A stretch of DNA of 61,010 bases from a virus: the IMG/VR virus record IMGVR_UViG_3300024327_000006, positions 1 to 61,010 of that record; one strand, written 5' to 3'. The position numbers were made by a program, and so were the translations under genes. The notes beneath the pieces were generated by a model. It worked only from the letters and a program-made list of their open reading frames with translations, had not been told where the DNA came from and did no database searches. Positions 1-61,010 of the stretch are shown here, one piece after another. Position 1 is the first letter of the stretch, and every line of letters starts with the position of its first letter.

Positions 1-1
1 G

Positions 2-631
2 AACGTAATAGGGCAGCAGAATTTCTTTAGTAGCGCGACTTGGACAGTGCCTACCGGAGTAACGATGATGTCGTATATGGCAGTAGCTGGAGGGCAAGGT
101 GGGGGAGGATCTGTGAATGTACATTCGACAATAGGCGCTTCAGATCGGACTGGCTATGACGGAGCACCAGGAGGTCGAAAAATAGGATCCGCCATTGTAA
201 CAGCCGGTACACAAATAGCAATAGCAGTAGGATTTGCAGGACCAGTTGGCGATACGTATTACTACTATAATGGGTATCGCGGTGATCGAGTTGGTGAGGT
301 AGGAGGGCCTACTACAATCGCAGGGATTACGACGGCGGACGGGGGGTACGGGGGAGGGGTAAGTACCTTGTATTGGTCTGATGGGTACAACCTCGCTTCA
401 GATTCTAGTTGGATGCCTTCAGGAAATAACGGAGCAGGCGGCGCAAAAGCTCCTATGCCCGCACCCCCCACTTCGCAGTACCAGTCAAATGGATCAGTAG
501 GATCCCCCGGAAAAGCTGGAGCTGTACGTTTGATATGGGGGAATATAAATGGGCAACCACGCGAATTTGGCACTTCCTTGGCAAACAGTCACGGAACAGC
601 AGACTACGACACTGATGGGAATCTAATCTAA
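2..631 (+). CDS. C-terminal part of a tail protein split by the contig ends
   Basis: Open from the first bases without a start. It is in frame with the gene starting at 59934, because bases 1-126 equal 60866-60991, so on the circular genome one protein of about 520 residues runs 59934-60865 then 1-631. This part carries a WTVPTGV segment followed by a glycine-rich AGGQGGGGS stretch, like the glycine-rich tip of the next protein. Its stop overlaps the next start (TAATG), suggesting coupled translation. Probably a tail fibre or adhesin. Calling it a short independent gene from an internal ATG would be wrong. Confidence 0.8.
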   Translation, partial: NVIGQQNFFSSATWTVPTGVTMMSYMAVAGGQGGGGSVNVHSTIGASDRTGYDGAPGGRKIGSAIVTAGTQIAIAVGFAGPVGDTYYYYNGYRGDRVGEVGGPTTIAGITTADGGYGGGVSTLYWSDGYNLASDSSWMPSGNNGAGGAKAPMPAPPTSQYQSNGSVGSPGKAGAVRLIWGNINGQPREFGTSLANSHGTADYDTDGNLI

Positions 632-3600
632 TGGCAGTACAAATACAGATACGACGAGATACTACAGCTAATTGGGCGAGTGAAAATCCAGTACTTGCTG
701 AAGGTGAGCTAGGGTTAGATATTGATCTTGATAAGTTTAAGATTGGTAATGGTGTAGATACGTGGACTACTCTTATTTTTCAAGAAGGGTCGATTACTAC
801 GGTTACAGATAACCTAACATCTACTTCTACATCCGAAGCTCTGAGTGCCAACCAAGGACAAGTACTCAAAACTTTAGTAGATGCTATTCCTACAGAAACA
901 ACAACGACACTAAGCATTAATGCTAATGTCCTAACGTATACTGATGAAGCGGGAGCGGCGACCACTATTGATCTGTCGTTGTATCTCGATGATACTAATT
1001 TAGCTCGTATCGTTAGCGGAGTGTTAGCTGGAAATATAGCTACATTCACCCGAGATGATAGTACTACTTTCACAGTAGATTTCAGTAGTCTCCTTTCAGG
1101 TAAAGCAGATACTATTCACGGTACACATCTAACCGCTCAGGACACTACTGACATAGCTACGGGCGTAGCACACGCGGGGGCAGCTCACGCACCATCTGAT
1201 GCTGAAGCCAATGTTCAGTCTGATTGGAATGTAACAGATGCTGCTTTAGATACTTTTATAGCTAATAAACCTACTGTGTTACAAGGAGCCGATGGAGCAC
1301 CCGGAGCTGCGGGCGCAGATGGTACGAATGGCGCAGATGGAGCACCCGGAGCTGCAGGCGCAGATGGAGCACAGGGTATACAAGGTGAGCAAGGTATACA
1401 AGGCGAAACCGGCCCTGCAGGAGCAGACGGATCAGGTGGCGGCACAGGCGGCACGACCAACCTAACAGCAGGCGTAATCTGGGATAACCATGATGCTAGT
1501 AGACCAGAGCATGATGAAGCTTTGGAGGTACTAGCAGATGCAACCTTAGCATTAACTCATGATGCAGACTCAACAGATCTACGCTCGGTTTATATAGAGA
1601 AGTTTGTTGAAGTTCCGGGTGGAATTCCTGCTGTAAAGAAAATTATTATTACAGCTACAAGGACTGCCACAGCAACCCAAAAAACATCATTCGGGGGGCT
1701 GAAACTCTACGACTCCACTGGTACGATGTTTACATTCTCAAATATAACGTATCAAGATCATATAAATTTAACTTTTTCTGGGGGTACTATAGCAGCTTCG
1801 GGTGCATATCCGAATTATCTTGATGACGAAGAGACTCTGGGTGCAATAGTAACTGCAGATGCTACAGCTTGGAATGGAGGGGCTCTGCATGGTTATTGGT
1901 CTGAATATAACAATAATTCAAATACGATTACCATTGAGTTCGACACCCCTACAGAAATCAGCAATTTTGATGTAATTACAAAACCCGATAACACGATGTG
2001 GAATGGTTCACCGGTGCATTTAACTGGCGGCGCTGATTTATCCATTCAATTCCTAGATGAAAATCTAACTGAATTATCAGTTGTATCTGTACCAGAACAG
2101 ACAGCGATAGCAACAGCAGAAAATCACTTAACCAACATTACCCCTTTGGTCGGTTCAACGTACTGGCAACTAGAGTCATTCGATGATTGGGGTGTACAGT
2201 TCACTTCTCCAACGACTACAACACTAGTCAACAACACCGGTGCATCTGCAGTAATCAGAGCTAGGGTTACTAAGCCTACAGCATTAGCATCTACATCAGG
2301 AACAACTACATCTACATCTACAACAACCAACTTAACAGCAGGAGTCATATGGGATAACCACGCTCTGGGTAGGGATGAATACAATGAGTCACTAACGGTA
2401 CTAGCAGATGCAACAGAAGTACTGACTCATGCGTCAGACACGGAAGAACTGCGCTCTGTTTATATAGAGAAGTTTGTCCAGGCGGGAGGCACAACACCTC
2501 CCTCTCTATGGTTGTCTTTTGATATCGGTACTGATGATTTATCAGCAGGGGGTCTAAGTGCGACAGTGACGGGAAATGTTGCTCCTACATCAAGTTCCGT
2601 AAAATATGGAGCGCAGTCTCTTTCTGGGTTTGATGGATCATCATGGTTAGATTATTCATCTTCTGCAGGGGATTTCGGTGCGGATGATTGGACTGTGGAG
2701 TTCTGGTTAAAGGCTACTGGCGGTATATCACAGGGGATTTTAACACAGGCATCCGGAGGAGGTGCAGAATCAACTGCATGGGGGTTCTTTTGTGGATACG
2801 GGTCAGCAGGGGTGGCGCTGTTTTTGTCCAATGGGGGTTATTTTGCTTCAATAACTAGCGGAACAACAGCGATATTAGATGACGAGTGGCATCATATTGC
2901 GGCATCGAGGTCTGGCACAACAGTTTATTTATTTGTAGATGGAATTAGCCAAGGGACTGCTGACGTTGGGACTACAGCACTTTCAGGTGAATCACTACCA
3001 ATTAGAATTGGGGCGCAAGGCAGTGGGTACGCGATGCCTACAGGTACGTTCATAGACGATGTGGTTATAACAAAAAATCATGCTCGATATACACAATCTT
3101 TCTCCGTCCCAGAAGCGTTTAGCCTAGTCGTTGGGACAACATACTGGCAACTAGAATCATTCGATGATTGGGGAGTCCAGTTTACAGACTCCACCACAAC
3201 TACATTAATCAACAACACCGGTGCTGATGCAGTTATTCGTGCGAGGATTACTAAGCCTACATCAGTCTCAACCAACGCATACGGTGCGCTTGAACTCACG
3301 GCAGATGGTGCGGTTATCTCACCGACAGCAGGGCTAGTAGACATACCAAACGGCACGACTAAAGTAATCACACACGCGTCAGATGCGAGTAATCTAAGAT
3401 CGGTTTATATAGAGAAGTTTGTTGAGGTTCCGGGCGAGTATACAACTCTTTTCTCTACCCCTACTGATGTGGTAGCTAATGCTACATTTAGTGGTTCACT
3501 TGGCTACGGTGGCAGTGGAGGATGGAGTTTAAGTAACTCAATATTAAGTCAGTCTTATAGTGGTTCGTGGCTTATACATACCACTTCCGGTGGTAGTCTG

Positions 3601-5082
3601 GAAACGTTTGTTATAGATGCAGGTGTGGGTAAATTATTCCATCTAACGCAGATAAATCACGAAGGTGATACAGTGCAGCATGCAACTGTAAACACTGATT
3701 CGTTTAAGATAGACACATCAAATGATAACTCCACTTGGTCTACGTTATATGAATATAATGATTCTTCATCCCGACCCGCATTGGTCAGTGAGGTAGTCGA
3801 TATAAATGTGAGGTACATTAGGGTAGTTCAAACTTCAGGATGGGGTAGACTATATTATCGAGGGGATTTACATCCATTCCTAGAATTAATCATTACAGAT
3901 GATGTTCAATTAGCCGGAGAAACCTACTGGGAACTAGACACTTTCGAAGATTGGGGCGTAGAGTTCTTATCAGGCACAACAACCAAGGTAACTAATAGAA
4001 CTGGAGCAGACGCAACAGCAAGAATACGTATTACTGCTCCGACTGCTAGTGCCGGTGGTACAGGTGGTGGAGCAACAACACTCGCAGAATTAACCGACTC
4101 AACCACATCAACAACCGACCCACTTGTTACATCGAATTTAACCGTAGGACACTTCTGGATCAACTCAACATCTGGTGAAGCATACGTTTGTACTGATGCG
4201 ACTACCGACGCGAATGTTTGGACTAATATTGGTGATGGTACACAGGGCATTACTCTTGAGACAGTTGCATCCGAAATAGAATATTTAGTGGTCGCCGGTG
4301 GCGGTGGTGGCGGTGGTTGGGCAGGTGGTGGTGGTGGAGCCGGTGGATTACTAACATCAACCGGTTTCTCTGTAACTCCTGCAACACCCATTGTGATATC
4401 CATTGGGGCAGGTGGAGTAGGGCAACTTGCAGGGACTGATGGGGCGTACAGCAGTGGCAGTGATTCAACGATCGGATCAATTACAGCAGTTGGGGGAGGT
4501 CAAGGAGGTAATACTACTGGCAATGGGTTCCCCGGTCAATTGGGGGGTTCTGGTGGTGGTGGCTCATATAGTAACGTCGCAGGGTCTGGAACTGTCGGTC
4601 AAGGTCACTCGGGGGGTTCTGGTTATATAGGTGTTGACTATAGCGGTGGCGGTGGCGGTGGCGTGACTGCTGTCGGTGCGGATGCTATTGCATCCTCCGG
4701 TGGTGATGGTGGGTCAGGTTTAGCATCATCCATTTCTGGGTCTAGTGTTACATACGGCGGTGGCGGTGGCGGTGGAATTATAGGGTCTTTAAATAGTAAT
4801 CCAGGGGGCGCAGGTGGAACCGGTGGTGGCGGTGACGGTGGTAGTATCGTTAGTGGTAATGATGGGGCTATACATACCGGTGGCGGTGGCGGTGGCGCAG
4901 GATCGATTGGAACCGGTGGTGGACATCACCAAGGTGGTGGTGGCGGTGGTTCTGGTGTTGTAATTATTCGATATCCGGTAGAGCATTTCCTTGCGACATC
5001 AACAACTGGTTCGCCAACAATTACAACGTCAGGGGGGTATCACGTTTATCAGTGGACTTCGTCCGGCACAATTACATTCTAG
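631..5082 (+). CDS. Modular tail fibre/adhesin with lectin-like inserts
   Basis: A protein of 1483 residues. The first 50 residues (RRDTTANW, LAEGELG, FKIGNG) match the Mtd_N type of tail-fibre N-terminus. Residues about 210-270 are collagen-like (GADGAPGAAG). A framework unit then recurs three times: VLADAT, LTHDAD, LRSVYIEKFV, a variable insert, then YWQLESFDDWGVQF and a threonine-rich tail. Inserts lie at about residues 331-510, 617-837 and 933-1098. The second has a LamG/concanavalin-like pattern (DDWTVEFWLK, DEWHHIAASR, LFVDG). The first and third look discoidin-like. The C-terminal 250 residues are very glycine-rich. It is inferred to bind host surface sugars. The fold calls are by eye. 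Confidence 0.85.
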   Translation: MAVQIQIRRDTTANWASENPVLAEGELGLDIDLDKFKIGNGVDTWTTLIFQEGSITTVTDNLTSTSTSEALSANQGQVLKTLVDAIPTETTTTLSINANVLTYTDEAGAATTIDLSLYLDDTNLARIVSGVLAGNIATFTRDDSTTFTVDFSSLLSGKADTIHGTHLTAQDTTDIATGVAHAGAAHAPSDAEANVQSDWNVTDAALDTFIANKPTVLQGADGAPGAAGADGTNGADGAPGAAGADGAQGIQGEQGIQGETGPAGADGSGGGTGGTTNLTAGVIWDNHDASRPEHDEALEVLADATLALTHDADSTDLRSVYIEKFVEVPGGIPAVKKIIITATRTATATQKTSFGGLKLYDSTGTMFTFSNITYQDHINLTFSGGTIAASGAYPNYLDDEETLGAIVTADATAWNGGALHGYWSEYNNNSNTITIEFDTPTEISNFDVITKPDNTMWNGSPVHLTGGADLSIQFLDENLTELSVVSVPEQTAIATAENHLTNITPLVGSTYWQLESFDDWGVQFTSPTTTTLVNNTGASAVIRARVTKPTALASTSGTTTSTSTTTNLTAGVIWDNHALGRDEYNESLTVLADATEVLTHASDTEELRSVYIEKFVQAGGTTPPSLWLSFDIGTDDLSAGGLSATVTGNVAPTSSSVKYGAQSLSGFDGSSWLDYSSSAGDFGADDWTVEFWLKATGGISQGILTQASGGGAESTAWGFFCGYGSAGVALFLSNGGYFASITSGTTAILDDEWHHIAASRSGTTVYLFVDGISQGTADVGTTALSGESLPIRIGAQGSGYAMPTGTFIDDVVITKNHARYTQSFSVPEAFSLVVGTTYWQLESFDDWGVQFTDSTTTTLINNTGADAVIRARITKPTSVSTNAYGALELTADGAVISPTAGLVDIPNGTTKVITHASDASNLRSVYIEKFVEVPGEYTTLFSTPTDVVANATFSGSLGYGGSGGWSLSNSILSQSYSGSWLIHTTSGGSLETFVIDAGVGKLFHLTQINHEGDTVQHATVNTDSFKIDTSNDNSTWSTLYEYNDSSSRPALVSEVVDINVRYIRVVQTSGWGRLYYRGDLHPFLELIITDDVQLAGETYWELDTFEDWGVEFLSGTTTKVTNRTGADATARIRITAPTASAGGTGGGATTLAELTDSTTSTTDPLVTSNLTVGHFWINSTSGEAYVCTDATTDANVWTNIGDGTQGITLETVASEIEYLVVAGGGGGGGWAGGGGGAGGLLTSTGFSVTPATPIVISIGAGGVGQLAGTDGAYSSGSDSTIGSITAVGGGQGGNTTGNGFPGQLGGSGGGGSYSNVAGSGTVGQGHSGGSGYIGVDYSGGGGGGVTAVGADAIASSGGDGGSGLASSISGSSVTYGGGGGGGIIGSLNSNPGGAGGTGGGGDGGSIVSGNDGAIHTGGGGGGAGSIGTGGGHHQGGGGGGSGVVIIRYPVEHFLATSTTGSPTITTSGGYHVYQWTSSGTITF

Positions 5083-5090
5083 GAGGGGCT

Positions 5091-5411
5091 ATGTCACATT
5101 TTGCAAAGTTAGAAAACAACGTAGTTACTCAAGTCATAGTGGCTGAACAAGACTTCATAAACTCTGGTTCTGTTGGAGATTCATTTCTATGGGTACAAAC
5201 ATCCTACAACGGAAATTTCCGCAAGAACTATGCAGGGATAGGATACACATACGATCAAGGGAGAGATGCTTTCATTCCACCGAAACCATTTGAGTCATGG
5301 GTACTGAACGAAGACACTTGTCGATGGGATGCTCCGACTCCAGTGCCGGACGATGGACAGATGTACACATGGAATGAAGACACCCAAGCGTGGGATGTGA
5401 ATGTTAGCTGA
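5091..5411 (+). CDS. Conserved small phage structural-type protein
   Basis: A protein of 106 residues. The ATG at 5091 follows AGGAGGGG at ideal spacing, so it is preferred to an upstream in-frame start. The sequence (MSHFAKLENNVVTQVIV, then NYAGIGYTYD, FIPPKPFESW and a YTWNEDTQAW end) is of a type common downstream of tail-fibre genes in marine phages. Function is unknown, and a tail-associated or fibre-chaperone role is only positional. It overlaps the next gene by 11 bases. Confidence 0.75.
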   Translation: MSHFAKLENNVVTQVIVAEQDFINSGSVGDSFLWVQTSYNGNFRKNYAGIGYTYDQGRDAFIPPKPFESWVLNEDTCRWDAPTPVPDDGQMYTWNEDTQAWDVNVS

Positions 5412-5844
5412 ACTAGCCATAGCCAACGCCGCATTTGAAGTCATTAGGACTGCGGTGTCTAATGGCAAAGAGATCTTTGAGCTAGGTGATCACTTAGCTA
5501 AGTTCTCCGATGCTGGTCGAGAGATTGACCACAAAGCTAGGATGGCTAAGAAGGGTTCAGAACAGGAATCTGACCTTGAGATATTCATGGCTCAAGAAGC
5601 CATGCGGAATAAAAGAGATCAGTTAAAAGAACTCATGGTCAGGACGCGGCATATGATGTGGGATGACTTCCTCCGCTTCGAGGGTGAACAACAGAAAGCA
5701 CGACTCAAAGCACAGCGTGATGAAGAGCGTCAGAAAGAAGAACGAACCGATTTCATTATGACTTGTGCGGCTTGGATAATAGCCTTCTTTATTCTTGCTG
5801 GATCGTTAGTTGGAGGACTTAAGATTATCATAGGGATGAAATAA
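5401..5844 (+). CDS. Coiled-coil protein with C-terminal membrane segment
   Basis: A protein of 147 residues. A long charged helical region (about residues 40-115, rich in K, E, R and Q) is followed by one hydrophobic segment (TCAAWIIAFFILAGSLVGGL) near the C-terminus. It sits first in a run of small membrane proteins before the lipase and endolysin, so a role in lysis (holin partner or regulator) is plausible but unproven. The stop overlaps the next start (TAATG). Confidence 0.7.
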   Translation: MLAELAIANAAFEVIRTAVSNGKEIFELGDHLAKFSDAGREIDHKARMAKKGSEQESDLEIFMAQEAMRNKRDQLKELMVRTRHMMWDDFLRFEGEQQKARLKAQRDEERQKEERTDFIMTCAAWIIAFFILAGSLVGGLKIIIGMK

Positions 5845-6029
5845 TGGACGAACATAGGTGCAGTGAAATGGAGACAATATTAAAAGTACATAGGGCTAGG
5901 ATTGATGATATGGAGAAGGTAGTGCAAAATATTAATAGTCAGTTGACACATTTGAAAGGGATAGCGTACGGTGCTTGCGGCGTTCTAGTCGCATCTGAAT
6001 TAGGCATTATTGAAGCGATAAAACTGTGA
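5844..6029 (+). CDS. Small holin-like protein (coil plus one membrane segment)
   Basis: A protein of 61 residues. The N-terminal 35 residues form an amphipathic coil (ILKVHRARIDDMEKVVQNIN), followed by one weakly hydrophobic helix (IAYGACGVLVASELGIIEAI). This layout resembles XhlA-type holin partners. It is embedded in the lysis cassette with tight spacing on both sides. Function is inferred from layout and place only. Confidence 0.6.
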   Translation: MDEHRCSEMETILKVHRARIDDMEKVVQNINSQLTHLKGIAYGACGVLVASELGIIEAIKL

Positions 6030-6149
6030 GTGAGCTATTACTTTTTCAAGTTCCCAATTTTAATTGTATTGCTAGCAGTAGCTGCAGTAATAGTGCTGAT
6101 AGCAATATGCATATACGAGATGCTGTATGTTATTCAAAGCCATCTGTGA
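6030..6149 (+). CDS. 39-residue single-span membrane protein
   Basis: Starts at GTG 6030 directly after the TGA of the previous gene. The product is almost entirely one hydrophobic helix (FPILIVLLAVAAVIVLIAIC) with short polar ends. The tight junction suggests coupled translation, and there is no clear ribosome site of its own. A candidate holin, antiholin or holin partner. It is below usual gene-calling size, hence the moderate confidence. Confidence 0.5.
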   Translation: MSYYFFKFPILIVLLAVAAVIVLIAICIYEMLYVIQSHL

Positions 6150-6240
6150 ACTAATAACTTATATAGGGCTTGCTGTTTTAGGAGCCTCCGCTGCCACATG
6201 GATTCTTCATAATTTTTTTGAGGTGTATTATTATGGATAA
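6127..6240 (+). CDS. 37-residue single-span membrane protein
   Basis: ATG 6127 lies inside the end of the previous small gene, and the stop TAA (6238-6240) overlaps the lipase start. The central segment (ITYIGLAVLGASAATWILH) can span the membrane. Two overlapping tiny membrane genes just before the lysis enzymes resemble holin/antiholin pairs, but no family is recognised. Confidence 0.45.
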   Translation: MLFKAICELITYIGLAVLGASAATWILHNFFEVYYYG

Positions 6241-6982
6241 TAACAAAGCATATGAAATGGCTCTTCTCTCAGAGCAAGCCTACTTCCCTCCTGAAGAATT
6301 CGCTAAAGTCCACACAGACGGTAACTTTCGTTTCCATTCAGTAGAAGGCACTCAGTTTTACACCGTATGGACTGCTAAAGAATTAGTATTTGTTTTTAGA
6401 GGGACTGAAGTTGCTGAATTTGCAGATCTTAAAGCAGATCTTAAATTTCAATTATTTCCTCTCGGCACTGAAGGTTCTGTACATACAGGTTTCTGGAATG
6501 CTCTAGATGCTGTTTGGGATGAAGTTGTCGCAGACTACAATGAGTTTTGTGAGGAACGTCATGTAACTTTTACCGGGCATAGTTTAGGAGCGGCACTCGC
6601 TACAATAGCTATGTCTAGATTAGATTTGCGTAATGCTGAGTTATATACCTACGGCTCTCCACGAGTTGGGGATGATATATTCAAAGCTACATTTTCTTAT
6701 CGGTTTATGGATGTTTATAGGTTTAGAAATCAGAACGACATAGTAACTCGACACCCAATGGCAATTTGGGACTATCGCCATGTAGGGATATGTTACTATT
6801 TTACAGGCGCAGGTAACTGTGTAGAGGATCCTGGCTTTTGGACAAGAGCCAAGCAGTTTATAATAGGGATGTGTAAAGGAGCAGCGATAAAAAAGGTCGA
6901 TTCATTTCGTGACCACTCCGTTGCTAATTATGTAAAACTAACACGAGGATTACCATCATGTTCTCCAAAAGAACCCACTTAA
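6233..6982 (+). CDS. Class 3 lipase (alpha/beta hydrolase)
   Basis: A protein of 249 residues. The ATG at 6233 is chosen because GAGGTG lies just upstream. Hallmarks of lipase class 3 are visible: VFVFRGTE (oxyanion region), GHSLGAAL with nucleophile S117, YGSPRVGD, an acid D169 in QNDIVTRHP, and H228 in RDHSVANY. No signal peptide is seen, so access to membranes would need the holin. It lies between holin-like genes and a lipoprotein plus endolysin. This placement suggests attack on membrane lipids at lysis, which is an inference. Confidence 0.85.
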   Translation: MDNNKAYEMALLSEQAYFPPEEFAKVHTDGNFRFHSVEGTQFYTVWTAKELVFVFRGTEVAEFADLKADLKFQLFPLGTEGSVHTGFWNALDAVWDEVVADYNEFCEERHVTFTGHSLGAALATIAMSRLDLRNAELYTYGSPRVGDDIFKATFSYRFMDVYRFRNQNDIVTRHPMAIWDYRHVGICYYFTGAGNCVEDPGFWTRAKQFIIGMCKGAAIKKVDSFRDHSVANYVKLTRGLPSCSPKEPT

Positions 6983-7170
6983 TATTATTAGCATTGCTTA
7001 TGATACCGTTGTTGTTAACTGGTTGTATGCCGAGGATTATCGCTGAGACAGCTAATGTCGCAGTAAGTAAATATTGTAAGATTCCCAGTGCTGGGCGAAC
7101 AGCAGTTCGAAAGGTCGTGGATAGCGCTGTGCGTCCAAATAGAGTTGAGATAAGCTGTGCAGAAGATTAG
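6958..7170 (+). CDS. Small outer-membrane lipoprotein (o-spanin/Rz1-like candidate)
   Basis: A protein of 70 residues with a lipoprotein signal: basic start (SKRTH), hydrophobic core (LILLALLMIPLLL) and lipobox LLTGC with acylated C23. The mature part is about 48 residues with two more cysteines. It overlaps the end of the lipase gene by 25 bases and the endolysin start by 14 bases. Rz1-type spanins look like this, but no clear inner-membrane spanin partner is found, so the role is uncertain. Confidence 0.7.
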   Translation: MFSKRTHLILLALLMIPLLLTGCMPRIIAETANVAVSKYCKIPSAGRTAVRKVVDSAVRPNRVEISCAED

Positions 7171-7531
7171 TCAGCATTTCGCTAGAAGCGAGTTCGCATG
7201 TCAATGCGGCACCTGCCCACAATCACAGGATCCTACTGTTGATGTGACATTAATTAATATACTAGAGGAACTACGACGACACTTTAACACGCCTATAACC
7301 GTCACCTCGGCTATGAGATGTAAATCGCACAATTCCTCTGTAGGGGGCAGCGTTTTTTCAAAACATCTTGAGGGGAAAGCAAGTGACGTGCTGTTGAAAG
7401 GTGTGACACCTGAGAAGGTATATGACTACTTAGTAGAACGGTACCCTGATTCATATGGATTTGGAAAATACGAAACATTCACACACATCGACAGCAGGAG
7501 GCTGAAAGCAAGATGGGAGATAAAAGGATAG
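7157..7531 (+). CDS. M15-family peptidase endolysin
   Basis: A protein of 124 residues. The D-Ala-D-Ala carboxypeptidase/endopeptidase pattern of peptidase M15 is present: SKHLEGKASDV with zinc ligands H70 and D77, and THIDSR with H110. A short cysteine cluster (FACQCGTC) is near the N-terminus. The length matches compact phage M15 endolysins. It should cut peptidoglycan cross-links or stem peptides. There is no signal peptide, so it needs a holin. It ends the lysis cassette. Confidence 0.85.
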   Translation: MQKISQHFARSEFACQCGTCPQSQDPTVDVTLINILEELRRHFNTPITVTSAMRCKSHNSSVGGSVFSKHLEGKASDVLLKGVTPEKVYDYLVERYPDSYGFGKYETFTHIDSRRLKARWEIKG

Positions 7532-7665
7532 GAACAAAATGTGCATATTGTGATAAGCCTGTTGAAGTTAATGGAGGACATATACCTAGATGGTGCTCAG
7601 TGGAGTGTCGTAATTATTGGTTAGAGGAACAAGAAGATGCCCGGATTCAAGATAACGACATTTAA
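7513..7665 (+). CDS. 50-residue zinc-ribbon microprotein
   Basis: ATG 7513 lies inside the end of the endolysin gene in another frame. The product has CAYC and CSVEC pairs 15 residues apart (CxxC ... CxxxC), a likely zinc site, and a charged tail. It overlaps the next gene by 29 bases. Function is unknown. It is one of several cysteine-pair microproteins in this genome. Confidence 0.55.
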   Translation: MGDKRIGTKCAYCDKPVEVNGGHIPRWCSVECRNYWLEEQEDARIQDNDI

Positions 7666-9340
7666 AGGCGCTGTAAAGAAAGTCGCACCTAGGTTACTAG
7701 CTGACGAGTTTGCTCAATCAGCTACAAATTGCTATCTCGGTACAGGGGACTTATTACCGTACATGGGTAAGACCCAAGACTGGACACTTACGAAAGCAGG
7801 CCCTATAAAGACCATATATAAATACGCGCAGGGAGCGACCAACGAAGATCCCGGCGCACCTGTCAGTAAAGGCTATTGGTTTCATTGGGATTCTGATATT
7901 GATGTAGTCCAGAGTCCTATAGTGAATGATGTTAATAAGCGGGTGTATTTTACAGGCACGGGGCTGGCACCTCAAATAACAGATTTTGATGAGGCTCTAG
8001 ATGGTACCTCTACTGACTATCCGGTAATTTCTAAAACTCTAGGTATTCCTGAACCTGCTTTTCCACCTGAGACGAAAGAGGAAGAACCAGTTTTGGATGC
8101 TAATGGGATCCCTACTGGAGAGGTGCTTTTTCCATGGGGCACCGCGACTTCTACCGATTCCCTAGATGCTGAAAACAGGTTTTATGTATATACCTATGTA
8201 CACATCGATGGTGACATCAAAACAGAAAGCGCTCCTTCTCTGTCTTCAAATGCTATATATGTACAACAAGGTCAGACACCTTGGATTGAAATTACTACAG
8301 CCCCTAACAATAGCGGGCATAAAATAGTTGATAAGTATCGTTTATATGTAACCACTACAGGCAGTAATGCTACTGATTACCAATTTTGCGCAGAATCGTC
8401 AGCGGCTATCATACAAGACGATGGAACCCGTGCTGAGGTATTAGCTACTAGTACATGGGTAAAACCTGACGTAGCTATGGTAGGAATTGTCGCTATGTCG
8501 AATGGGATCATAGCAGGATTCAAAGACAATACTATTATGTTTTCTGAGCCATACGCTCCGTACACTTTCCCAGTGGAGTACCAACTAGGTATACCCAATA
8601 AGATAGTAGGGTTAGGTGTGGCAGGTGACAACCTAGTAGTGTGTACTGAAGCTATTCCGTATCTAGTGAATGGTGCGACTTCTAGCTCAATGGCGATAAC
8701 GCCTCTTAGTTTGGAACAGTCCTGTGTATCTAAACGCTCTATCGTCTCTATTTTAGATGGGGTTATATACGCATCTCCTGACGGTTTGGTATATATAGAT
8801 TCTGCAGGACCCCAATTAATAACCAACGAGCTATTTACTAGAGAGCAATGGCAGGCATATAAACCTGAAACGATTCACGCTTATCAGCATGATAATTTAT
8901 ATTATGTTTTCTACGATGATACCGCAGGATTTATTCTAGATCCTATAAACCGACATTTCATAGACTTAGATTTCTACGCTAGTGCAGGCTATAACGATCC
9001 TGTGGATGACGCTTTGTATCTAGTGGTGGGGGGTGAGATAGTTCGTTGGAATCATGATGCGACTACTGACCTATCATATACTTGGAAGTCTAAAGTTTTT
9101 ACCTCCCCTAGACCCGTTAATTTTAGTACTGGGCAAGTGATTGCGGATAGTTATCCTGTCACAATAGATTTCTATGTAGATGGGGAGAACAAAAATACTA
9201 CCACCGTTAACAATGCGGATATATTTAGATTACCTAGTGGATTCTTAGGGCGAGATTGGGAAGTTGAGATATCAGGAACTTCTCGAGTAGAAGCTGTGTA
9301 TGTTGCTGACTCAGTACAAAGTTTACGAGAGCTTGCATGA
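7637..9340 (+). CDS. Tail protein, possibly P22 gp10-like hub
   Basis: A protein of 567 residues with a beta-rich composition and repeated short blocks. The start (RLLADEFAQSATNCYLGTGDLLPY) is typical of podovirus proteins that open with a 'leader, many beta blades' layout, such as tail hub/stabilisation proteins. The central YVYTYVHIDG and GEIVRWNHD segments fit propeller blades. No enzyme motifs are seen. It is placed after lysis and before the fibre genes. The hub assignment is tentative, but being a virion protein is likely. Confidence 0.6.
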   Translation: MPGFKITTFKGAVKKVAPRLLADEFAQSATNCYLGTGDLLPYMGKTQDWTLTKAGPIKTIYKYAQGATNEDPGAPVSKGYWFHWDSDIDVVQSPIVNDVNKRVYFTGTGLAPQITDFDEALDGTSTDYPVISKTLGIPEPAFPPETKEEEPVLDANGIPTGEVLFPWGTATSTDSLDAENRFYVYTYVHIDGDIKTESAPSLSSNAIYVQQGQTPWIEITTAPNNSGHKIVDKYRLYVTTTGSNATDYQFCAESSAAIIQDDGTRAEVLATSTWVKPDVAMVGIVAMSNGIIAGFKDNTIMFSEPYAPYTFPVEYQLGIPNKIVGLGVAGDNLVVCTEAIPYLVNGATSSSMAITPLSLEQSCVSKRSIVSILDGVIYASPDGLVYIDSAGPQLITNELFTREQWQAYKPETIHAYQHDNLYYVFYDDTAGFILDPINRHFIDLDFYASAGYNDPVDDALYLVVGGEIVRWNHDATTDLSYTWKSKVFTSPRPVNFSTGQVIADSYPVTIDFYVDGENKNTTTVNNADIFRLPSGFLGRDWEVEISGTSRVEAVYVADSVQSLRELA

Positions 9341-11019
9341 AAAAACCTACTATAGGAAAGAGTACTTCAAAAGATCCAGAACTCCAACGTATTCTAACAG
9401 CAGTAAAAGAATTAATAGAAGTACGTGAGGGGGATCGTGGCGACCCTAAAGATGCCTTTGTTAGTTTTCGAGATCTTGTCGATGCAGAGCTAGTAGATTT
9501 TATAGGACCGAAGTCAGCTCAGATATCTTCACGCCCCTCTATCTCAGTAGTACCTGTTGTAAGTACTAGCTATACTCCTACTACCCCTGAAGGTGTTATA
9601 ACAATTACTGGTGGGTTTACCACTATATTACTTGAGTGGGCTGCCGCTTCTTATACGGGACACGATCATACAGAGATCCATAGAAGTGAGAGTAATGATC
9701 GTAGTACGGCGGGAATAGTAGGTATGGCAGGAGGGCATATGTTCTCTGATCCTGTTGACTACAACAAGACCTATTATTACTGGATTAGATTCGTAGCTAG
9801 CGATGGTACTGTAGGAAATTTTAATAGCACTGAAGGTACTTTGGGTCAGACTTCGAAAAGTGTAGAGGATGTAATCACCGATACAAATACACAACTTGGA
9901 ACGGGAGCATTTTCTCAATTTGTATTAGATACTTTAAGAGGTCCTAAGGGTGATGATGGTGATGATGGCGTAACTACCACCATTGTTCAAAATACTAATA
10001 CCGATGTCCCCTACACAGGATACTCGACAACTGTGAGTAGTAACGGGTATATAACAGGATTAACGAATTATATAGAGGGTGCGACAGGAACTAGTAAATT
10101 CTATATCTCAGCTAGTGATTTTGCTATTGTCGATCCGAGTTCGCTCACTAACTACCACACTACTGATGCTCCTGCAGCTAATTTCCCATTCTCGGTAGTT
10201 AATGGTGTAACTACTATAAATGACGCATGGATAGATTATGCCCATATAGCAAATCTAACTGCCCAACAGATAGACACAACCAACTTAAATGTAGGAGGCG
10301 CTTTTACGGCGTGGTCTGGTGATATAAACGCATTGACAGCAGGAGTTATCAGCGACGATAACAACAGGTTTGTTATTGATTTTAACAAAGGGACATTACT
10401 AGCATTCGATGACGCAGGGAACCTACGAGTTAAAGTAGGAGATCTTGGAGGGTATACAATGGGTACTGCACAATACCTTAGCACTTCAGATACCTACGAT
10501 ATCATAGATATTCCCGCAAACTATTTTGCCAATATAAATATGACACTCTCTGATAACGCGTTAGTTCGAGATAATGCTCGGCATATCGAGTTATTAGGGC
10601 AAACGCAGATGGTATATGCTTTTTGGGCTATGTATCCCCCTAATCCTACTGGTACCTCAAACAGGGTGTATAATCTCAGGGAAGATTCTACTGCGTTATA
10701 TAACTTAGCGTCTGCGAACGGTTTATCTTACGATACCTCAAACGATATATATTCTGATTTTTGGAATAATGTAGCAGGATCCACAGATGCTGCTACATTA
10801 GCACAATGGGTAATATTTCGGAACCATGTTAAAAGTACTACGACCCCTATGGTTGATACTTGGGCCCAGTTAATGGCATGGCTCATAAACGGTGCCGTGA
10901 AAGTATATATAACTACTGTACCTACGCAACCTGAGTACAATTATTTTAAAGCTACTTACCCTACTAATTTCACATCCCGCTTTATTTTCGTCGATGGGAC
11001 TGGAACCCTGACCCTATGA
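9337..11019 (+). CDS. Central tail fibre with FN3- and DUF1983-like regions
   Basis: A protein of 560 residues. After a charged N-terminal helix there is a fibronectin-III-like segment (ITITGGFTTILLEW ... DYNKTYYYWIRFVASDG), a short collagen-like GPKGDDGDDG near residue 210, then a region (AQQIDTTNLNVGGAFTAW, VISDDNNRFVIDFNKG) resembling the DUF1983 part of lambda J-type fibres. The last 200 residues are an unknown tip. It probably acts in receptor contact. It overlaps both neighbours by 4 bases, so one operon. Confidence 0.65.
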   Translation: MKKPTIGKSTSKDPELQRILTAVKELIEVREGDRGDPKDAFVSFRDLVDAELVDFIGPKSAQISSRPSISVVPVVSTSYTPTTPEGVITITGGFTTILLEWAAASYTGHDHTEIHRSESNDRSTAGIVGMAGGHMFSDPVDYNKTYYYWIRFVASDGTVGNFNSTEGTLGQTSKSVEDVITDTNTQLGTGAFSQFVLDTLRGPKGDDGDDGVTTTIVQNTNTDVPYTGYSTTVSSNGYITGLTNYIEGATGTSKFYISASDFAIVDPSSLTNYHTTDAPAANFPFSVVNGVTTINDAWIDYAHIANLTAQQIDTTNLNVGGAFTAWSGDINALTAGVISDDNNRFVIDFNKGTLLAFDDAGNLRVKVGDLGGYTMGTAQYLSTSDTYDIIDIPANYFANINMTLSDNALVRDNARHIELLGQTQMVYAFWAMYPPNPTGTSNRVYNLREDSTALYNLASANGLSYDTSNDIYSDFWNNVAGSTDAATLAQWVIFRNHVKSTTTPMVDTWAQLMAWLINGAVKVYITTVPTQPEYNYFKATYPTNFTSRFIFVDGTGTLTL

Positions 11020-11303
11020 CCTCTTTCGGTTTAGAGACATTCGCAGCTTCTGGGCAAGTAGGGCTTAGTACTAAAGATACTGCATGGAGCTATGTCGGTT
11101 TTATAACCGTAGACGCAGGGCAATCTGTAGTTCAAAATTTTTCTGCAGCTGCTGGTATGGAGTTAATGACTCAACAATGGATACCAAATGTTGTACCTAA
11201 TGATCAGGAGGCTTATAGCCATAATGTTGAAGTAGCAGGTAATACCGTAAATATTAGTAATAATGGGACTGTAACTACTCATATACTGGTGCTCGCGCAA
11301 TGA
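11016..11303 (+). CDS. Small beta-rich tail-associated protein
   Basis: A protein of 95 residues, all beta-type sequence (VGFITVDAGQSVVQNF, GNTVNISNNGTVTTHILVLAQ), with 4-base overlaps on both sides between two fibre genes. It resembles small fibre-tip or appendage proteins in size and context, but no family is recognised. Confidence 0.6.
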   Translation: MTSFGLETFAASGQVGLSTKDTAWSYVGFITVDAGQSVVQNFSAAAGMELMTQQWIPNVVPNDQEAYSHNVEVAGNTVNISNNGTVTTHILVLAQ

Positions 11304-12976
11304 GTGTTAGTGTTTTTAATGATGATAATAAAGTTTTAATATCTAGTGCCCTAGAGAATATGCATTTCGCGGGTAAAGCTATTTATATAAGTTCTTTAGA
11401 AAAATTACATGAAACTATAAATGGATACCCGTGGAGTAATACAGCTAGTTTCCGTTATAATATGTTCGCGCCGGGTTGGGGAGCAGCTCATACATATACC
11501 GCAAACACTTATCCCGGGCATTCATTGTATACATCTAGTTATGAAACTTTTTCTAACCCAATATACTCAATAGCGGACTATCAAGGAGCTGGCTTTCTTG
11601 CATTAAACCACCTAAAACAAGAAAGTAGGATGATTCGTGACAAATACTATTTTATTCCTGCAACAACTAGTGGATCCTGTATCCATACATATACGTTCGC
11701 TACTTCAGAAATCCCTTTGGTTTTTATAAAACCGCTAGATTATGACAGATTTTACGGTATTATAGAACAACGTTTAGAATCTGGTATATGGACATTTAAG
11801 GTACTTCAATCGGGTTTAGATAGTGTCCCTCCCGAGTTATACGTTTTCACACCGCCTTCAGCGATTGATAACTCAGACCATAAAGGGTTACAAGTTTTTC
11901 TTGCGGACGGGAAAGAGGCTTTCAATAGTAATAAACAACCTTTAAATATCATAGCTGGTGGGGTATCCCAACCGCCTGAAAAACCTAATGACGGGACCCC
12001 GCCTATTGAATTAGGCTTTCCTACAACTGATACAACTACTTATCCTTTTAATTATTTAGGAGCAACGCTTAGTTTTGAAGCTGAGGCTATGAACGGTAGG
12101 GAAGCATACGGGTATCAATTCAACCGATGGAACTGGCGTTCTGATACTTCGTATACCACTAGTAGTATATCGCATGACGCGCCCCCTACAAATTTTATGT
12201 TTGCAGCGCCTTCATTAGCTCAATCTGTACTCAGAGGTAAAATAAATGGACTAAGTTTTGACGTGGCTACAGGTGTAGGTGGAGGGGGAGGTTATATCGC
12301 AGGAGTCACTAATGTGTATTCTACGGCTCAATGGTGGGCGATGTATAGAAATGTCTTCCGTATCCGTCCATTGGGGGTTGATACGGTGAATAGTACCTAT
12401 ATCACTGCGACTGATGGTTTTGTATCTCGAGTAGAGCATCCAGATTTACCTCAAAGCCCTAAAGTATATGACACATTATATGCTTTACCGACCAACTGGT
12501 ATTTTGACAATGCAGCCTCGGTATACCCAGTATATGTATACACATGGACAGGGGTAGAGTGGGTTGGTTTTGACAGAAAACAAGTACATTATTCTACGGA
12601 GTATGCGAATACCGCCCCATCCGGTACAATTAGTGGGTTGGAGGAAGGCCATTTCTACGTATCTCGTCCTTGGACTGGAGCTATGAGGTATTTCCATTAT
12701 AGAGGGGGGGTATGGAATGAGGTTTTTTCAGGTTCTAGCCATAGTGCAGTAGGGGACCTACACTCCAACACTTCGTTACTTTCTGGTTGGGCTCCATTTG
12801 CGTCAGGATATGCTTATGCAGAGACACACCATGATTACACTTGGGGAGGCGCTCTTCTACCTTGGGTAGATCATGATACTGGTACTTATGGGACTTCGAC
12901 GTTACCATACCAACCCAAAACTATAAATCTGCAAGATAATGCATACTTAATAGCGGATTCTTCTTTGTATGATTAG
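11300..12976 (+). CDS. Tail protein, distal fibre or receptor-binding candidate
   Basis: A protein of 558 residues, very rich in aromatic residues (Y, W, F) and without enzyme motifs. A glycine-rich turn (VGGGGGYIAG) is near the middle. As the last rightward gene before attP it lies where host-range genes often sit. Its stop TAG (12974-12976) overlaps the first of two repeats flanking attP. Function is inferred from place and composition. Confidence 0.6.
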   Translation: MSVSVFNDDNKVLISSALENMHFAGKAIYISSLEKLHETINGYPWSNTASFRYNMFAPGWGAAHTYTANTYPGHSLYTSSYETFSNPIYSIADYQGAGFLALNHLKQESRMIRDKYYFIPATTSGSCIHTYTFATSEIPLVFIKPLDYDRFYGIIEQRLESGIWTFKVLQSGLDSVPPELYVFTPPSAIDNSDHKGLQVFLADGKEAFNSNKQPLNIIAGGVSQPPEKPNDGTPPIELGFPTTDTTTYPFNYLGATLSFEAEAMNGREAYGYQFNRWNWRSDTSYTTSSISHDAPPTNFMFAAPSLAQSVLRGKINGLSFDVATGVGGGGGYIAGVTNVYSTAQWWAMYRNVFRIRPLGVDTVNSTYITATDGFVSRVEHPDLPQSPKVYDTLYALPTNWYFDNAASVYPVYVYTWTGVEWVGFDRKQVHYSTEYANTAPSGTISGLEEGHFYVSRPWTGAMRYFHYRGGVWNEVFSGSSHSAVGDLHSNTSLLSGWAPFASGYAYAETHHDYTWGGALLPWVDHDTGTYGTSTLPYQPKTINLQDNAYLIADSSLYD

Positions 12977-12995
12977 CTATGCCAGAATTATGACA
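12975..12995 (+). repeat. attP-flanking repeat, left copy
   Basis: Contains TGCCAGAATTATGACA, a near palindrome (TGNCANAATTNTGNCA). A second copy lies at 13181-13200. The pair brackets the tRNA-His core at about 90 and 40 bases. A likely binding site for integrase, excisionase or a host bending protein. Confidence 0.55.
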
Positions 12996-13087
12996 GAGGT
13001 AGGTTGTTTTGGGTAGGTTATGCCAGTATTGTATTGGGTTTTGACATAGGGTGAGGTGGTAACATATTGATTTATATAGGGTGTACT

Positions 13088-13146
13088 GGTAGAGCCCCGG
13101 ATTGTGATTCCGGTTGTCGAGGGTTCGAGCCCCTTCGTTCACCCCA
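13088..13146 (+). other. attP: attP core: 3' part of a tRNA-His gene
   Basis: The segment folds as the 3' part of tRNA-His. The anticodon stem CCGGA/TCCGG (13097-13101, 13109-13113) carries loop TTGTGAT with anticodon GTG at 13104-13106. A T-arm GAGGG-TTCGAGC-CCCTT follows, then an acceptor strand CGTTCAC, discriminator C and CCA. The 5' acceptor strand and most of the D arm are missing, so this is not a working tRNA. Lying beside the integrase gene, it is the expected crossover site, and integration would rebuild the host tRNA-His. Confidence 0.85.
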
Positions 13147-13180
13147 TTAAATCAACGAGTTAGCAAAACCGCTCCTCGGT

Positions 13181-13200
13181 GCTATGTCAGAATTATGTCA
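13181..13200 (+). repeat. attP-flanking repeat, right copy
   Basis: TGTCAGAATTATGTCA, matching the left copy at 12975-12995 at 14 of 16 positions and also near-palindromic. It overlaps the integrase stop. Its position suggests an arm-type site of attP. Confidence 0.55.
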
Positions 13201-14184
13201 CTTATCCTCAATGTTATTCGCATAATCTGCTAAATGGTCAGGTGCTAAGTGAGCGTACCGTAGTACCATCTCGTAGCTACTCCAACCTCCAAGTTCTTGT
13301 AAAACGTTCAATGGCGTACCATTCTGTACGTGCCAACTCGCCCATGTGTGGCGTAGGTCATGCCACCTGAAATTCTCAATACCCGCTCTCACTAGAGCCT
13401 TCTTAAATGCGGCAGTGTGTGCTCGTTTAATTCGTTTACCCTTATAGGTAAACAGATATATAGGATGTATCCCTCGGCGTTCTAATACAACTCGTTGTGC
13501 TGTGGTATTAAACGGGACAGACATCGGCTTACTATTCTTAGTCTGATCAGGATGGAGCCATGCTTTACTCCCAGAAGGGGAGATCTGCGACCATTCCAAC
13601 CCCGTTACATTAGACGCACGTAAACCTGTAGCTAGGCTGAATTCTACCATCGCTTTTTGGTGTGGTGGTAGTTCTGCGATTAGCAGATCAGCTTGTTCTC
13701 GCGTGATCCAACGTATTCGTTTGTCAGGTTCTTTCAGTTTCCGTATATGCGGGAGTTCGTTTAGACAATGCCAGGGGCCGTGAGCTTTACGTAGGATAGA
13801 TCCTACCAGAGTGGTGTACCGGTTGATAGTTGCGTTGGCGACACCTTCAGCTAATTTAGCTTCGATGATCTGTTCAATACGATCTGTAGTGATGGTATGG
13901 AGTGGCTGATCACGTAAAAACTTATCCAGCCATCGGAGTTTTTCGAGATCGTCGTTGATAGAAGTCTTGGTACTTTCTTTAACCCAACGAACGCATGCTG
14001 TGTTCCATAGGACCTCAGGTTGAGTACCTAGTTTATGTTCGTCCCAGAGTTGGGCACGATGCTTGTCTTCTAATTCCTGGGCCTTACGTTTGTCGGTGGT
14101 CTTAGTAGATCTTCGTACTCGTCGTCCGTCAGGAGCGGTGAATCGGTACCAAATGAACTTAGACCCCGTTTGATAGTATTGCAT
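13198..14184 (-). CDS. int: Tyrosine-type integrase
   Basis: A protein of 328 residues. An arm/core-binding half (residues 1-150) is followed by the catalytic domain. The conserved set is visible: R189 (TGLRASNV), K216 region, H275 and R278 (HDLRH), W301 (LGGWSS) and nucleophile Y310 (YAHL). It carries out site-specific recombination between attP and the host tRNA-His site. Its 3' end touches the attP region. Its 5' part overlaps the excisionase-like gene by 115 bases in another frame. Confidence 0.95.
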   Translation of the reverse strand: MQYYQTGSKFIWYRFTAPDGRRVRRSTKTTDKRKAQELEDKHRAQLWDEHKLGTQPEVLWNTACVRWVKESTKTSINDDLEKLRWLDKFLRDQPLHTITTDRIEQIIEAKLAEGVANATINRYTTLVGSILRKAHGPWHCLNELPHIRKLKEPDKRIRWITREQADLLIAELPPHQKAMVEFSLATGLRASNVTGLEWSQISPSGSKAWLHPDQTKNSKPMSVPFNTTAQRVVLERRGIHPIYLFTYKGKRIKRAHTAAFKKALVRAGIENFRWHDLRHTWASWHVQNGTPLNVLQELGGWSSYEMVLRYAHLAPDHLADYANNIEDK

Positions 14185-14372
14185 GGTGGTTGCACGGTGT
14201 TAAAATCCCCATCGTACAACTTATCTAAATAAGATGACAAGTCTTCTTCTTTAAATACCCACTGTCTCCCAACTTTTGCTGCTTTTATTTCCCGTGCTTT
14301 AGCTTTGACTCGAACAGTCTCAGCATTGCACTTCAAATAAGCTGCAGCTTCAGTTAGGGTTAATGTGTTCAT
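14070..14372 (-). CDS. Excisionase-like helix-turn-helix protein
   Basis: A protein of 100 residues. The first 55 residues have the HTH_17/excisionase pattern (LTEAAAYLKCNAETVRVKAKAREIKAAKVGR split over a helix-turn-helix and wing, then WVFKEEDLSSYLDKL). The C-terminal 45 residues, coded in the stretch shared with the integrase gene, are proline-rich and probably unstructured. Position next to int supports a directionality or regulatory role. Confidence 0.75.
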   Translation of the reverse strand: MNTLTLTEAAAYLKCNAETVRVKAKAREIKAAKVGRQWVFKEEDLSSYLDKLYDGDFNTVQPPCNTIKRGLSSFGTDSPLLTDDEYEDLLRPPTNVRPRN

Positions 14373-14773
14373 CCATATATCTCCTTTAAACGATCCATAG
14401 TTGTGACCTCGTTCTCTCCTAAGATCTCTAATTTCTTGCCTTTATCCTCCAGTCGAGGAAGTAGCTCGTCAGTACGAGCGTTCCACATAAGTACTAGATC
14501 TTTATCGTGATGATTAGCTCTGCTTATATTTAATTGCTTACAAATACGTTTGAAATCTACAGGTGAAAACTCGCTGTACACTTTACCTAATACAGCACTA
14601 GGTCGCCCTACTTGTTTAGCCTTAGATAGGACTCGTCCACATTTCTGCGAGCATGATTTTTGACCGTGCTGTATACGATACATGATTGCCGTAAATTCTT
14701 CATTACAAACAGGGCATTCATATATAGCGGTAGCGGAAGTAGGATCTGGATTTCGCAATAATTTAGGGCGCAT
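14369..14773 (-). CDS. Zinc-finger DNA-binding-type protein of unknown role
   Basis: A protein of 134 residues. The cysteine set C19-P-V-C22 and C40-x3-C44 (YECPVCNEEF, KSCSQKCGR) suggests a zinc finger typical of phage HNH-like or regulator proteins, but no nuclease HNH residues are seen. The start is directly downstream of a control element at 14771-14792. The stop overlaps the excisionase-like start by 4 bases. Confidence 0.65.
   Translation of the reverse strand: MRPKLLRNPDPTSATAIYECPVCNEEFTAIMYRIQHGQKSCSQKCGRVLSKAKQVGRPSAVLGKVYSEFSPVDFKRICKQLNISRANHHDKDLVLMWNARTDELLPRLEDKGKKLEILGENEVTTMDRLKEIYG
14512..14530 (-). promoter_or_regulatory. Control element copy inside a coding region
   Basis: Reads AATATAAGCAGAGCTAATC on the - strand, inside the zinc-finger gene (codons for NISRAN). 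It matches the recurrent TATAAGC-nnn-GCTAAT element, and its place within a gene fits a roadblock-type site better than a promoter. Confidence 0.45.
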
Positions 14774-14978
14774 TATTACCTCTGCTTATATAATCTTGTA
14801 AATAAAAGATCGCTTTGTTAATGTCTTCCATCTCTTTTTCAGGGTTTTTTCTACCTGCTCTGGCAATATACTTCACTGCATTGCCTAGATCATAGCCTAA
14901 ATCCCATTCGTTAATTACATCAATAACCTCATACTTGGAGAAAGTATAATGACTAGGATGATTTACTGGGTCATTCAT
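14763..14978 (-). CDS. DUF3310 family protein
   Basis: A protein of 71 residues. It matches the DUF3310 pattern (NHPSHYTFSKYEVIDVI, then LGNAVKYIARAGRK and DINKAIFYLQDYI), common in phages and of unproven function, sometimes named a nucleotide kinase. It overlaps the repressor stop by 4 bases and runs 11 bases into the next gene. Confidence 0.85.
   Translation of the reverse strand: MNDPVNHPSHYTFSKYEVIDVINEWDLGYDLGNAVKYIARAGRKNPEKEMEDINKAIFYLQDYISRGNNAP
14771..14799 (-). promoter_or_regulatory. Promoter with overlapping control element
   Basis: On the - strand, TTTACA is followed after 18 bases by TAATAA, a fair sigma-70 pair. The spacer contains ATATAAGCAGAGG of the recurrent element. The -10 box runs into the ATG of the gene at 14773, so it would yield an almost leaderless message for that gene or serve the excisionase and integrase genes. 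Confidence 0.5.
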
Positions 14979-15601
14979 AGTTTAGCTCGTTGAACAGCGA
15001 TGATAGGGTGGATTGCTACAATGTCATCATGTGCTATTACTGAAGAGTATTCTGTCAGAATGTTCTCAACTGCATACCCTTGTGCGACCTCGCGAACATA
15101 AGTTTTGATTATATACTCAGAGTCTATAGTCTCAATTAATACCTCATCGCCCGGTGTAATGTCAGCTGCGGGGTCTACTACTACATATTCTCCTTGTTTG
15201 ATACGTGGATGGTAACTCTGCTCATCTATTAGCACTGCGTATACTTGATCGCTAGTTTCGCCAATATACTTAGCCTCTATGTGTCTATTTAATACTGCTC
15301 CTGTTGAACTCCTTACCACTGGTATACTCCTCTTATATATTTGTTTTATCCTTAATTTACGACCTAAGACCGGACGAATGTCTTTAGGCGCACACTGAAG
15401 TAGTTTTGCAAAGACTAGCACCGCATCAGTGTTAAGTGCAATGGTGCCATTTAGATACTGGCTAATAGCACTCTGACTCGTACCTATTTCATCAGCTACT
15501 GTTACTTGTGTTAATTTAAGCTCCTGTTTTTTAGCCTCCCATATGGCTCGGAGTCTTTTCGCAGCATCCCTGTCTGCGTCTGTGATAATGCGTTGTGTCA
15601 T
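14975..15601 (-). CDS. LexA/CI-like repressor (HTH_XRE plus S24 domain)
   Basis: A protein of 208 residues. An XRE helix-turn-helix is at about residues 28-58 (TQVTVADEIGTSQSAISQYL). The C-terminal S24-type dimer domain has S129 (EQSYHPRIKQGEYVVVDP) and K166 (EYIIKTYV), matching the Ser-Lys pair of self-cleaving repressors. A clear Ala-Gly cleavage site is not evident. It is the only repressor candidate. Unusually, it lies at the far end of the leftward block with no divergent cro-like gene. It is the likely reader of the dispersed near-palindromic elements. Confidence 0.85.
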   Translation of the reverse strand: MTQRIITDADRDAAKRLRAIWEAKKQELKLTQVTVADEIGTSQSAISQYLNGTIALNTDAVLVFAKLLQCAPKDIRPVLGRKLRIKQIYKRSIPVVRSSTGAVLNRHIEAKYIGETSDQVYAVLIDEQSYHPRIKQGEYVVVDPAADITPGDEVLIETIDSEYIIKTYVREVAQGYAVENILTEYSSVIAHDDIVAIHPIIAVQRAKL

Positions 15602-16005
15602 GGTGGTTGACCTTTAGTTGTTAAGCTACATATCCATGCAGCTAGTTCATTCTGTTTAATAATGCTGTTATTAAACGCCTCAGTGGGGATTCCTTCAACC
15701 CACTCTGGGTATTTAAAAATACATCCGCCTTCTTTGCTCCCAACTATACAATAAACTTGGCGACCAAAGCTATGTTCTTTGGCTAACCACTTTAACTGTT
15801 GTGGGCGGAGCGCAGGTTTGATGATCGTTCCTGCTCGTTTAGGGATCTGTTTTAGATACTTATATTCAATCCATATGTCAGCTTTCGGACCTGAATAATA
15901 AGCATCGGGCACACCACCACGATAGTTGTCGTTTATCTTCCAGACTGTCAGCCCTTTCTTGGGTAAATGTCTGTGTACTGAACGGATGAATCCATGCTCG
16001 TCCAT
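15598..16005 (-). CDS. VRR-NUC-like PD-(D/E)XK nuclease
   Basis: A protein of 135 residues. The nuclease core is GGVPDAYYSG...ADIWIEYKYL with D34, E47 and K49, in the order and spacing of VRR-NUC/resolvase-like folds. It probably cuts branched DNA during replication or recombination. It overlaps the repressor start by 4 bases. A defence or anti-host role cannot be excluded. Confidence 0.75.
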   Translation of the reverse strand: MDEHGFIRSVHRHLPKKGLTVWKINDNYRGGVPDAYYSGPKADIWIEYKYLKQIPKRAGTIIKPALRPQQLKWLAKEHSFGRQVYCIVGSKEGGCIFKYPEWVEGIPTEAFNNSIIKQNELAAWICSLTTKGQPP

Positions 16006-16008
16006 GAG

Positions 16009-16185
16009 TTACCTTTGATGTCTGATTTCTAATCCATCCGAGATGTTATAGTCTCGGTCACATTGATAGCACCGGTAGATATTCTTAGAATACAACCGTA
16101 GCATAGGATTCCCACAGTGACAGACGTTATCTGCACGGCGGGGTTCTTCAATAGGGCGGATCCATCGGTCTAGCCATTTAAGCAT
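16009..16185 (-). CDS. 58-residue zinc-ribbon microprotein
   Basis: Starts at ATG 16185, overlapping the TAA of the upstream gene by one base (TAATG), and ends 3 bases before the nuclease gene. The product has NVCHCGNP and CYQCDRDY cysteine pairs, a small zinc ribbon. Coupled spacing on both sides supports a real gene. Function is unknown. Confidence 0.65.
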   Translation of the reverse strand: MLKWLDRWIRPIEEPRRADNVCHCGNPMLRLYSKNIYRCYQCDRDYNISDGLEIRHQR

Positions 16186-16349
16186 TACTTTTCCTCTATA
16201 ACGTCAGTAACATATTCGTTTGCAAAATTTATAAATTCTTCGGTATCAGCAGCGTCCAAATAGTTCTCTTCTGCTTCCTCCGCATTTTCAGCTTCAATTT
16301 CATAGCGAGTAGTGCAAATACTCGATGTTAGAATTGTGTATTTAGTCAT
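16185..16349 (-). CDS. 54-residue acidic microprotein
   Basis: Begins MTKYTILTSSICTTRYEI, with a GAGGAGGACGATG ribosome site embedded in the end of the upstream gene. This start is preferred to longer upstream ones. The rest is strongly acidic (EAENAEEAEENYLDAADTEE). It resembles in layout the gene at 16695-16883 (short beta start, then acidic). Function is unknown. Confidence 0.6.
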   Translation of the reverse strand: MTKYTILTSSICTTRYEIEAENAEEAEENYLDAADTEEFINFANEYVTDVIEEK

Positions 16350-16518
16350 CGTCCTCCTCCGATATAGTAAGGTAATCATCGTCATTGGTAGGGGTAGTAG
16401 TAATAGTTTCAGTCCCACATTCTCTACAGACAAAGGGTACACCCCCATGTTTTACATCATGCTCATCGTGGATTGTTCCACCTCCACAGGTGTTGCAGAA
16501 TCTCCAGTCCTCACTCAT
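16342..16518 (-). CDS. 58-residue zinc-ribbon microprotein
   Basis: ATG 16518 overlaps the stop of the upstream gene. The product has CNTCGGG and CRECGTE pairs about 20 residues apart, then a threonine-rich and very acidic tail (SEEDDD). A classic two-CxxC zinc ribbon. The coding region ends in an SD-like GAGGAGGACG used by the next gene. Function is unknown. Confidence 0.65.
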   Translation of the reverse strand: MSEDWRFCNTCGGGTIHDEHDVKHGGVPFVCRECGTETITTTPTNDDDYLTISEEDDD

Positions 16519-16708
16519 CATCTATATCCTTATATGAGATTACAGAGAATTCATCTCCTCCATCGAGCGGATCTCCACCCTCGAAGTACCAGAAGATTTC
16601 TTCGTCTCTTTCATCTTCGAGCTCATTCCACCATTCTGTATCGCATATCACCGTCTTTATTTCATTAGGTTTGTCGTACCAATATATCTCGCACTCAATT
16701 AGACTCAT
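16511..16708 (-). CDS. 65-residue acidic microprotein
   Basis: Begins MSLIECEIYWYDKPNEIKT and is acidic and tryptophan-rich. It is translated through the shared junction GGAGGTGAGCGATGA (see 16695-16883). No family is recognised. Such small acidic early proteins often bind host enzymes, which is only a general analogy. Confidence 0.65.
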   Translation of the reverse strand: MSLIECEIYWYDKPNEIKTVICDTEWWNELEDERDEEIFWYFEGGDPLDGGDEFSVISYKDIDDE

Positions 16709-16883
16709 CGCTCACCTCCTCTACTGCCCCAATTTCATCTCCGTTAGGATCGTGGTACATATTCCCTTCGAGAGTAAAAAGTTTGGGGTGTACAATACGA
16801 TGAGCGTGGTCCTCGCTGTCTGCTTCCACTATTACACTCCCTGCGGCAAAGTATCTTTTCGTCCAATGCACTTTATACTTCAT
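16695..16883 (-). CDS. 62-residue microprotein, DpnD/PcfM-like start
   Basis: MKYKVHWTKRYFAAGSVIVEADSEDHA has the short beta-beta-alpha look of DpnD/PcfM-type small proteins. It ends in VEEVSDESN, a tail coded by the recurring junction GGAGGTGAGCGATGA, which also supplies the ribosome site and start of the next gene. The family call is tentative. Confidence 0.65.
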   Translation of the reverse strand: MKYKVHWTKRYFAAGSVIVEADSEDHAHRIVHPKLFTLEGNMYHDPNGDEIGAVEEVSDESN

Positions 16884-17106
16884 CGCTCACCTCCTCTAAC
16901 TCATAATATTTCCGAATACACGCTTGATCTTCAGGCGATATACCTGTGCGATCAAGTAAATGCTCCATCGTATCGGGACAGTTCTTGATGGTGGAAAATA
17001 AATCCTCCACTACATATATTCTCAACTCATCCAGACTCATCACATGATCAACATGATATTGGATCAGTCTATCCCTAGCATCATAAGGGTCTATATCAAT
17101 TCTCAT
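16873..17106 (-). CDS. 77-residue acidic microprotein
   Basis: ATG 17106 is chosen over a GTG one codon upstream because it overlaps the preceding TGA (TGATGA). The product begins MRIDIDPYDARDRLIQYHV and ends ELEEVSDEV through the shared junction. No family is recognised. Confidence 0.65.
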   Translation of the reverse strand: MRIDIDPYDARDRLIQYHVDHVMSLDELRIYVVEDLFSTIKNCPDTMEHLLDRTGISPEDQACIRKYYELEEVSDEV

Positions 17107-17384
17107 CACTCGCCTCCCTCAAAATGCTCACTAAGATAGTATTCAATCTGAAACCAATTGATACCTTGCTCAGCATCGAATCTAGCTTGCACCATATATA
17201 GGATTTCCTGAATATCTTCGTCAGTAAGTTCCTTCCCTAGCAAATACTTGGGTGGCTTATCCATGTCCATTAAATTATTGAACATCTCATGAACATCAGT
17301 AGCTGACCAAATATCAGCAATAGCTTGCCCATCAATAAAGGCTTGTTTGTAGGATTCTATGTGGTCCCAATCAGCTTGGCTCAT
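17106..17384 (-). CDS. 'ADIW' family early protein, paralogue of 31833-32057
   Basis: A protein of 92 residues. It is clearly related to the product at 31833-32057: both start MSxADW, then SY, an I-x-x-G segment, ADIWxxTDVH, a TxEx helix and a GIN segment near the C-terminus. It begins in the shared junction and ends with GGAGGCGAGTGATGA, a variant of it. Function is unknown. Confidence 0.7.
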   Translation of the reverse strand: MSQADWDHIESYKQAFIDGQAIADIWSATDVHEMFNNLMDMDKPPKYLLGKELTDEDIQEILYMVQARFDAEQGINWFQIEYYLSEHFEGGE

Positions 17385-17622
17385 CGCTCACCTCCAACTC
17401 TAATGACTCAGCATCTTCTTTAGCAAAGCCCCAATCGTCTTGATCGAGTCCGTGGTAAGTTTGATAAGCCGTTTCCATATTGAAGATAAAATCACTCATT
17501 GTTGTTGAAAACTCAATGTTATTAAGCCCCCGATATTCGTCCAATGCTACCGCTATAACCTTCACCAATTCAGGTGGAGCTTCTAGCCGAAGATAGTGCT
17601 CTGTGATTACTAAATTACTCAT
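17371..17622 (-). CDS. 83-residue early protein
   Basis: First gene after a terminator. A good AAGGAGAAAAAT leader precedes ATG 17622. It ends LELEVSDEPS through the shared junction. No family is recognised. Confidence 0.65.
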   Translation of the reverse strand: MSNLVITEHYLRLEAPPELVKVIAVALDEYRGLNNIEFSTTMSDFIFNMETAYQTYHGLDQDDWGFAKEDAESLELEVSDEPS

Positions 17623-17635
17623 ATTTTTCTCCTTC

Positions 17636-17661
17636 CAAAAAAATGCCCGCGCGAGGCGGGC
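17636..17661 (-). terminator. Rho-independent terminator
   Basis: On the - strand, GCCCGC-CTCGC-GCGGGC is followed by ATTTTTTT. It separates the SSB-like gene from the microprotein/repressor/integrase operon. Confidence 0.85.
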
Positions 17662-17674
17662 TAAGAGGTGGTGG

Positions 17675-18403
17675 TTAGAACGGAACTTCGTCTGAGGGTA
17701 TGTGGGGCTCTTTCATTACTATTTCTTTGGCTTTTTCACGTAAGGGTATTAACGCCGCAAGAAGTTCGGGACTTACAGCAGGAGTGACGGGGTGTAAGTT
17801 AGTGTGTACTACTTTGCCTTGAAAGCTAAATTGCGTTTGGGTTTGTAAATAATGTAATCCATTCTCTTTTAACCTTTTCATGTGCTTCTCAAATGGAGCG
17901 ATAGATGCTCTAACTATTTTAAAACTATAAGGCACGTCGCCTTCTTCGAAGTTTACAGGCATTACAGCTAGTTGAATGGCGTTTGTGCAACGTTTTCCTT
18001 TACCGCCTCTACCTGATCCCCACACGTCGTGATCACAGGTATCGCATTTTTCTTCAGGTTCTATCTTAGGGCTAGCTGCTTTTTCGGATGTAGTAACAGT
18101 TAAGTTTCTCTTATCTGGATTTATTGCCCAACATGTTGGCGGTTCGTTCTGCCCGGACATACTCCATTCTTTTTCATAGTATTCATTTTTATATGCATAG
18201 GCTAGGATGATCATATTTAACAAGGGTAGCGGTTGGTCATTAGGCCCTGCATCAGATAAGTTGAACATATCGTTCATTCTGCTGATGGAACGCCATTTGG
18301 GTTTTTCGATTACAACCCGTTGATCCATTTCTTTCTTTAGCTCGTCGGGTATGGCGGCCATTTGTTTTTTTAACTTGGTATCTATAGTAAGCTCAGTAGT
18401 CAT
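17675..18403 (-). CDS. Probable ssDNA-binding protein with SSB-like tail
   Basis: A protein of 242 residues. A zinc-binding loop (CDTCDHDVWGSG...GKRC) sits mid-protein, and the C-terminus is SDEVPF, very close to the DDDIPF tip by which SSB proteins recruit replication partners. It lies next to helicase, nuclease, primase and polymerase genes and is followed by a strong terminator, as for an abundant protein. The OB fold itself is not provable by eye. Confidence 0.6.
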   Translation of the reverse strand: MTTELTIDTKLKKQMAAIPDELKKEMDQRVVIEKPKWRSISRMNDMFNLSDAGPNDQPLPLLNMIILAYAYKNEYYEKEWSMSGQNEPPTCWAINPDKRNLTVTTSEKAASPKIEPEEKCDTCDHDVWGSGRGGKGKRCTNAIQLAVMPVNFEEGDVPYSFKIVRASIAPFEKHMKRLKENGLHYLQTQTQFSFQGKVVHTNLHPVTPAVSPELLAALIPLREKAKEIVMKEPHIPSDEVPF

Positions 18404-18420
18404 TAGTATTCCTTAGTGTT

Positions 18421-18439
18421 TATTAGCACTGCTTATATT
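18421..18439 (-). promoter_or_regulatory. Control element upstream of the SSB-like gene
   Basis: Reads AATATAAGCAGTGCTAATA on the - strand, 18 bases upstream of the start at 18403. One of the best matches to the consensus. Confidence 0.55.
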
Positions 18440-18443
18440 ATCA

Positions 18444-18812
18444 TCATCTAGAACGAAAGTTAACTGTTCTTCGTGTAAAAGGTTTAAGTCCGGGGACTTC
18501 ATTTCCTGTTTCTAGTATTTCTCTAAAAGCTGTGACAGCAGGTCTGCGTTCTAGTAAATATGGTTGTTTAGTTTCTAGTATGTAATTGTAGAAATCATCC
18601 CAACTATCAACAGTTGGTACCACCGCTTCTGAAATAGATACAGTCGCTTTATCACCACGCATCGAAGTTATGTTTTGACTATCCATCGCCTCTAGAAGTT
18701 TACCTTCTAGAACTATTTTATCCTTCGAGAGTCCTTTTTTAGTAGTTTCTAGTTTAGTTAGTTCTTCACGTTTTTTTCTAAGTTGTTCAATAAGTTCACC
18801 TATTGTTTCCAT
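18444..18812 (-). CDS. Conserved-type phage protein with N-terminal coiled coil
   Basis: A protein of 122 residues. Residues 1-50 form a charged coiled coil (IEQLRKKREELTKLETTKKG). The rest has a compact alpha/beta pattern (WDDFYNYILETKQPYLLERR). It overlaps the helicase stop by 17 bases and lies in the replication operon. No function is recognised. Confidence 0.65.
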   Translation of the reverse strand: METIGELIEQLRKKREELTKLETTKKGLSKDKIVLEGKLLEAMDSQNITSMRGDKATVSISEAVVPTVDSWDDFYNYILETKQPYLLERRPAVTAFREILETGNEVPGLKPFTRRTVNFRSR

Positions 18813-20181
18813 CTTCCAACTCCGTTAATTGTTTAAATAAGTTTAATAAAGAATCCATACGATTCAGTTTACCGTCTAATTTGTCGTAAACGGCTACTTC
18901 CCATGTCCCTCTCGCAGCGATCAGTATGGTTTCTGTTTTCTTTGTTTGTCCTGCGCGGTATATCCTCCTATTGAATTGTTGGAAGTGTTCAGCGTTATAT
19001 GTCGGACTCGCCCATATAGTCGTGACACCTTTCGTTAGAGTAAGCCCGTGTGCTGCTGATTGTGGGTGGGCAAAGAGCACTTGGTAGGCTCCTTTTTGGT
19101 AGTGTTTCACAATCTCAGTACGCTCAGATATACGTACTGATCCATCTATCACAGCAAAAGTTAAGCCTTCTTTATCTGCTAATTTGCACAAAGCGTCACG
19201 TTCGTGTGTCCAGTTAAAGGCTACTATAGAGTGAGGTCGTTCTTTTATAAGCGATATGATTAGCTCATACCGTGCAGTATCTATAACATGAGAGTTTCCT
19301 TCGTTATCGTATACCGCACCGCTCGCTACTTGCAGTAGTTTTTTTACTAGAACTCCTGCGTGGATGGCTTCGAGATAATCCCCATTATCGAGTTCTAGCA
19401 AAGCATCTCGTTTTAGTTCGTTATAGGCTTTCGCCTGTTTCTTAGAGAGGTCGGTATATATTAGTTTTTTTGTGTTTGGTGGTATGGATAAGCAGTCTTC
19501 GAACCGATGTCGGATAGTGATATCTTTAAGGGATGCGGCAACTCGTGCTTCTGCATCTTCTTTGTCTAGCCATTGCACCATATGAGTTCCCGCGCCTACT
19601 TGTTTAGGTTCGCAAACTTGTGCTCTAAAGCTGAAGAATTGTTGTCCTAGGCGTTCACCGTCATCTACTATAAGAGTGGGGTGCCATATATCTAGAATAG
19701 TGTTCGAGTTAGGGGTTCCTGAAAGAGCTATTCTGTATTTAAAGGCTTCTCGGATATAAGCGGTTGCTTTACTTCGTTGGCTCGTTCTGCGTTTATACGC
19801 AGTGAATTCATCAATCACTAGCCATTCGAATTGTTGCAATATATCTTCTGCATTATTAGCGATCCATTTAACTGCGTCGTGATTTGTTATCACTATATCA
19901 GTGTTCATCTGGAATGCCTGCATTCGATTTTTTGCATAAGCTATCGAATAGGTTAGCCCCGGAGTGAAAGTATCTATATCATCGCCCCATGAGGGTTTTA
20001 ATATAGATAACGGGGCTAATACTAGCATGCGTCCATAAGATTCTTTATTTATACGAGCTTGGTAGTACCGCTCTAATACTGCTCGAGTTTTCCCAGTGCC
20101 AGGATCTGACGTAATCAACGCTCGAGGAGCTTTCGTCAGAAAATCGACAGTTTGTTGTTGGTGCTCGTATAAAGGTAGCAT
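18796..20181 (-). CDS. SNF2-type DEAD/DEAH helicase
   Basis: A protein of 461 residues. Walker A is SDPGTGKT (25-32), motif II is VIDEF near residue 125, motif III is ALSGTPNSN, and the C-terminal half has the SNF2-like FNRRIYRAGQTKKTE. This is the compact phage form of SWI2/SNF2 ATPases, expected to move on duplex DNA during replication or recombination. It starts in a GGAGACGCTAATG site inside the end of the previous small gene. Confidence 0.9.
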   Translation of the reverse strand: MLPLYEHQQQTVDFLTKAPRALITSDPGTGKTRAVLERYYQARINKESYGRMLVLAPLSILKPSWGDDIDTFTPGLTYSIAYAKNRMQAFQMNTDIVITNHDAVKWIANNAEDILQQFEWLVIDEFTAYKRRTSQRSKATAYIREAFKYRIALSGTPNSNTILDIWHPTLIVDDGERLGQQFFSFRAQVCEPKQVGAGTHMVQWLDKEDAEARVAASLKDITIRHRFEDCLSIPPNTKKLIYTDLSKKQAKAYNELKRDALLELDNGDYLEAIHAGVLVKKLLQVASGAVYDNEGNSHVIDTARYELIISLIKERPHSIVAFNWTHERDALCKLADKEGLTFAVIDGSVRISERTEIVKHYQKGAYQVLFAHPQSAAHGLTLTKGVTTIWASPTYNAEHFQQFNRRIYRAGQTKKTETILIAARGTWEVAVYDKLDGKLNRMDSLLNLFKQLTELEDGNNR

Positions 20182-20306
20182 TAGCGTCTCCGATGTTTTT
20201 TATATTTAAAATGCTGACGCGCTTCAGCAACCATACTAGCTAATTGTAAGGCTTTAATTACTGTGGATAGTACCGAGATCGTCTTGTATATTAGATGCGC
20301 TTTCAT
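20181..20306 (-). CDS. Possible 41-residue basic microprotein
   Basis: The frame starting at ATG 20306 (MKAHLIYKTISVLST) ends KKHRRR, and its stop TAA overlaps the helicase start. It overlaps the upstream membrane-protein gene by 53 bases and has a weak ribosome site. It may serve only to couple helicase translation. Confidence 0.35.
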   Translation of the reverse strand: MKAHLIYKTISVLSTVIKALQLASMVAEARQHFKYKKHRRR

Positions 20307-20499
20307 AAGTAATAATCGTCCATATAAGTTTAAGTAGGATGCCGAAGAAGACGATGTATAAAACAAAGTCTAGAGTGAAATTTAGAAATAGTTTTAATGC
20401 TTCTAAGATCATTAAGGCACAGCTTACATGGGTCGAATATTTTACGAATTTATCTTCTTGAAGTGCTTTAAAAGCTCTTCTATATTTGTCAAAGTTCAT
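20254..20499 (-). CDS. 81-residue membrane protein
   Basis: GGAGGATCTA precedes ATG 20499. A charged N-terminus (NFDKYRRAFKALQ) is followed by two hydrophobic stretches (VSCALMILEALKLFLNF and FVLYIVFFGILLKLIW). Unknown role. It may tether a replication protein to the membrane. Confidence 0.65.
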   Translation of the reverse strand: MNFDKYRRAFKALQEDKFVKYSTHVSCALMILEALKLFLNFTLDFVLYIVFFGILLKLIWTIITYESASNIQDDLGTIHSN

Positions 20500-20513
20500 T
20501 AGATCCTCCTTAG

Positions 20514-21203
20514 TTATAAATCTACACCATAGTCACAATCGCCTGATGTGCGGTATGAACACCACCTGCAGGCTTGTTTGGACGGTTTGGGCGGGAAATC
20601 AGTAGCTGTAGTCATGATGGTGGCGCGTTCTACCCAGCGGGGATAGAACAGCATAGCTTGTGCGCGTGTGTAGGTTTGTTCAGCTACAGCGGCATGATCT
20701 AGATACCAGAGTTCAGTACGTATAAATTCTAGTTCAGGATAGCGTATGAAAGAAGCTATGGCGTATAGAAGCGCTTGCTGTCCGTGTGCTATTTCGTTTC
20801 CGAATTTACGCCCTGTTTTATAATCAATAACTCTAGCTGATGTATCGTCCATTCGAACCATAGCGTCTAGCTTAATACGTGCCCAGACATCTTCAGCTCG
20901 CCACTCACAGATCTCCCAATCCTGAGTAAAGCCCCAGTCTCCCTCTAGTTCAACTTGTCCTTTATCAAACAGCTCACGTAGATTTTCAAAACTATCTGTA
21001 AACTTCTTCAGGGATTTAGGGAACTCGATCTCGCCACGTACATAACGTTCAGCTTGATCGTGGATATCCGTTCCTCGCTTAGCAGCAGGATGTTGCGGTT
21101 CTTGGATCTTTTTTATTTTCTGTAAGAAACTTCGAAAAGGACATTTCTCGAAAGTAGATAGCGCTGAGTATGACCAAGTAGGTATACGTTCTTCTTCAGC
21201 CAT
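20514..21203 (-). CDS. RecB/Cas4-like PD-(D/E)XK nuclease with Fe-S cysteines
   Basis: A protein of 229 residues. It starts SYSALSTFEKCPF as in RecB-family nucleases, then H48, D113 and D127-x-K129 (VIDYKTG). Cysteines C21, C212, C215 and C223 match the four Fe-S ligands of Cas4/AddB-type enzymes. It probably trims DNA ends in replication or recombination. No other cas gene is near, so this is not a CRISPR module. Confidence 0.85.
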   Translation of the reverse strand: MAEEERIPTWSYSALSTFEKCPFRSFLQKIKKIQEPQHPAAKRGTDIHDQAERYVRGEIEFPKSLKKFTDSFENLRELFDKGQVELEGDWGFTQDWEICEWRAEDVWARIKLDAMVRMDDTSARVIDYKTGRKFGNEIAHGQQALLYAIASFIRYPELEFIRTELWYLDHAAVAEQTYTRAQAMLFYPRWVERATIMTTATDFPPKPSKQACRWCSYRTSGDCDYGVDL

Positions 21204-21211
21204 AAGGCCTC

Positions 21212-21448
21212 CTAGTGGGTAACGGTTGTGTCTGGGGTTCCGTATATTTGCGTAAGTGTTGTTTTTATAAAGTCATCAATATCATCAAAGAGTTCGTCAC
21301 CAGTAGCACCGCGTTCTTCGGCACTATCTAGTATTTCGCCAATATTATCAGCCATGAACTGGATCGCGCTGATAGCGACGAATTGATCTCGTTCTGAGAG
21401 CTCTTCGAAATTTGTTTCTAGTGCGTCTGTTGTGGTTCGTTCTGACAT
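21212..21448 (-). CDS. 78-residue acidic protein
   Basis: Acidic and helical (FEELSERDQFVAISAIQFM, DELFDDIDDFIK). The 5' end overlaps the primase-helicase stop by 31 bases. No family is recognised. Confidence 0.6.
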   Translation of the reverse strand: MSERTTTDALETNFEELSERDQFVAISAIQFMADNIGEILDSAEERGATGDELFDDIDDFIKTTLTQIYGTPDTTVTH

Positions 21449-23895
21449 TTGTATGCTTCCTTATCTCGATCTGAGAAGTGTTCGTTGATTAAAGGGGTGC
21501 GTTCGTAGGTATCAAGTTTCCAGTCAACAACAAGTCCTCGGCCTTTCCCCCGCCTATTAATGGTAATTATTCCGTTACGGGCTAATAATTTTCCGAATTT
21601 CACAGCTGATATAGTTGCGTCGTTTAGACAGGTATATACCGTTCTTAGCTGGGCTACAGTAACGAACGATTTTCGTTGATCTACGTCAGCGATCCAGCTT
21701 TTAATAAAACGTTGTGCTGCTTCGAAAGTGGTGATTTCGTTTATAGCTGTAGGTTCCATATCAACGAATTTTACGAAGAAGTCTAAGTTCCCTGTTCTGA
21801 TAGCGAAGCTATATTCTTCTATCCACGTCATGCTCGCTTCGCGCATTTGTAGCTTCGCTTCGTTCTCTAAAGGAGTACGTGCTTGGTCTTCGTTTTCATT
21901 ATAGGTGGTCAGAAAATTAGTGAATATCTGTAATTCTTTCGGTAGTAAGTCATCTATTTCCTGCCTGATTTTAGGGTGTGCGCGGATTAACGAGAGTTCT
22001 TGATGTATACCTATATTAAAGCGTCGATCTGTAGCCGATAGTTTTAATGCGTCTTGGTTGTTCGTGTAGAACATAACGTTGTTGTATAAGGGTTTATCCA
22101 CTAAGCTATCAACGCGCATCACGCGTACTTTGCCGTAAGGCTCAGTGATAAAATTCTTTAGGAAATTCATCGTACGTGAGGATGAGGCTACGTCGTTTAT
22201 ACGCGCTTCATCTACTACAGTGATTAAGTTAGTCTCTTGCCACGCATTAAACTGATCGTCAAAATCAGATAGTTTTCGCATGACCGAGTAGCGGTTCCCA
22301 ATTAAGGGCACTAATACTTTATGGTAGAACACTCCTTTACCTGTACCTTCTACTCCGCTGAAGACCCATGCGGTTGTAGTTTTACAACGACGTTTTACAC
22401 CATAGGCTAGCCAGTTTATGAAGTGTTCATATTCTAAGGAGCTGTCACCGACCAGATGCCATATTATTTTATATATAGTGGGGCAGTAATTTTGTAGTAA
22501 TGTAGCGTCCCCATAAGTCAGTTCTATATCCTCAAGAGGTTTAGCATTAAGTAGATATTCTGTGGGTTGGTACTTGTTTAACCATTGCCGTTGGAAATCT
22601 ATCTGGTTATCAGTCGAAGGGTCGAATACATAGTCCCATGTTGGGATAGGTTCGGGCATAGCCAAACCGTGTTCTAACATGAAGTCGCCTAGATTGGATT
22701 TATTAGCTGAAGCGATGCGAGGGATGTTGTTACTGTTCTCATCGAACACTGCGTTGTAATGTACGTCAGTCCAGAAATCTCTAAAGATGAAAGGGCGTAG
22801 GTTTGCAGCACCGCGTATTTCATCTTTAAATTCTTCAGTGTACCATTCGTGGAAATCAGCATCTACTCGCTGCATTTCAAATGGGGGCTCGTCTTTAAAT
22901 GTGTAGACGATACGAGGGTTGCCTATCGGACACCAATACGCGTTACTGTCACCATTATTAATATTGAAGTAGCAGTATTCTATAGTGTGGTAGGCGTAAG
23001 TAATACGTGCTTGATCTGGGTTCTCTAAGACTTCGGTTTTATGCCCATCCTCTAAGGTAACATATCTAGTTTTGGGAGTGCGTCGTTTCAGTCCCGCTGA
23101 TTTACGTAAGGCGATGACTGTATCTTTAATCGCTTGAGTATTAGCTTCGACATTTACCTGCTTCAATAATACTGAGATATCTACTGTAGGGTTATCTTTT
23201 TTAACTAAGACGATACGTTCTTCTACAGGGTCAAACAAAGGAGGTATAAATGTAGGGGGTGCACAATATATCAGTTTATCGTTTTGGGCTAATGTCCTAT
23301 CAATGGGATAGGATAAACTGAGCCCTGAAGTATTAAGAGATACCTGAGTACTAAAGTCTTCGATGTTTAGATTTAACCAAGTGATCCAATCTTTTAATCG
23401 CATTGGATTTACTTCTGCGGATAAGTAGAAATCTAAATGCATGCAGATTAGGTTTTGTTTAAGTCCTAACGAAGCTGATGCTGTGGCTATGTATGAGGAG
23501 TTAGAGAATACAGGGGGTAAGAGTTTTACGATTCGTTCGGCAATATCTTTAATATCAGTACTGCTTATGTTTTCAGGTATCGTGTATCCTTCAAGTTCAA
23601 GTCCGTCGATATCTAAGACTAAGGTTTGTGTTTTTTGGTAGCGATCTGTGTGTCCTTTACGGGGTTCGTTAACCAAGGGTCTGTCGAGCTGTCCTTTAAG
23701 CAAGCAATGCCCTAAAGGAGCGTGTTTTTTCATTAGTTGGTATTGGGTATCCCACCCTACATTGGTAGCGGGGATGTCATGTATGTGAGAAGTAAATTTG
23801 TTCACGTACATGGGGTAAGATTGCTTACCTTGTTTCGAGAATTCTTTTGATAGGCGCGTTCTGTTAGCTGCCTCTAAGAATGTGATTTTCGGCAT
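21418..23895 (-). CDS. Primase-helicase (AEP-type primase plus SF3/D5-like ATPase)
   Basis: A protein of 825 residues. The N-terminal third has AEP-like signatures: TLVLDIDGLEL (catalytic acids) and CMHLDFYLS. The C-terminal half is a DUF5906/P4-type ATPase: Walker A GVEGTGKG near residue 515, VVDEARIND, then MFYTNNQDALKLSATDRRF with the sensor Asn and arginine finger. It probably primes and unwinds at the phage origin. Preceded by a control element at 23911-23927. Confidence 0.85.
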   Translation of the reverse strand: MPKITFLEAANRTRLSKEFSKQGKQSYPMYVNKFTSHIHDIPATNVGWDTQYQLMKKHAPLGHCLLKGQLDRPLVNEPRKGHTDRYQKTQTLVLDIDGLELEGYTIPENISSTDIKDIAERIVKLLPPVFSNSSYIATASASLGLKQNLICMHLDFYLSAEVNPMRLKDWITWLNLNIEDFSTQVSLNTSGLSLSYPIDRTLAQNDKLIYCAPPTFIPPLFDPVEERIVLVKKDNPTVDISVLLKQVNVEANTQAIKDTVIALRKSAGLKRRTPKTRYVTLEDGHKTEVLENPDQARITYAYHTIEYCYFNINNGDSNAYWCPIGNPRIVYTFKDEPPFEMQRVDADFHEWYTEEFKDEIRGAANLRPFIFRDFWTDVHYNAVFDENSNNIPRIASANKSNLGDFMLEHGLAMPEPIPTWDYVFDPSTDNQIDFQRQWLNKYQPTEYLLNAKPLEDIELTYGDATLLQNYCPTIYKIIWHLVGDSSLEYEHFINWLAYGVKRRCKTTTAWVFSGVEGTGKGVFYHKVLVPLIGNRYSVMRKLSDFDDQFNAWQETNLITVVDEARINDVASSSRTMNFLKNFITEPYGKVRVMRVDSLVDKPLYNNVMFYTNNQDALKLSATDRRFNIGIHQELSLIRAHPKIRQEIDDLLPKELQIFTNFLTTYNENEDQARTPLENEAKLQMREASMTWIEEYSFAIRTGNLDFFVKFVDMEPTAINEITTFEAAQRFIKSWIADVDQRKSFVTVAQLRTVYTCLNDATISAVKFGKLLARNGIITINRRGKGRGLVVDWKLDTYERTPLINEHFSDRDKEAYKCQNEPQQTH
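23551..23570 (-). promoter_or_regulatory. Control element copy inside the primase gene
   Basis: ACATAAGCAGTACTGATATT on the - strand, inside coding sequence and about 340 bases after the primase start. A weaker match to the consensus. Confidence 0.35.
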
Positions 23896-23910
23896 AATAT
23901 CCCCTTGGCG

Positions 23911-23927
23911 TATAAGTACTGCTTATA
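23911..23927 (-). promoter_or_regulatory. Control element upstream of the primase-helicase
   Basis: TATAAGCAGTACTTATA on the - strand is an almost perfect palindrome, 16 bases before the primase start, in the 60-base gap after the polymerase-side gene. Confidence 0.55.
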
Positions 23928-23955
23928 CTTCTGCAGTATCTCATAATAGTCCTTT

Positions 23956-25824
23956 TTATTTCGAATAACAATAGTCGACTCCACCCTCTGCATCAAGCGG
24001 CAGGTTAGGAGCCCAGTTAGGCGGTGTCTTCATAGTTTTGAGCATGAACGCAAATGCGTCCGAAGCTATCTCGTCAGGTACAATACTGACCACCTCATCA
24101 TGTACAGTTAGCGCGACAGGGTATTTTTCATTTATTTCAAGCATTTGATCCATGACAATAATTCTGGCTAACGCCTGTACTATATTTTCGACTATTTTTG
24201 CTCCATACGTACGTACAGTAGATTTACTTTCTATTATTTCAGCGTCTGTAGCAGATGAAGGTAGCGTGAGGTTGTAAACGAGTTCGTGTCCGTTTTCCCC
24301 ATTTACAACTCTAAGCCCTGGGTATTTCAAAGCCATACCATTAGGGAGTAGTATTTGTTCGTGTGTGACCATTAAGGGTCCCCATGGAATGGGGGGTTTG
24401 CCTTTTTGCATCATAGCAAACAGCATCTTATTTGCAGTACCCCAATAGCCTTGGATCATGTAATTTGCTCTTCGGTATGTCTGTACGATTTTTTCAGCTT
24501 CGCTATCAGTGATTAGTAATGGGTCAGCACCTAAAGCACCAGCTTCTAATGTTTTTTGGAATTTACGCCATCCCATGCCGTATCCTAAGCCTAAAATAGC
24601 AACTTTACCTACAAAGCGTTCCAGAGGGTTTTGTTCTTTAGTCACGGGTACCTTGTCGGGGTAGATGTGGTTGGCGAAAGCGCAATATACGTCTATATCG
24701 TCAGCGAATAATTGCAATAATTCTAGTTGATTTGATACCCACGCTAGGACTCGCGCTTCGATTTGTGCGGAGTCAACAACTACTACACTGTGGTCTTCTG
24801 GTGCGTGTAGGGCGCGTCTTAGGATAGAACCCCTACGTAAGTTCTGGAAGTTAAGTTTTTCAGCTCCAGAAGCTCGTCCGGTGTGTGCACCATAGTATTT
24901 AAGTGCCACTGCTAACTCATTAGTATAGGGGTCTGCAGCGTTTAGCATCCGTTTTGCCCGAGTGCGATTTATCGTACTCTTAACTGCTAAGCGAGCGTCC
25001 CAGATATGTTTAAATTGCGTGTTTGAGGTTTGAAGTTCTTGGAAATTAATATCGTTTTTAGCAAAGGCGAAAGTTTCTTTGTTTGTTGTAGGCGATATTT
25101 TTTTAGGGATTGGGATGTCTAGAGACTCTAGGATTTCGGCGAATTGTGGGTTAGATCCTAACTGTTTAGCTGTATATCCTGAGGCTGCTACTAAATCTGT
25201 TTGGATGCGTTGTTCTTCGGCTAAAAATTCTTCGACTGTTTTACGATCTAATATAAACTTAGGGTTTACGAACATGCGTATATGCAGGTCGATTAGTCGT
25301 AGTTCTTGTTCTGGATACTCTCCGATCATCAGTTTAAAGGCTTCTTGTGTGATACGTACGTCCTGAATACAGTAATCGCCAAGGGTTTTACTGAGCTCAG
25401 GCGATAAATCTTCGATCCCTTTAGTTTGTTTTAGTTCTTCACCCTTTTGCATAGTTGGATCAGAGGGCCACAAGCGTTCACATAGACTGGCTAAGTTACT
25501 TTTCTGCCCCGGGAATAGTCCTGCTGACATACTCATGGTGTCGAAATAGAAATCCGCATATAGCCCAAAACGTCTAGCTAAGATATAAGCATCAAAACGC
25601 GTGTTATGGCAGACGAGTTCTATTGTTTCATGAGATTCCCAAATATCGAGTAGAGTTTCTTCGACATCTTCCTCGTAGATATACTCTGGGGCTAACCAAT
25701 CTTCCAGTTGTATGCCTACACCGTGTATCTTGAATAGGTCATCTCGTACATATTCCATAGTTGTCATTTTAGTTAGCGAATAAGGAACGCTATAGAAGGT
25801 TTCAAAATCTAGGATGAGTTTCAT
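23956..25824 (-). CDS. Family A DNA polymerase with 3'-5' exonuclease
   Basis: A protein of 622 residues. The exonuclease domain has LILDFETF (D6, E8), VCHNTRFDAYIL and DYCIQDVRIT. The polymerase motifs are VVVDSAQIEAR (A, D351), the KVAILGLGYGMGW region (B) and LTVHDEVVS (C, D576). There is no 5'-3' exonuclease domain, as in T7-type replicative enzymes. It starts in an ATGA overlap with a tiny membrane gene. Confidence 0.95.
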   Translation of the reverse strand: MKLILDFETFYSVPYSLTKMTTMEYVRDDLFKIHGVGIQLEDWLAPEYIYEEDVEETLLDIWESHETIELVCHNTRFDAYILARRFGLYADFYFDTMSMSAGLFPGQKSNLASLCERLWPSDPTMQKGEELKQTKGIEDLSPELSKTLGDYCIQDVRITQEAFKLMIGEYPEQELRLIDLHIRMFVNPKFILDRKTVEEFLAEEQRIQTDLVAASGYTAKQLGSNPQFAEILESLDIPIPKKISPTTNKETFAFAKNDINFQELQTSNTQFKHIWDARLAVKSTINRTRAKRMLNAADPYTNELAVALKYYGAHTGRASGAEKLNFQNLRRGSILRRALHAPEDHSVVVVDSAQIEARVLAWVSNQLELLQLFADDIDVYCAFANHIYPDKVPVTKEQNPLERFVGKVAILGLGYGMGWRKFQKTLEAGALGADPLLITDSEAEKIVQTYRRANYMIQGYWGTANKMLFAMMQKGKPPIPWGPLMVTHEQILLPNGMALKYPGLRVVNGENGHELVYNLTLPSSATDAEIIESKSTVRTYGAKIVENIVQALARIIVMDQMLEINEKYPVALTVHDEVVSIVPDEIASDAFAFMLKTMKTPPNWAPNLPLDAEGGVDYCYSK

Positions 25825-25949
25825 TTTTTTGTTATTAGATATTTAAGGATTAAAAACCCTCCAATGCAAAGGAATAGGGGGAGTAGTAACAAAGCTCCAA
25901 CTAAGGTTACTTCGTTTTTATTGGAGTAATTTCTCCGCAGGAAGTACAT
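25821..25949 (-). CDS. 42-residue single-span membrane protein
   Basis: AGGAGAGAAAGT precedes ATG 25949. After a basic start (YFLRRNYSNKN) a long hydrophobic helix follows (VTLVGALLLLPLFLCIGGFL). The stop TGA overlaps the polymerase start. Strong translation signals support it as real. Confidence 0.6.
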   Translation of the reverse strand: MYFLRRNYSNKNEVTLVGALLLLPLFLCIGGFLILKYLITKK

Positions 25950-26035
25950 ACTTTCTCTCCTGTAGCGTAATATTTAATGAATCTGGAGCATCTATGCCTT
26001 TTGAGGCGAAGCCATAACTTCTTTAAAGGTATCAT
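25907..26035 (-). CDS. 42-residue basic microprotein with CxxC
   Basis: ATG 26035 overlaps the TGA of the upstream gene (ATGA). The product is basic (LKKLWLRLKRHRCSRF) with a CTSCG pair near the end. It overlaps the next small gene in another frame by 43 bases. Coupling suggests it is real, but it could be only a bridge for ribosomes. Confidence 0.45.
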   Translation of the reverse strand: MIPLKKLWLRLKRHRCSRFIKYYATGEKVCTSCGEITPIKTK

Positions 26036-26958
26036 TCGGATACGCTGCTTTTGAGCGCATTTATAGCTATGTTATATTCGTAAGACTTAGGGTCTAAAAC
26101 CCCTATTATTGTCTGTATTGCAGTTTTGTATTCGTTGTAGTGAATTTGGCGATTTAGGTCTTTCACGAAATCTAGGTATTCGGGATAAGCGTCTGTTTGG
26201 TTGTAGTAGTTTTTGAGCATGCTGTTAGCTTTAGTGCTAAGTCGTTGGTCTAAGTTTTCACGTTTTTTTGCATAGACAACTATCTCTGCCACGGCGCGGT
26301 CTTTTTGTTCGGGGTAGGGGGGGTTTAGTATAGCTGCATATAGATGTTCGATATGTAATTCGGTTGAGTCTTTTTGTTTTTTCAATACCGCTACTTTATA
26401 TACTTCATAATCCTCTAGGTCATTAGCGGTTAGCTCTTCGGCAGCAATAATGGCTGTCTTACAAGCTTGTCGAGTTTGTATGTAGTCTGCCATGTACACA
26501 AGATCTGTTTTAGGGATGATGATGTGGGATGGTGTTTTTTCTGTGTGGTTTATATAGGTATAGTATATGCCTACTTTGTCGATATTTTTAGAGGCTGCTG
26601 AGCGCATAGGTTTAGGGGTTTCCCATACTGGGTATAGTAATCGACGCACTCTTTTACTGGGTATGTGGTCGAATACAAGTTTTTGAGCTGCAGACATTTT
26701 AGCGCGTTCATCACGTAGTGTTGCTCGTAGACTTTGTGTAACTCGTATATTTTCGATTACATTATTACGCCATGTTGAATTAAGAGAGCTATGGTGAAAC
26801 GGACGAATTATATCTAACGAGCGGCGGGTTTCTGAGCCGTGCGGGTCTGTGAAAAATGCTTTGTAGACTTTATTTAGGTTATATATTTTGCCATCGAGCG
26901 TCAAAGCGTGTAGTTCTTGTTTCTGGTTGGCTATTCTAGTCAAAAGATTATTGCTCAT
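26032..26958 (-). CDS. Unknown 308-residue protein in the MoxR/VWA operon
   Basis: The start at 26958 (MSNNLLTRIANQ) lies 2 bases after the VWA gene stop, and GAGCGGTG serves as ribosome site. Mostly helical and basic, with no catalytic motif seen. The fixed place after the MoxR-like and VWA genes suggests it belongs to the same complex. Confidence 0.65.
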   Translation of the reverse strand: MSNNLLTRIANQKQELHALTLDGKIYNLNKVYKAFFTDPHGSETRRSLDIIRPFHHSSLNSTWRNNVIENIRVTQSLRATLRDERAKMSAAQKLVFDHIPSKRVRRLLYPVWETPKPMRSAASKNIDKVGIYYTYINHTEKTPSHIIIPKTDLVYMADYIQTRQACKTAIIAAEELTANDLEDYEVYKVAVLKKQKDSTELHIEHLYAAILNPPYPEQKDRAVAEIVVYAKKRENLDQRLSTKANSMLKNYYNQTDAYPEYLDFVKDLNRQIHYNEYKTAIQTIIGVLDPKSYEYNIAINALKSSVSE

Positions 26959-26960
26959 GT

Positions 26961-28127
26961 TCACCGCTCCATTTTTATGTTTTCGCCAATTGAAATTTCT
27001 TCGTCTGTAGTTACGATCAACACAGGGTATGATGGGGCAGGTGGGCTGTCCCATATCCCTCCATCGGTTAGATACACCATACAACTAGGATCTAAATTCA
27101 TGGTCTCTATATATTCAAGAATAGGTGTAAGTCTAGTGCCTCCTCGTCCGGGGAATTCATCATTTAAAGCTCTGGGTAATTCATCAGTTTCAAAAGTTTC
27201 AACTGCTTGTACTTGGCTATCACAATAAATTACAGTGACAGTAGCTGTGAAATTTATGAGTATGCTGTTGATTTCATCGCTGAATAAGGCAAGTTCTTCA
27301 TCGGAGACAGAACCAGAGGTATCAATACCGATAACGAGATTATCTAAATCTTCGGAGTGTAGACTTGGAAGGTAAATATTTTGGGAGATTAAACGGCGTT
27401 TTACTTTGCTCCATGAATAGTCGCGTTTTGAATACACGGTGAAGAATCGTCGTAGTGCAGCGCGCCAATTAACTTGGGGTTTACCAAAACTTTCAATGAT
27501 AGATTCGAGTCCTGCAGGCATCTTACCTGCGGCTTCTGCATTTCGTACGGCTTCTTGTACATTAAGCTCCCATTCTTCTTCAACGCGGCTTTTCTCAGCT
27601 GGGGACATAGCGGCTTTGCTGTCGTCGAACACCCAGTCAGTTGGTGGGAAATCTTGAGGAAATCCATCAGGGCCAATCGGGTTATTGCCTTCCTCGTCCT
27701 CGGGGAGTAAGTCGTATACTTGTTCTGTGGTCATGTTGTAATACTGAGGGTCGTCCAAGGCCCCGGGGGGCAAAGTCATACCTGATGCTGTAATTCCGGG
27801 ATTTATTACGTAGTCTCCGGCTAAATTATATCTATAGGGAGTCCTATGACCTCGACGCGTCATATGGTAGAACACACAATGCATGAGTTCGTGAGCTAAT
27901 AGCCCTACGCATTCTGCGTCGGTTATCGTCTCTGTATATTCAGGGCTATATAGAATTACTCTGCCATCAGTTGCGGCAGTAGGGATGGATGTGTCTTCTA
28001 TTAAATGGAGTTTAAGGAGTAAGGTGGCAAAAAAAGGTTCGTCGAGGATAAGACGTGTTCGGGCTTTAGCCATACGGTCGTATTGCTTAACGTTTTTTGC
28101 TTTTTTAATTCTACGTGGGGCAGCCAT
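26961..28127 (-). CDS. DUF2201-type metallopeptidase-like protein with VWA domain
   Basis: A protein of 388 residues. The N-terminal part has the zinc-peptidase-like LLAHELMHCVFYH (H79, E80, H83). The C-terminal part is a VWA-like domain with MIDAS motif D269-T-S-G-S273 and a later TDGG. This pairing with an AAA+ MoxR-like ATPase, two genes upstream here, is known from bacterial and phage loci, where the ATPase remodels targets held by the VWA protein. Its role in phage biology is not settled. Confidence 0.85.
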   Translation of the reverse strand: MAAPRRIKKAKNVKQYDRMAKARTRLILDEPFFATLLLKLHLIEDTSIPTAATDGRVILYSPEYTETITDAECVGLLAHELMHCVFYHMTRRGHRTPYRYNLAGDYVINPGITASGMTLPPGALDDPQYYNMTTEQVYDLLPEDEEGNNPIGPDGFPQDFPPTDWVFDDSKAAMSPAEKSRVEEEWELNVQEAVRNAEAAGKMPAGLESIIESFGKPQVNWRAALRRFFTVYSKRDYSWSKVKRRLISQNIYLPSLHSEDLDNLVIGIDTSGSVSDEELALFSDEINSILINFTATVTVIYCDSQVQAVETFETDELPRALNDEFPGRGGTRLTPILEYIETMNLDPSCMVYLTDGGIWDSPPAPSYPVLIVTTDEEISIGENIKMER

Positions 28128-28136
28128 TTAGTCCTC

Positions 28137-28985
28137 CTATATGTTGTTTTTCACTATTTTCAGAACGTTAGTGATTTGACGTAGTACGAAGGCTCTATAC
28201 GCTGCTTCGGTTCGTAGTTTCTTAGTATCTGCTACAGCTATGTCATTGCGTATTTTGTATACGGCATCTTGTAGATCTGTGTCATTAGGATCCACAGCAA
28301 TAGATACAGCGGTATCGCATATTGTGGGTAGTGTCTCTACGGTACTGTTTTTAAAGACAGAGCCTTTCTCGCCTACGCGAGTACTTAAAGCACTTTGTAA
28401 TCTATTTAGTGGCTTGAAAAAACGCAGCCAAGGTTCTTGAGCGACGTTAGTTTCTGCTTTCTTAGTGGTGTTATCGACTATTATTTTAGATTCTTCGTCT
28501 AACTTAGTAAGCCAGTTATGGGTAATTGCGGGTATTTGTTGAAGGTCTATTTCGATCTCAAAGCAATCACGAAGGTCTTCAGGATTTGGATAGTTTGCAG
28601 AGTTATATAAGTCCCCCATGCGAGCTTCTGCATTAGCGACAGCTTCTGGGTACGTTGTATTTATTAAAGTGTTAACTAATTTTTCAGCTTCGTCTTTGTA
28701 TTGTGTGTATTCTTTTCTGAACATTAGAAAGTCGTGCATTGGGCGCACTCGCCATCCGGTGTCATAGAAGGGTGACGTTTGTTCATAGAACCATTTCTTC
28801 ATCATGCCCCAATGTAAATTAGTGGGTTTTATTACGGCTTCAGGGACAATCAGTTTATTAGCGCGAACCGTGTCCGGGGCCGCGCCTGCATCTTTTGCTA
28901 TTTTGGCACTAGCTTTGCCATCGAAACGTCGTCCTGCCCACTTTGCTTGGTACAGACGTATCATTATTAAATTATCTTTATTCAT
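28137..28985 (-). CDS. Unknown 282-residue protein in the MoxR/VWA operon
   Basis: Helical. It contains WRFxRPMHDF-like and EAEKLVNTLI segments and no known catalytic set. It lies between the MoxR-like and VWA genes, where DUF3150-like partners occur in other loci, so it may be that partner. Start ATG 28985 follows GGGAGAAAGCAAC. A double control element lies just upstream. Confidence 0.65.
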   Translation of the reverse strand: MNKDNLIMIRLYQAKWAGRRFDGKASAKIAKDAGAAPDTVRANKLIVPEAVIKPTNLHWGMMKKWFYEQTSPFYDTGWRVRPMHDFLMFRKEYTQYKDEAEKLVNTLINTTYPEAVANAEARMGDLYNSANYPNPEDLRDCFEIEIDLQQIPAITHNWLTKLDEESKIIVDNTTKKAETNVAQEPWLRFFKPLNRLQSALSTRVGEKGSVFKNSTVETLPTICDTAVSIAVDPNDTDLQDAVYKIRNDIAVADTKKLRTEAAYRAFVLRQITNVLKIVKNNI

Positions 28986-28998
28986 TGTTGCTTTCTCC

Positions 28999-29030
28999 CA
29001 TAAGTATTGCTAATATTAATACCGCTTACT
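28999..29030 (-). promoter_or_regulatory. Two overlapping control elements
   Basis: Read on the + strand, 28999-29017 is CATAAGTATTGCTAATATT. On the - strand, 29012-29030 is AGTAAGCGGTATTAATATT. The two copies face each other and share 6 bases, the only such double site seen. Confidence 0.5.
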
Positions 29031-29034
29031 CTCT

Positions 29035-29107
29035 ATTCCATAACCCCTCCCTTGGCTATGGAATATCAGCTCTGTTTATATTTAGTGATATAGGCAGAGC
29101 TTTTTTT
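29035..29107. other. Two hairpins, one terminator-like on the + strand
   Basis: ATTCCATA (29035-29042) pairs with TATGGAAT (29057-29064). AGCTCTG (29068-29074) pairs with CAGAGCT (29095-29101), followed by seven T on the + strand (29101-29107). The T-run makes sense only for rightward transcription, against all genes here. Confidence 0.5.
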
Positions 29108-29288
29108 ATTTGGGTTTCCAACGATGCCCTGATACATCAGCTATCATTCGAACTAGAGCCCAGCGAGTAAATGCTTCTGGTGACACGCCCCTTACAGTAG
29201 CAGCGTTATTAACCGCTTCCTGTAAAGATGGTTCTATAGGAATTGCGAGGGTGTTCGTGCGGTCTTCACCAGAATCGTCTTCGTACAT
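29106..29288 (-). CDS. 60-residue ribbon-helix-helix-like protein
   Basis: The stop codon lies in the T-rich end of the hairpin region, and the start overlaps the MoxR stop (TAATG). The sequence (LAIPIEPSLQEAVNNAATVRGVSPEAFTRWALVR in two helices) fits a small RHH-type DNA-binding protein. Family assignment is tentative. Confidence 0.55.
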   Translation of the reverse strand: MYEDDSGEDRTNTLAIPIEPSLQEAVNNAATVRGVSPEAFTRWALVRMIADVSGHRWKPK

Positions 29289-30319
29289 TAAATCACCAGA
29301 TGTTTATGTTTAGCTGCCCAAGCAATATAGCTTGAGGTTTGAGTTAGTTCAGGTTTGTTAATGAACAAGTCACGCGTCATAGTGACAGCGAAATCTTGTT
29401 GGTGGTTGATTGAAGCTAATTGTTCTGCAATATCACAGAATCCTTGTATAGTAGCTCGGGTTACGTAGGTTGTAAGCGCGTTAGCTATAGCGTACATAAC
29501 TGAACGGTCTTCCGGCGGTTTGAAGCTCCACGGTTCTGCTAATAGTTTCTCCATGTCGGGGAGTTCTGTACGTAAGTGTACTTCGAGTTCTTTAGCAGGA
29601 CCTGCTCCGACAGTTCCTTTTAGTGCTTGTAGGCGTAGGTGTTTAGGGACAGTCCTGAGGATTTGAGAAGCGAAATCCCATGTGCGTGGTGATGGGAACG
29701 CATTCTCGCTTGTGATACCCTCAGGCATTTCGTGTATGTGGTGGGGCGCGGCGCGTAGAAACGATAAGATTCTGGAATCTCGGTCGTTCCTCACCCACCA
29801 ACTCGCTAAGTCATCACGGTCTACTTCTAAATCACAATGCATAAACCTATTCTTCAAAGCTAGTTCCATTTCTTGTGCACCGGAGCGATCTTCAACGCGG
29901 TTTCCTGCTGCGACAATAACTGTGTCTTCAGGGAATTTATGTTGTCCTATTTGTCGGTCTAGGATGATCTGAAAGGCAGATTTGCGTACTGCAGGTGGAG
30001 CATGGGTGATTTCATCGAAGAACATCAGGGTTTTTTTGTCGCCTTCTTTAGGGTACATAAGTGGCGTACCCCAAGCAGTTCGTTTTTCAGAATCTTCGAC
30101 GACTACAAAAGGTACGCCCTGCATGTCTTCGGGACCCATCTGAGATAGGCGTATGTCTAGAAAGCGATAGTCGTATTCTTCTGCTAGCTGCTTAATGATC
30201 TGTGATTTCCCGATGCCAGGTGCGCCCCATACCATTGCTGATAGACGGGATTCGCCGGGCTTCAAGGTCACGTTTATAAGCGAGGCTTTTAAGAGCTCGG
30301 TTAGTTCGCTGGGTTTCAT
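29288..30319 (-). CDS. MoxR-like AAA+ ATPase
   Basis: A protein of 343 residues. Walker A is GAPGIGKS (32-39), Walker B LMFFDEITHAPP, sensor 1 VAAGNRVED, then MELALKNRFMH with the arginine finger region. This is the MoxR/RavA type of AAA+. It sits two genes from a VWA metallopeptidase-like protein, its usual partner. GGAAGGAGTAACCACC precedes the start. It is likely a remodelling chaperone; the target is unknown. Confidence 0.9.
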   Translation of the reverse strand: MKPSELTELLKASLINVTLKPGESRLSAMVWGAPGIGKSQIIKQLAEEYDYRFLDIRLSQMGPEDMQGVPFVVVEDSEKRTAWGTPLMYPKEGDKKTLMFFDEITHAPPAVRKSAFQIILDRQIGQHKFPEDTVIVAAGNRVEDRSGAQEMELALKNRFMHCDLEVDRDDLASWWVRNDRDSRILSFLRAAPHHIHEMPEGITSENAFPSPRTWDFASQILRTVPKHLRLQALKGTVGAGPAKELEVHLRTELPDMEKLLAEPWSFKPPEDRSVMYAIANALTTYVTRATIQGFCDIAEQLASINHQQDFAVTMTRDLFINKPELTQTSSYIAWAAKHKHLVI

Positions 30320-30650
30320 TGGTGGTTACTCCTTCCTTTAGTACGTTTAAAATATCATAGTGTGTGTCTTCATAGCTCCACAACCATTTCCCTTCCTGAT
30401 TGCGTTGGTAATTTGCAAGCATGCTGTTTTGTATCCTCAATATACGTTCTGCTTTCTGGTTGATAGGCAACCCTAAGGTGTAGGTCATGTACCCTAAGTC
30501 ATTTACTTTAAAAACATGATCTCCTCTGCAATCTAGCTCAATGATTCCTGCTTTAGGGAATAACTGATATGACACTAGGTGTCTACCAGCATTTATACGG
30601 AGTAGCTCTTCGTAGACCCTGTTGCGTAGGTACTCCTGTTGGCTATCCAT
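30192..30650 (-). CDS. Unknown 152-residue early protein
   Basis: Begins MDSQQEYLRNRVYEELLR. The last 42 residues are coded inside the MoxR gene in another frame (128-base overlap), which is unusually long. The start is coupled to a 20-codon mini-gene with a strong ribosome site. No family is recognised. A 3' truncated or frame-extended gene is possible. Confidence 0.55.
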   Translation of the reverse strand: MDSQQEYLRNRVYEELLRINAGRHLVSYQLFPKAGIIELDCRGDHVFKVNDLGYMTYTLGLPINQKAERILRIQNSMLANYQRNQEGKWLWSYEDTHYDILNVLKEGVTTNETQRTNRALKSLAYKRDLEARRIPSISNGMGRTWHREITDH

Positions 30651-30705
30651 CTATCGAAACAGATAGGACTATTAGAAATAACCCTATCCCTATAAATAAA
30701 ACCAT
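30643..30705 (-). CDS. 20-residue hydrophobic mini-gene
   Basis: CAGGAGGTTAT precedes ATG 30705. The product is MVLFIGIGLFLIVLSVSIDG, a single membrane-type helix, and its stop overlaps the next start. It may be a translated leader for coupling or a true micropeptide. Confidence 0.4.
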   Translation of the reverse strand: MVLFIGIGLFLIVLSVSIDG

Positions 30706-30907
30706 ATAACCTCCTGAATGTTAAAGTGCGGGATCACAGATCGGAGTACATCTTGATATGAGAGATCTGCTCCCGCTGCCGAGGTTTTTTCCATCAGCCC
30801 ACTCACGGCTTGGACCACCTATACCTAGGTATAGGACTAGATTAGTTTTAAGGTATAAGAAAAGTTATCCACAGGGTAAACTTACTTATCTGGTTAGTTA
30901 GTTGTGG
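30706..30907. other. Non-coding control region with DnaA box and palindrome
   Basis: About 200 bases without a gene. It holds a perfect DnaA box TTATCCACA (30865-30873), an 18-base perfect palindrome CCTATACCTAGGTATAGG (30818-30835), and a long broken hairpin 30728-30776 (GCGGGA/TCCCGC and AGATC/GATCT) followed by six T on the + strand. It is the 5' leader of the MoxR-side operon and could also be an origin or operator. Confidence 0.55.
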
Positions 30908-31261
30908 CTATACGAACAGAGGATCTAAATTCTCATCTATTATCTCAACGAACATCGACACGCCTACTCCGAAACGTTCCTCATCACCGAGTATTTCGAT
31001 ATCAGCCTCATAACCATCGCCTTCACCTACGCGTATGAAACAGTAGGTGTTTTCTGGGATAGTAGAGAACCATTTCTCAGCTTCTGGAACTTCTGGATAG
31101 CTTTGATACCATTTAACTCCACGGTATGTGTACCGTATTGTCGAATCAGGTTGAACTTCACGGCTATAAGGCCATTTTTCGGCGTTCGATATTCCTAGGA
31201 ATTTAAATTCATATTCTTTTTCGGGGGTCATGCATATGACTATATCGCTACGATAACCCAT
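30908..31261 (-). CDS. Conserved-type early protein (MGYRSD start)
   Basis: A protein of 117 residues from ATG 31261, within an AAGGAATGCTTATG context. MGYRSDIVICM is an opening seen in many small phage proteins of unknown function. The rest is acidic with several Trp and Tyr. A control element copy covers its start (31259-31277). Confidence 0.65.
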   Translation of the reverse strand: MGYRSDIVICMTPEKEYEFKFLGISNAEKWPYSREVQPDSTIRYTYRGVKWYQSYPEVPEAEKWFSTIPENTYCFIRVGEGDGYEADIEILGDEERFGVGVSMFVEIIDENLDPLFV

Positions 31262-31445
31262 AAGCATTCCTTATATTTTTGAGCTCTTTAACGCGAGCTT
31301 GGGACACAGTTTCTCGTCCTCTTAGAACGCGATCTGCGATCTTCAAGGCGTAAACATCTAAGACTTCTTGGCTTATAGAGTCTCGATGTAATTTGGTTTT
31401 TAGATAGAGTATGTCTTCTTCGAAAGTACTTAGTTCCTCATTCAT
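31248..31445 (-). CDS. 65-residue early protein
   Basis: ATG 31445 follows AGGAGGACGT, which decides against the longer frame. Helical (STFEEDILYLKTKLHRDSIS). It overlaps the next gene by 14 bases. Unknown. Confidence 0.6.
   Translation of the reverse strand: MNEELSTFEEDILYLKTKLHRDSISQEVLDVYALKIADRVLRGRETVSQARVKELKNIRNAYGLS
31259..31277 (-). promoter_or_regulatory. Control element at a gene start
   Basis: AATATAAGGAATGCTTATG on the - strand, two changes from the consensus. It includes the start codon of the gene at 31261. Could be chance. Confidence 0.35.
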
Positions 31446-31453
31446 ACGTCCTC

Positions 31454-31594
31454 CTATTGATCGGTTAGTTTTTTGCGTTCTTTTAAAGCTCGAAGCTCGT
31501 TGTGATCGAGCCATTTCAGCTGGTCTGCGGGACTGCGTTTAGCAGCTTCGCGTAGTTCAGCTTCTTCGCGTTTTTGTTTTTTAGCTTTCTTCAT
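31454..31594 (-). CDS. 46-residue charged microprotein
   Basis: ATG 31594 overlaps the TGA of the upstream gene (ATGA). Lys/Arg/Glu-rich helix (KKAKKQKREEAELREAAK). Its coupled start supports reality. Function is unknown. Confidence 0.55.
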   Translation of the reverse strand: MKKAKKQKREEAELREAAKRSPADQLKWLDHNELRALKERKKLTDQ

Positions 31595-31824
31595 TGTTTC
31601 ACCGTCCATTCGCCGCAGGTATCACAGCGGCCTTCAGTTGTAAATTGGATAGAGTCGCAGGGTCTACACCATCCGGTTTGTTTAACGAAATTAGGGGTTA
31701 CTTGTTCTAAACTATCTATATAGTTCCGCATAACTTTAGACATGGCGAGTCCTTGTTTTTTCGCGTATGCCTTTAAGGCTATATGTTGGTTTTTGGACAA
31801 CAGGATGTTCATTTGGGTACTCAT
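31591..31824 (-). CDS. 'LLSK' family protein with zinc ribbon
   Basis: A protein of 77 residues. It is a paralogue of 32070-32357: both have LLSKxQHxxLKxYA, then SKVMRNYID or SKILRSYVD, a ribbon-helix-helix-like pattern. This copy adds a zinc ribbon (CRPCDS...CDTCGEW). A likely small DNA-binding regulator. Confidence 0.65.
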   Translation of the reverse strand: MSTQMNILLSKNQHIALKAYAKKQGLAMSKVMRNYIDSLEQVTPNFVKQTGWCRPCDSIQFTTEGRCDTCGEWTVKQ

Positions 31825-31832
31825 CGTTCCTC

Positions 31833-32057
31833 CTAAAAATGAATTTTGGCTAAATGCTGTATAGTTTCATTATTAATCCCTATATTCGCATCATGGTCTT
31901 TAATAAGCAATGCTAATATATACATTGCTTGCTCATTTGTCAGTTTGTTATCAGTAGCGTCGTGTACATCAGTTATATCCCATATATCAGCTACTGCCAT
32001 GCCTGTTATGATGTTCTCTCTATAACTTTGTACGTCTTGCCAATCAGCTAGGCTCAT
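31833..32057 (-). CDS. 'ADIW' family early protein, paralogue of 17106-17384
   Basis: A protein of 74 residues (MSLADWQDVQSYRENIITG, then VADIWDITDVH and GINNETI). A shorter relative of the product at 17106-17384, lacking the middle loop. It lies between the two LLSK paralogues. Function is unknown. Confidence 0.7.
   Translation of the reverse strand: MSLADWQDVQSYRENIITGMAVADIWDITDVHDATDNKLTNEQAMYILALLIKDHDANIGINNETIQHLAKIHF
31911..31929 (+). promoter_or_regulatory. Control element copy inside a coding region
   Basis: TAATAAGCAATGCTAATAT on the + strand, inside the ADIW gene. Orientation is opposite to the gene. Confidence 0.35.
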
Positions 32058-32069
32058 TTTTTTGCTCTC

Positions 32070-32357
32070 CTATGGCTGGTGAATTTTTCTTATCAACACG
32101 ATTTCGTATTGATTGGGGTCGATTGCGTCCATAATATCTTTAATAGCTTTGGTAGGGCTCTTTACAGGCTGTTCTTGTCCATATAGATAATTCTTAATCC
32201 CACTCTTTCGTCCTGGAGAAGGGCGGGGACATATGGCATCTACATAACTTCTAAGTATCTTGCTGACGCTAATACCTTCACTTGCAGCGTAATTTTTAAG
32301 GCGTACGTGTTGAGCTTTGGATAGCAATGCTGTCGTTGGGTAGTTGTATTGGCTCAT
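32070..32357 (-). CDS. 'LLSK' family DNA-binding-like protein
   Basis: A protein of 95 residues. ATG 32357 follows AGGAGATTAATCG and is preferred to a frame reading back through the terminator. It shares the ribbon-helix-helix-like core with 31591-31824 and ends in a different tail (MDAIDPNQYEIVLIRKI). Confidence 0.65.
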   Translation of the reverse strand: MSQYNYPTTALLSKAQHVRLKNYAASEGISVSKILRSYVDAICPRPSPGRKSGIKNYLYGQEQPVKSPTKAIKDIMDAIDPNQYEIVLIRKIHQP

Positions 32358-32375
32358 TCGATTAATCTCCTGGCA

Positions 32376-32400
32376 TAAAAAAAGGGAGCCGAAGCTCCCC
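32376..32400 (-). terminator. Rho-independent terminator
   Basis: On the - strand GGGAGC-TTCG-GCTCCC, then TTTTTTT. A textbook tetraloop terminator after the gene at 32413-32832. Confidence 0.9.
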
Positions 32401-32412
32401 AAGAGGTAAAAG

Positions 32413-32832
32413 TTACGCCGCTAAGCCTAAGTCATCTGCGAATGACTCATTTTGCTCATCAGTGTAAGGTGTAGTTACGTCAGTACGTTTCATTTTCTTC
32501 AACAGCATTTCTAGCTTGCCTTTCTCAGCGCCAAGCTCGGTATCTGTAGAGGTAGCACAAGCTGTGCTTTCATAGAAGTTAATGAACCCAATAACGCTAG
32601 TGCGTTTGCCTTTGGTGCCATTGACAGTAAAGCCAAGCTTACCAACGTTCTTACCGCTGGTACGTGGGGCTGTTACACCAACGATGGCTTTAGTGCTAAG
32701 GAAGTTATACACGCCATTTTCCGTGATTGTTTCAGCAAAAGCCTCAACAGGCACGAAACGTACACGTTGGTCGCCAAGTTGTAAGAAGAAGTAAACTTCA
32801 TCGTCGTAGGTAGTAGTTGCTTTATTAGCCAT
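32413..32832 (-). CDS. Unknown, probably abundant early protein
   Basis: A protein of 139 residues with a beta-rich middle and acidic C-terminus (NESFADDLGLAA). It is followed directly by a strong terminator and preceded by a hairpin leader shared with the RNA polymerase region, which suggests high, separate expression. No family is recognised; an ssDNA-binding or scaffold-like role is only a guess. Confidence 0.65.
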   Translation of the reverse strand: MANKATTTYDDEVYFFLQLGDQRVRFVPVEAFAETITENGVYNFLSTKAIVGVTAPRTSGKNVGKLGFTVNGTKGKRTSVIGFINFYESTACATSTDTELGAEKGKLEMLLKKMKRTDVTTPYTDEQNESFADDLGLAA

Positions 32833-32883
32833 GGTATTTCTCCAGTAGTTGTGAGCTATTTAGCTCGGTTAAAAATCATTTAA

Positions 32884-32898
32884 GTGGTCGGAGACCAC
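32884..32898 (-). repeat. Leader hairpin GTGGTC-TCC-GACCAC, copy 1
   Basis: A perfect 6-bp stem starting at the RNA polymerase stop codon. Identical copies lie at 34640-34654 and 36017-36031, all in short gaps on the leftward message. Candidate RNase III or stability sites. Confidence 0.7.
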
Positions 32899-34604
32899 TA
32901 AGAAATCGCATATTTGCTAGCAAGTATGTCGATGTGTAAATCATCGCTGTCTTTAGCAATGCTTATATTCTTACCGCTGATTTCCGATAAGATGTCAGCC
33001 AGCAAATCGCTCTGTGCGATGTCAGCTAGGATCTCACGGTATATACGTGAGGCTTCGTCCATATTATCTGGGTAGAAGTAGAAACAGTCGAAAATATGCA
33101 CAATGTCGAACGGACAACGCCTTACCATCTCACGGGCAACGTAGGCATCGACCGAATGAATAATGTTAGGCACTAAGGACGTTGACTTACGTGATGGCAT
33201 ATTCTTTTTGTAGATATAAGCGAAGCGACGGTGATTCAGCTCATCTACTTCAACACGTTTGTCTACTGTTTCGATGACAGGGACAACTGAGCGGTGCCCG
33301 TCAGGGAGAGTCCAACTGTGCTCAAGTGTCCGCTTATTCCAGAAGGCGTTGATCGTATCCATAACGTCTACAGCACCGGGGCAGAGCCCATCCAATGCAT
33401 TGTAGAACGCCTGTAGCTGTGCATCGTTGAACGCTTTACGTGGTTCTTTGATACTATTGTAATAGTGAGTCATTACAGGGTCTTTCACCATGTCACGGTC
33501 TACGTAGTCGGCGGGTGATAGCGTCTTGTTCATTGTATCTGCGATCATCTGAGCCAACTCATCATTCATCGTATCAGCCACGAGTGTATAGAGATCCTCT
33601 CGTGTGCCTGAATAGATCAAGTTGCAGGCTTTCGCTGTGATCTTACAGCCAATTAATGCCGCCATGATCTGTAAGCCCGAGGCTGTAGCATCTAACCCCA
33701 TCATGTAATTACTGGGCAGTCCCTGTTCTGCTAGAGCATAAGCTCGTAATGCTTTGCGTCCTAGTATGGGGTATTTGAATTCTTCGGTATTGAAGCCTTT
33801 CTCAAGCTGTGCATCGAACCAGGCTATACGCTCTTCGAACAGGAGCTTATCGTGCCCTGCTTCGTTAGCCACGGCTATCTTGAGATTGTTGAGGTTTTTA
33901 GTTATTACCTTTTTACGAGGTGATAACAGAGCCTTGTCATACTCATGACTTTGAAAGTTTAAGAAATAACTGTGGATGAATCCACGCCCGCGCATGTCGT
34001 AACGCCATTTGAAGTAGAAGCCACGACCTATTAAGTCGTTATATATAGCATTGAAATCTTCGCGGGTTCTCTGGGAGTGGTGCTTAGCCTTAGGGTTCTT
34101 CTCATAACGTAGAACCTCGGTATCTATACACCATTCTATATCCTGCAGGATATTAAGCACGTCATACGACTGTGCTTGATTGTGATGTTTCATCCCACCA
34201 CCTAATATAATAGAGTCTTCACCGTTATGGTTACTACTCCATTTGTTAGGTTTGAAGGTGGGGAAGTTAGATTTTATTAACGCTTCCTTAGGTAAGTTAG
34301 GTAGCACATAGGTGCCATAACGGGTCATATCAAGCGTGTACCATCCTTGATGTTGACAGATGGCTAATAGTTCAGCGCCAGTTTTAACTGCGTCGAGCTG
34401 ATCCGTGTAGCCGAGGCTAGTACCTAGGCGTGTGGCTACGTTCTGTATTGCAGTTTTGTCCTGCTGGGTGCGGCAGAGTGCCGTCCATAGCTTAGCCGAG
34501 ATGGCTAGCGGGGTTAGCTGACGCTCTTTCAACTTAGCTATACGGAGCGCTTTGCTCTCATAGCTGTATTGCTTATTTAGATACTCTAATATCTGAGCTT
34601 CCAT
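32898..34604 (-). CDS. Compact T7-like single-subunit RNA polymerase
   Basis: A protein of 568 residues from ATG 34604 (GGAGTACATCATC upstream). T7-type motifs: motif A MMGLDATASGLQ with D305; motif B K374-x7-Y382 (KDPVMTHYY), equal to the T7 K631/Y639 spacing; motif C HIFDCFYFYP with D506. The histidine of the usual HDSF is replaced by F505. T7 RNA polymerase has 883 residues, so most of the N-terminal domain, which contacts promoters and RNA, is reduced. It should transcribe phage genes, perhaps with a partner. Confidence 0.9.
   Translation of the reverse strand: MEAQILEYLNKQYSYESKALRIAKLKERQLTPLAISAKLWTALCRTQQDKTAIQNVATRLGTSLGYTDQLDAVKTGAELLAICQHQGWYTLDMTRYGTYVLPNLPKEALIKSNFPTFKPNKWSSNHNGEDSIILGGGMKHHNQAQSYDVLNILQDIEWCIDTEVLRYEKNPKAKHHSQRTREDFNAIYNDLIGRGFYFKWRYDMRGRGFIHSYFLNFQSHEYDKALLSPRKKVITKNLNNLKIAVANEAGHDKLLFEERIAWFDAQLEKGFNTEEFKYPILGRKALRAYALAEQGLPSNYMMGLDATASGLQIMAALIGCKITAKACNLIYSGTREDLYTLVADTMNDELAQMIADTMNKTLSPADYVDRDMVKDPVMTHYYNSIKEPRKAFNDAQLQAFYNALDGLCPGAVDVMDTINAFWNKRTLEHSWTLPDGHRSVVPVIETVDKRVEVDELNHRRFAYIYKKNMPSRKSTSLVPNIIHSVDAYVAREMVRRCPFDIVHIFDCFYFYPDNMDEASRIYREILADIAQSDLLADILSEISGKNISIAKDSDDLHIDILASKYAIS
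32952..32969 (-). promoter_or_regulatory. Control element copy inside the RNA polymerase gene
   Basis: AATATAAGCATTGCTAAA on the - strand, near the 3' end of the polymerase gene (codons for NISIAK), about 120 bases before the next gene. It could act on 32413-32832. Confidence 0.4.
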
Positions 34605-34639
34605 GATGATGTACTCCAATTTAATTGATTAATCACATA

Positions 34640-34654
34640 GTGGTCGGAGACCAC
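34640..34654 (-). repeat. Leader hairpin GTGGTC-TCC-GACCAC, copy 2
   Basis: In the leader of the RNA polymerase gene. The flanks (ACCT before, TATGYGATTAA after) match copy 3. Confidence 0.7.
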
Positions 34655-34663
34655 AGGTTCGTA

Positions 34664-34694
34664 GTTCAACTCAGTCTCGCGTAGCGAGCTGAGC
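34664..34694 (-). repeat. 31-base hairpin repeat, copy A
   Basis: Identical to 35556-35586 over 31 bases. On the - strand CTCAG and CTCGC pair with GCGAG and CTGAG around a TAC loop. It codes the C-terminal AQLATRD of the gene at 34671-34883 and runs past its stop. Confidence 0.75.
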
Positions 34695-34883
34695 CTCTCT
34701 ATAGCCTATATACAGACCAATGCAGAATGTGATGATTAGGTAGTAGAAATAGTAGGTTAGCCAGAGGGTGATATGCCCTGTATAGATGGCTATGATGAGG
34801 GTTGCCCAGAAGAACATTGTTAGGGCTTTGGTATACCATGGAAGCGATTTCCAGATAGTTATCAATAAGTTGATTATTTGCAT
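34671..34883 (-). CDS. 70-residue membrane protein
   Basis: AGGAGTATAGAAC precedes ATG 34883. Two hydrophobic segments (ALTMFFWATLIIAIYTG and LTYYFYYLIITFCIGLYIG). It ends AQLATRD through the shared hairpin repeat, as does the gene at 35563. Function is unknown. Confidence 0.65.
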   Translation of the reverse strand: MQIINLLITIWKSLPWYTKALTMFFWATLIIAIYTGHITLWLTYYFYYLIITFCIGLYIGYREAQLATRD

Positions 34884-34962
34884 GTTCTATACTCCTGTGT
34901 AGGTTTGAGAGGGGGAGAAAATAGGCTAAATAACCCAAAAAAGTCCCCTCCCCTAAATGGGT

Positions 34963-35139
34963 TTAAAGTGTCACGTACGATATAAAGAACAACGTCCAAC
35001 TCAGGACGCTGGAGAAGAGGCTAAGGGCTGCAACAGAGCCTGTAGCATAGGTAAGTTTTGTGGTTGATAAGACTGCGTACCCGGCGAAGCCTGTCCCCAG
35101 AGCTGTGAGCCCTAGGAACAAAGTTATGGCGTAGTCCAT
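34963..35139 (-). CDS. 58-residue membrane protein
   Basis: From ATG 35139: MDYAITLFLGLTALGTGF, then a second span (AALSLFSSVLSWTLFFIS). It sits 2 bases after the upstream gene, and the ribosome site is weak. Function is unknown. Confidence 0.5.
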   Translation of the reverse strand: MDYAITLFLGLTALGTGFAGYAVLSTTKLTYATGSVAALSLFSSVLSWTLFFISYVTL

Positions 35140-35141
35140 TA

Positions 35142-35330
35142 TTACGATTCGGGGTGGTTTGCATCGTCGAATGGTGCGTGGCTGTTCGGTAACTCAGTTT
35201 GCTGAGGTCCATTGACCTCATCCCACAGCGCAGCTACGCCTGAGTAGGGGTATTCAGCCATGAGCTCTGCTTTGCTCATGTGGCGGGCTTGGTCTTCGAT
35301 GTGCTCTAAGAAACGTTTAGTATTTGACAT
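35142..35330 (-). CDS. 62-residue early protein
   Basis: AAAAGGAGTACTAACC precedes ATG 35330 (MSNTKRFLEHIEDQARHMS). The longer frame would read through a terminator hairpin. Acidic, no family recognised. Confidence 0.6.
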   Translation of the reverse strand: MSNTKRFLEHIEDQARHMSKAELMAEYPYSGVAALWDEVNGPQQTELPNSHAPFDDANHPES

Positions 35331-35351
35331 GGTTAGTACTCCTTTTAGATA

Positions 35352-35382
35352 CAAAAAAGCCCACACACCGGAGTGTGCAGGC
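35352..35382 (-). terminator. Rho-independent terminator
   Basis: On the - strand GCCTGCACAC-TCCG-GTGTGTGGGC (two G-T pairs) then TTTTTT. It follows a control element by a few bases, an arrangement in which a transcript begun at the element would stop at once. Confidence 0.8.
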
Positions 35383-35387
35383 ATGAT

Positions 35388-35406
35388 TATTAGCTATGCT
35401 TATAAT
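35388..35406 (-). promoter_or_regulatory. Control element beside a terminator
   Basis: ATTATAAGCATAGCTAATA on the - strand, overlapping the stop of the gene at 35400-35537 and directly before the terminator. Confidence 0.5.
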
Positions 35407-35537
35407 TCTAAGATAGCCAATTCACGCTCAGCTTGGGCAAGCTCAGCGAACAAGGGGGACACAGGGCGGTTAGCCTTTATATCCCAGATTCTGTAGGCAA
35501 ATATATAACCTAGCTGTATTGATTTGATGGTGAACAT
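35400..35537 (-). CDS. 45-residue microprotein
   Basis: AAAAGGAGTACGTC precedes ATG 35537, and the same leader style is used at 35330. Product MFTIKSIQLGYIFAYRIW, then a charged helix (LFAELAQAERELAILEL). Function is unknown. Confidence 0.55.
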   Translation of the reverse strand: MFTIKSIQLGYIFAYRIWDIKANRPVSPLFAELAQAERELAILEL

Positions 35538-35555
35538 GACGTACTCCTTTTATGG

Positions 35556-35586
35556 GTTCAACTCAGTCTCGCGTAGCGAGCTGAGC
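35556..35586 (-). repeat. 31-base hairpin repeat, copy B
   Basis: Identical to 34664-34694. It codes the C-terminal AQLATRD of the DUF4326 gene. Confidence 0.75.
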
Positions 35587-35985
35587 TTTAAAAATAGAGG
35601 AAGACAGCTTTTCTAGCCGCTCATTGAGTTCTATCATCTGGGTTTTTAGGTAGTGGCTATATTCATTACCTACTTCATCCCAGTCAAAGAATGTGTTGTA
35701 CGCGTGTAATACGTCGCGTATTATTTCGCCGTGACATTGCTTAGGTGCACAGAAACAACCTAAGGTTAATGTCTGATACGATAGGGCGTGGTTGTATAAG
35801 CGTTCGAGCTCAGCTATAACAACTGGATTACGCTCGGCAATTTCGCCATATAACCAGTCACGATACTGGTCACAGACCAGTTCGCGTTGGCTTTCATCCT
35901 TCATTACGAAGGGATTGCCTAGTGGCGAGCCACGCCCGATGTACTGGGCATTAGGCTCATGTTTACGACCTACTTTTATGTACAT
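35563..35985 (-). CDS. DUF4326 family protein
   Basis: A protein of 140 residues. The DUF4326 signature is present: YIGRGSPLGNPFV and CFCAPKQCHGEII. The role is unknown; its Cys/His set may bind metal. Its leader carries the GTGGTC hairpin (36017-36031). Confidence 0.85.
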   Translation of the reverse strand: MYIKVGRKHEPNAQYIGRGSPLGNPFVMKDESQRELVCDQYRDWLYGEIAERNPVVIAELERLYNHALSYQTLTLGCFCAPKQCHGEIIRDVLHAYNTFFDWDEVGNEYSHYLKTQMIELNERLEKLSSSIFKAQLATRD

Positions 35986-36016
35986 AATTACTTACTCCTA
36001 CTTAGTTAATCGCATA

Positions 36017-36031
36017 GTGGTCGGAGACCAC
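36017..36031 (-). repeat. Leader hairpin GTGGTC-TCC-GACCAC, copy 3
   Basis: In the leader of the DUF4326 gene. Identical to copies 1 and 2, with flanks shared with copy 2. Confidence 0.7.
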
Positions 36032-36038
36032 AGGTTTT

Positions 36039-36350
36039 TTATTGCTCGTAGATAAATTCGAGTTGCGTCGTTACTTCTTCGAAGCTGAAGGCAATTCCAA
36101 AAGATTCAGGTATATAGTCGTCTATATCTACGCCTAAAACATCAACGTCTACTAGCCGACCTTCGAGGTCATATACTGCCCAGAAGCTGAGCAGTGTGTC
36201 TGTAGGGATAAAATCATCAACGATTACATCGTCGTAGAGCTTTTTCCGCATAGCAGACGGAAGGTCTTTAAGCATCGAGAGAGCTCTAATGTTTTCTCTC
36301 TCGAAGGCAAAAAACTTATTAGGATTTGGTGTTGAATACTTCGTAAGCAT
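36039..36350 (-). CDS. Unknown 103-residue acidic early protein
   Basis: Begins MLTKYSTPNPNKFFAFERE. ATG 36350 follows AGGAGAAATAACC. Acidic second half (VDVDVLGVDIDDYIPESF). It is the last gene before the 537-base iteron-like gap. No family is recognised. Confidence 0.65.
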   Translation of the reverse strand: MLTKYSTPNPNKFFAFERENIRALSMLKDLPSAMRKKLYDDVIVDDFIPTDTLLSFWAVYDLEGRLVDVDVLGVDIDDYIPESFGIAFSFEEVTTQLEFIYEQ

Positions 36351-36887
36351 GGTTATTTCTCCTATGTAAAAGGACTACAGGTTGAACAAAAAGGACTACA
36401 GGTTGTGAAACAATTTATGTTCCACGAAGTTAATGTAGTACATGAGGTTTTGTACAAAAAGTGTACAAGGACTACAGATGTACCAAAACAGGTGTTTTTA
36501 GGGGTCATCAGTAGGTGAAAAACTCGTTAAGAATCAACGAGTTACAGAGCGTAACATGTGGTAACATGTGGACTACAGGTTTTTGGACAACCTGTTACGC
36601 TCTAAGTTATTGATATTACTAATGAATTTCCTTGTTTTTTATAGGACTACATATTATTAAAGACTAGTACCTATTAAAACTAATAAAAAAACAAAGAAAT
36701 ACTAAGAAATAACGCACTAATATAGGCATATGCTACTAAGGCGAACCCCACATGTTGTCTTTTGCCATAATATGGCCTTTTTTGGGTTTTTTAGCCTTAC
36801 GGATCATGGACTTAGGAGCGTAACAGGTTGAATTTCAACATGTAGTCCACATGTAGTCCTTCAACCCTGTTCTTAAGCCCAGAGTTG
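36351..36887. other. Non-coding iteron-like region, candidate origin
   Basis: A 537-base AT-rich gap. GGACTACA occurs seven times: + strand at 36372, 36393, 36469, 36570 and 36644; - strand at 36841 and 36852. Often it is extended to AAGGACTACAGGTTG. An inverted repeat AGAGCGTAACA/TGTTACGCTCT (36546-36556, 36593-36603) encloses a tandem repeat GTAACATGTG (36551-36570). GAGCGTAACA recurs at 36817, and CTCGTT/AACGAG forms a small hairpin (36523-36541). This layout suits a replication origin or partition site. Confidence 0.6.
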
Positions 36888-37175
36888 CTAAAATACGCTA
36901 AGTTCTAGCGCTGTGTCTTGCACTAGCTCTTCCTGGGAGTACTCAGCCTCCCACCAGCGCGTAGCTGTCTCAGTATCTACGCCTGCTACGTTCATAAACG
37001 CAGCAATTGTCCGTGGTTTTTCTTCCTCACGGCTGTCACGCATCGCCATGAGCTCGTCCCACAACCCTTGCTTCTCAGCAGGCGTTGTGGATTCGTTGTA
37101 GAACCCGTCACGAGGACGGATGCCAAACTCGTCTTTGTATAAGCACGAGTAAATGTCTTCGTCGTATGTATACAT
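36888..37175 (-). CDS. Unknown 95-residue acidic early protein
   Basis: ATG 37175 (MYTYDEDIYSCLYKDEFG) is chosen because AGGAGAT lies 8 bases upstream. An ATG 5 bases earlier is out of frame and gives an unnatural product. Acidic, with WWEAEYSQEELVQD near the end. No family is recognised. Confidence 0.6.
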   Translation of the reverse strand: MYTYDEDIYSCLYKDEFGIRPRDGFYNESTTPAEKQGLWDELMAMRDSREEEKPRTIAAFMNVAGVDTETATRWWEAEYSQEELVQDTALELSVF

Positions 37176-37205
37176 GTCATATCTCCTAGTTATCATTGAT
37201 TCAAA

Positions 37206-37234
37206 GTTCAACCCAGCCCACGTAGTGGACTGGG
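37206..37234 (-). repeat. Hairpin repeat, diverged copy C
   Basis: Same GTTCAA lead-in and same shape as copies A and B, but the stem is CCCAG-TCCAC/GTGGG-CTGGG around TAC. Both arms have changed together, keeping the pairing. Confidence 0.6.
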
Positions 37235-37244
37235 AGTTGCTCGG

Positions 37245-37412
37245 TTAGCGACCGAGGATCTTCTTCATCTCCTCGATGTCCTTCTTGATAGGCGCGAACG
37301 CCTCTTCTTGCAGCTGGGCAACCTCGGCTTCCGCCTCGGCTATTAGAGAATCTTTGATAGCTGCGATCTGAGCCTCGAGCTCAGCCATACTTAGTAGCTC
37401 TATGTCTTTCAT
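37245..37412 (-). CDS. 55-residue coiled-coil protein
   Basis: ATG 37412 follows AAGGAGTTATATC. The product (MKDIELLSMAELEAQIAAIK and onward) is one long charged coiled coil. The longer upstream frame runs through the neighbouring gene and is rejected. Function is unknown. Confidence 0.6.
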   Translation of the reverse strand: MKDIELLSMAELEAQIAAIKDSLIAEAEAEVAQLQEEAFAPIKKDIEEMKKILGR

Positions 37413-37423
37413 GATATAACTCC

Positions 37424-37534
37424 TTATAAAGTAAACGCAGTTGGGTAGAACACGGCAGCGTATAACAGACATAACCCTATAAGGGTTATGTATATTACTG
37501 GGTTGTTTTTCATATCGTCCATAAAGTCTTTCAT
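37424..37534 (-). CDS. 36-residue single-span membrane protein
   Basis: AAGGAGAGAAAGC precedes ATG 37534, which overlaps the stop of the upstream gene (ATGA). The product MKDFMDDMKNNPVIYITLIG continues into LCLLYAAVF. Strong translation signals. Function is unknown. Confidence 0.6.
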   Translation of the reverse strand: MKDFMDDMKNNPVIYITLIGLCLLYAAVFYPTAFTL

Positions 37535-37791
37535 GCTTTCTCTCCTTCGATTGTGAATGATGTGTTAGTCGTAGGACCAACGTTGTGACGACCCCGGTTG
37601 TAACGCTCCCGTAGATCGCGACGATGCCACCAACCTACAACGAGTAGGACTGGTAATGCCGCAAGCAATATGTGTTTCTTGGCTAACCAGCACAACCCAG
37701 CCCACACTAGGTTGATAACTGAGCCAAGTACCAAGCCCCAAGAGATGGCTTGTAGTATCTGTAAGATCTCGATCTTCTTCTTCGTAGTCAT
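37531..37791 (-). CDS. 86-residue membrane protein, first gene of the leftward block
   Basis: ATG 37791 follows AAAAGGAGATACATC and gives MTTKKKIEILQILQ, then two spans (ISWGLVLGSVINLVWAGLCW and HILLAALPVLLVVGWW) and a basic tail. The longer frame would use up the intergenic control region. First gene made from the leftward promoter region, so an early host-takeover role is possible. Confidence 0.65.
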   Translation of the reverse strand: MTTKKKIEILQILQAISWGLVLGSVINLVWAGLCWLAKKHILLAALPVLLVVGWWHRRDLRERYNRGRHNVGPTTNTSFTIEGEKA

Positions 37792-38004
37792 GATGTATCT
37801 CCTTTTATGCCTTAATTGACCCTCGTTCTCACTTCGCCCAAAACGAGGTACGAGTTTTGGAATCGGGGATGCCAAAAAGCAAATCGGGGACGGCGGTACG
37901 GAAATACTGAACATCCATATATATGAAGACACACGGTTATTACTGAATTTTTTTGCTAAATTTTTCAATATAAGCTATGCTTATGCCCAAATCATAGGAG
38001 AAAT
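37792..38004. promoter_or_regulatory. Divergent control region between early and late blocks
   Basis: A 213-base gap between divergent genes. On the + strand, TTGCTA (37953-37958), 17 bases, then TATGCT (37976-37981) forms a sigma-70-like promoter for terminase, and the control element ATATAAGCTATGCTTATG (37968-37985) covers its -10 box. CCAAAAC/GTTTTGG pairs near 37840-37860. The leftward promoter must also be here but is not clear by eye. Confidence 0.55.
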
Positions 38005-38490
38005 ATGTCTATAACAGCGGGTGATATAGCGTACTTACAGTCGTGCTACCCCCACGCAGACATAACGCCACTAACTGCACAGCAAGAGCAGTTTGTGTTG
38101 TATGCATTGAGAGGGTTAACCCCATCCCAAGCTGCAAAAGCTGCGGGGTATAAAAGCCATGCCCATTCCGGGCGCTCATTAATGGCGCAGGAGAAGATTC
38201 AAGCATTATTAGGTCATCTACGAAGCGAAGAGTTAGATAATATAAAGGTGACAAGGGATAAGTTGACCATAATGTTGTTTGAAGCCCATAGAAAATCAGC
38301 GACCAGTACTGAGGAAATCGCAGCGGTACGGGAATTGGGTAAAATGCACGGTTTGTACGAGCCAGAGAAGGTGCAAACACAGAGTTTACACTTGCATAAA
38401 GTGGAGCAATTGGAGCGTTTGGATGATGCCGAGCTAGTTAAGCTAGCAGGGGCTGATGACTTTGTGTTGCCACCTCCAACAGAGCCATGA
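38005..38490 (+). CDS. terS: Terminase small subunit
   Basis: A protein of 161 residues. The N-terminal helix-turn-helix (LTAQQEQFVLYALRGLTPSQ, AAKAAGYKSHAHS) and the KMHGLYEPEK tail are typical of TerS. It recognises phage DNA for packaging. AGGAGAAAT precedes the start. The 4-base overlap with terL is usual. Confidence 0.85.
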   Translation: MSITAGDIAYLQSCYPHADITPLTAQQEQFVLYALRGLTPSQAAKAAGYKSHAHSGRSLMAQEKIQALLGHLRSEELDNIKVTRDKLTIMLFEAHRKSATSTEEIAAVRELGKMHGLYEPEKVQTQSLHLHKVEQLERLDDAELVKLAGADDFVLPPPTEP

Positions 38491-40226
38491 TTCCTCTTAA
38501 AAAATGTAAAAAGTGCAAAGAAGAGCACAAAGAGACGCTTTTCAAAGGCGACTTATGCATGAATTGCGTCCAGAATGCTGACATTAAAGAGACGCATCGC
38601 GTAAGCCGGGCTAAGAATCCTAAAGCAGTCGCAGCAGTCCAGAAAGAGCGTCGTCAGCAGCATCAGCAAGCGCGCGATGCCCTGCGTGGCAAAGCGAAAA
38701 CTGCGGCGGTAAAAAAAGAGGTAAAAAGATTAGAAGAAAAGCGTCCTGATGCTAAGGAATTGGCGAAACAGGAGCTGGCACGGCGCGAGCTGAGCAAACG
38801 ACGATTGCTACCTTTCGTCACACGATTTTTCCCAGAATATCAGGCGGGCTGGGTGCATAAGGATATATGCGAGCGGCTTGAAAAGTTCTCAGATGCGGTG
38901 GCGAACAAAGAATCCCCACGCTTGATGCTGTTCATGCCGCCACGCCACGGTAAGAGTCTCTTGGCATCAACATATTTTCCAGCGTGGCACATTGGGCGTA
39001 ATCCAACGCACGAGTTCATCGCATGCTCGTACTCAGGGTCGCTAGCGATGAGCTTCAGTAGGAAAGTCAGGCAGGTGCTACGGGAAAAGCCGTACCAAAC
39101 GGTGTTCAAAGAGACGCGGTTAGATAAGGACAGTCAGTCAGCCGAGGCATGGCTCACTGATAAGGGCGGCGGGTACGTCGCGGCGGGTGTCGGCGGTGCG
39201 ATCACGGGTAAGGGTGCCCACGTATTGGTGATCGACGATCCGGTTAAGAACAGAGAGGATGCGGAGTCGGAGACGGGTCGGCAGTCGGTTAAGGACTGGT
39301 ACACATCCACGGCGTACACACGGTTAGCCCCCGGCGGAGGGGTGCTGGTGATACTAACGCGGTGGCACGATGACGATTTAGCCGGATGGCTGCTCGAGCA
39401 GCAGAAGTCCGGTGACCAGTGGGAGGTGATCAAATATCCGGCGATAGCGGAGATAGATGAGCCGCATCGTAAGAAAGGCACACCGCTGCATGCCGCTCGG
39501 TATGACCTGGAGTCCCTCAGGCGCATCCGCGCAGCGGTAGGCCCGCGCGATTGGTCGGCGCTGTACCAGCAGAATCCCGTCGCGGACGAGGGTGAGTACT
39601 TCACAAGGTCGATGATACGGTACTACGACGAAGAGCCCCCGCGCGAAGAGATGAAAATTTACGCGGCGTGGGACTTGGCGATTGGGCAGCGTGAGGCGAA
39701 CGATTACTCGGTAGGTGTCGTGATGGGGGTGAGCCCTGAGGACAAGCTGTACTTATTGCACGTTGAGCGAGGGCGGTGGAACGGGCACGATATCGTCGAG
39801 AAGATGCTCGATATGTACGAAGCCTGGCAGCCCGACATCATCGGGGTGGAGAAAGGACACATCGAGATGGCGATAGGACCGTTCCTCGAGAAGCGCATGC
39901 GCGAACGTAACTTATTTTCGGCGTACTTTAAAGACCTACGCCCGGGTAAGCGGGACAAGATGGTACGCGCCCGTGCGATTCAGGGTCGGATGCAGCAGGG
40001 TATGGTGCTATTCCCTAAGAACGCTGAGTTTACCACTTCACTAATTAACGAGATGCTCCGTTTTCCTAACGGGGTGCACGACGATCAGGTTGATGCCATG
40101 GCATGGATCGGGCTGATGATGGCAGAGTTTAGTATTTACAGAGCTCCAGTGGAAAAACCACCACCAAGCTGGCGTGACAAATTAGTAGCGTTCGGGAAAG
40201 GTAAGAAGAACGCGATGACAGCGTAG
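38487..40226 (+). CDS. terL: Terminase large subunit with N-terminal zinc finger
   Basis: A protein of 579 residues. Walker A is PPRHGKS (151-157), Walker B HVLVIDDP (245-252), and the coupling motif LTRWHDDD. The nuclease domain has D396 (AAWDLA), E455 (GVEKG) and a C-terminal HDDQVDAMAW. It pumps and cuts DNA. Unusual: residues 1-30 carry two cysteine pairs (CKKC, CMNC), and a Lys/Arg coil follows before the ATPase. The gene is visibly more GC-rich than its neighbours. Confidence 0.95.
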   Translation: MIPLKKCKKCKEEHKETLFKGDLCMNCVQNADIKETHRVSRAKNPKAVAAVQKERRQQHQQARDALRGKAKTAAVKKEVKRLEEKRPDAKELAKQELARRELSKRRLLPFVTRFFPEYQAGWVHKDICERLEKFSDAVANKESPRLMLFMPPRHGKSLLASTYFPAWHIGRNPTHEFIACSYSGSLAMSFSRKVRQVLREKPYQTVFKETRLDKDSQSAEAWLTDKGGGYVAAGVGGAITGKGAHVLVIDDPVKNREDAESETGRQSVKDWYTSTAYTRLAPGGGVLVILTRWHDDDLAGWLLEQQKSGDQWEVIKYPAIAEIDEPHRKKGTPLHAARYDLESLRRIRAAVGPRDWSALYQQNPVADEGEYFTRSMIRYYDEEPPREEMKIYAAWDLAIGQREANDYSVGVVMGVSPEDKLYLLHVERGRWNGHDIVEKMLDMYEAWQPDIIGVEKGHIEMAIGPFLEKRMRERNLFSAYFKDLRPGKRDKMVRARAIQGRMQQGMVLFPKNAEFTTSLINEMLRFPNGVHDDQVDAMAWIGLMMAEFSIYRAPVEKPPPSWRDKLVAFGKGKKNAMTA

Positions 40227-40234
40227 GAGCAGAG

Positions 40235-40879
40235 ATGGCAGAGACAAAGTTTGACCCAGTGGATTTCGGTGAATTAGTTGACGACCCTATGGGCGTGTTA
40301 GGTATGCGGCTACAGGATGCGTTACCTGTGTTAGGTAAAGATCCTCAAGACGTGACGATGCGTGACATTTTAGGTTTGGCATTTCGTTCGGGCGGCGTAG
40401 GGAAGTTAGGTGGTTCGACGGGCGAGCATGCAGCTAAAGAAATAGGCGAGCGTGGATTGCGAGCGGGGCTCGGAGCAAAGATGCAGGGCTGGACACCGCC
40501 AAGCATGGACGAGCCTATAAACCCAAATGCTATGTCCCCGAGCGAGATGCGCGCACAGTACCGTCGCCGTAAGCAACGCCAACAAGAGAACAATTGGATC
40601 ATGGGCGATGACGGCAGGTTATATCAGGGTAATACGCAGTTGGCTCCTGATGTGCCTAGAGATATAGGGGTGATGCGTGGTATGGCGGATGACATGCTAA
40701 TGATGGGCATCCACTCTCCCGACCCTAATACCGACGAGCTCTCGTTGTACCGTAAAGGACTGGGTAGAGCACAGCAGTTTATGGACCCCGCGAGAAATCC
40801 TGAGTGGGTCAACAGAGCAGCAGAGATGCAGTCGCTGACTCCGGGAGAGCGGCGTATGCTCGGATACAGCGGAGAATAG
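40235..40879 (+). CDS. Unknown 214-residue head-region protein
   Basis: Rich in Gly, Met, Arg and Pro (LGAKMQGWTPPSMDEPINPN, MRAQYRRRKQRQQENNW). Between terminase and portal, where decoration or head-assembly proteins occur. No family is recognised. Confidence 0.65.
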   Translation: MAETKFDPVDFGELVDDPMGVLGMRLQDALPVLGKDPQDVTMRDILGLAFRSGGVGKLGGSTGEHAAKEIGERGLRAGLGAKMQGWTPPSMDEPINPNAMSPSEMRAQYRRRKQRQQENNWIMGDDGRLYQGNTQLAPDVPRDIGVMRGMADDMLMMGIHSPDPNTDELSLYRKGLGRAQQFMDPARNPEWVNRAAEMQSLTPGERRMLGYSGE

Positions 40880-40880
40880 G

Positions 40881-41717
40881 ATGGCAGAAACGATCCATGA
40901 CAGGTATATCAAGAATGGTTGGTATAACAGTAGTCTGCGGAATATAGATGAGGCGCTAGCACCTTCGTGGCGGGATTCAGCTGAAGCACGACCCGAGGAT
41001 AGGTCGCTAATCGAGCAGCACCGTAATGCCATCCAAAACAATCCTCGTATGAACGGGGACGGCTCCATTTCAACAGTATACATACACGGGGTTTCGGGTC
41101 CTGATGGACGTATATACAATGTGCCCGGATACGACTACGAGACCGGAGAATTTATAGAAGAAGCTGACTTATACGACTATTGGGATAAGAAGGGCCGGAT
41201 AAAAGATTTCAACTCCTTCGCACCAGACGAGGGGCAGCTCGCCAATGAGCAAGCACAACGTATCCATTCTGAATGGATCGAGCCTGATATGCAGGCTTAC
41301 GGGTTTAATGAGAACGAAAACCATAAGCTAGCGAACGCCGCTATAAAACGAGGGATCGGAGATGCTACTGGAGAACCCATACAGAATATGACCCCAGCCG
41401 ATGCCGCAAAGAATTACGCAGGTGCTGCAGACTGGTCGAGTCGTGTGCGTAACAGCATGCCTGAATGGCTGCCTCGAGGTACTCGGACTGGATTAGCCTC
41501 AGGTATAAGTAACGCTATGGCCCATGTGTACCAGCTATACGACTTCGGAAAGGATATAGCCCCCATGGGGTTAGGTGCTGCATTTGATGACTACCTCTTC
41601 GATATTGGTGGAAATGTGGATGGGATACGAGGTGGGTTACAAGGTAAAGATCCTCATGTAAGAACACCGGATGAGCTCGTACGAGAAGGGTTAGGTTATG
41701 GATATAAGCAACGCTAA
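40881..41717 (+). CDS. Unknown 278-residue head-region protein
   Basis: Begins MAETIHDRYIKNGWYNSSLR. It contains WLPRGTRTGLASGISNAM and resembles the previous protein in composition. Its stop lies in the control element at 41702-41724. No family is recognised; a virion-associated protein is likely. Confidence 0.6.
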   Translation: MAETIHDRYIKNGWYNSSLRNIDEALAPSWRDSAEARPEDRSLIEQHRNAIQNNPRMNGDGSISTVYIHGVSGPDGRIYNVPGYDYETGEFIEEADLYDYWDKKGRIKDFNSFAPDEGQLANEQAQRIHSEWIEPDMQAYGFNENENHKLANAAIKRGIGDATGEPIQNMTPADAAKNYAGAADWSSRVRNSMPEWLPRGTRTGLASGISNAMAHVYQLYDFGKDIAPMGLGAAFDDYLFDIGGNVDGIRGGLQGKDPHVRTPDELVREGLGYGYKQR

Positions 41718-41724
41718 TATTAAA
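41691..41724 (+). promoter_or_regulatory. Possible promoter with control element before portal genes
   Basis: ATATAAGCAACGCTAATATT at 41702-41721. TTAGGT at 41691, 18 bases, then TAATAT at 41715-41720 makes a weak sigma-70 pair with the same geometry as at 44846. Confidence 0.5.
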
Positions 41725-41739
41725 TAAAGGACAACGATA

Positions 41740-41931
41740 ATGGCTACAGAAAATAACTGTGCTTGCGCGGATTGCAAACACAACCGAGAACAGATGTGCA
41801 CATCTCCAGCGATTGAGCTGAGTTTTAGCGAGAACGGGAAGACGTGTGAATGTAAAACCTATGAATCTATTGAGCAACAGTTTGGTTCGCAACCCCCTAG
41901 CCTAGGCCTAGGCGCGCCTAAAGGATTCTGA
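41740..41931 (+). CDS. 63-residue cysteine-rich protein (DUF1540-like)
   Basis: CACADCKHNREQMCTSPAIE and TCECKTYE give six cysteines in a DUF1540-like order. AAAGGACAACGATA precedes the start, and the stop overlaps the portal start. A metal-binding microprotein placed directly before portal. Function is unknown. Confidence 0.65.
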   Translation: MATENNCACADCKHNREQMCTSPAIELSFSENGKTCECKTYESIEQQFGSQPPSLGLGAPKGF

Positions 41932-41932
41932 A

Positions 41933-43972
41933 ATGGCTAAGACTAAGCGGGTTGCTACGAGCGAGAAAGAACGGTTAGTTGCTGACGAGCAGTGGCGGCG
42001 TTATGTGCGCGCCCGCGATGCGGGGCATCTTGAGTATGTCGATATCGCTAAGAAGTGCGATGCCTTCTATCGCGGTGAGCAATGGGACGATAGAGATGTC
42101 GCTAAGCTCAACGCTGAGGGCAGACCTACGCTTACGATTAACACCGTGTTATCTACGGTTAATACCGTGTTGGGTGAGCAGGCGAATAAACGCGGGGATG
42201 TAAGATTCCTGCCCAAGCGCGATGCTTCCCAAGATATAGCAGAGATTCTGAATAAACTATTCATTCAGATTGGCGACAACAATCAGTTGGATTGGTTGGA
42301 ATCACAGGTCTTCGCTGACGGTATCATCCAAGAACGTGGCTATTTTGATGTTCGTATAGATTTCGACGACCACGTTGAGGGTGAGGTTAGGATTGAGAGT
42401 AAAGATCCTCTAGACATACTCATAGATCCTGATGCTAAGAACTATGACCCTAAAACCTGGAATGAGTTTTTCGAGACCCGGTGGCTGTCGATAGATGAGA
42501 TAGCGATGAACTACGGGCAGGATAAAGCGGATCGGCTCAAATCTATAGGCATGAACGGACAGCGCTACAGTAAAGACAGTATTGAGGTAATCGACAATCG
42601 TTTTGGTAAGACCTTAGAAGGAGTGGGGTACGACCAGCTGAATAACCTCGATGATCAGGCATCGGTTAAGTCGATACGCGTGATCGAGCGGCAGTACAGA
42701 AAGAATGTTTTGTACAGAGAGTTCGTAGACGAAAAGGGAGGGGATGTAAAACCGGTACCTCATAACTGGTCTGATCAGCGTATGGAGGATTATGCCGAGA
42801 AAGCAGGAATGCTAGTACGTAAGAAAGTAATACCCCGAGTTCGTTGGACGGTAACGGCTGACAAGGTGGTACTTCGCGATGACTGGAGTTTGTATAACGA
42901 TTTTACTATTGTGCCATTCTTCCCATACTTCCGACGCGGGCGACCGTTTGGGATCGTCCGCAACTTGATCAGTCCACAGGAACAGCTTAATAAGATCAGT
43001 TCACAAGAGCTCCATATTGTAAATACCACGGCGAATAGTGGCTGGGTAGTTGAGGGCGGGTCACTGTCAAACATGACTGAAGAAGAACTTGAAGAACGCG
43101 GTGCTGAGACCGGTTTGATTATAACGTATAATCGTGGCTCCACACCGCCAGTTAAGATCCAGCCGAATCAGATCCCTACGGGGTTAGATCGTATTGCTCA
43201 GAAAGCAGCGAATAACATCAAAGAGATATCAGGCGTATCTGACTCTCTGATGGGGTTCGACTCTGCTGAGGTCTCTGGCGTAGCAATACAAGCCAAACAA
43301 GCTCGTGGACAGGTACAGATTCAAGTACCGCTAGATAATCTGGCACGTACACGCCATATCCTAGCCCTTAAAATCCTAGATCTACTACAGGCGTTTTATA
43401 AAGAGCAACGGGTAATCCAATTGACTGATTTTCAGAACCCCGATCAACCGAGAACCCCGATGACTATTAATGAGGAGACAGCGACAGGGGAGGTGGTCAA
43501 TAACATCACAGTGGGCGAGTATGACGTAGCTATTACTTCAGCGCCGTCCAGAGATACTTATAATGACTCTCAGTTTGCTGAGGCTATTAGTCTACGGACT
43601 GCAGGCGTTCAGGTACCTGATGACGCTATTATTGAGTACAGTCACCTAGCTCAGAAAGATGAGCTGGCTAAACGAGTTCGCGAGATGATGGGACAAGGCG
43701 AACCGACTGAAGAAGAGATGCAAATGCAGCAGATGGTACAGCAGCTAGAGATCAAACAACTGCAAGCTACGGTAGGTAATCTGGAAGCTGACATTATGCA
43801 GAAACAGGCAGAAGCCCAGTTAAGCCAAGCTAAGACGCAGGATCTTATTATTGATGATCAGTTCAATGTTCAGAAACTACAAGCAGAGCTTACGTCAAAA
43901 CGTGAAGAGCTCATGACTAAATTAGAGATCGCTAAGATATCAGCAGCATCTCATAATACGAAGACCCACTAA
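41933..43972 (+). CDS. P22-type portal protein
   Basis: A protein of 679 residues, near the P22 portal length (725). It shows DAFYRGEQWDD, ILIDPDAKNYDPKTWNEFFE and RGRPFGIVRNLISPQEQLNK, typical of P22-like portals, and a long Gln/Glu coiled C-terminus (MQMQQMVQQLEIKQLQATVG). It forms the dodecameric DNA channel and head-tail vertex. It is upstream of scaffold and capsid, as expected. Confidence 0.9.
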   Translation: MAKTKRVATSEKERLVADEQWRRYVRARDAGHLEYVDIAKKCDAFYRGEQWDDRDVAKLNAEGRPTLTINTVLSTVNTVLGEQANKRGDVRFLPKRDASQDIAEILNKLFIQIGDNNQLDWLESQVFADGIIQERGYFDVRIDFDDHVEGEVRIESKDPLDILIDPDAKNYDPKTWNEFFETRWLSIDEIAMNYGQDKADRLKSIGMNGQRYSKDSIEVIDNRFGKTLEGVGYDQLNNLDDQASVKSIRVIERQYRKNVLYREFVDEKGGDVKPVPHNWSDQRMEDYAEKAGMLVRKKVIPRVRWTVTADKVVLRDDWSLYNDFTIVPFFPYFRRGRPFGIVRNLISPQEQLNKISSQELHIVNTTANSGWVVEGGSLSNMTEEELEERGAETGLIITYNRGSTPPVKIQPNQIPTGLDRIAQKAANNIKEISGVSDSLMGFDSAEVSGVAIQAKQARGQVQIQVPLDNLARTRHILALKILDLLQAFYKEQRVIQLTDFQNPDQPRTPMTINEETATGEVVNNITVGEYDVAITSAPSRDTYNDSQFAEAISLRTAGVQVPDDAIIEYSHLAQKDELAKRVREMMGQGEPTEEEMQMQQMVQQLEIKQLQATVGNLEADIMQKQAEAQLSQAKTQDLIIDDQFNVQKLQAELTSKREELMTKLEIAKISAASHNTKTH

Positions 43973-43989
43973 CCACCAGAGGAAAGACC

Positions 43990-44841
43990 ATGGCACAACC
44001 CGGAGAAGACGTAGTAGTAGAAGAAGCCGTAGAAGATCGCGGTGATACCGTAGCTGAGGTAGAAGAAGAGCCTACCCCCGAGCCAGAACCCACTCCAGAA
44101 CCTGAAGTCGTAGCCGAAGCAGAGCCCGAACCCGAACCCGTAAAGGAGGAAAAGCCGGATGATATTCAGATTCCTAAGCAACGCCTTGATGCAGAGATTG
44201 CCCGTCGTAAACAGTTGGAAGAGACACTTCAACGCATGCAACAGCAGACTAAGCAGGAAGAGGTTAAAGCTCCCGAATATGATTTTGACGGTAAGGAGAA
44301 GGAATACCTACAAGCTATGTGGGCGGGAGAAGAGGATAAAGCCCTGTCATTACGTCAAGAGATGAGGGCCGCAGAAGCAGAGCAACACCGTTTTACAGCT
44401 GAACAGCTAGCATCGACTTCGACCACACAGGCTGAGGCTAATGTACGGTTCAACCAGACTGTCGCTCAGATTACTACTGAGAACCCGTTGTATAACCCAG
44501 AGCATGAGAACTATAACAAAACAGTTACAGATTACACCTTAGGGCTACGGGATAAGTTTATGGCGGCGGGGGACGATCCCTCTTCGGCGTTAGTTGAGGC
44601 ATATAACATTACTAAAGCCCAGTATCCTGAGCTGTTCGCCCCAAAGCAGGCTACTCCCGCTGTTAGCAATGCGAATATTCAGGAGAAGTTATCAGCGGCT
44701 AATAGACAGCCCCCGGCGTTAGGTGGGGATAGCGGGGTTTCTCGGGGAGAGAGTGTGCTGGACGTAAACACACTATCGCAAGAGGAGTTCGACGCATTAC
44801 CTGCCGCCACATTACAGCGCTTACGCGGAGATATACTGTAA
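43990..44841 (+). CDS. Scaffolding protein
   Basis: A protein of 283 residues. The first 55 residues are acidic Pro-Glu repeats (EPTPEPEPTPEPEVVAEAEP), then a helical middle (RKQLEETLQRMQQQTKQEE) and a C-terminal helix (LSQEEFDALPAATLQRLRG). This composition and the place between portal and capsid are those of podovirus scaffolds. Confidence 0.8.
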   Translation: MAQPGEDVVVEEAVEDRGDTVAEVEEEPTPEPEPTPEPEVVAEAEPEPEPVKEEKPDDIQIPKQRLDAEIARRKQLEETLQRMQQQTKQEEVKAPEYDFDGKEKEYLQAMWAGEEDKALSLRQEMRAAEAEQHRFTAEQLASTSTTQAEANVRFNQTVAQITTENPLYNPEHENYNKTVTDYTLGLRDKFMAAGDDPSSALVEAYNITKAQYPELFAPKQATPAVSNANIQEKLSAANRQPPALGGDSGVSRGESVLDVNTLSQEEFDALPAATLQRLRGDIL

Positions 44842-44845
44842 CTGC

Positions 44846-44876
44846 TTGACTTCATTATATAAGCAGTGGTAATATT
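44846..44876 (+). promoter_or_regulatory. Capsid promoter with overlapping control element
   Basis: TTGACT (44846-44851), 18 bases, TAATAT (44870-44875): a good sigma-70 promoter. The element ATATAAGCAGTGGTAATATT (44857-44876) covers the spacer and -10 box. CTGCTT/AAGCAG also pair across the spacer. Confidence 0.65.
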
Positions 44877-45102
44877 CACCTGAATGTCAAAGTTCACCCC
44901 GCAGGGGGGATGGTCCTTCCCCTGAACCCCTGCACTCCGTTTCTCAGTACGATAACTGAGCGGGCTCATTGCACGTCAACGTAATGACTTAGCTTACACC
45001 AGCGTAAAAGGTGACGAGGATCAGCCTCGATAAAAACAGGGTTAACGAACATCGGCTCGAAACCGAACCTTAACTTACGTTTTTATTTTGGAGATTTATA
45101 CA
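44877..45102 (+). other. Long structured 5' leader of the capsid gene
   Basis: About 225 bases of message without a gene. Stems: GCAGGGG/CCCCTGC (44901-44907, 44927-44933), CTCAGT/ACTGAG (44943-44948, 44955-44960), CGAGG/CCTCG (45015-45019, 45025-45029), and GTTAA/TTAAC around a CGG/CCG pair close to the start. The ribosome site TTGGAG is at 45088-45093. Confidence 0.6.
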
Positions 45103-46269
45103 ATGGCATATCCTGAGTTAACCTCGAATGGCCCAACTAATTTTGGGAACCTAACCGACGAACAAAAAACCACATGGGGTCGCGACTTATGGCGACAAAC
45201 TAAAGAAAATTCATTTATGGATGCTTTCACAGGCTCTGGAATTAATTCCATGATCCAGAAAGTACCGTATCTTACTAAGAGTGAGAAAGGCACTCGCGCT
45301 GTTATCTCACTATTGGCAGAACTGGATACAGATGGTATTGCAGGTGATAGCCAGTTGGAAGGTAATGAAGAAGCGATGAAAAGCTACGAGATGGTCATTC
45401 AGATCGACCAACTTCGTAACGCGAATCGTATCGCAGGTCGTATGGCTGATCAGAAATCAATCATCAATTTCCGTGAAAATTCACGCGATGTATTAGCGTA
45501 CTGGCTAGCAGATCGTATGGATCAATTGGCGTTCTTAACAATGTCCGGTGTAGGCTACGGATATAAAAATGATGGTACGGCACGGGCTGCTAACGGTCTG
45601 TCGGATCTAGAATTCGCAGCCGATGTTACGGCTCCAACCAGAGCTTTTGCTTGGACAGGCGACTCTACTGGTTTAGCAGATTCTACTTTCACTACTTCAA
45701 ACTCTCATACTCTAGATGTTGCGGGCGATGGCTTTGCTTCATATGCGATGATTGTAGAGCTTCGTGCAAAAGCTAGAGACTTAGCTATTCGCGGTGTGAA
45801 AGGCGAGCAAGGTAACGAGCTATATCACATGTTTGTAACACCACAAGTGATGAAGAAATTGAAATTAGATGCTGACTTCTTAGCTAACGTTCGTAATGCT
45901 GGCGTACGTGGAGGTTCTAACCCATTATTCGCAGGTTCTGCGAGTTACTTAGTAGATGGCGTTATGATCCACGAGTTCCGTCATACTTACCACACTTCTG
46001 TAGTAGCGTCAGGTGATACTAATCCGACTAAGCAAGCACGGGCTCTGTTCTGTGGTGCTCAAGCTATGGCATTTGCTGACATCGGTGCGCCTAACTGGGT
46101 TGAAGATAACTACGATTACCAAAACCAATCTGGTATTTCGGTATCGAAGATCTTTGGTATGAAGAAATCAGTCTTCAAACAAGGCCCTACTGTATCGGGA
46201 ACACCAGCTGATCTACTCTTAGATCACGGTTTGATGACTGTGGATTTAACTGAAGTAGTAGGCTCGTAA
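45103..46269 (+). CDS. Major capsid protein, N4-gp56/DUF4043-like
   Basis: A protein of 388 residues. ATG 45103 fits the TTGGAG ribosome site better than a TTG 15 bases upstream. The sequence (WGRDLWRQTKENSFMDAFTG, YEMVIQIDQLRNANRIAGRM, RENSRDVLAYWLADRMDQLA) fits the N4-gp56 family of HK97-fold coat proteins. It builds the head shell. Its own promoter, a long leader and a double terminator frame the gene, fitting the highest-expressed virion protein. Confidence 0.9.
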   Translation: MAYPELTSNGPTNFGNLTDEQKTTWGRDLWRQTKENSFMDAFTGSGINSMIQKVPYLTKSEKGTRAVISLLAELDTDGIAGDSQLEGNEEAMKSYEMVIQIDQLRNANRIAGRMADQKSIINFRENSRDVLAYWLADRMDQLAFLTMSGVGYGYKNDGTARAANGLSDLEFAADVTAPTRAFAWTGDSTGLADSTFTTSNSHTLDVAGDGFASYAMIVELRAKARDLAIRGVKGEQGNELYHMFVTPQVMKKLKLDADFLANVRNAGVRGGSNPLFAGSASYLVDGVMIHEFRHTYHTSVVASGDTNPTKQARALFCGAQAMAFADIGAPNWVEDNYDYQNQSGISVSKIFGMKKSVFKQGPTVSGTPADLLLDHGLMTVDLTEVVGS

Positions 46270-46284
46270 AACTGTTCTATCTTA

Positions 46285-46348
46285 GCAGTCTCTTGGTGGG
46301 GAGACTGCTTGTAGGAAACCCGCCCCTTCTTCGGGAGGGGCACTTTTT
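46285..46348 (+). terminator. Hairpin plus rho-independent terminator after capsid
   Basis: GCAGTCTC/GAGACTGC (46285-46292, 46301-46308), then GCCCCTTC-TTCG-GGAGGGGC (46322-46341) followed by ACTTTTTA. The second is a clear terminator. The first may protect or process the 3' end. Confidence 0.85.
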
Positions 46349-46361
46349 ATAAGGACAGTGT

Positions 46362-46985
46362 ATGAACAGCACGACTATCATAGATAAAGTACGCATAATC
46401 CTACAGGACCCCGATGCGGTTCGTTGGAATGCGGACGAGTTGCTCGGATGGCTTAATGACGGGCAGCGGGAAATCGTCCTGCTAAAACCTGAAGCAAACA
46501 CTTCTAGTTTTGATAAAACTCTGCTTATAGTAGGGGAAACCCGCTTTAATATCCCCGACGATGGGGTATCTTTAGTTGAGGTAGTACGTAATCAAACTGG
46601 GACTAAAAGAGCGATCCGGTTAATTGACAGAGCATTCTTAGATGCACAGAATCCTGACTGGCATACCGGTACCAATGCGGCGGAAATTAAATACTACATG
46701 GTTGATCCGCGCAACCCTCGAGAATTCTTAGTATCTCCGCCCAGTAATGGGAGCGCGATAGTGGAGATAATATATACCAGTAATCCTACAGAAGTAACAA
46801 CAGGCGGCGATATTGGCATAGACGCTATCTACGCTAACGCTTTAGTAGATTATATAAGCTATCGAGCCTATAGCAAAGACGCAGATCATGCCGCTAATGG
46901 GCAACGCGCAATAGCAGCCTATGGCACTTTTTTGCAATCCTTAGGGTTACAGGCTCAGGCTGAGCAAAGAAGAGGAGCGGCATAA
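46362..46985 (+). CDS. Head-tail adaptor (DUF6682-like)
   Basis: A protein of 207 residues. The opening helix set (IIDKVRIILQDPDAVRWNAD, ELLGWLNDGQREIVLLKPEA) and the C-terminal DYISYRAYSKDADHAANGQR fit podovirus adaptor proteins that sit under the portal. It precedes a second adaptor-like gene with a TAATG overlap. Confidence 0.8.
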   Translation: MNSTTIIDKVRIILQDPDAVRWNADELLGWLNDGQREIVLLKPEANTSSFDKTLLIVGETRFNIPDDGVSLVEVVRNQTGTKRAIRLIDRAFLDAQNPDWHTGTNAAEIKYYMVDPRNPREFLVSPPSNGSAIVEIIYTSNPTEVTTGGDIGIDAIYANALVDYISYRAYSKDADHAANGQRAIAAYGTFLQSLGLQAQAEQRRGAA

Positions 46986-47623
46986 TGGCAAATTTAAATT
47001 TTGATACGTTAATACCCCGAATTCAAGGGGAAGTACCTACTTGCCCGGATTTCATAATTGAGAGTCGTATCCAAGAAACAGCTATGGATTTCTTTCGGGA
47101 AACACGGATCTGGATAATTGATCTAGATACCGAGCCCAGCATACAAAATCTCGCTGACTACGATATTGATGTAAACAATCGGCAAGCCATCTGTGAGGTA
47201 TTATGGGTTAACTATCTAGACGTTTCTTTAGAGCCTAAAACAGAACGCCAGTTGTATAAGCTAGACCCGGCATGGCGTACTACAAAAGGCAGTCCTAAAT
47301 ATTATACTCAGCTTAGTCCAGATACTTTTACGATAGCGCCAGTACCGATAGATACGGTATCTAATGCGCTAAGCGCTCGCGCTGCTGTATACCCTACTAT
47401 AGCAGCTCCAAGTATGGATAGCGCCATGCTTAATGATAACTACAACGCGATAATTAACGGGACTTTGGCACGGTTGCTATTGATGACAGGTAAGTTATGG
47501 TATGACCCGTCCTTAGGTGCAGCGCTAATGCAGCAGTATGTAGGCGTACAAGAAAAAGCTAAACAACGCGCCGTGAATAATAATGTACGGGTAGTTCGTA
47601 CCGTTAAGTATGGAGGCCTATGA
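46985..47623 (+). CDS. Second head-tail adaptor/connector-like protein
   Basis: A protein of 212 residues. RIQETAMDFFRETRIWIIDL and a beta-rich middle resemble tail-tube A/adaptor-type connectors of podoviruses. Next to the DUF6682-like gene. The exact family is uncertain. Confidence 0.65.
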   Translation: MANLNFDTLIPRIQGEVPTCPDFIIESRIQETAMDFFRETRIWIIDLDTEPSIQNLADYDIDVNNRQAICEVLWVNYLDVSLEPKTERQLYKLDPAWRTTKGSPKYYTQLSPDTFTIAPVPIDTVSNALSARAAVYPTIAAPSMDSAMLNDNYNAIINGTLARLLLMTGKLWYDPSLGAALMQQYVGVQEKAKQRAVNNNVRVVRTVKYGGL

Positions 47624-48273
47624 TGGGTTGGTTTGATAACGAAACCGTAGGAGATGAGGGGGGACGAGCCGCCACCCTGAAGAACATAGCAGGACAACAA
47701 CGAGGTTTATACGACACGTCGTTCCGTCCAGCAGAAGCGGAGTATGTCCAGTCGCTACAACGTGATGATCGGGCTCAGATGGAGCAACGCGCACGATCTG
47801 ATTATTTTCAATCTATGAACGACCCCAATGCTTTGAATTTAGCAGCAGGGCGAGGCTTTAGACCTAGCAACCAAGGTGCGGCTTTATCGAATGTAACTAC
47901 GAATGCTCGGTTAGGCGCAGACCAGAAACAACTGGGTGGAATATCTGATGCCGCTAATTTATCACTAGGTATTTTAACGGATTCTCAGAAAGATTTCGCA
48001 CAGTCAGCTTTAGCAAATAACCAGATGCTTATAGAAAAAGCGAATCTTGCTAATCGTACAAATGCATCGGTGCAGGATTCTATGCTAACAGGGTTAGGAA
48101 CCGCATACGGGGGATGGGAAAGACTTAATGAAAGAGATTGGATCCAGAGAGAAGCTGCTAAACGACGACAGCAAGGAGCTTTCTTCCCAGGACAACAAAG
48201 TGATGTCCCGGGATACACCTCTCGGCTAGGGCGATGGGGAAATGATGTATCCGATTGGTGGAGAAAATTATGA
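47623..48273 (+). CDS. Virion-associated protein, probably internal
   Basis: A protein of 216 residues from the second of two tandem ATGs, 6 bases after GGAGG. Gln/Ala/Asn-rich (ALNLAAGRGFRPSNQGAALS), as in small ejection proteins of podoviruses. The next gene has similar composition. Function is inferred from place. Confidence 0.6.
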   Translation: MGWFDNETVGDEGGRAATLKNIAGQQRGLYDTSFRPAEAEYVQSLQRDDRAQMEQRARSDYFQSMNDPNALNLAAGRGFRPSNQGAALSNVTTNARLGADQKQLGGISDAANLSLGILTDSQKDFAQSALANNQMLIEKANLANRTNASVQDSMLTGLGTAYGGWERLNERDWIQREAAKRRQQGAFFPGQQSDVPGYTSRLGRWGNDVSDWWRKL

Positions 48274-48758
48274 GTGCAGCAATGTATAGAGGTGAATGGG
48301 ATCGTATATCACAGGACATGGCTCCTATGGTTACGGCAATGGATAACAAGATGGCAGATACCAGCGCCCTTGATAACTCCAACAGTAATACGTTAAAGGA
48401 TATTAACCAAGTTGCTGCTGCAAACGCGCGTAACCGAGGACGTTATGGCGTGAGCTTATCGGCTCCGCAACAACAAGCGATGGATAAAAGCAATGCATTA
48501 GGGGCAGCTATAGGGCAAGCTCATAACTACAATACTACGGCACAGAGCCTAAAGGATCGTAACCAAGAGATACTTAAACAAAAAGTTGGTTTAGGTCGTG
48601 GGTTATTAGGTTTGAGTCGAGGTAACGAAGCCACAGGACAAAGTTTACTTGACGCTCAGAGTATGCAGCAAGCACAAGCAGCTGCTCAGTCCAGATCATC
48701 GGGTTGGGATACCGCAGCACAATTAGTAGGGCTAGGGGCTCGGTTTCTTCTTTCATAA
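48270..48758 (+). CDS. Virion-associated protein, probably internal
   Basis: A protein of 162 residues. ATG 48270 overlaps the previous stop, with GGTGGAG upstream. ANARNRGRYGVSLSAPQQQAM and many Gln, Ala and Ser fit podovirus internal proteins. It probably works with its neighbours in DNA ejection. Confidence 0.6.
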   Translation: MSAAMYRGEWDRISQDMAPMVTAMDNKMADTSALDNSNSNTLKDINQVAAANARNRGRYGVSLSAPQQQAMDKSNALGAAIGQAHNYNTTAQSLKDRNQEILKQKVGLGRGLLGLSRGNEATGQSLLDAQSMQQAQAAAQSRSSGWDTAAQLVGLGARFLLS

Positions 48759-48770
48759 AAAGGTATAAAA

Positions 48771-50312
48771 ATGGGTATATTTGACGGGATACGTGCAGCA
48801 GGTACTGATGCCTCTAGGCAGAAAGGATTGTACTATGCTATAGAGGCCGATAAGTCAGCTACAGAGGCTGCTGCAAAACAACGAGCTCTAACCAAAGCTA
48901 AGTTGGGTGGGATAACTAATGGGTTAGTTGAAATAGCTCAGGAAGTATCGGAGAGAGAGGGCATCCCTTATGCACAAGCATTAAAAAAAGCAGCATCTGA
49001 TCCTAAGTCAGGCTATGCTAAATTACTGAATGGGTTTATGAAGATTAACCCCAATGTACATAAAAACCTAATCAGTAACACAAACCGTGATATGTCACAA
49101 TTCGCCGATAATCCGATAGCGGGCACGACGTACATCACTGATTTTTCAGGGTTCGACAATGCCGATGAATTAACAGCTCAATACCCTAATGGCGCATATC
49201 AGGTTAACTTACGTAAAAAAGCCAATACGATGACACAGGATGTCATGAACGGACTCGCCTCGGTGCTCCCTGAGTCGATGGAAGAGCTCGTCCCGTGGAC
49301 GCGAAATGCGTCATCTGACCCGAACGACGCAATGGAGTTGATCTCGTATGAAGATATGGTGGGAGAGATACAACAACAACAACGTCTCTACGGTAACACT
49401 TCGCCATACATAGCCACTAAGATGGCAGAGCTATCAAATCCTGACGGGAAGAACCCGTATGCTCCGCCTGCGCTGACAACAGCTTGGCGAGCCGCAGTAG
49501 CAAATAGTGGTACCTATAACGATCAAGTCCAAAAAATGGACGCGCGTAATAACGTAGATCCTATAAAAAACTTCGCCGATAAGACGTTCGCCTATAATCA
49601 GGCTATAGCTACAGCGAAACCTAAAGACACTAATGCTAAAGTATTAGAGGCTTATGCTAGAACGTTTACCCCGCCACCTGCTTATACTAAAGGGGCGTTA
49701 GTACGATTCACCTCAGAGGGGATCTCTAAGATAGATAAAATACTGGCTAACCCGGCTCTAAAAGAGGACGCAAGAGCACTACTCGGCCTACAAAGGGATG
49801 AACTTCTCCGTAGTGAGGAAGCTGGAGTAGCTCAATATCTAAGTGGGATTTTTGGTACTAGCTGGTATGAATTCTACGATAAGACAAAAGGTGAGACAGG
49901 ATTTTGGGATACTGCAGCTGCAGTATTCGATGGGTATAAAAGCAACAACCCTAACGCAGGGCGACTCGCCTCGCAGTTACTTATAGATGGAGGGGAGGTA
50001 AGCGCTATAAATGCACATGGGGAGAAAGGAGATCCTGTATCTCTAGCTAGAATAAAAAACCCAGATGTTCGGGCGTGGGTTGAGAAAAATGCTTTACGCC
50101 TACAAGTTGCTCCTACGGAAAAGCCGCAAAGTACACAGGAAGAAGAAAAACCCACTGAAACTAAGTTACGTCTTGAGGCTCTGCAGCGACAGAAAGCCTT
50201 ATTAGAAAAGCAGAAAAGAAAAGCTAAAGCGCTAAAACAGCAAGAAAAACAGGACGTAGTAAGCCATTTGAAAAAAGTAACCGAGCAACAGCTCGCTAAG
50301 GCTAAAAAATGA
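48771..50312 (+). CDS. Internal/ejection virion protein with lysine-rich coil
   Basis: A protein of 513 residues. The N-terminal Ala/Lys-rich helices and the last 70 residues, a Lys/Gln coiled coil (LRLEALQRQKALLEKQKRKA), suggest a core protein that binds DNA or partners. Overlaps the giant protein start by 4 bases. Equivalent in place to T7 gp15 or N4 core proteins, without visible homology. Confidence 0.65.
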   Translation: MGIFDGIRAAGTDASRQKGLYYAIEADKSATEAAAKQRALTKAKLGGITNGLVEIAQEVSEREGIPYAQALKKAASDPKSGYAKLLNGFMKINPNVHKNLISNTNRDMSQFADNPIAGTTYITDFSGFDNADELTAQYPNGAYQVNLRKKANTMTQDVMNGLASVLPESMEELVPWTRNASSDPNDAMELISYEDMVGEIQQQQRLYGNTSPYIATKMAELSNPDGKNPYAPPALTTAWRAAVANSGTYNDQVQKMDARNNVDPIKNFADKTFAYNQAIATAKPKDTNAKVLEAYARTFTPPPAYTKGALVRFTSEGISKIDKILANPALKEDARALLGLQRDELLRSEEAGVAQYLSGIFGTSWYEFYDKTKGETGFWDTAAAVFDGYKSNNPNAGRLASQLLIDGGEVSAINAHGEKGDPVSLARIKNPDVRAWVEKNALRLQVAPTEKPQSTQEEEKPTETKLRLEALQRQKALLEKQKRKAKALKQQEKQDVVSHLKKVTEQQLAKAKK

Positions 50313-53300
50313 GAGCTGTAAGTGGCATGTCCTTAGAGGACATAAACAAAGAGCTTGCGACTTATGGGGAGATTGAGTCTGTAGAGGCTCCACCAGAAAA
50401 AATCAAAGAATTCATAAAACGCCAAGGAGAAATAGGCGCTAACGTAGATATAGAAGGCATGTCACTAGCTGAAATAAATGCAGAGTTAGAACGTCTCCAA
50501 CCCTCTTCTAAGCCACCGCAACAGAGCCACCCATTATCTCCCGGACAACGAGCGCTTCATAGAGGGTACGAGAACGCTGTCTCTAACGTAGGTTCAGCTG
50601 TTGAAGCTGTAGGAGAAGTTACGGGGTTAGAGTCCGTAGCAGAGTGGGGGCACGACGTTAGTGCAGAGCATGAATCCCTTGCTACGAAATACCCAACAGA
50701 GGTTGGATCTATAGACGATGTACTCGACGATCCTACTAAGGCAGGCACCTATATATACGAGAGTATACTAGAAAATATCCCCAACATGATACCCATGGTT
50801 GCGGGAGGTATTATAGGTGCTGCGCTTAGAGGGCCTAAGTATCTAGAAGCGTCCTATAAAACCGTTAGTAAAGTAATAGATAAAGTACCTAAGAAATATC
50901 ACGATGAAATACGTAAAGCTTTTGACTTCGATATACACCCATCTAAAACAGGGTTAGGGAGTAAAAAAGCGGCGATTAAAAACTACGATCCTAAAAAACT
51001 ATTAGATCAGCTAAGTCCAGAAGCGAAGACAGCTCTCGCCAAAGGGCTAAAAAGAAATGCTCGCGTTATAGGCGGAGCAATAGGTGCGACTACGACTAGT
51101 TACCCGCTAATGGTCGGTGAGTATTACAAAGACCAGATCAGAGAAGGCGTTGCTCCTGACAAAGCAGGGGCGGCGGCATTGCTTGCAGGAGTCCCCGGTG
51201 CTGCCGTAGATGTATTAGGGGTAGCCGGTGGATTAAAACAGCTACTTAAAGTCGCGCATAAAAACCCTAAAACCGTCATGGAAACTATCGCTACGGTGGC
51301 GAAAGGCGTAGGTATAACTGCAGGGGTAGAAGGATTCACTGAAGACATCCAATCTATAATTAGTTTCTTAGCAATTAAAGCTAATAAATCCGACTACGAT
51401 ATATTCTCACCTGAAAACGCTCAACGCCTCAAAGAAGACTTCTTCAAAGGCGCAGCTGCTGGTGGTGGTATGGCATTTGGCGGATCTGCGCCCATTGCCG
51501 CTACGCAATACGGTGCTCATAAAGTAGGACAAGGTGTTGACTGGGCAGCTAAGAAAATAGGTGAATCTCATCAAAAAGTTGTAGATGCATCAAACGAGAT
51601 AGGTAACTTTACCGAACAGCTTAACACCCATAGGGATGATGCGAACACAGATCACACAGCTTACGGCGACACGATTAAGAGCTTTGTCGACAAAGTAAAA
51701 GAAGCCTATTCAGATAGTCCTAAATCGTTTAATGAATTTAATGACGCGCTAAAAGACTCTCTCGAGAAAGGTGCTGAGGCTTTAGGTAAAGCATCAACTC
51801 CCGAGGGGCGCAAAGCTGCATTAGATGAAATGTCAGCTAAGGCTACTGAGGCGTACTCGAAAGTACAAAAATTACGCGAAGCTGCTGTTGAATACAGTTC
51901 TTTGAAAACGAAGGAAGAGAAAGAAGCCTTCGTGAAAAAACAAAGTAAGGCAGAGGACATGCCTTCTTTTGGTTTCGATGAGGAGGGAAATAACAAAATC
52001 CTCAAAGATAAATTCGATGCTATCGCAGGAGAAATCACCGCAGTTGCGGTTAGTGAAGCCGTAAACAATTCTACTTCTAAAGTAATGGGTACTACGTGGC
52101 GAGCATTTGACGTGTTCGAGAGTGGTGGTTTTGAGATGAGTATTCCCGAAGTACTCATCATAGGGCAGAACGAGATCCATGAAGATAGAGGCAAGCCTTA
52201 TGCGGCTTGGAGTGGGCAGGACAAGATAGAGGCTCTTGAAGAGGAGCAGCTCCAACTCAGTTATAAAGCAGTTACTGAAGGCACGAAAGACCGAAAAGCG
52301 GAGATAGAAACAGAGCTACGTGATTTAAAAGAGAAACGCGGAAAGACTTCAGGGGCGCTCGACGCGAAATTGATGGCTTTACGCAAAGAATTCCCAGATC
52401 ATACCATTGGATTAGAAGTTGCTGAAGAATTAAGAGATAGCCAAGGCGAACTAGTTAAAGATCATAAAGGCGACCCGATACCTGCAAGTCATTACCTCTC
52501 TGTGTACCCTACGGATTCTAATAATTTCCAAGGTGTTCGGTTTGGCGAAGTAGCATTATTACGTAAAGCTCAAGTCAGCGGCAACAAAAAAGCGAATAGC
52601 TTAGAGGACCGTGATGCTGAGATAGTCACTGTAGACGGCAAGAACTACGACACTATCGAGTTAGTTAGATTAGGGATGCTCAAGTTAGCGCAAGAGCGGG
52701 GGCAGAAAATGCCCATTCTCCAACCGTCAGCCGCTGATGTATATGAAGCGTTGATCCAATCTTTAGAAATAATAATTCGTCGCAATCCAGAAAAGTATGG
52801 CGATAAAGGCATTGAACACGAAGATCTACTAGGGCGAGATCTTAGTAATTGGGATAATCGTCGGATATGGAATTATAAGACTAAAGCAGGGGATCGAACT
52901 GTCGATTCGATGGTCAGCCATGTAAATGAGGAGACCGGAGTATCAACAGAGTCAAAACGTCGGTCAACAACGGTAGCGTCTGCGCGTGAGGCTTTTTTCA
53001 AGAAGACCGTTTATCTTCAAGCTAGTGAACTCAGGAACGAAACAGAGACAGCGCTACACGCTAAACTCAGAGATAAAGAGGTTAACAAAGATGAGCGTGG
53101 TGATGCAGCTATAGAGTTGAGTCAGCGATATACAGCTGAGCGGGAGAAGCTGTACTTTAAAATGTATCGGGATATAGAAGAAGGCCAATCACTCGATCCT
53201 GACGATAAGATAACAATGATGTTCTTGGAGGAGCAGCTTGAGAAGTTGTCAGAAGTTCAAGACGTAAACACTGATCCTGAAATAACCGAACAGGTTGATT

Positions 53301-56300
53301 TAAATACTACAGACCAAGCCCGCAAAGATGCGGCTTTGAGTAGCTGGGATAACTTAGGTTATGGGCAGGATCTTGTAACCCGTGCGGAGTATACGCGCGA
53401 AGCAGCGAAGCGACTAGCAGACTTAGGACCTCATAGACCCGGAGAGGTTGACCAAAAAGCTGAATCCCAGTATGGCACAGCTGATGAAGATGTAGTCATA
53501 TCGTCACGAGCGGTTGTAGGTCGTCAGAAATTACCAGACGAATCTCATCCGTCTTACGCGCTGAAGAAACATATAAACGACTTGCTAGACGCGGCACAGT
53601 CATTCGCGCCGCAGTACGTATTCCATCCCGAAACAGGTAAAAATGAACGGGTAAGCGATGGGAATCCTGTATTACAAGAAACCCATATGCACCTTGCAAC
53701 AATGGCTACGCAGATGCTTACCTTAGACAAGGTAACTCAGCAAGAACTGAACATTGCTAATAACGATGTGAAGGTACGGCAGATACGAGCTCTTCAAGAG
53801 CAGATCGGTGAGATAGCAGCTAAACCGAATCATATGAGGTCGCCAGAAGAGAGCGATGCCCTCCCCGGTCTCGAGAGAAAATTGAGCGAACTAGAACGAG
53901 GCTATCGTGCAGAATTAGCAGTCAAAACATCCAACGATATAGCTGAGGTGCATAAGTATACTATGGCATTACGTAAAGAATCGACTGCTCTCCGGGAGGA
54001 GGCGAATGACGAGAATCTACAAGATGCAGAGGAACAAATTGCCTTAAACGAAGAAGCTACTCGCCTAGCAGACGAGTCTTTAAAACTCGACCAACACGCC
54101 ACTAAGTTAGCTAACTGGCTCAATGTCCAACGAGAAAACGCGGCGTTCGGTAGAGGAGTCGAAGATTACGTCACGGGCGACAAGTCTATATTAGATACTG
54201 TAGATAACGATACTGAAGTGTCACAGTCCGACCATAAGTTTGAACGCCAATGGCGCGATCTTATCCTCTCAGGATTTAAGAATCGAGGCCACAAAGCAGA
54301 TCCTAATAGTACAGTAAGTCAGGGTAGTTCTTGGCAATCAGTGCTTTCGAGTGTTGGCGGAAAAATGTTAGGTCAGCACGTTAAAGCGGTAGGTAAAACA
54401 GCGAAACTGTTAGGGCCTACTGTAGTGCAACTACTTAAAGCGACGAACTCTAAGTTCAACGTCATGCTGATTGACAACGACGGCTTACAGGATATAGTCG
54501 ACCAGAGTGAACTGGCACTCCCTGACGATCTGTCAACTGTCCTAAATGCTAAACAACTAGAGTTGGTTCGTTCAGATAGAGGCGAGGCATGGCTTAATAT
54601 TCAGAAAGAACTTAATAAGATACAGGGTGAAAACGCAAAAAATAAGAAAGTCAGGACTAATGCGAGAGCTAAAAAAGTCGAGCTTCTGCGCCAACTAAGA
54701 GCTCTCTCAGAATACAAAGAGATGCAGGCGGTAGGACGCATCCTTAAACAGAATGCGAAGCTGCGTAACCCGTTGGTCGATGAAGATGTTCTAGCTGATA
54801 TGACTAGTCGGTTAGCACAAAAAAATAAGATGGGGACTACTTGGTATTTTAAAGACCATGCCGTTATCTATATAAATAACAAGTGGGATGCCCCCGTACA
54901 GATGATTACTTTAGGGCATGAGTTTGGGCATGCGTTTATGCGTAATGCTCTTCATAAAGCCCCGAAAGAAGTACAAGATGCTCTATATAAAGCCTATGAA
55001 ACAGAGATGGGTTCTTGGGATAAGCCTTATGCTTACCGAGAATGGTTCGCTGACCAGATGAGTGCTTGGGCAGCTTCAGGTAATCTTGACAGTATGCAGG
55101 GATTACATAGTCTCCTCGCAGAATCTACAGATACGAAGCAATCCTTAGCTAAGAAAGTGAAGCAGTTATTCACTGAGATCAAAGCAGGATTAAAAGCGGC
55201 TTATGAGCGGATGCATAAGAATAAGTCGAGACGGTTTGAGCAGAACCAAACATTCTCTGAATATATGCAGGGTGTTACCTCTAAACGTTATTCGCCCGGC
55301 TATGGCTTTGAACAGCCCTCAGCCTATGAACGAGACTCTGTATCTATAACTGAAGAAGATACATCTACAACGAATCCTACAGAAGAAGAGTTGGACTCGT
55401 TTACTGAACGACTACGTGAAACGTTATTGAATGCAGTAACTCCGCAATTACGCGACCAAGCACGGGTTCGAATCAATGCGATTCTCTCAGGTTCTAGGAA
55501 AGTTCTGTACCCATTGTTATCGGCGGATCAACAGCTTCGGTTATGGGGAGCTGACGCTATTGCTGATAAGCTATGGCTACGTCCACAAACAACTAGTGCT
55601 ATTCAACGCCCCTGGTTAGTCGCAGTTGCTCAGCTTGATCGGCAGTGGGGCGGAGCGTATGAGACAGTGCTCAAATCTATACCGCCGGGGCTGAAAGACC
55701 AGATACTGAGTGAAGTTCAAAATGAGCAGTTAACCGACGCAGAAGTGCATCCTAAGACTGTCGAACTACGCAAAGTCCATCGTAAATTCACTGAATATCT
55801 AGGGTCCACCGTACCGTTCTTCGAGAGCGTAACTAACCATTTCCCTCGAATGTATAATAACCCTAAGATAGAGCAGGAAGGACAAGCGTTTAATGAATTC
55901 TTGATGCAGTATGATTTCGTAGAGAATGAGACTCATGCTGACTATTTTCGAAATGCTATATTACGAGATCAGACTTCATTAGATCCAAATGTAGTACATG
56001 CACCTTCGGGTAACACCGTTCGTAAACGAGGCAAGTTAATGCAGATCCCTAATGCGGATCTTCTCGAAGGCGGATGGCTACATCCTGACCCCGAGTTTGT
56101 ACTTATGAACTCAGTTCGTAAGTCGATCAGACATGCAGAGTTCGGTAGGTTGTTTGGCGAGATTGTCGACAACGGGCGAGATGAGCCTTATTTCGATGCC
56201 GCTAAGAAACTCAACGATCAGATTGCCACAATCCCTGATGCAACAGCACGTAACCGTGTTAAGACCGTGATGCAGGGAATCTTAGGACAGCGGGGTATAG

Positions 56301-57385
56301 ATATGGATCCGCAGTTGCGTAAATACCAGAATAATATTATGGCGGCGGAAAACTGGATGGTCTTACTCTTTACCGCAGTAGCCTCTATACCTGAGTTAGC
56401 AGGGCCTATCTTACGCGCTAAAGATGTTCAGGGTGCATCAGCTGCTCTTCATCAGTACGCACGTACCGTAAAGAACCGCAAAGAGGCTTATCAGCGATAC
56501 CGGGCTATGGGCTTCTTAGAAGATACCTTAGCGAACCATGCAATGCTGGAAGTGTATGGGTTAGATACCGCGCCATCATGGGCACAAACAGCCAATAAGA
56601 ATTTGTTCTTATATAACGGACAGAAATGGTTCACGGATATGTCCCGCGTGATGTCAGCGTCTATTGCTGAGGATTTCATTATCAGGCATGGCATAACTGA
56701 GCAGAATGAGAACAGCACCCAGTTCTTAGAAGAGCTCAAACTAACTCCAGATTTAGTAAAACAATGGGATAAGTTAGGTCGTCCGGTATGGAATCGTGCA
56801 GAGGATATGAGCATGGACTTAGAGCAAGATCCGAATACGGCGTTATTAGCCCAGCGAGTTCAAGACGCTATTGGGATCTTTGTGGATCAATCAGTAGTAA
56901 ATCCGAATAACGCAATGCGTCCGGTGTTCATGTCCGATCCTAGATTTGGCTTACTAACCCATCTCAAAACATTCTTCTATGCATACCAACATACGGTGCT
57001 CGAAGGTATCTGGAATAATGTTAAACAACAAGACGGCTTACCTGCTAAGTCAGTACCTATAGCTTTAGCTGCATTTTTCATGCTGCCACTAGCAGGCTTA
57101 GCTCTAGAACTTCGAGAACTCCTCAAATACTGGGGTCAAAAAGACCCAACAGCGAACCAAGGCATGGGGGACTATACTTATAATGTCATGCGTAGAGCGG
57201 GAAGTTTTGGCACTTTAGAGTTAGGGCTTTCGGCTATGGACGCACAGGGTTGGAACGGAAAAACGTCAACTCGATTAATGGGGCCAACAGCTGGAAAACT
57301 TGATGATCTCTTCAGCGGTAGAAACTATGCAGGCTTTGTTCCTATCTATGGGCAGATCCCTGCAGCACAACATTTATTCGATTGA
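50309..57385 (+). CDS. Giant ejection/polyvalent virion protein with zinc-peptidase motif
   Basis: A protein of 2358 residues. It begins with two copies of a short motif (GMSLEDINKELATYG, GMSLAEINAELERLQ). Hydrophobic stretches follow at about residues 155-170 and 250-310 (NMIPMVAGGIIGAALRG, AAALLAGVPGAAVDVLGVAG), then long charged helices. A zincin-like HEFGHAF lies at residues 1537-1543. The end holds a further hydrophobic stretch (PIALAAFFMLPLAGLALE). Very large multi-domain proteins in this place are injected into the host with the DNA. Confidence 0.8.
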   Translation: MRAVSGMSLEDINKELATYGEIESVEAPPEKIKEFIKRQGEIGANVDIEGMSLAEINAELERLQPSSKPPQQSHPLSPGQRALHRGYENAVSNVGSAVEAVGEVTGLESVAEWGHDVSAEHESLATKYPTEVGSIDDVLDDPTKAGTYIYESILENIPNMIPMVAGGIIGAALRGPKYLEASYKTVSKVIDKVPKKYHDEIRKAFDFDIHPSKTGLGSKKAAIKNYDPKKLLDQLSPEAKTALAKGLKRNARVIGGAIGATTTSYPLMVGEYYKDQIREGVAPDKAGAAALLAGVPGAAVDVLGVAGGLKQLLKVAHKNPKTVMETIATVAKGVGITAGVEGFTEDIQSIISFLAIKANKSDYDIFSPENAQRLKEDFFKGAAAGGGMAFGGSAPIAATQYGAHKVGQGVDWAAKKIGESHQKVVDASNEIGNFTEQLNTHRDDANTDHTAYGDTIKSFVDKVKEAYSDSPKSFNEFNDALKDSLEKGAEALGKASTPEGRKAALDEMSAKATEAYSKVQKLREAAVEYSSLKTKEEKEAFVKKQSKAEDMPSFGFDEEGNNKILKDKFDAIAGEITAVAVSEAVNNSTSKVMGTTWRAFDVFESGGFEMSIPEVLIIGQNEIHEDRGKPYAAWSGQDKIEALEEEQLQLSYKAVTEGTKDRKAEIETELRDLKEKRGKTSGALDAKLMALRKEFPDHTIGLEVAEELRDSQGELVKDHKGDPIPASHYLSVYPTDSNNFQGVRFGEVALLRKAQVSGNKKANSLEDRDAEIVTVDGKNYDTIELVRLGMLKLAQERGQKMPILQPSAADVYEALIQSLEIIIRRNPEKYGDKGIEHEDLLGRDLSNWDNRRIWNYKTKAGDRTVDSMVSHVNEETGVSTESKRRSTTVASAREAFFKKTVYLQASELRNETETALHAKLRDKEVNKDERGDAAIELSQRYTAEREKLYFKMYRDIEEGQSLDPDDKITMMFLEEQLEKLSEVQDVNTDPEITEQVDLNTTDQARKDAALSSWDNLGYGQDLVTRAEYTREAAKRLADLGPHRPGEVDQKAESQYGTADEDVVISSRAVVGRQKLPDESHPSYALKKHINDLLDAAQSFAPQYVFHPETGKNERVSDGNPVLQETHMHLATMATQMLTLDKVTQQELNIANNDVKVRQIRALQEQIGEIAAKPNHMRSPEESDALPGLERKLSELERGYRAELAVKTSNDIAEVHKYTMALRKESTALREEANDENLQDAEEQIALNEEATRLADESLKLDQHATKLANWLNVQRENAAFGRGVEDYVTGDKSILDTVDNDTEVSQSDHKFERQWRDLILSGFKNRGHKADPNSTVSQGSSWQSVLSSVGGKMLGQHVKAVGKTAKLLGPTVVQLLKATNSKFNVMLIDNDGLQDIVDQSELALPDDLSTVLNAKQLELVRSDRGEAWLNIQKELNKIQGENAKNKKVRTNARAKKVELLRQLRALSEYKEMQAVGRILKQNAKLRNPLVDEDVLADMTSRLAQKNKMGTTWYFKDHAVIYINNKWDAPVQMITLGHEFGHAFMRNALHKAPKEVQDALYKAYETEMGSWDKPYAYREWFADQMSAWAASGNLDSMQGLHSLLAESTDTKQSLAKKVKQLFTEIKAGLKAAYERMHKNKSRRFEQNQTFSEYMQGVTSKRYSPGYGFEQPSAYERDSVSITEEDTSTTNPTEEELDSFTERLRETLLNAVTPQLRDQARVRINAILSGSRKVLYPLLSADQQLRLWGADAIADKLWLRPQTTSAIQRPWLVAVAQLDRQWGGAYETVLKSIPPGLKDQILSEVQNEQLTDAEVHPKTVELRKVHRKFTEYLGSTVPFFESVTNHFPRMYNNPKIEQEGQAFNEFLMQYDFVENETHADYFRNAILRDQTSLDPNVVHAPSGNTVRKRGKLMQIPNADLLEGGWLHPDPEFVLMNSVRKSIRHAEFGRLFGEIVDNGRDEPYFDAAKKLNDQIATIPDATARNRVKTVMQGILGQRGIDMDPQLRKYQNNIMAAENWMVLLFTAVASIPELAGPILRAKDVQGASAALHQYARTVKNRKEAYQRYRAMGFLEDTLANHAMLEVYGLDTAPSWAQTANKNLFLYNGQKWFTDMSRVMSASIAEDFIIRHGITEQNENSTQFLEELKLTPDLVKQWDKLGRPVWNRAEDMSMDLEQDPNTALLAQRVQDAIGIFVDQSVVNPNNAMRPVFMSDPRFGLLTHLKTFFYAYQHTVLEGIWNNVKQQDGLPAKSVPIALAAFFMLPLAGLALELRELLKYWGQKDPTANQGMGDYTYNVMRRAGSFGTLELGLSAMDAQGWNGKTSTRLMGPTAGKLDDLFSGRNYAGFVPIYGQIPAAQHLFD

Positions 57386-57414
57386 TTTCCCCAATAAAAT
57401 AAGCTATGCTTATA
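57382..57414 (+). promoter_or_regulatory. Promoter with control element before distal tail genes
   Basis: TTGATT (57382-57387), 17 bases, TATGCT (57405-57410). The element AATAAGCTATGCTTATA (57398-57414) covers the -10 box, with the same geometry as the terminase promoter at 37953-37985. Confidence 0.6.
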
Positions 57415-57459
57415 ACCGCATAGCCGATGCTGAGAACAACCTCTAACTGGAGTTAAAGA

Positions 57460-57837
57460 ATGGCTTATTACGACACTATCGACCTTGTAGCAGGCGATAC
57501 CAAACCAGATTTGGAATTCACATTACGGGATTCTAACAAAGCCGCATCAGGTAAAAATCTTGACGAGTTCGACCCCTCCACTTGGGCACCGTTCGATCTG
57601 ACTAATAGCACGGTTACAGTTAATTTCCGAAGTCTTGGAGGTTCGACTATTCTGGATACGCTTAGCTGTGGGATTTTTGATCAGACTACCAAATTAGGCA
57701 TGTGTTTCATGCAATGGAATCCTACTACTTTGGATGTCCCCGCAGGAACATACGAAGCTGAAATAAAACTGACCGAAGACGGCACTACCCAAACAGTAGT
57801 AGACCGCTTCAAATTCAAAGTACGCGCAGCTTTCTAG
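57460..57837 (+). CDS. BppU-like N-terminal domain tail protein
   Basis: A protein of 125 residues. The pattern LVAGDTKPDLEFTLRD ... DLTNSTVTVNFRS ... MQWNPTTLDVPAGTYEAEI is that of BppU/baseplate upper-protein N-terminal Ig-like domains that hook fibres to the tail. First gene after its own promoter; its stop abuts the next start (TAGATG). Confidence 0.75.
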   Translation: MAYYDTIDLVAGDTKPDLEFTLRDSNKAASGKNLDEFDPSTWAPFDLTNSTVTVNFRSLGGSTILDTLSCGIFDQTTKLGMCFMQWNPTTLDVPAGTYEAEIKLTEDGTTQTVVDRFKFKVRAAF

Positions 57838-59481
57838 ATGGCTATACGCGCTACCGTCGATTTCTCCCCTATAGCTCTTGAACCGGGAGATCTTCGAGCG
57901 CTTAGCGCTATTAATCCTGATTACACAAAGTTAACCGCATCTGCGTATCATGCTGCTCCTGCAGTCACTGATACCTTCGCTAATTACTACTCTTTAAACT
58001 GGATAGCTAGAGAAACGACACTTCTCTCTGATGTACATGCCTTAGTCATAACTAAACATATTCATGACACTATAGGCGTACATGAACAGTTATCGTTCGC
58101 AAATCAGAAGACCACAGAAACATTACTCTTTGATGATCGAATTCAACGGGTCATCCATAAAGGATTCACCACAAATCTATCAGCGTTAGATCTCGTCAGT
58201 ACTCATTACAAAGGTGCTGGAGAAAGCGATGGTACCGGCGTTACGGACGCCGTAAGTACACGACTAAATAAACTGGTCCGTGACGGTATCAACCTAACCG
58301 ATGCAGTAGTTTTAGGTAGACTCTGGGTCGAGCAGTACGACAATCCTGCTTTTCTAGATGAGGTTGTTAGCTTCGCCCTAGCTAAAGATACCCCCGATGG
58401 GTTATCCATAGCTGAATTAGTAACTATATTACTGGAACGTAGCCTATCTGAGGGTGCGGGAGTTACTGACTTAGTATCGACACACATTAACAAATACGTG
58501 GCGGACTGGATCAGTCTAACAGATTCATCTACTACGGCGCTTAATAGTGTTAATAGCTCCACGTTTAATTTCTTAGAGTCTCTAAAACGCGATCTACACA
58601 AGCAACAGTTAGATCCTGTCTCAATAATTGAGACTCTCAGTAAACACTCCGATAAACAAACATCGGATAGCACAAACGTCCAAGATCGCACTAATAAACA
58701 TCTACACCGCTCGATAGCGGAATACATATTCCTATCAGATTACGCGCAAGCCGACGTGATTTTGGGAGTACTTCCTGTATCGAACGCTATAACTTTCGGG
58801 GACACTCACACCAAAGGGGTCTCCAAGCATCCATCCGAAGCCCTCGTTATCGCAGATGCGATACTACGCAGTTCTGTTTCAGGGGCCGATGGATTCCTAC
58901 AGGTTATAGAAGTATTAAATAAAGCCCTCAGTAAGAGCGTAACTTCACCTACCGCAGTAGCAGATAGTATAGCCCGCACTCCAACTAAAGTACTAAGCGA
59001 TACCTTCGGTATAAACGCCGATCAAATCACGAGAGAGTTCACAAAACACATCGTTGAAGGGATCCGGCTTCTTGATGCACAGGACATTATTGAGAAAGAT
59101 ATCTCAATAGTAACCTTAGGGGTAGTGGTCTCGGAGATGGTCAGTACAGCCATTGCTAAAACGCAGTTATCAGACGCAGCTATTACTGATGAGGCTTTAC
59201 TACGGAGTTCGAAACTGTTTGGTGACGCGGCTAGTATTACTGAGCATGTAAAACGAGATCTCGTTAAAAATCTAACCGACGCAACGCTATTTACGGAGTT
59301 ACTAACTCGCGCCTTTACTAAACGGGCAGAGGACACAGCGACACTAGTGAGTACTACTCAGCTCGTTGTAGGTAAGATTATCACCGAGCAAAACACGGTG
59401 AGTATTACAGAACAAGTAGTTATTGAGGTTGGTAGCTCCCTCTTTAACTCGACCCCTTTCAATTCATCAACTTTAGGATAA
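57838..59481 (+). CDS. Repetitive tail fibre shaft protein
   Basis: A protein of 547 residues. After about 100 residues a period of roughly 40 residues recurs: a Ser/Thr-rich turn, SLTDAV- or DAVST-like helix, KxLxDG-like beta strand (LVRDGINLTDAV, YVADWISLTDSS, HLHRSIAEYIFLSD). It fits a trimeric fibre shaft. No enzyme motifs. Confidence 0.65.
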   Translation: MAIRATVDFSPIALEPGDLRALSAINPDYTKLTASAYHAAPAVTDTFANYYSLNWIARETTLLSDVHALVITKHIHDTIGVHEQLSFANQKTTETLLFDDRIQRVIHKGFTTNLSALDLVSTHYKGAGESDGTGVTDAVSTRLNKLVRDGINLTDAVVLGRLWVEQYDNPAFLDEVVSFALAKDTPDGLSIAELVTILLERSLSEGAGVTDLVSTHINKYVADWISLTDSSTTALNSVNSSTFNFLESLKRDLHKQQLDPVSIIETLSKHSDKQTSDSTNVQDRTNKHLHRSIAEYIFLSDYAQADVILGVLPVSNAITFGDTHTKGVSKHPSEALVIADAILRSSVSGADGFLQVIEVLNKALSKSVTSPTAVADSIARTPTKVLSDTFGINADQITREFTKHIVEGIRLLDAQDIIEKDISIVTLGVVVSEMVSTAIAKTQLSDAAITDEALLRSSKLFGDAASITEHVKRDLVKNLTDATLFTELLTRAFTKRAEDTATLVSTTQLVVGKIITEQNTVSITEQVVIEVGSSLFNSTPFNSSTLG

Positions 59482-59485
59482 TATT

Positions 59486-59929
59486 ATGTTAAACGAAACA
59501 ATCCCACTGAAGGGTAGATTACAGATTTCTTTAAACGGCACAGTCGTCAGAGAGATTGACAACCTAGTTGTAGATACTGGCGCAGGCTGGGTTGCTGAAC
59601 GTATTGGCGGACAGAATGCAACGCAGTCTATTACCAATATGGGTATTGGTACAGGCACCGCAGTTGCCGCAGCAGGTGATACGGGAATTACAACAGCACA
59701 AACTCAAGCTCTTGCCACGACAACCGTCGATGGTGCAGCTAAGACAGTGGTGTTCTCTGCCACCTTTCCCGGAGCAGGCGCAGGAAATTCAGCAGCGGTT
59801 ACCGAAGCAGGGCTGTTAACAGGCGATGCGACTCCTATCTTGGTAGCACGTACCGTGTTCAACGTCGTCAACAAAGACGAAGATGACGAGATGACAATTA
59901 CGTGGACTATTACGATAAGCGGCACATAA
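59486..59929 (+). CDS. Small beta-rich tail protein
   Basis: A protein of 147 residues. LKGRLQISLNGTVVREIDNL ... AGWVAERIG ... MTITWTITISGT is a common small phage tail/fibre-associated type. Lies between the shaft and the next fibre gene. Possible fibre cap or chaperone. Confidence 0.65.
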   Translation: MLNETIPLKGRLQISLNGTVVREIDNLVVDTGAGWVAERIGGQNATQSITNMGIGTGTAVAAAGDTGITTAQTQALATTTVDGAAKTVVFSATFPGAGAGNSAAVTEAGLLTGDATPILVARTVFNVVNKDEDDEMTITWTITISGT

Positions 59930-59933
59930 AACC

Positions 59934-60991
59934 ATGGCGATAAAGTACTCCAATAATGCTAAGACGACTGTATCAGCGGCAGGGATAACAGGTACCACTA
60001 TTAATGTGGTAGATGCCTCAACATTCCCGATCATTGATTCAGTAGACGACTACACTTATATAACGTTATTAGCAGGGTCAACGGCTCAGATATTCAAAGC
60101 CGATACCATTGACCACGCTAATAATGTCATCATCGTAGACGTTGCCCCGGACAGCGCTGTATTCGTTCCTAACTCTACGCGAGTGGAACTACGACTAACA
60201 GCGGAATTACTATCTGGAGTTATGGATACCCACGAGCATACGTTGGATGGTATTACTGGAGTCACTTTATCAACGCCTTTACAAGACCAAGTACTCACAT
60301 GGAACGGGGCTGCTTGGACTAACGCCGTTCCTGCAGGCAGTGGCGGCAACGTTAGCGGCACTCTCCTTGATGGGGGTGATGCCTCAGGTATTTTCACAGG
60401 GGTATCTATAGCCGAACAAAGTTCAGGGCAAGGGGTTACAGTCTATCCAGACGCGGCAGCCTTAGTTTCAGTCACATTGGTTACAGGAGCGCTGGCTTAT
60501 GTACAGGACATAGATAAGTTATTACTCTGTACAGGCACCGCTTGGTCATCTGTAGCGATTAGTAACGAGCCCCCTACTGTGAGTTTTAGTGCGACAGCGA
60601 TAAATAGGCATTATCAAGAACCGAGTTGGGTCGGATACTCGGATATAACAGTCACTGCGACAGACCCCGACGGTGTAGTCCCAACCATTACCATAGAGTC
60701 AAATACGATGGGGAATGGAGCGACGGTAGAGGTAATAGGGAATACCCTAGTCAGGGTAACACCTAACCAAACATACGAATATGGCGGGGATAGCTTCGTT
60801 ATAAAAGTGACAGACGGCGATACCATAATATTACAGACTATAACAGTCGACTACGCATTCATGCAGAACGTAATAGGGCAGCAGAATTTCTTTAGTAGCG
60901 CGACTTGGACAGTGCCTACCGGAGTAACGATGATGTCGTATATGGCAGTAGCTGGAGGGCAAGGTGGGGGAGGATCTGTGAATGTACATTC
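59934..60991 (+). CDS. N-terminal part of a tail protein split by the contig ends
   Basis: Starts MAIKYSNNAKTTVSAAGITG at ATG 59934 and continues in frame to the contig end. On the circular genome it joins 2-631 (full length about 520 residues). It has an N-terminal STFP/IxxVDDYxYITL domain typical of fibre anchors, then a bacterial Ig-like segment near residues 215-305 (PPTVSFSATAINRHY, ITVTATDPDG). It then enters the glycine-rich end. Confidence 0.8.
60866..60991 (+). repeat. Terminal direct repeat of bases 1-126
   Basis: A 126-base exact copy of the contig start. It indicates a circular assembly graph, so the molecule is circularly permuted or circular, not cut at a fixed end here. Confidence 0.95.
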
Positions 60992-61010
60992 ACAGATCCT
61001 CCCCCACCTT
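60961..61010. repeat. 50-base perfect fold-back palindrome at the contig end
   Basis: Bases 60961-60985 and 60986-61010 are exact reverse complements. The turn is at a natural 12-base palindrome GAATGTACATTC, also at 115-126. The last 19 bases do not fit the genome read from base 127, so they are best seen as a snap-back artefact. Confidence 0.85.

Follow-up and report, generated by a model that had tools for sequence, protein, structure and literature searches.

Dispersed symmetric sites in an uncultured podovirus genome are probable operators of its lambda CI-type repressor

Results

The phage and its relatives

We analysed a 61 kb IMG/VR virus record, the whole stretch of which is referred to here as the window, and found that the short two-fold symmetric sites scattered over it very probably serve as operators for the lambda CI-type repressor that the phage encodes at 14975-15601 on the minus strand. 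The first-pass annotation had proposed that the sites form the operator set of this XRE-S24 protein, and the proposal is supported by the co-occurrence of repressor and sites, by covariation between the recognition helix and the operators, and by the homology of the protein with lambda CI.

The early genes of the window are on the minus strand (about 13-38 kb) and the virion genes on the plus strand. The terminase, portal, capsid, DNA polymerase, helicase and primase-like protein have homologues at 30-50% identity in KPP25 and phiA008 (Pseudomonas / Aeromonas phages); however, these two phages possess no counterpart of the integrase, the CI/S24 repressor or the single-subunit RNA polymerase of the window, and they are also without the sites. 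The tyrosine integrase (13198-14184, minus strand; PF00589, 6.8e-29) indicates a temperate phage, and integrase homologues were present at 48 of the 79 repressor loci. The RNA polymerase (32898-34619) is related to N4 RNAPII. The virus had earlier been called a podovirus; its head and replication genes are KPP25-like and a fused N4-RNAPII-like polymerase accompanies them, which sets it apart from an ordinary podovirus of a known kind. Judged by gene content, the phage family is one with KPP25-like head and replication genes plus the repressor and often an integrase. No near match was found in the phage collection, and a scan of genome contigs, which yielded only one short MAG contig, did not point to a host. 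It seems that an undescribed group of aquatic, uncultured temperate podoviruses carries the dispersed-site system.

Site motif and enrichment

The refined pattern TATWAGYNNNRCTWATA (TATWAGY-N3-RCTWATA) was found at 4, 14 and 22 sites in the window with 0, <=1 and <=2 mismatches, respectively, while dinucleotide shuffles (n=100) gave 0.0, 0.29 and 4.9, with a maximum of 2 sites at <=1 mismatch. Enrichment over shuffled sequence of the same composition had been set beforehand as a test, and the sites proved to be enriched (14 vs. 0.29). Because 4.9 matches are expected against the 22 seen at <=2 mismatches, about five of these sites (~1 in 5) could be spurious. With the pattern of the first-pass annotation, TATAAGCNNNGCTWATA, 59 matches were obtained at <=3 mismatches vs. 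16.3 +/- 4.7 in shuffles. All of the sites that it listed exist, most of them 0-3 bp from the start given, and the one placed at 31911 is really at 31902; its list omitted those at 6986, 15227 and 29064 (part of its 'double' at 28999) and the weaker ones at 15097 and 30275.

An unbiased search of the window returned ATAAGC-N3-GCTTAT as the top dyad. When 70 oriented intergenic sites from 13 genomes were aligned, the information content was high within positions 1-7 and 11-17 and close to background outside them, revealing a 17-bp symmetric dyad. In addition, >200 loci of relatives were collected with terminase, primase and capsid alignments, and TATWAGC-N3-GCTWATA matched 116 times in relatives' loci vs. 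4 times in the reversed control (2.98 Mb).

The 7-3-7 geometry of the sites would also suit hairpin promoters of the N4 virion-RNA-polymerase type, in which single-stranded DNA forms a 7-bp stem and a 3-nt loop, and an N4-like polymerase is encoded elsewhere in the window genome. However, the arms are perfectly complementary in 0 of the 14 strong window sites and the commonest form has an A.A mismatch, and on these arm mismatches the explanation was rejected. It is also the sequence itself that is conserved, without compensatory arm changes, and a virion polymerase match was not found in the 2358-aa protein; we give hairpin promoters next to no chance of being the answer.

Distribution and conservation of the sites

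Seven of the 14 strong window sites (<=1 mismatch) are in non-coding DNA, which makes up 9% of the window, and about half are inside ORFs. The intergenic share of strong sites in relatives is 12/17, 9/12, 11/13, 7/10, 10/12 and 8/10. The statement that the sites lie mostly in gaps before genes is thus half true in the window and fits the relatives better. Likewise, the TATAAGC half of most sites had been assigned to the transcribed strand, which holds as a bias and not as a rule, with 8 sites sense, 3 antisense and 11 neither in the window; the sense to antisense ratio in G012 is 11:0.

The close relatives G001, G002 and G003 carry the same site set as the window. In long genomes whose capsid protein is only about 55% identical, 10-17 sites are found at matching locations, namely before the capsid gene, terS, primase and internal virion protein genes and between the homologues of the 2358-aa and 125-aa genes, and the synteny of the sites before MCP, primase and p125 is kept despite about 50% protein identity. 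The arms of the sites are more conserved than their 60-bp flanks, with 97.1 vs. 94.9% in G001, 91.6 vs. 82.3% in G003 and 95 vs. 70% in G004.

Near the repressor gene, predicted operators were located on the minus strand inside p134 (TATAAGCAGAGCTAATC, 14512-14528; pattern match and conservation comparison) and at the DUF3310/p134 junction downstream of the repressor gene (TATAAGCAGAGGTAATA, 14774-14790; conservation), and G015, G016 and G018 also carry sites after the repressor gene. Within the repressor gene itself, also on the minus strand, there are an operator-like site at 15227-15243, found by pattern match and less conserved in G001, and a weak one at 15097-15113 that has 2 mismatches and may be chance. 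Perfect matches on the same strand occupy the p122/p242 gap (TATAAGCAGTGCTAATA, 18421-18437) and a position in the early region (TATAAGCATAGCTAATA, 35388-35404) that is identical in G001 and G003. The minus-strand operator predicted in the gap between the DNA polymerase and primase genes (TATAAGCAGTACTTATA, 23911-23927) has counterparts in relatives, as the primase 5' gap holds a site in G003, G004, G012, G013, G014, G016 and G018. A further predicted operator lies within the primase-like gene at an offset of 334 nt (CATAAGCAGTACTGATA, 23553-23569, minus strand); the exact offset is kept in G004, a counterpart is found at offset 358 in G012, and the arms show 93% conservation vs. 70-75% for the flanks (G003/G004). 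Two predicted operators precede the 282-aa gene (28999-29015 and 29064-29080, minus strand; pattern match and conservation). Operator-like sites on the minus strand also occur in the start of the MoxR-like ATPase gene (30275-30291), which may be chance because it is lost in G003, and at the start of the 119-aa gene (31259-31275) and the 3' end of the RNA polymerase gene (32951-32967), both identical in G001 and G003. Another, with no strand assigned, was found within a 74-aa ORF (31902-31918) by pattern match and conservation comparison.

Between the divergent early (minus) and terS (plus) units, a predicted operator without assigned strand (TATAAGCTATGCTTATG, 37969-37985) keeps its arms unchanged in G001, G003 and G004, the flanks being at 74-100%. 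On the plus strand, predicted operators precede the portal unit (TATAAGCAACGCTAATA, 41703-41719; conservation comparison) and separate the 2358-aa virion gene from the 125-aa gene (AATAAGCTATGCTTATA, 57398-57414). The latter junction is shared with relatives, being occupied in G015, G016 and G018, and in G012 a site directly follows the p2358 homologue. A predicted operator-promoter with TTGACT upstream and a -35/-10 arrangement is positioned 237 bp before the major capsid gene (TATAAGCAGTGGTAATA, 44858-44874, plus strand), and G004, G012, G013, G015 and G016 have a site 210-255 bp before MCP. The weak plus-strand site within the 283-aa gene (44661-44677) has 3 mismatches to TATAAGCNNNGCTWATA and may be chance. 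One more predicted operator, with 1 mismatch and no strand assigned, is within a 70-aa ORF preceding virion genes (6986-7002; ortholog TATTAGCAGTGATTATA in G001).

Overlap with promoter-like sequence

In 270 distinct site contexts taken family-wide, TTG occurred exactly 17 bp before the TAATAT of the downstream half-site in 81 counts vs. about 10 at most other offsets; orthologous copies probably account for the few secondary peaks, seen at three offsets with 28-40 counts. The -10 hexamer was TAATAT in 66 of the 95 TTG-selected contexts. This spacing suggests that many sites are combined promoter-operators, which explains the bias to TATAAGC upstream and GCTAATA downstream. The -35/-10 boxes reported at individual window sites are good at 44858 (TTGACT), passable at 14774 and 37969 and weak at 41703 and 57398 taken alone, while the arrangement is clear family-wide.

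A different kind of promoter was also considered, since the window encodes a single-subunit N4-RNAPII-like polymerase and the sites precede genes with an orientation bias, as dispersed T7 or N4 promoters would. However, PF00940 (phage RNA polymerase) is confined to G000-G004, and sites abound in G012, G013, G015, G016 and G018 without it. Promoters of this polymerase were therefore rejected as a general explanation, the gene being missing from most site-bearing relatives, and the obvious alternative reader is thereby removed. In addition, conservation ends at the 17-bp dyad, with no asymmetric conservation across a start site, and many copies are inside genes. We consider this explanation very unlikely.

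The repressor protein

The 208-aa repressor combines a lambda CI-type N-terminal domain with an S24/LexA-like C-terminal domain, as indicated by profiles and a structure search. It matched phrog_4 (1.2e-19), PF01381 and PF00717; its N-terminal domain matched lambda CI (3bdn, E 6.4e-14; 1lmb, 2.1e-11), and the best Foldseek matches were 7jvt, 3bdn and 1lmb, with 3kz3 also found. The N-terminal domain aligned with lambda CI without gaps over residues 6-83, and thus window residue n corresponds to lambda residue n+1. In the lambda complex, the pair Gln33/Gln44 contacts the adenine at operator position 2. Seven diverged homologues all retain the equivalents of both residues, and the sites described here have a conserved A at half-site position 2.

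The window and G001 both have candidate S24 residues, Ser in QSYHP and Lys in YIIK, which are replaced in G004 and G012. No Ala-Gly/Cys-Gly cleavage site was seen in the repressor, where the PF00717 match is present, and the C-domain was poorly modelled by AlphaFold (mean pLDDT 56). The homologues of other relatives have C-termini without an S24 match, and several of these are unrelated C-terminal domains. With these differences, RecA-dependent induction may not hold throughout the family. The repressor gene belongs to the early operon, where it is flanked by a VRR-NUC-like gene and a DUF3310 gene and is co-directional with the early genes. No operator was found directly upstream of it in the window, and no Cro-like gene among the subset of window ORFs scanned.

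Co-occurrence and covariation of repressor and sites

Co-occurrence was judged on long genomes; short fragments with sites but without a repressor are uninformative. Repressor homologues were found in the window, G001, G004, G012-G016, G018 and G021, all of which have sites. The repressor is absent from KPP25, phiA008, G019, G022, G023, G024 and other long genomes, none of which is clearly enriched in sites. The exception is G017 (56 kb), with 3-8 sites and no repressor detected, which may be incomplete or diverged. G014 was at one point a candidate for a repressor-bearing genome without sites, and this was rejected, as its sites turned out to be a drifted form with mixed halves (TATTAGY/TAATACY; 11 vs. 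0 in the control). PF00717 matched the window and G001 only, which at first apparently spoke against the repressor as reader; the S24 domain was rejected as a marker of the reader protein when homologues whose C-termini are different or degenerate were recovered by tblastn and an HTH-only profile. In an independent test, loci were chosen by the repressor HTH alone (80 fetched, 79 analysed), and a pattern that allowed any base at position 4 matched 299 sites in them vs. 27 in the reversed control.

The free position follows the recognition helix. Repressors with Trp at the equivalent of lambda residue 42 go with T at half-site position 4 (488 T, 15 A), and those with Thr, Ile or Val there (window, G004, G012) go mostly with A (62 A, 29 T). 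The association has a Fisher value of 7e-47, an inflated figure that overstates the independence of the loci: almost all of them have one backbone in common, and they belong to a single phage family; the change in helix and operator may have happened once or a few times, and the co-occurrence may likewise reflect one or few events. Residue 45 alone was rejected as the determinant of base 4, because T persists at loci that combine Ser45 with Trp42; the base is tracked better by residue 42 or by several residues together.

The common backbone also bears on whether the sites are read by some other DNA-binding protein of phage or host origin (Cro-like, partition, replication or a host regulator) and the repressor merely co-occurs, since other proteins shared by all loci co-occur with the sites too. 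However, most of the replication and head genes are also found in KPP25 and phiA008, where both repressor and sites are missing, the covariation follows the helix of the repressor, and no other HTH protein was found among the subset of window ORFs scanned. A different reader is judged very unlikely.

Discussion

Under the preferred explanation, operators of the CI-type repressor, a dimer would bind each 17-bp dyad with one HTH per TAWWAGC-like half. In lysogens, overlapping sigma70-type promoters would be blocked by the bound repressor: the GC-TAATA-T of the downstream half would also serve as the -10 box, TTGnnn would lie 17-18 bp upstream of it, and the dimer would cover the spacer and the -10 box. 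Early and late units genome-wide would each carry their own operator in place of a single OR/OL switch, and in-gene copies might act as road-blocks, decoys or internal promoters. We infer actual binding, repression in lysogens, any block to elongation and the manner of the switch to lysis. The phage thus seems to silence its whole genome at many points and not by one master switch.

More tentatively, and with somewhat less than even confidence, we propose that a dimeric repressor of the CI family serves as a genome-wide silencer whose symmetric operators, including the conserved in-gene copies, block both initiation and elongation. It would be a Gram-negative, symmetric counterpart of the L5 stoperators, of independent origin within an undescribed family of temperate podoviruses, in which one HTH was kept while C-terminal domains were swapped.

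The system is well supported as an operator set and appears to be a new form of the dispersed-operator lysogeny control of L5 and P1, built on a lambda-type repressor. Throughout an uncultured aquatic temperate podovirus family, dispersed sites appear to be read by a lambda CI homologue, which makes possible a direct comparison of clustered and dispersed operator strategies. The family offers naturally varied recognition helices and operators on which the CI-DNA code could be tested, and its repressor-bearing, probably temperate members can be flagged from sequence alone. We found no description of a lambda-type repressor with dispersed symmetric operators among the open-access literature searched.

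In the textbook picture, lambdoid repressors read few clustered symmetric operators, and dispersed operators go with asymmetric sites, as in L5 and P1. One paper contrasts the few symmetric operators of lambdoid repressors with multiple asymmetric ones (PMC1934351). The repressor of mycobacteriophage L5 (Cluster A) binds as a monomer to asymmetric 13-mers in promoters and short gaps (PMC9283540), with up to about 30 sites per genome (PMC6550527). The window resembles L5 in having one repressor and many sites in promoters and short intergenic gaps genome-wide, with an orientation bias, and its 14 strong sites, or 22 at <=2 mismatches (4.9 by chance), are at the low end of the about 20-30 dispersed sites of that group. 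However, L5 has strongly oriented sites and a monomeric two-domain repressor, whereas the window has a CI-type repressor, many copies within genes and a weaker orientation. The earlier likening of the sites to the set of L5-type phages needs a correction: they are symmetric lambda-type 17-mers and not asymmetric monomer sites.

C1 of P1, a Gram-negative phage, has 22 dispersed asymmetric 17-bp sites with the consensus ATTGCTCTAATAAATTT (PMC8546580), and is similar in the number, length and dispersal of its operators. Its consensus is asymmetric, whereas the sites here form a dyad of different sequence; this comparison concerns the operators. With lambda CI, the window shares a homologous N-terminal domain, a 17-bp two-fold symmetric operator beginning with TAT and, in the clade of the window, a putative S24-type C-domain, whereas several relatives have unrelated repressor C-terminal domains. 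Lambda has clustered tripartite operators and a divergent cI/cro region, whereas the sites here are dispersed, the repressor is in the early operon and no divergent cro was found among the ORFs scanned. The six operators of lambda are clustered in OR/OL, while 10-20 mostly single operators are spread across the genomes described here.

Domain composition of the repressors

The repressors of five compared loci (L258, L263, L267, L271 and L274) share one helix-turn-helix (HTH) domain and differ in their C-terminal domains. An S24-like C-terminal domain next to the repressor HTH was found only in the clade of the window and, weakly, in the related genome G012. The combination of one HTH with varied C-terminal domains is domain swapping inside one immunity system.

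Operator-like elements

At window positions 35330-35404, a perfect operator match (at 35388) is accompanied by a GC-rich inverted repeat and a T run, which lie directly after the operator in the direction of transcription and look like an intrinsic terminator. A stretch of the long tail-fibre gene, GGTTTATATAGAGAAGTTTGTTGA, repeated at 1578 and 3393, produces false weak matches to the operator pattern. Among the virion genes is a class 3 lipase-like gene (6218-6982; PF01764, 6e-25).

A different dispersed dyad, GTTACCT-N3/4-AGGTAAC, was observed in Rhizobium phage RHph_TM3_14A (L019, MN988472), with 44 copies at up to 3 mismatches vs. 3 in the reversed control; the copies lie in both gaps and genes, and their spacer length varies. 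A profile search found no CI-like homolog in this phage. In Pseudomonas phage Rollin (L020/L315, OR577172), four copies of AAGGTAGTA-N3-TACTACCTT are clustered within the first 500 bp, and a weak HTH match (55454-55633) lies away from this cluster.

Host and RNA polymerase

Three contigs with phages of this type (L255, L307 and L308) were present in the bin of a Flavobacteriales MAG (SZUA-1004); this binning may be false, and no safe host is provided. The polymerase at window positions 32898-34619 is a single chain of 573 aa, and its matches in N4-like phages are the two separate RNAPII subunit genes. This KPP25-like phage apparently encodes an N4-type RNAPII in fused form.
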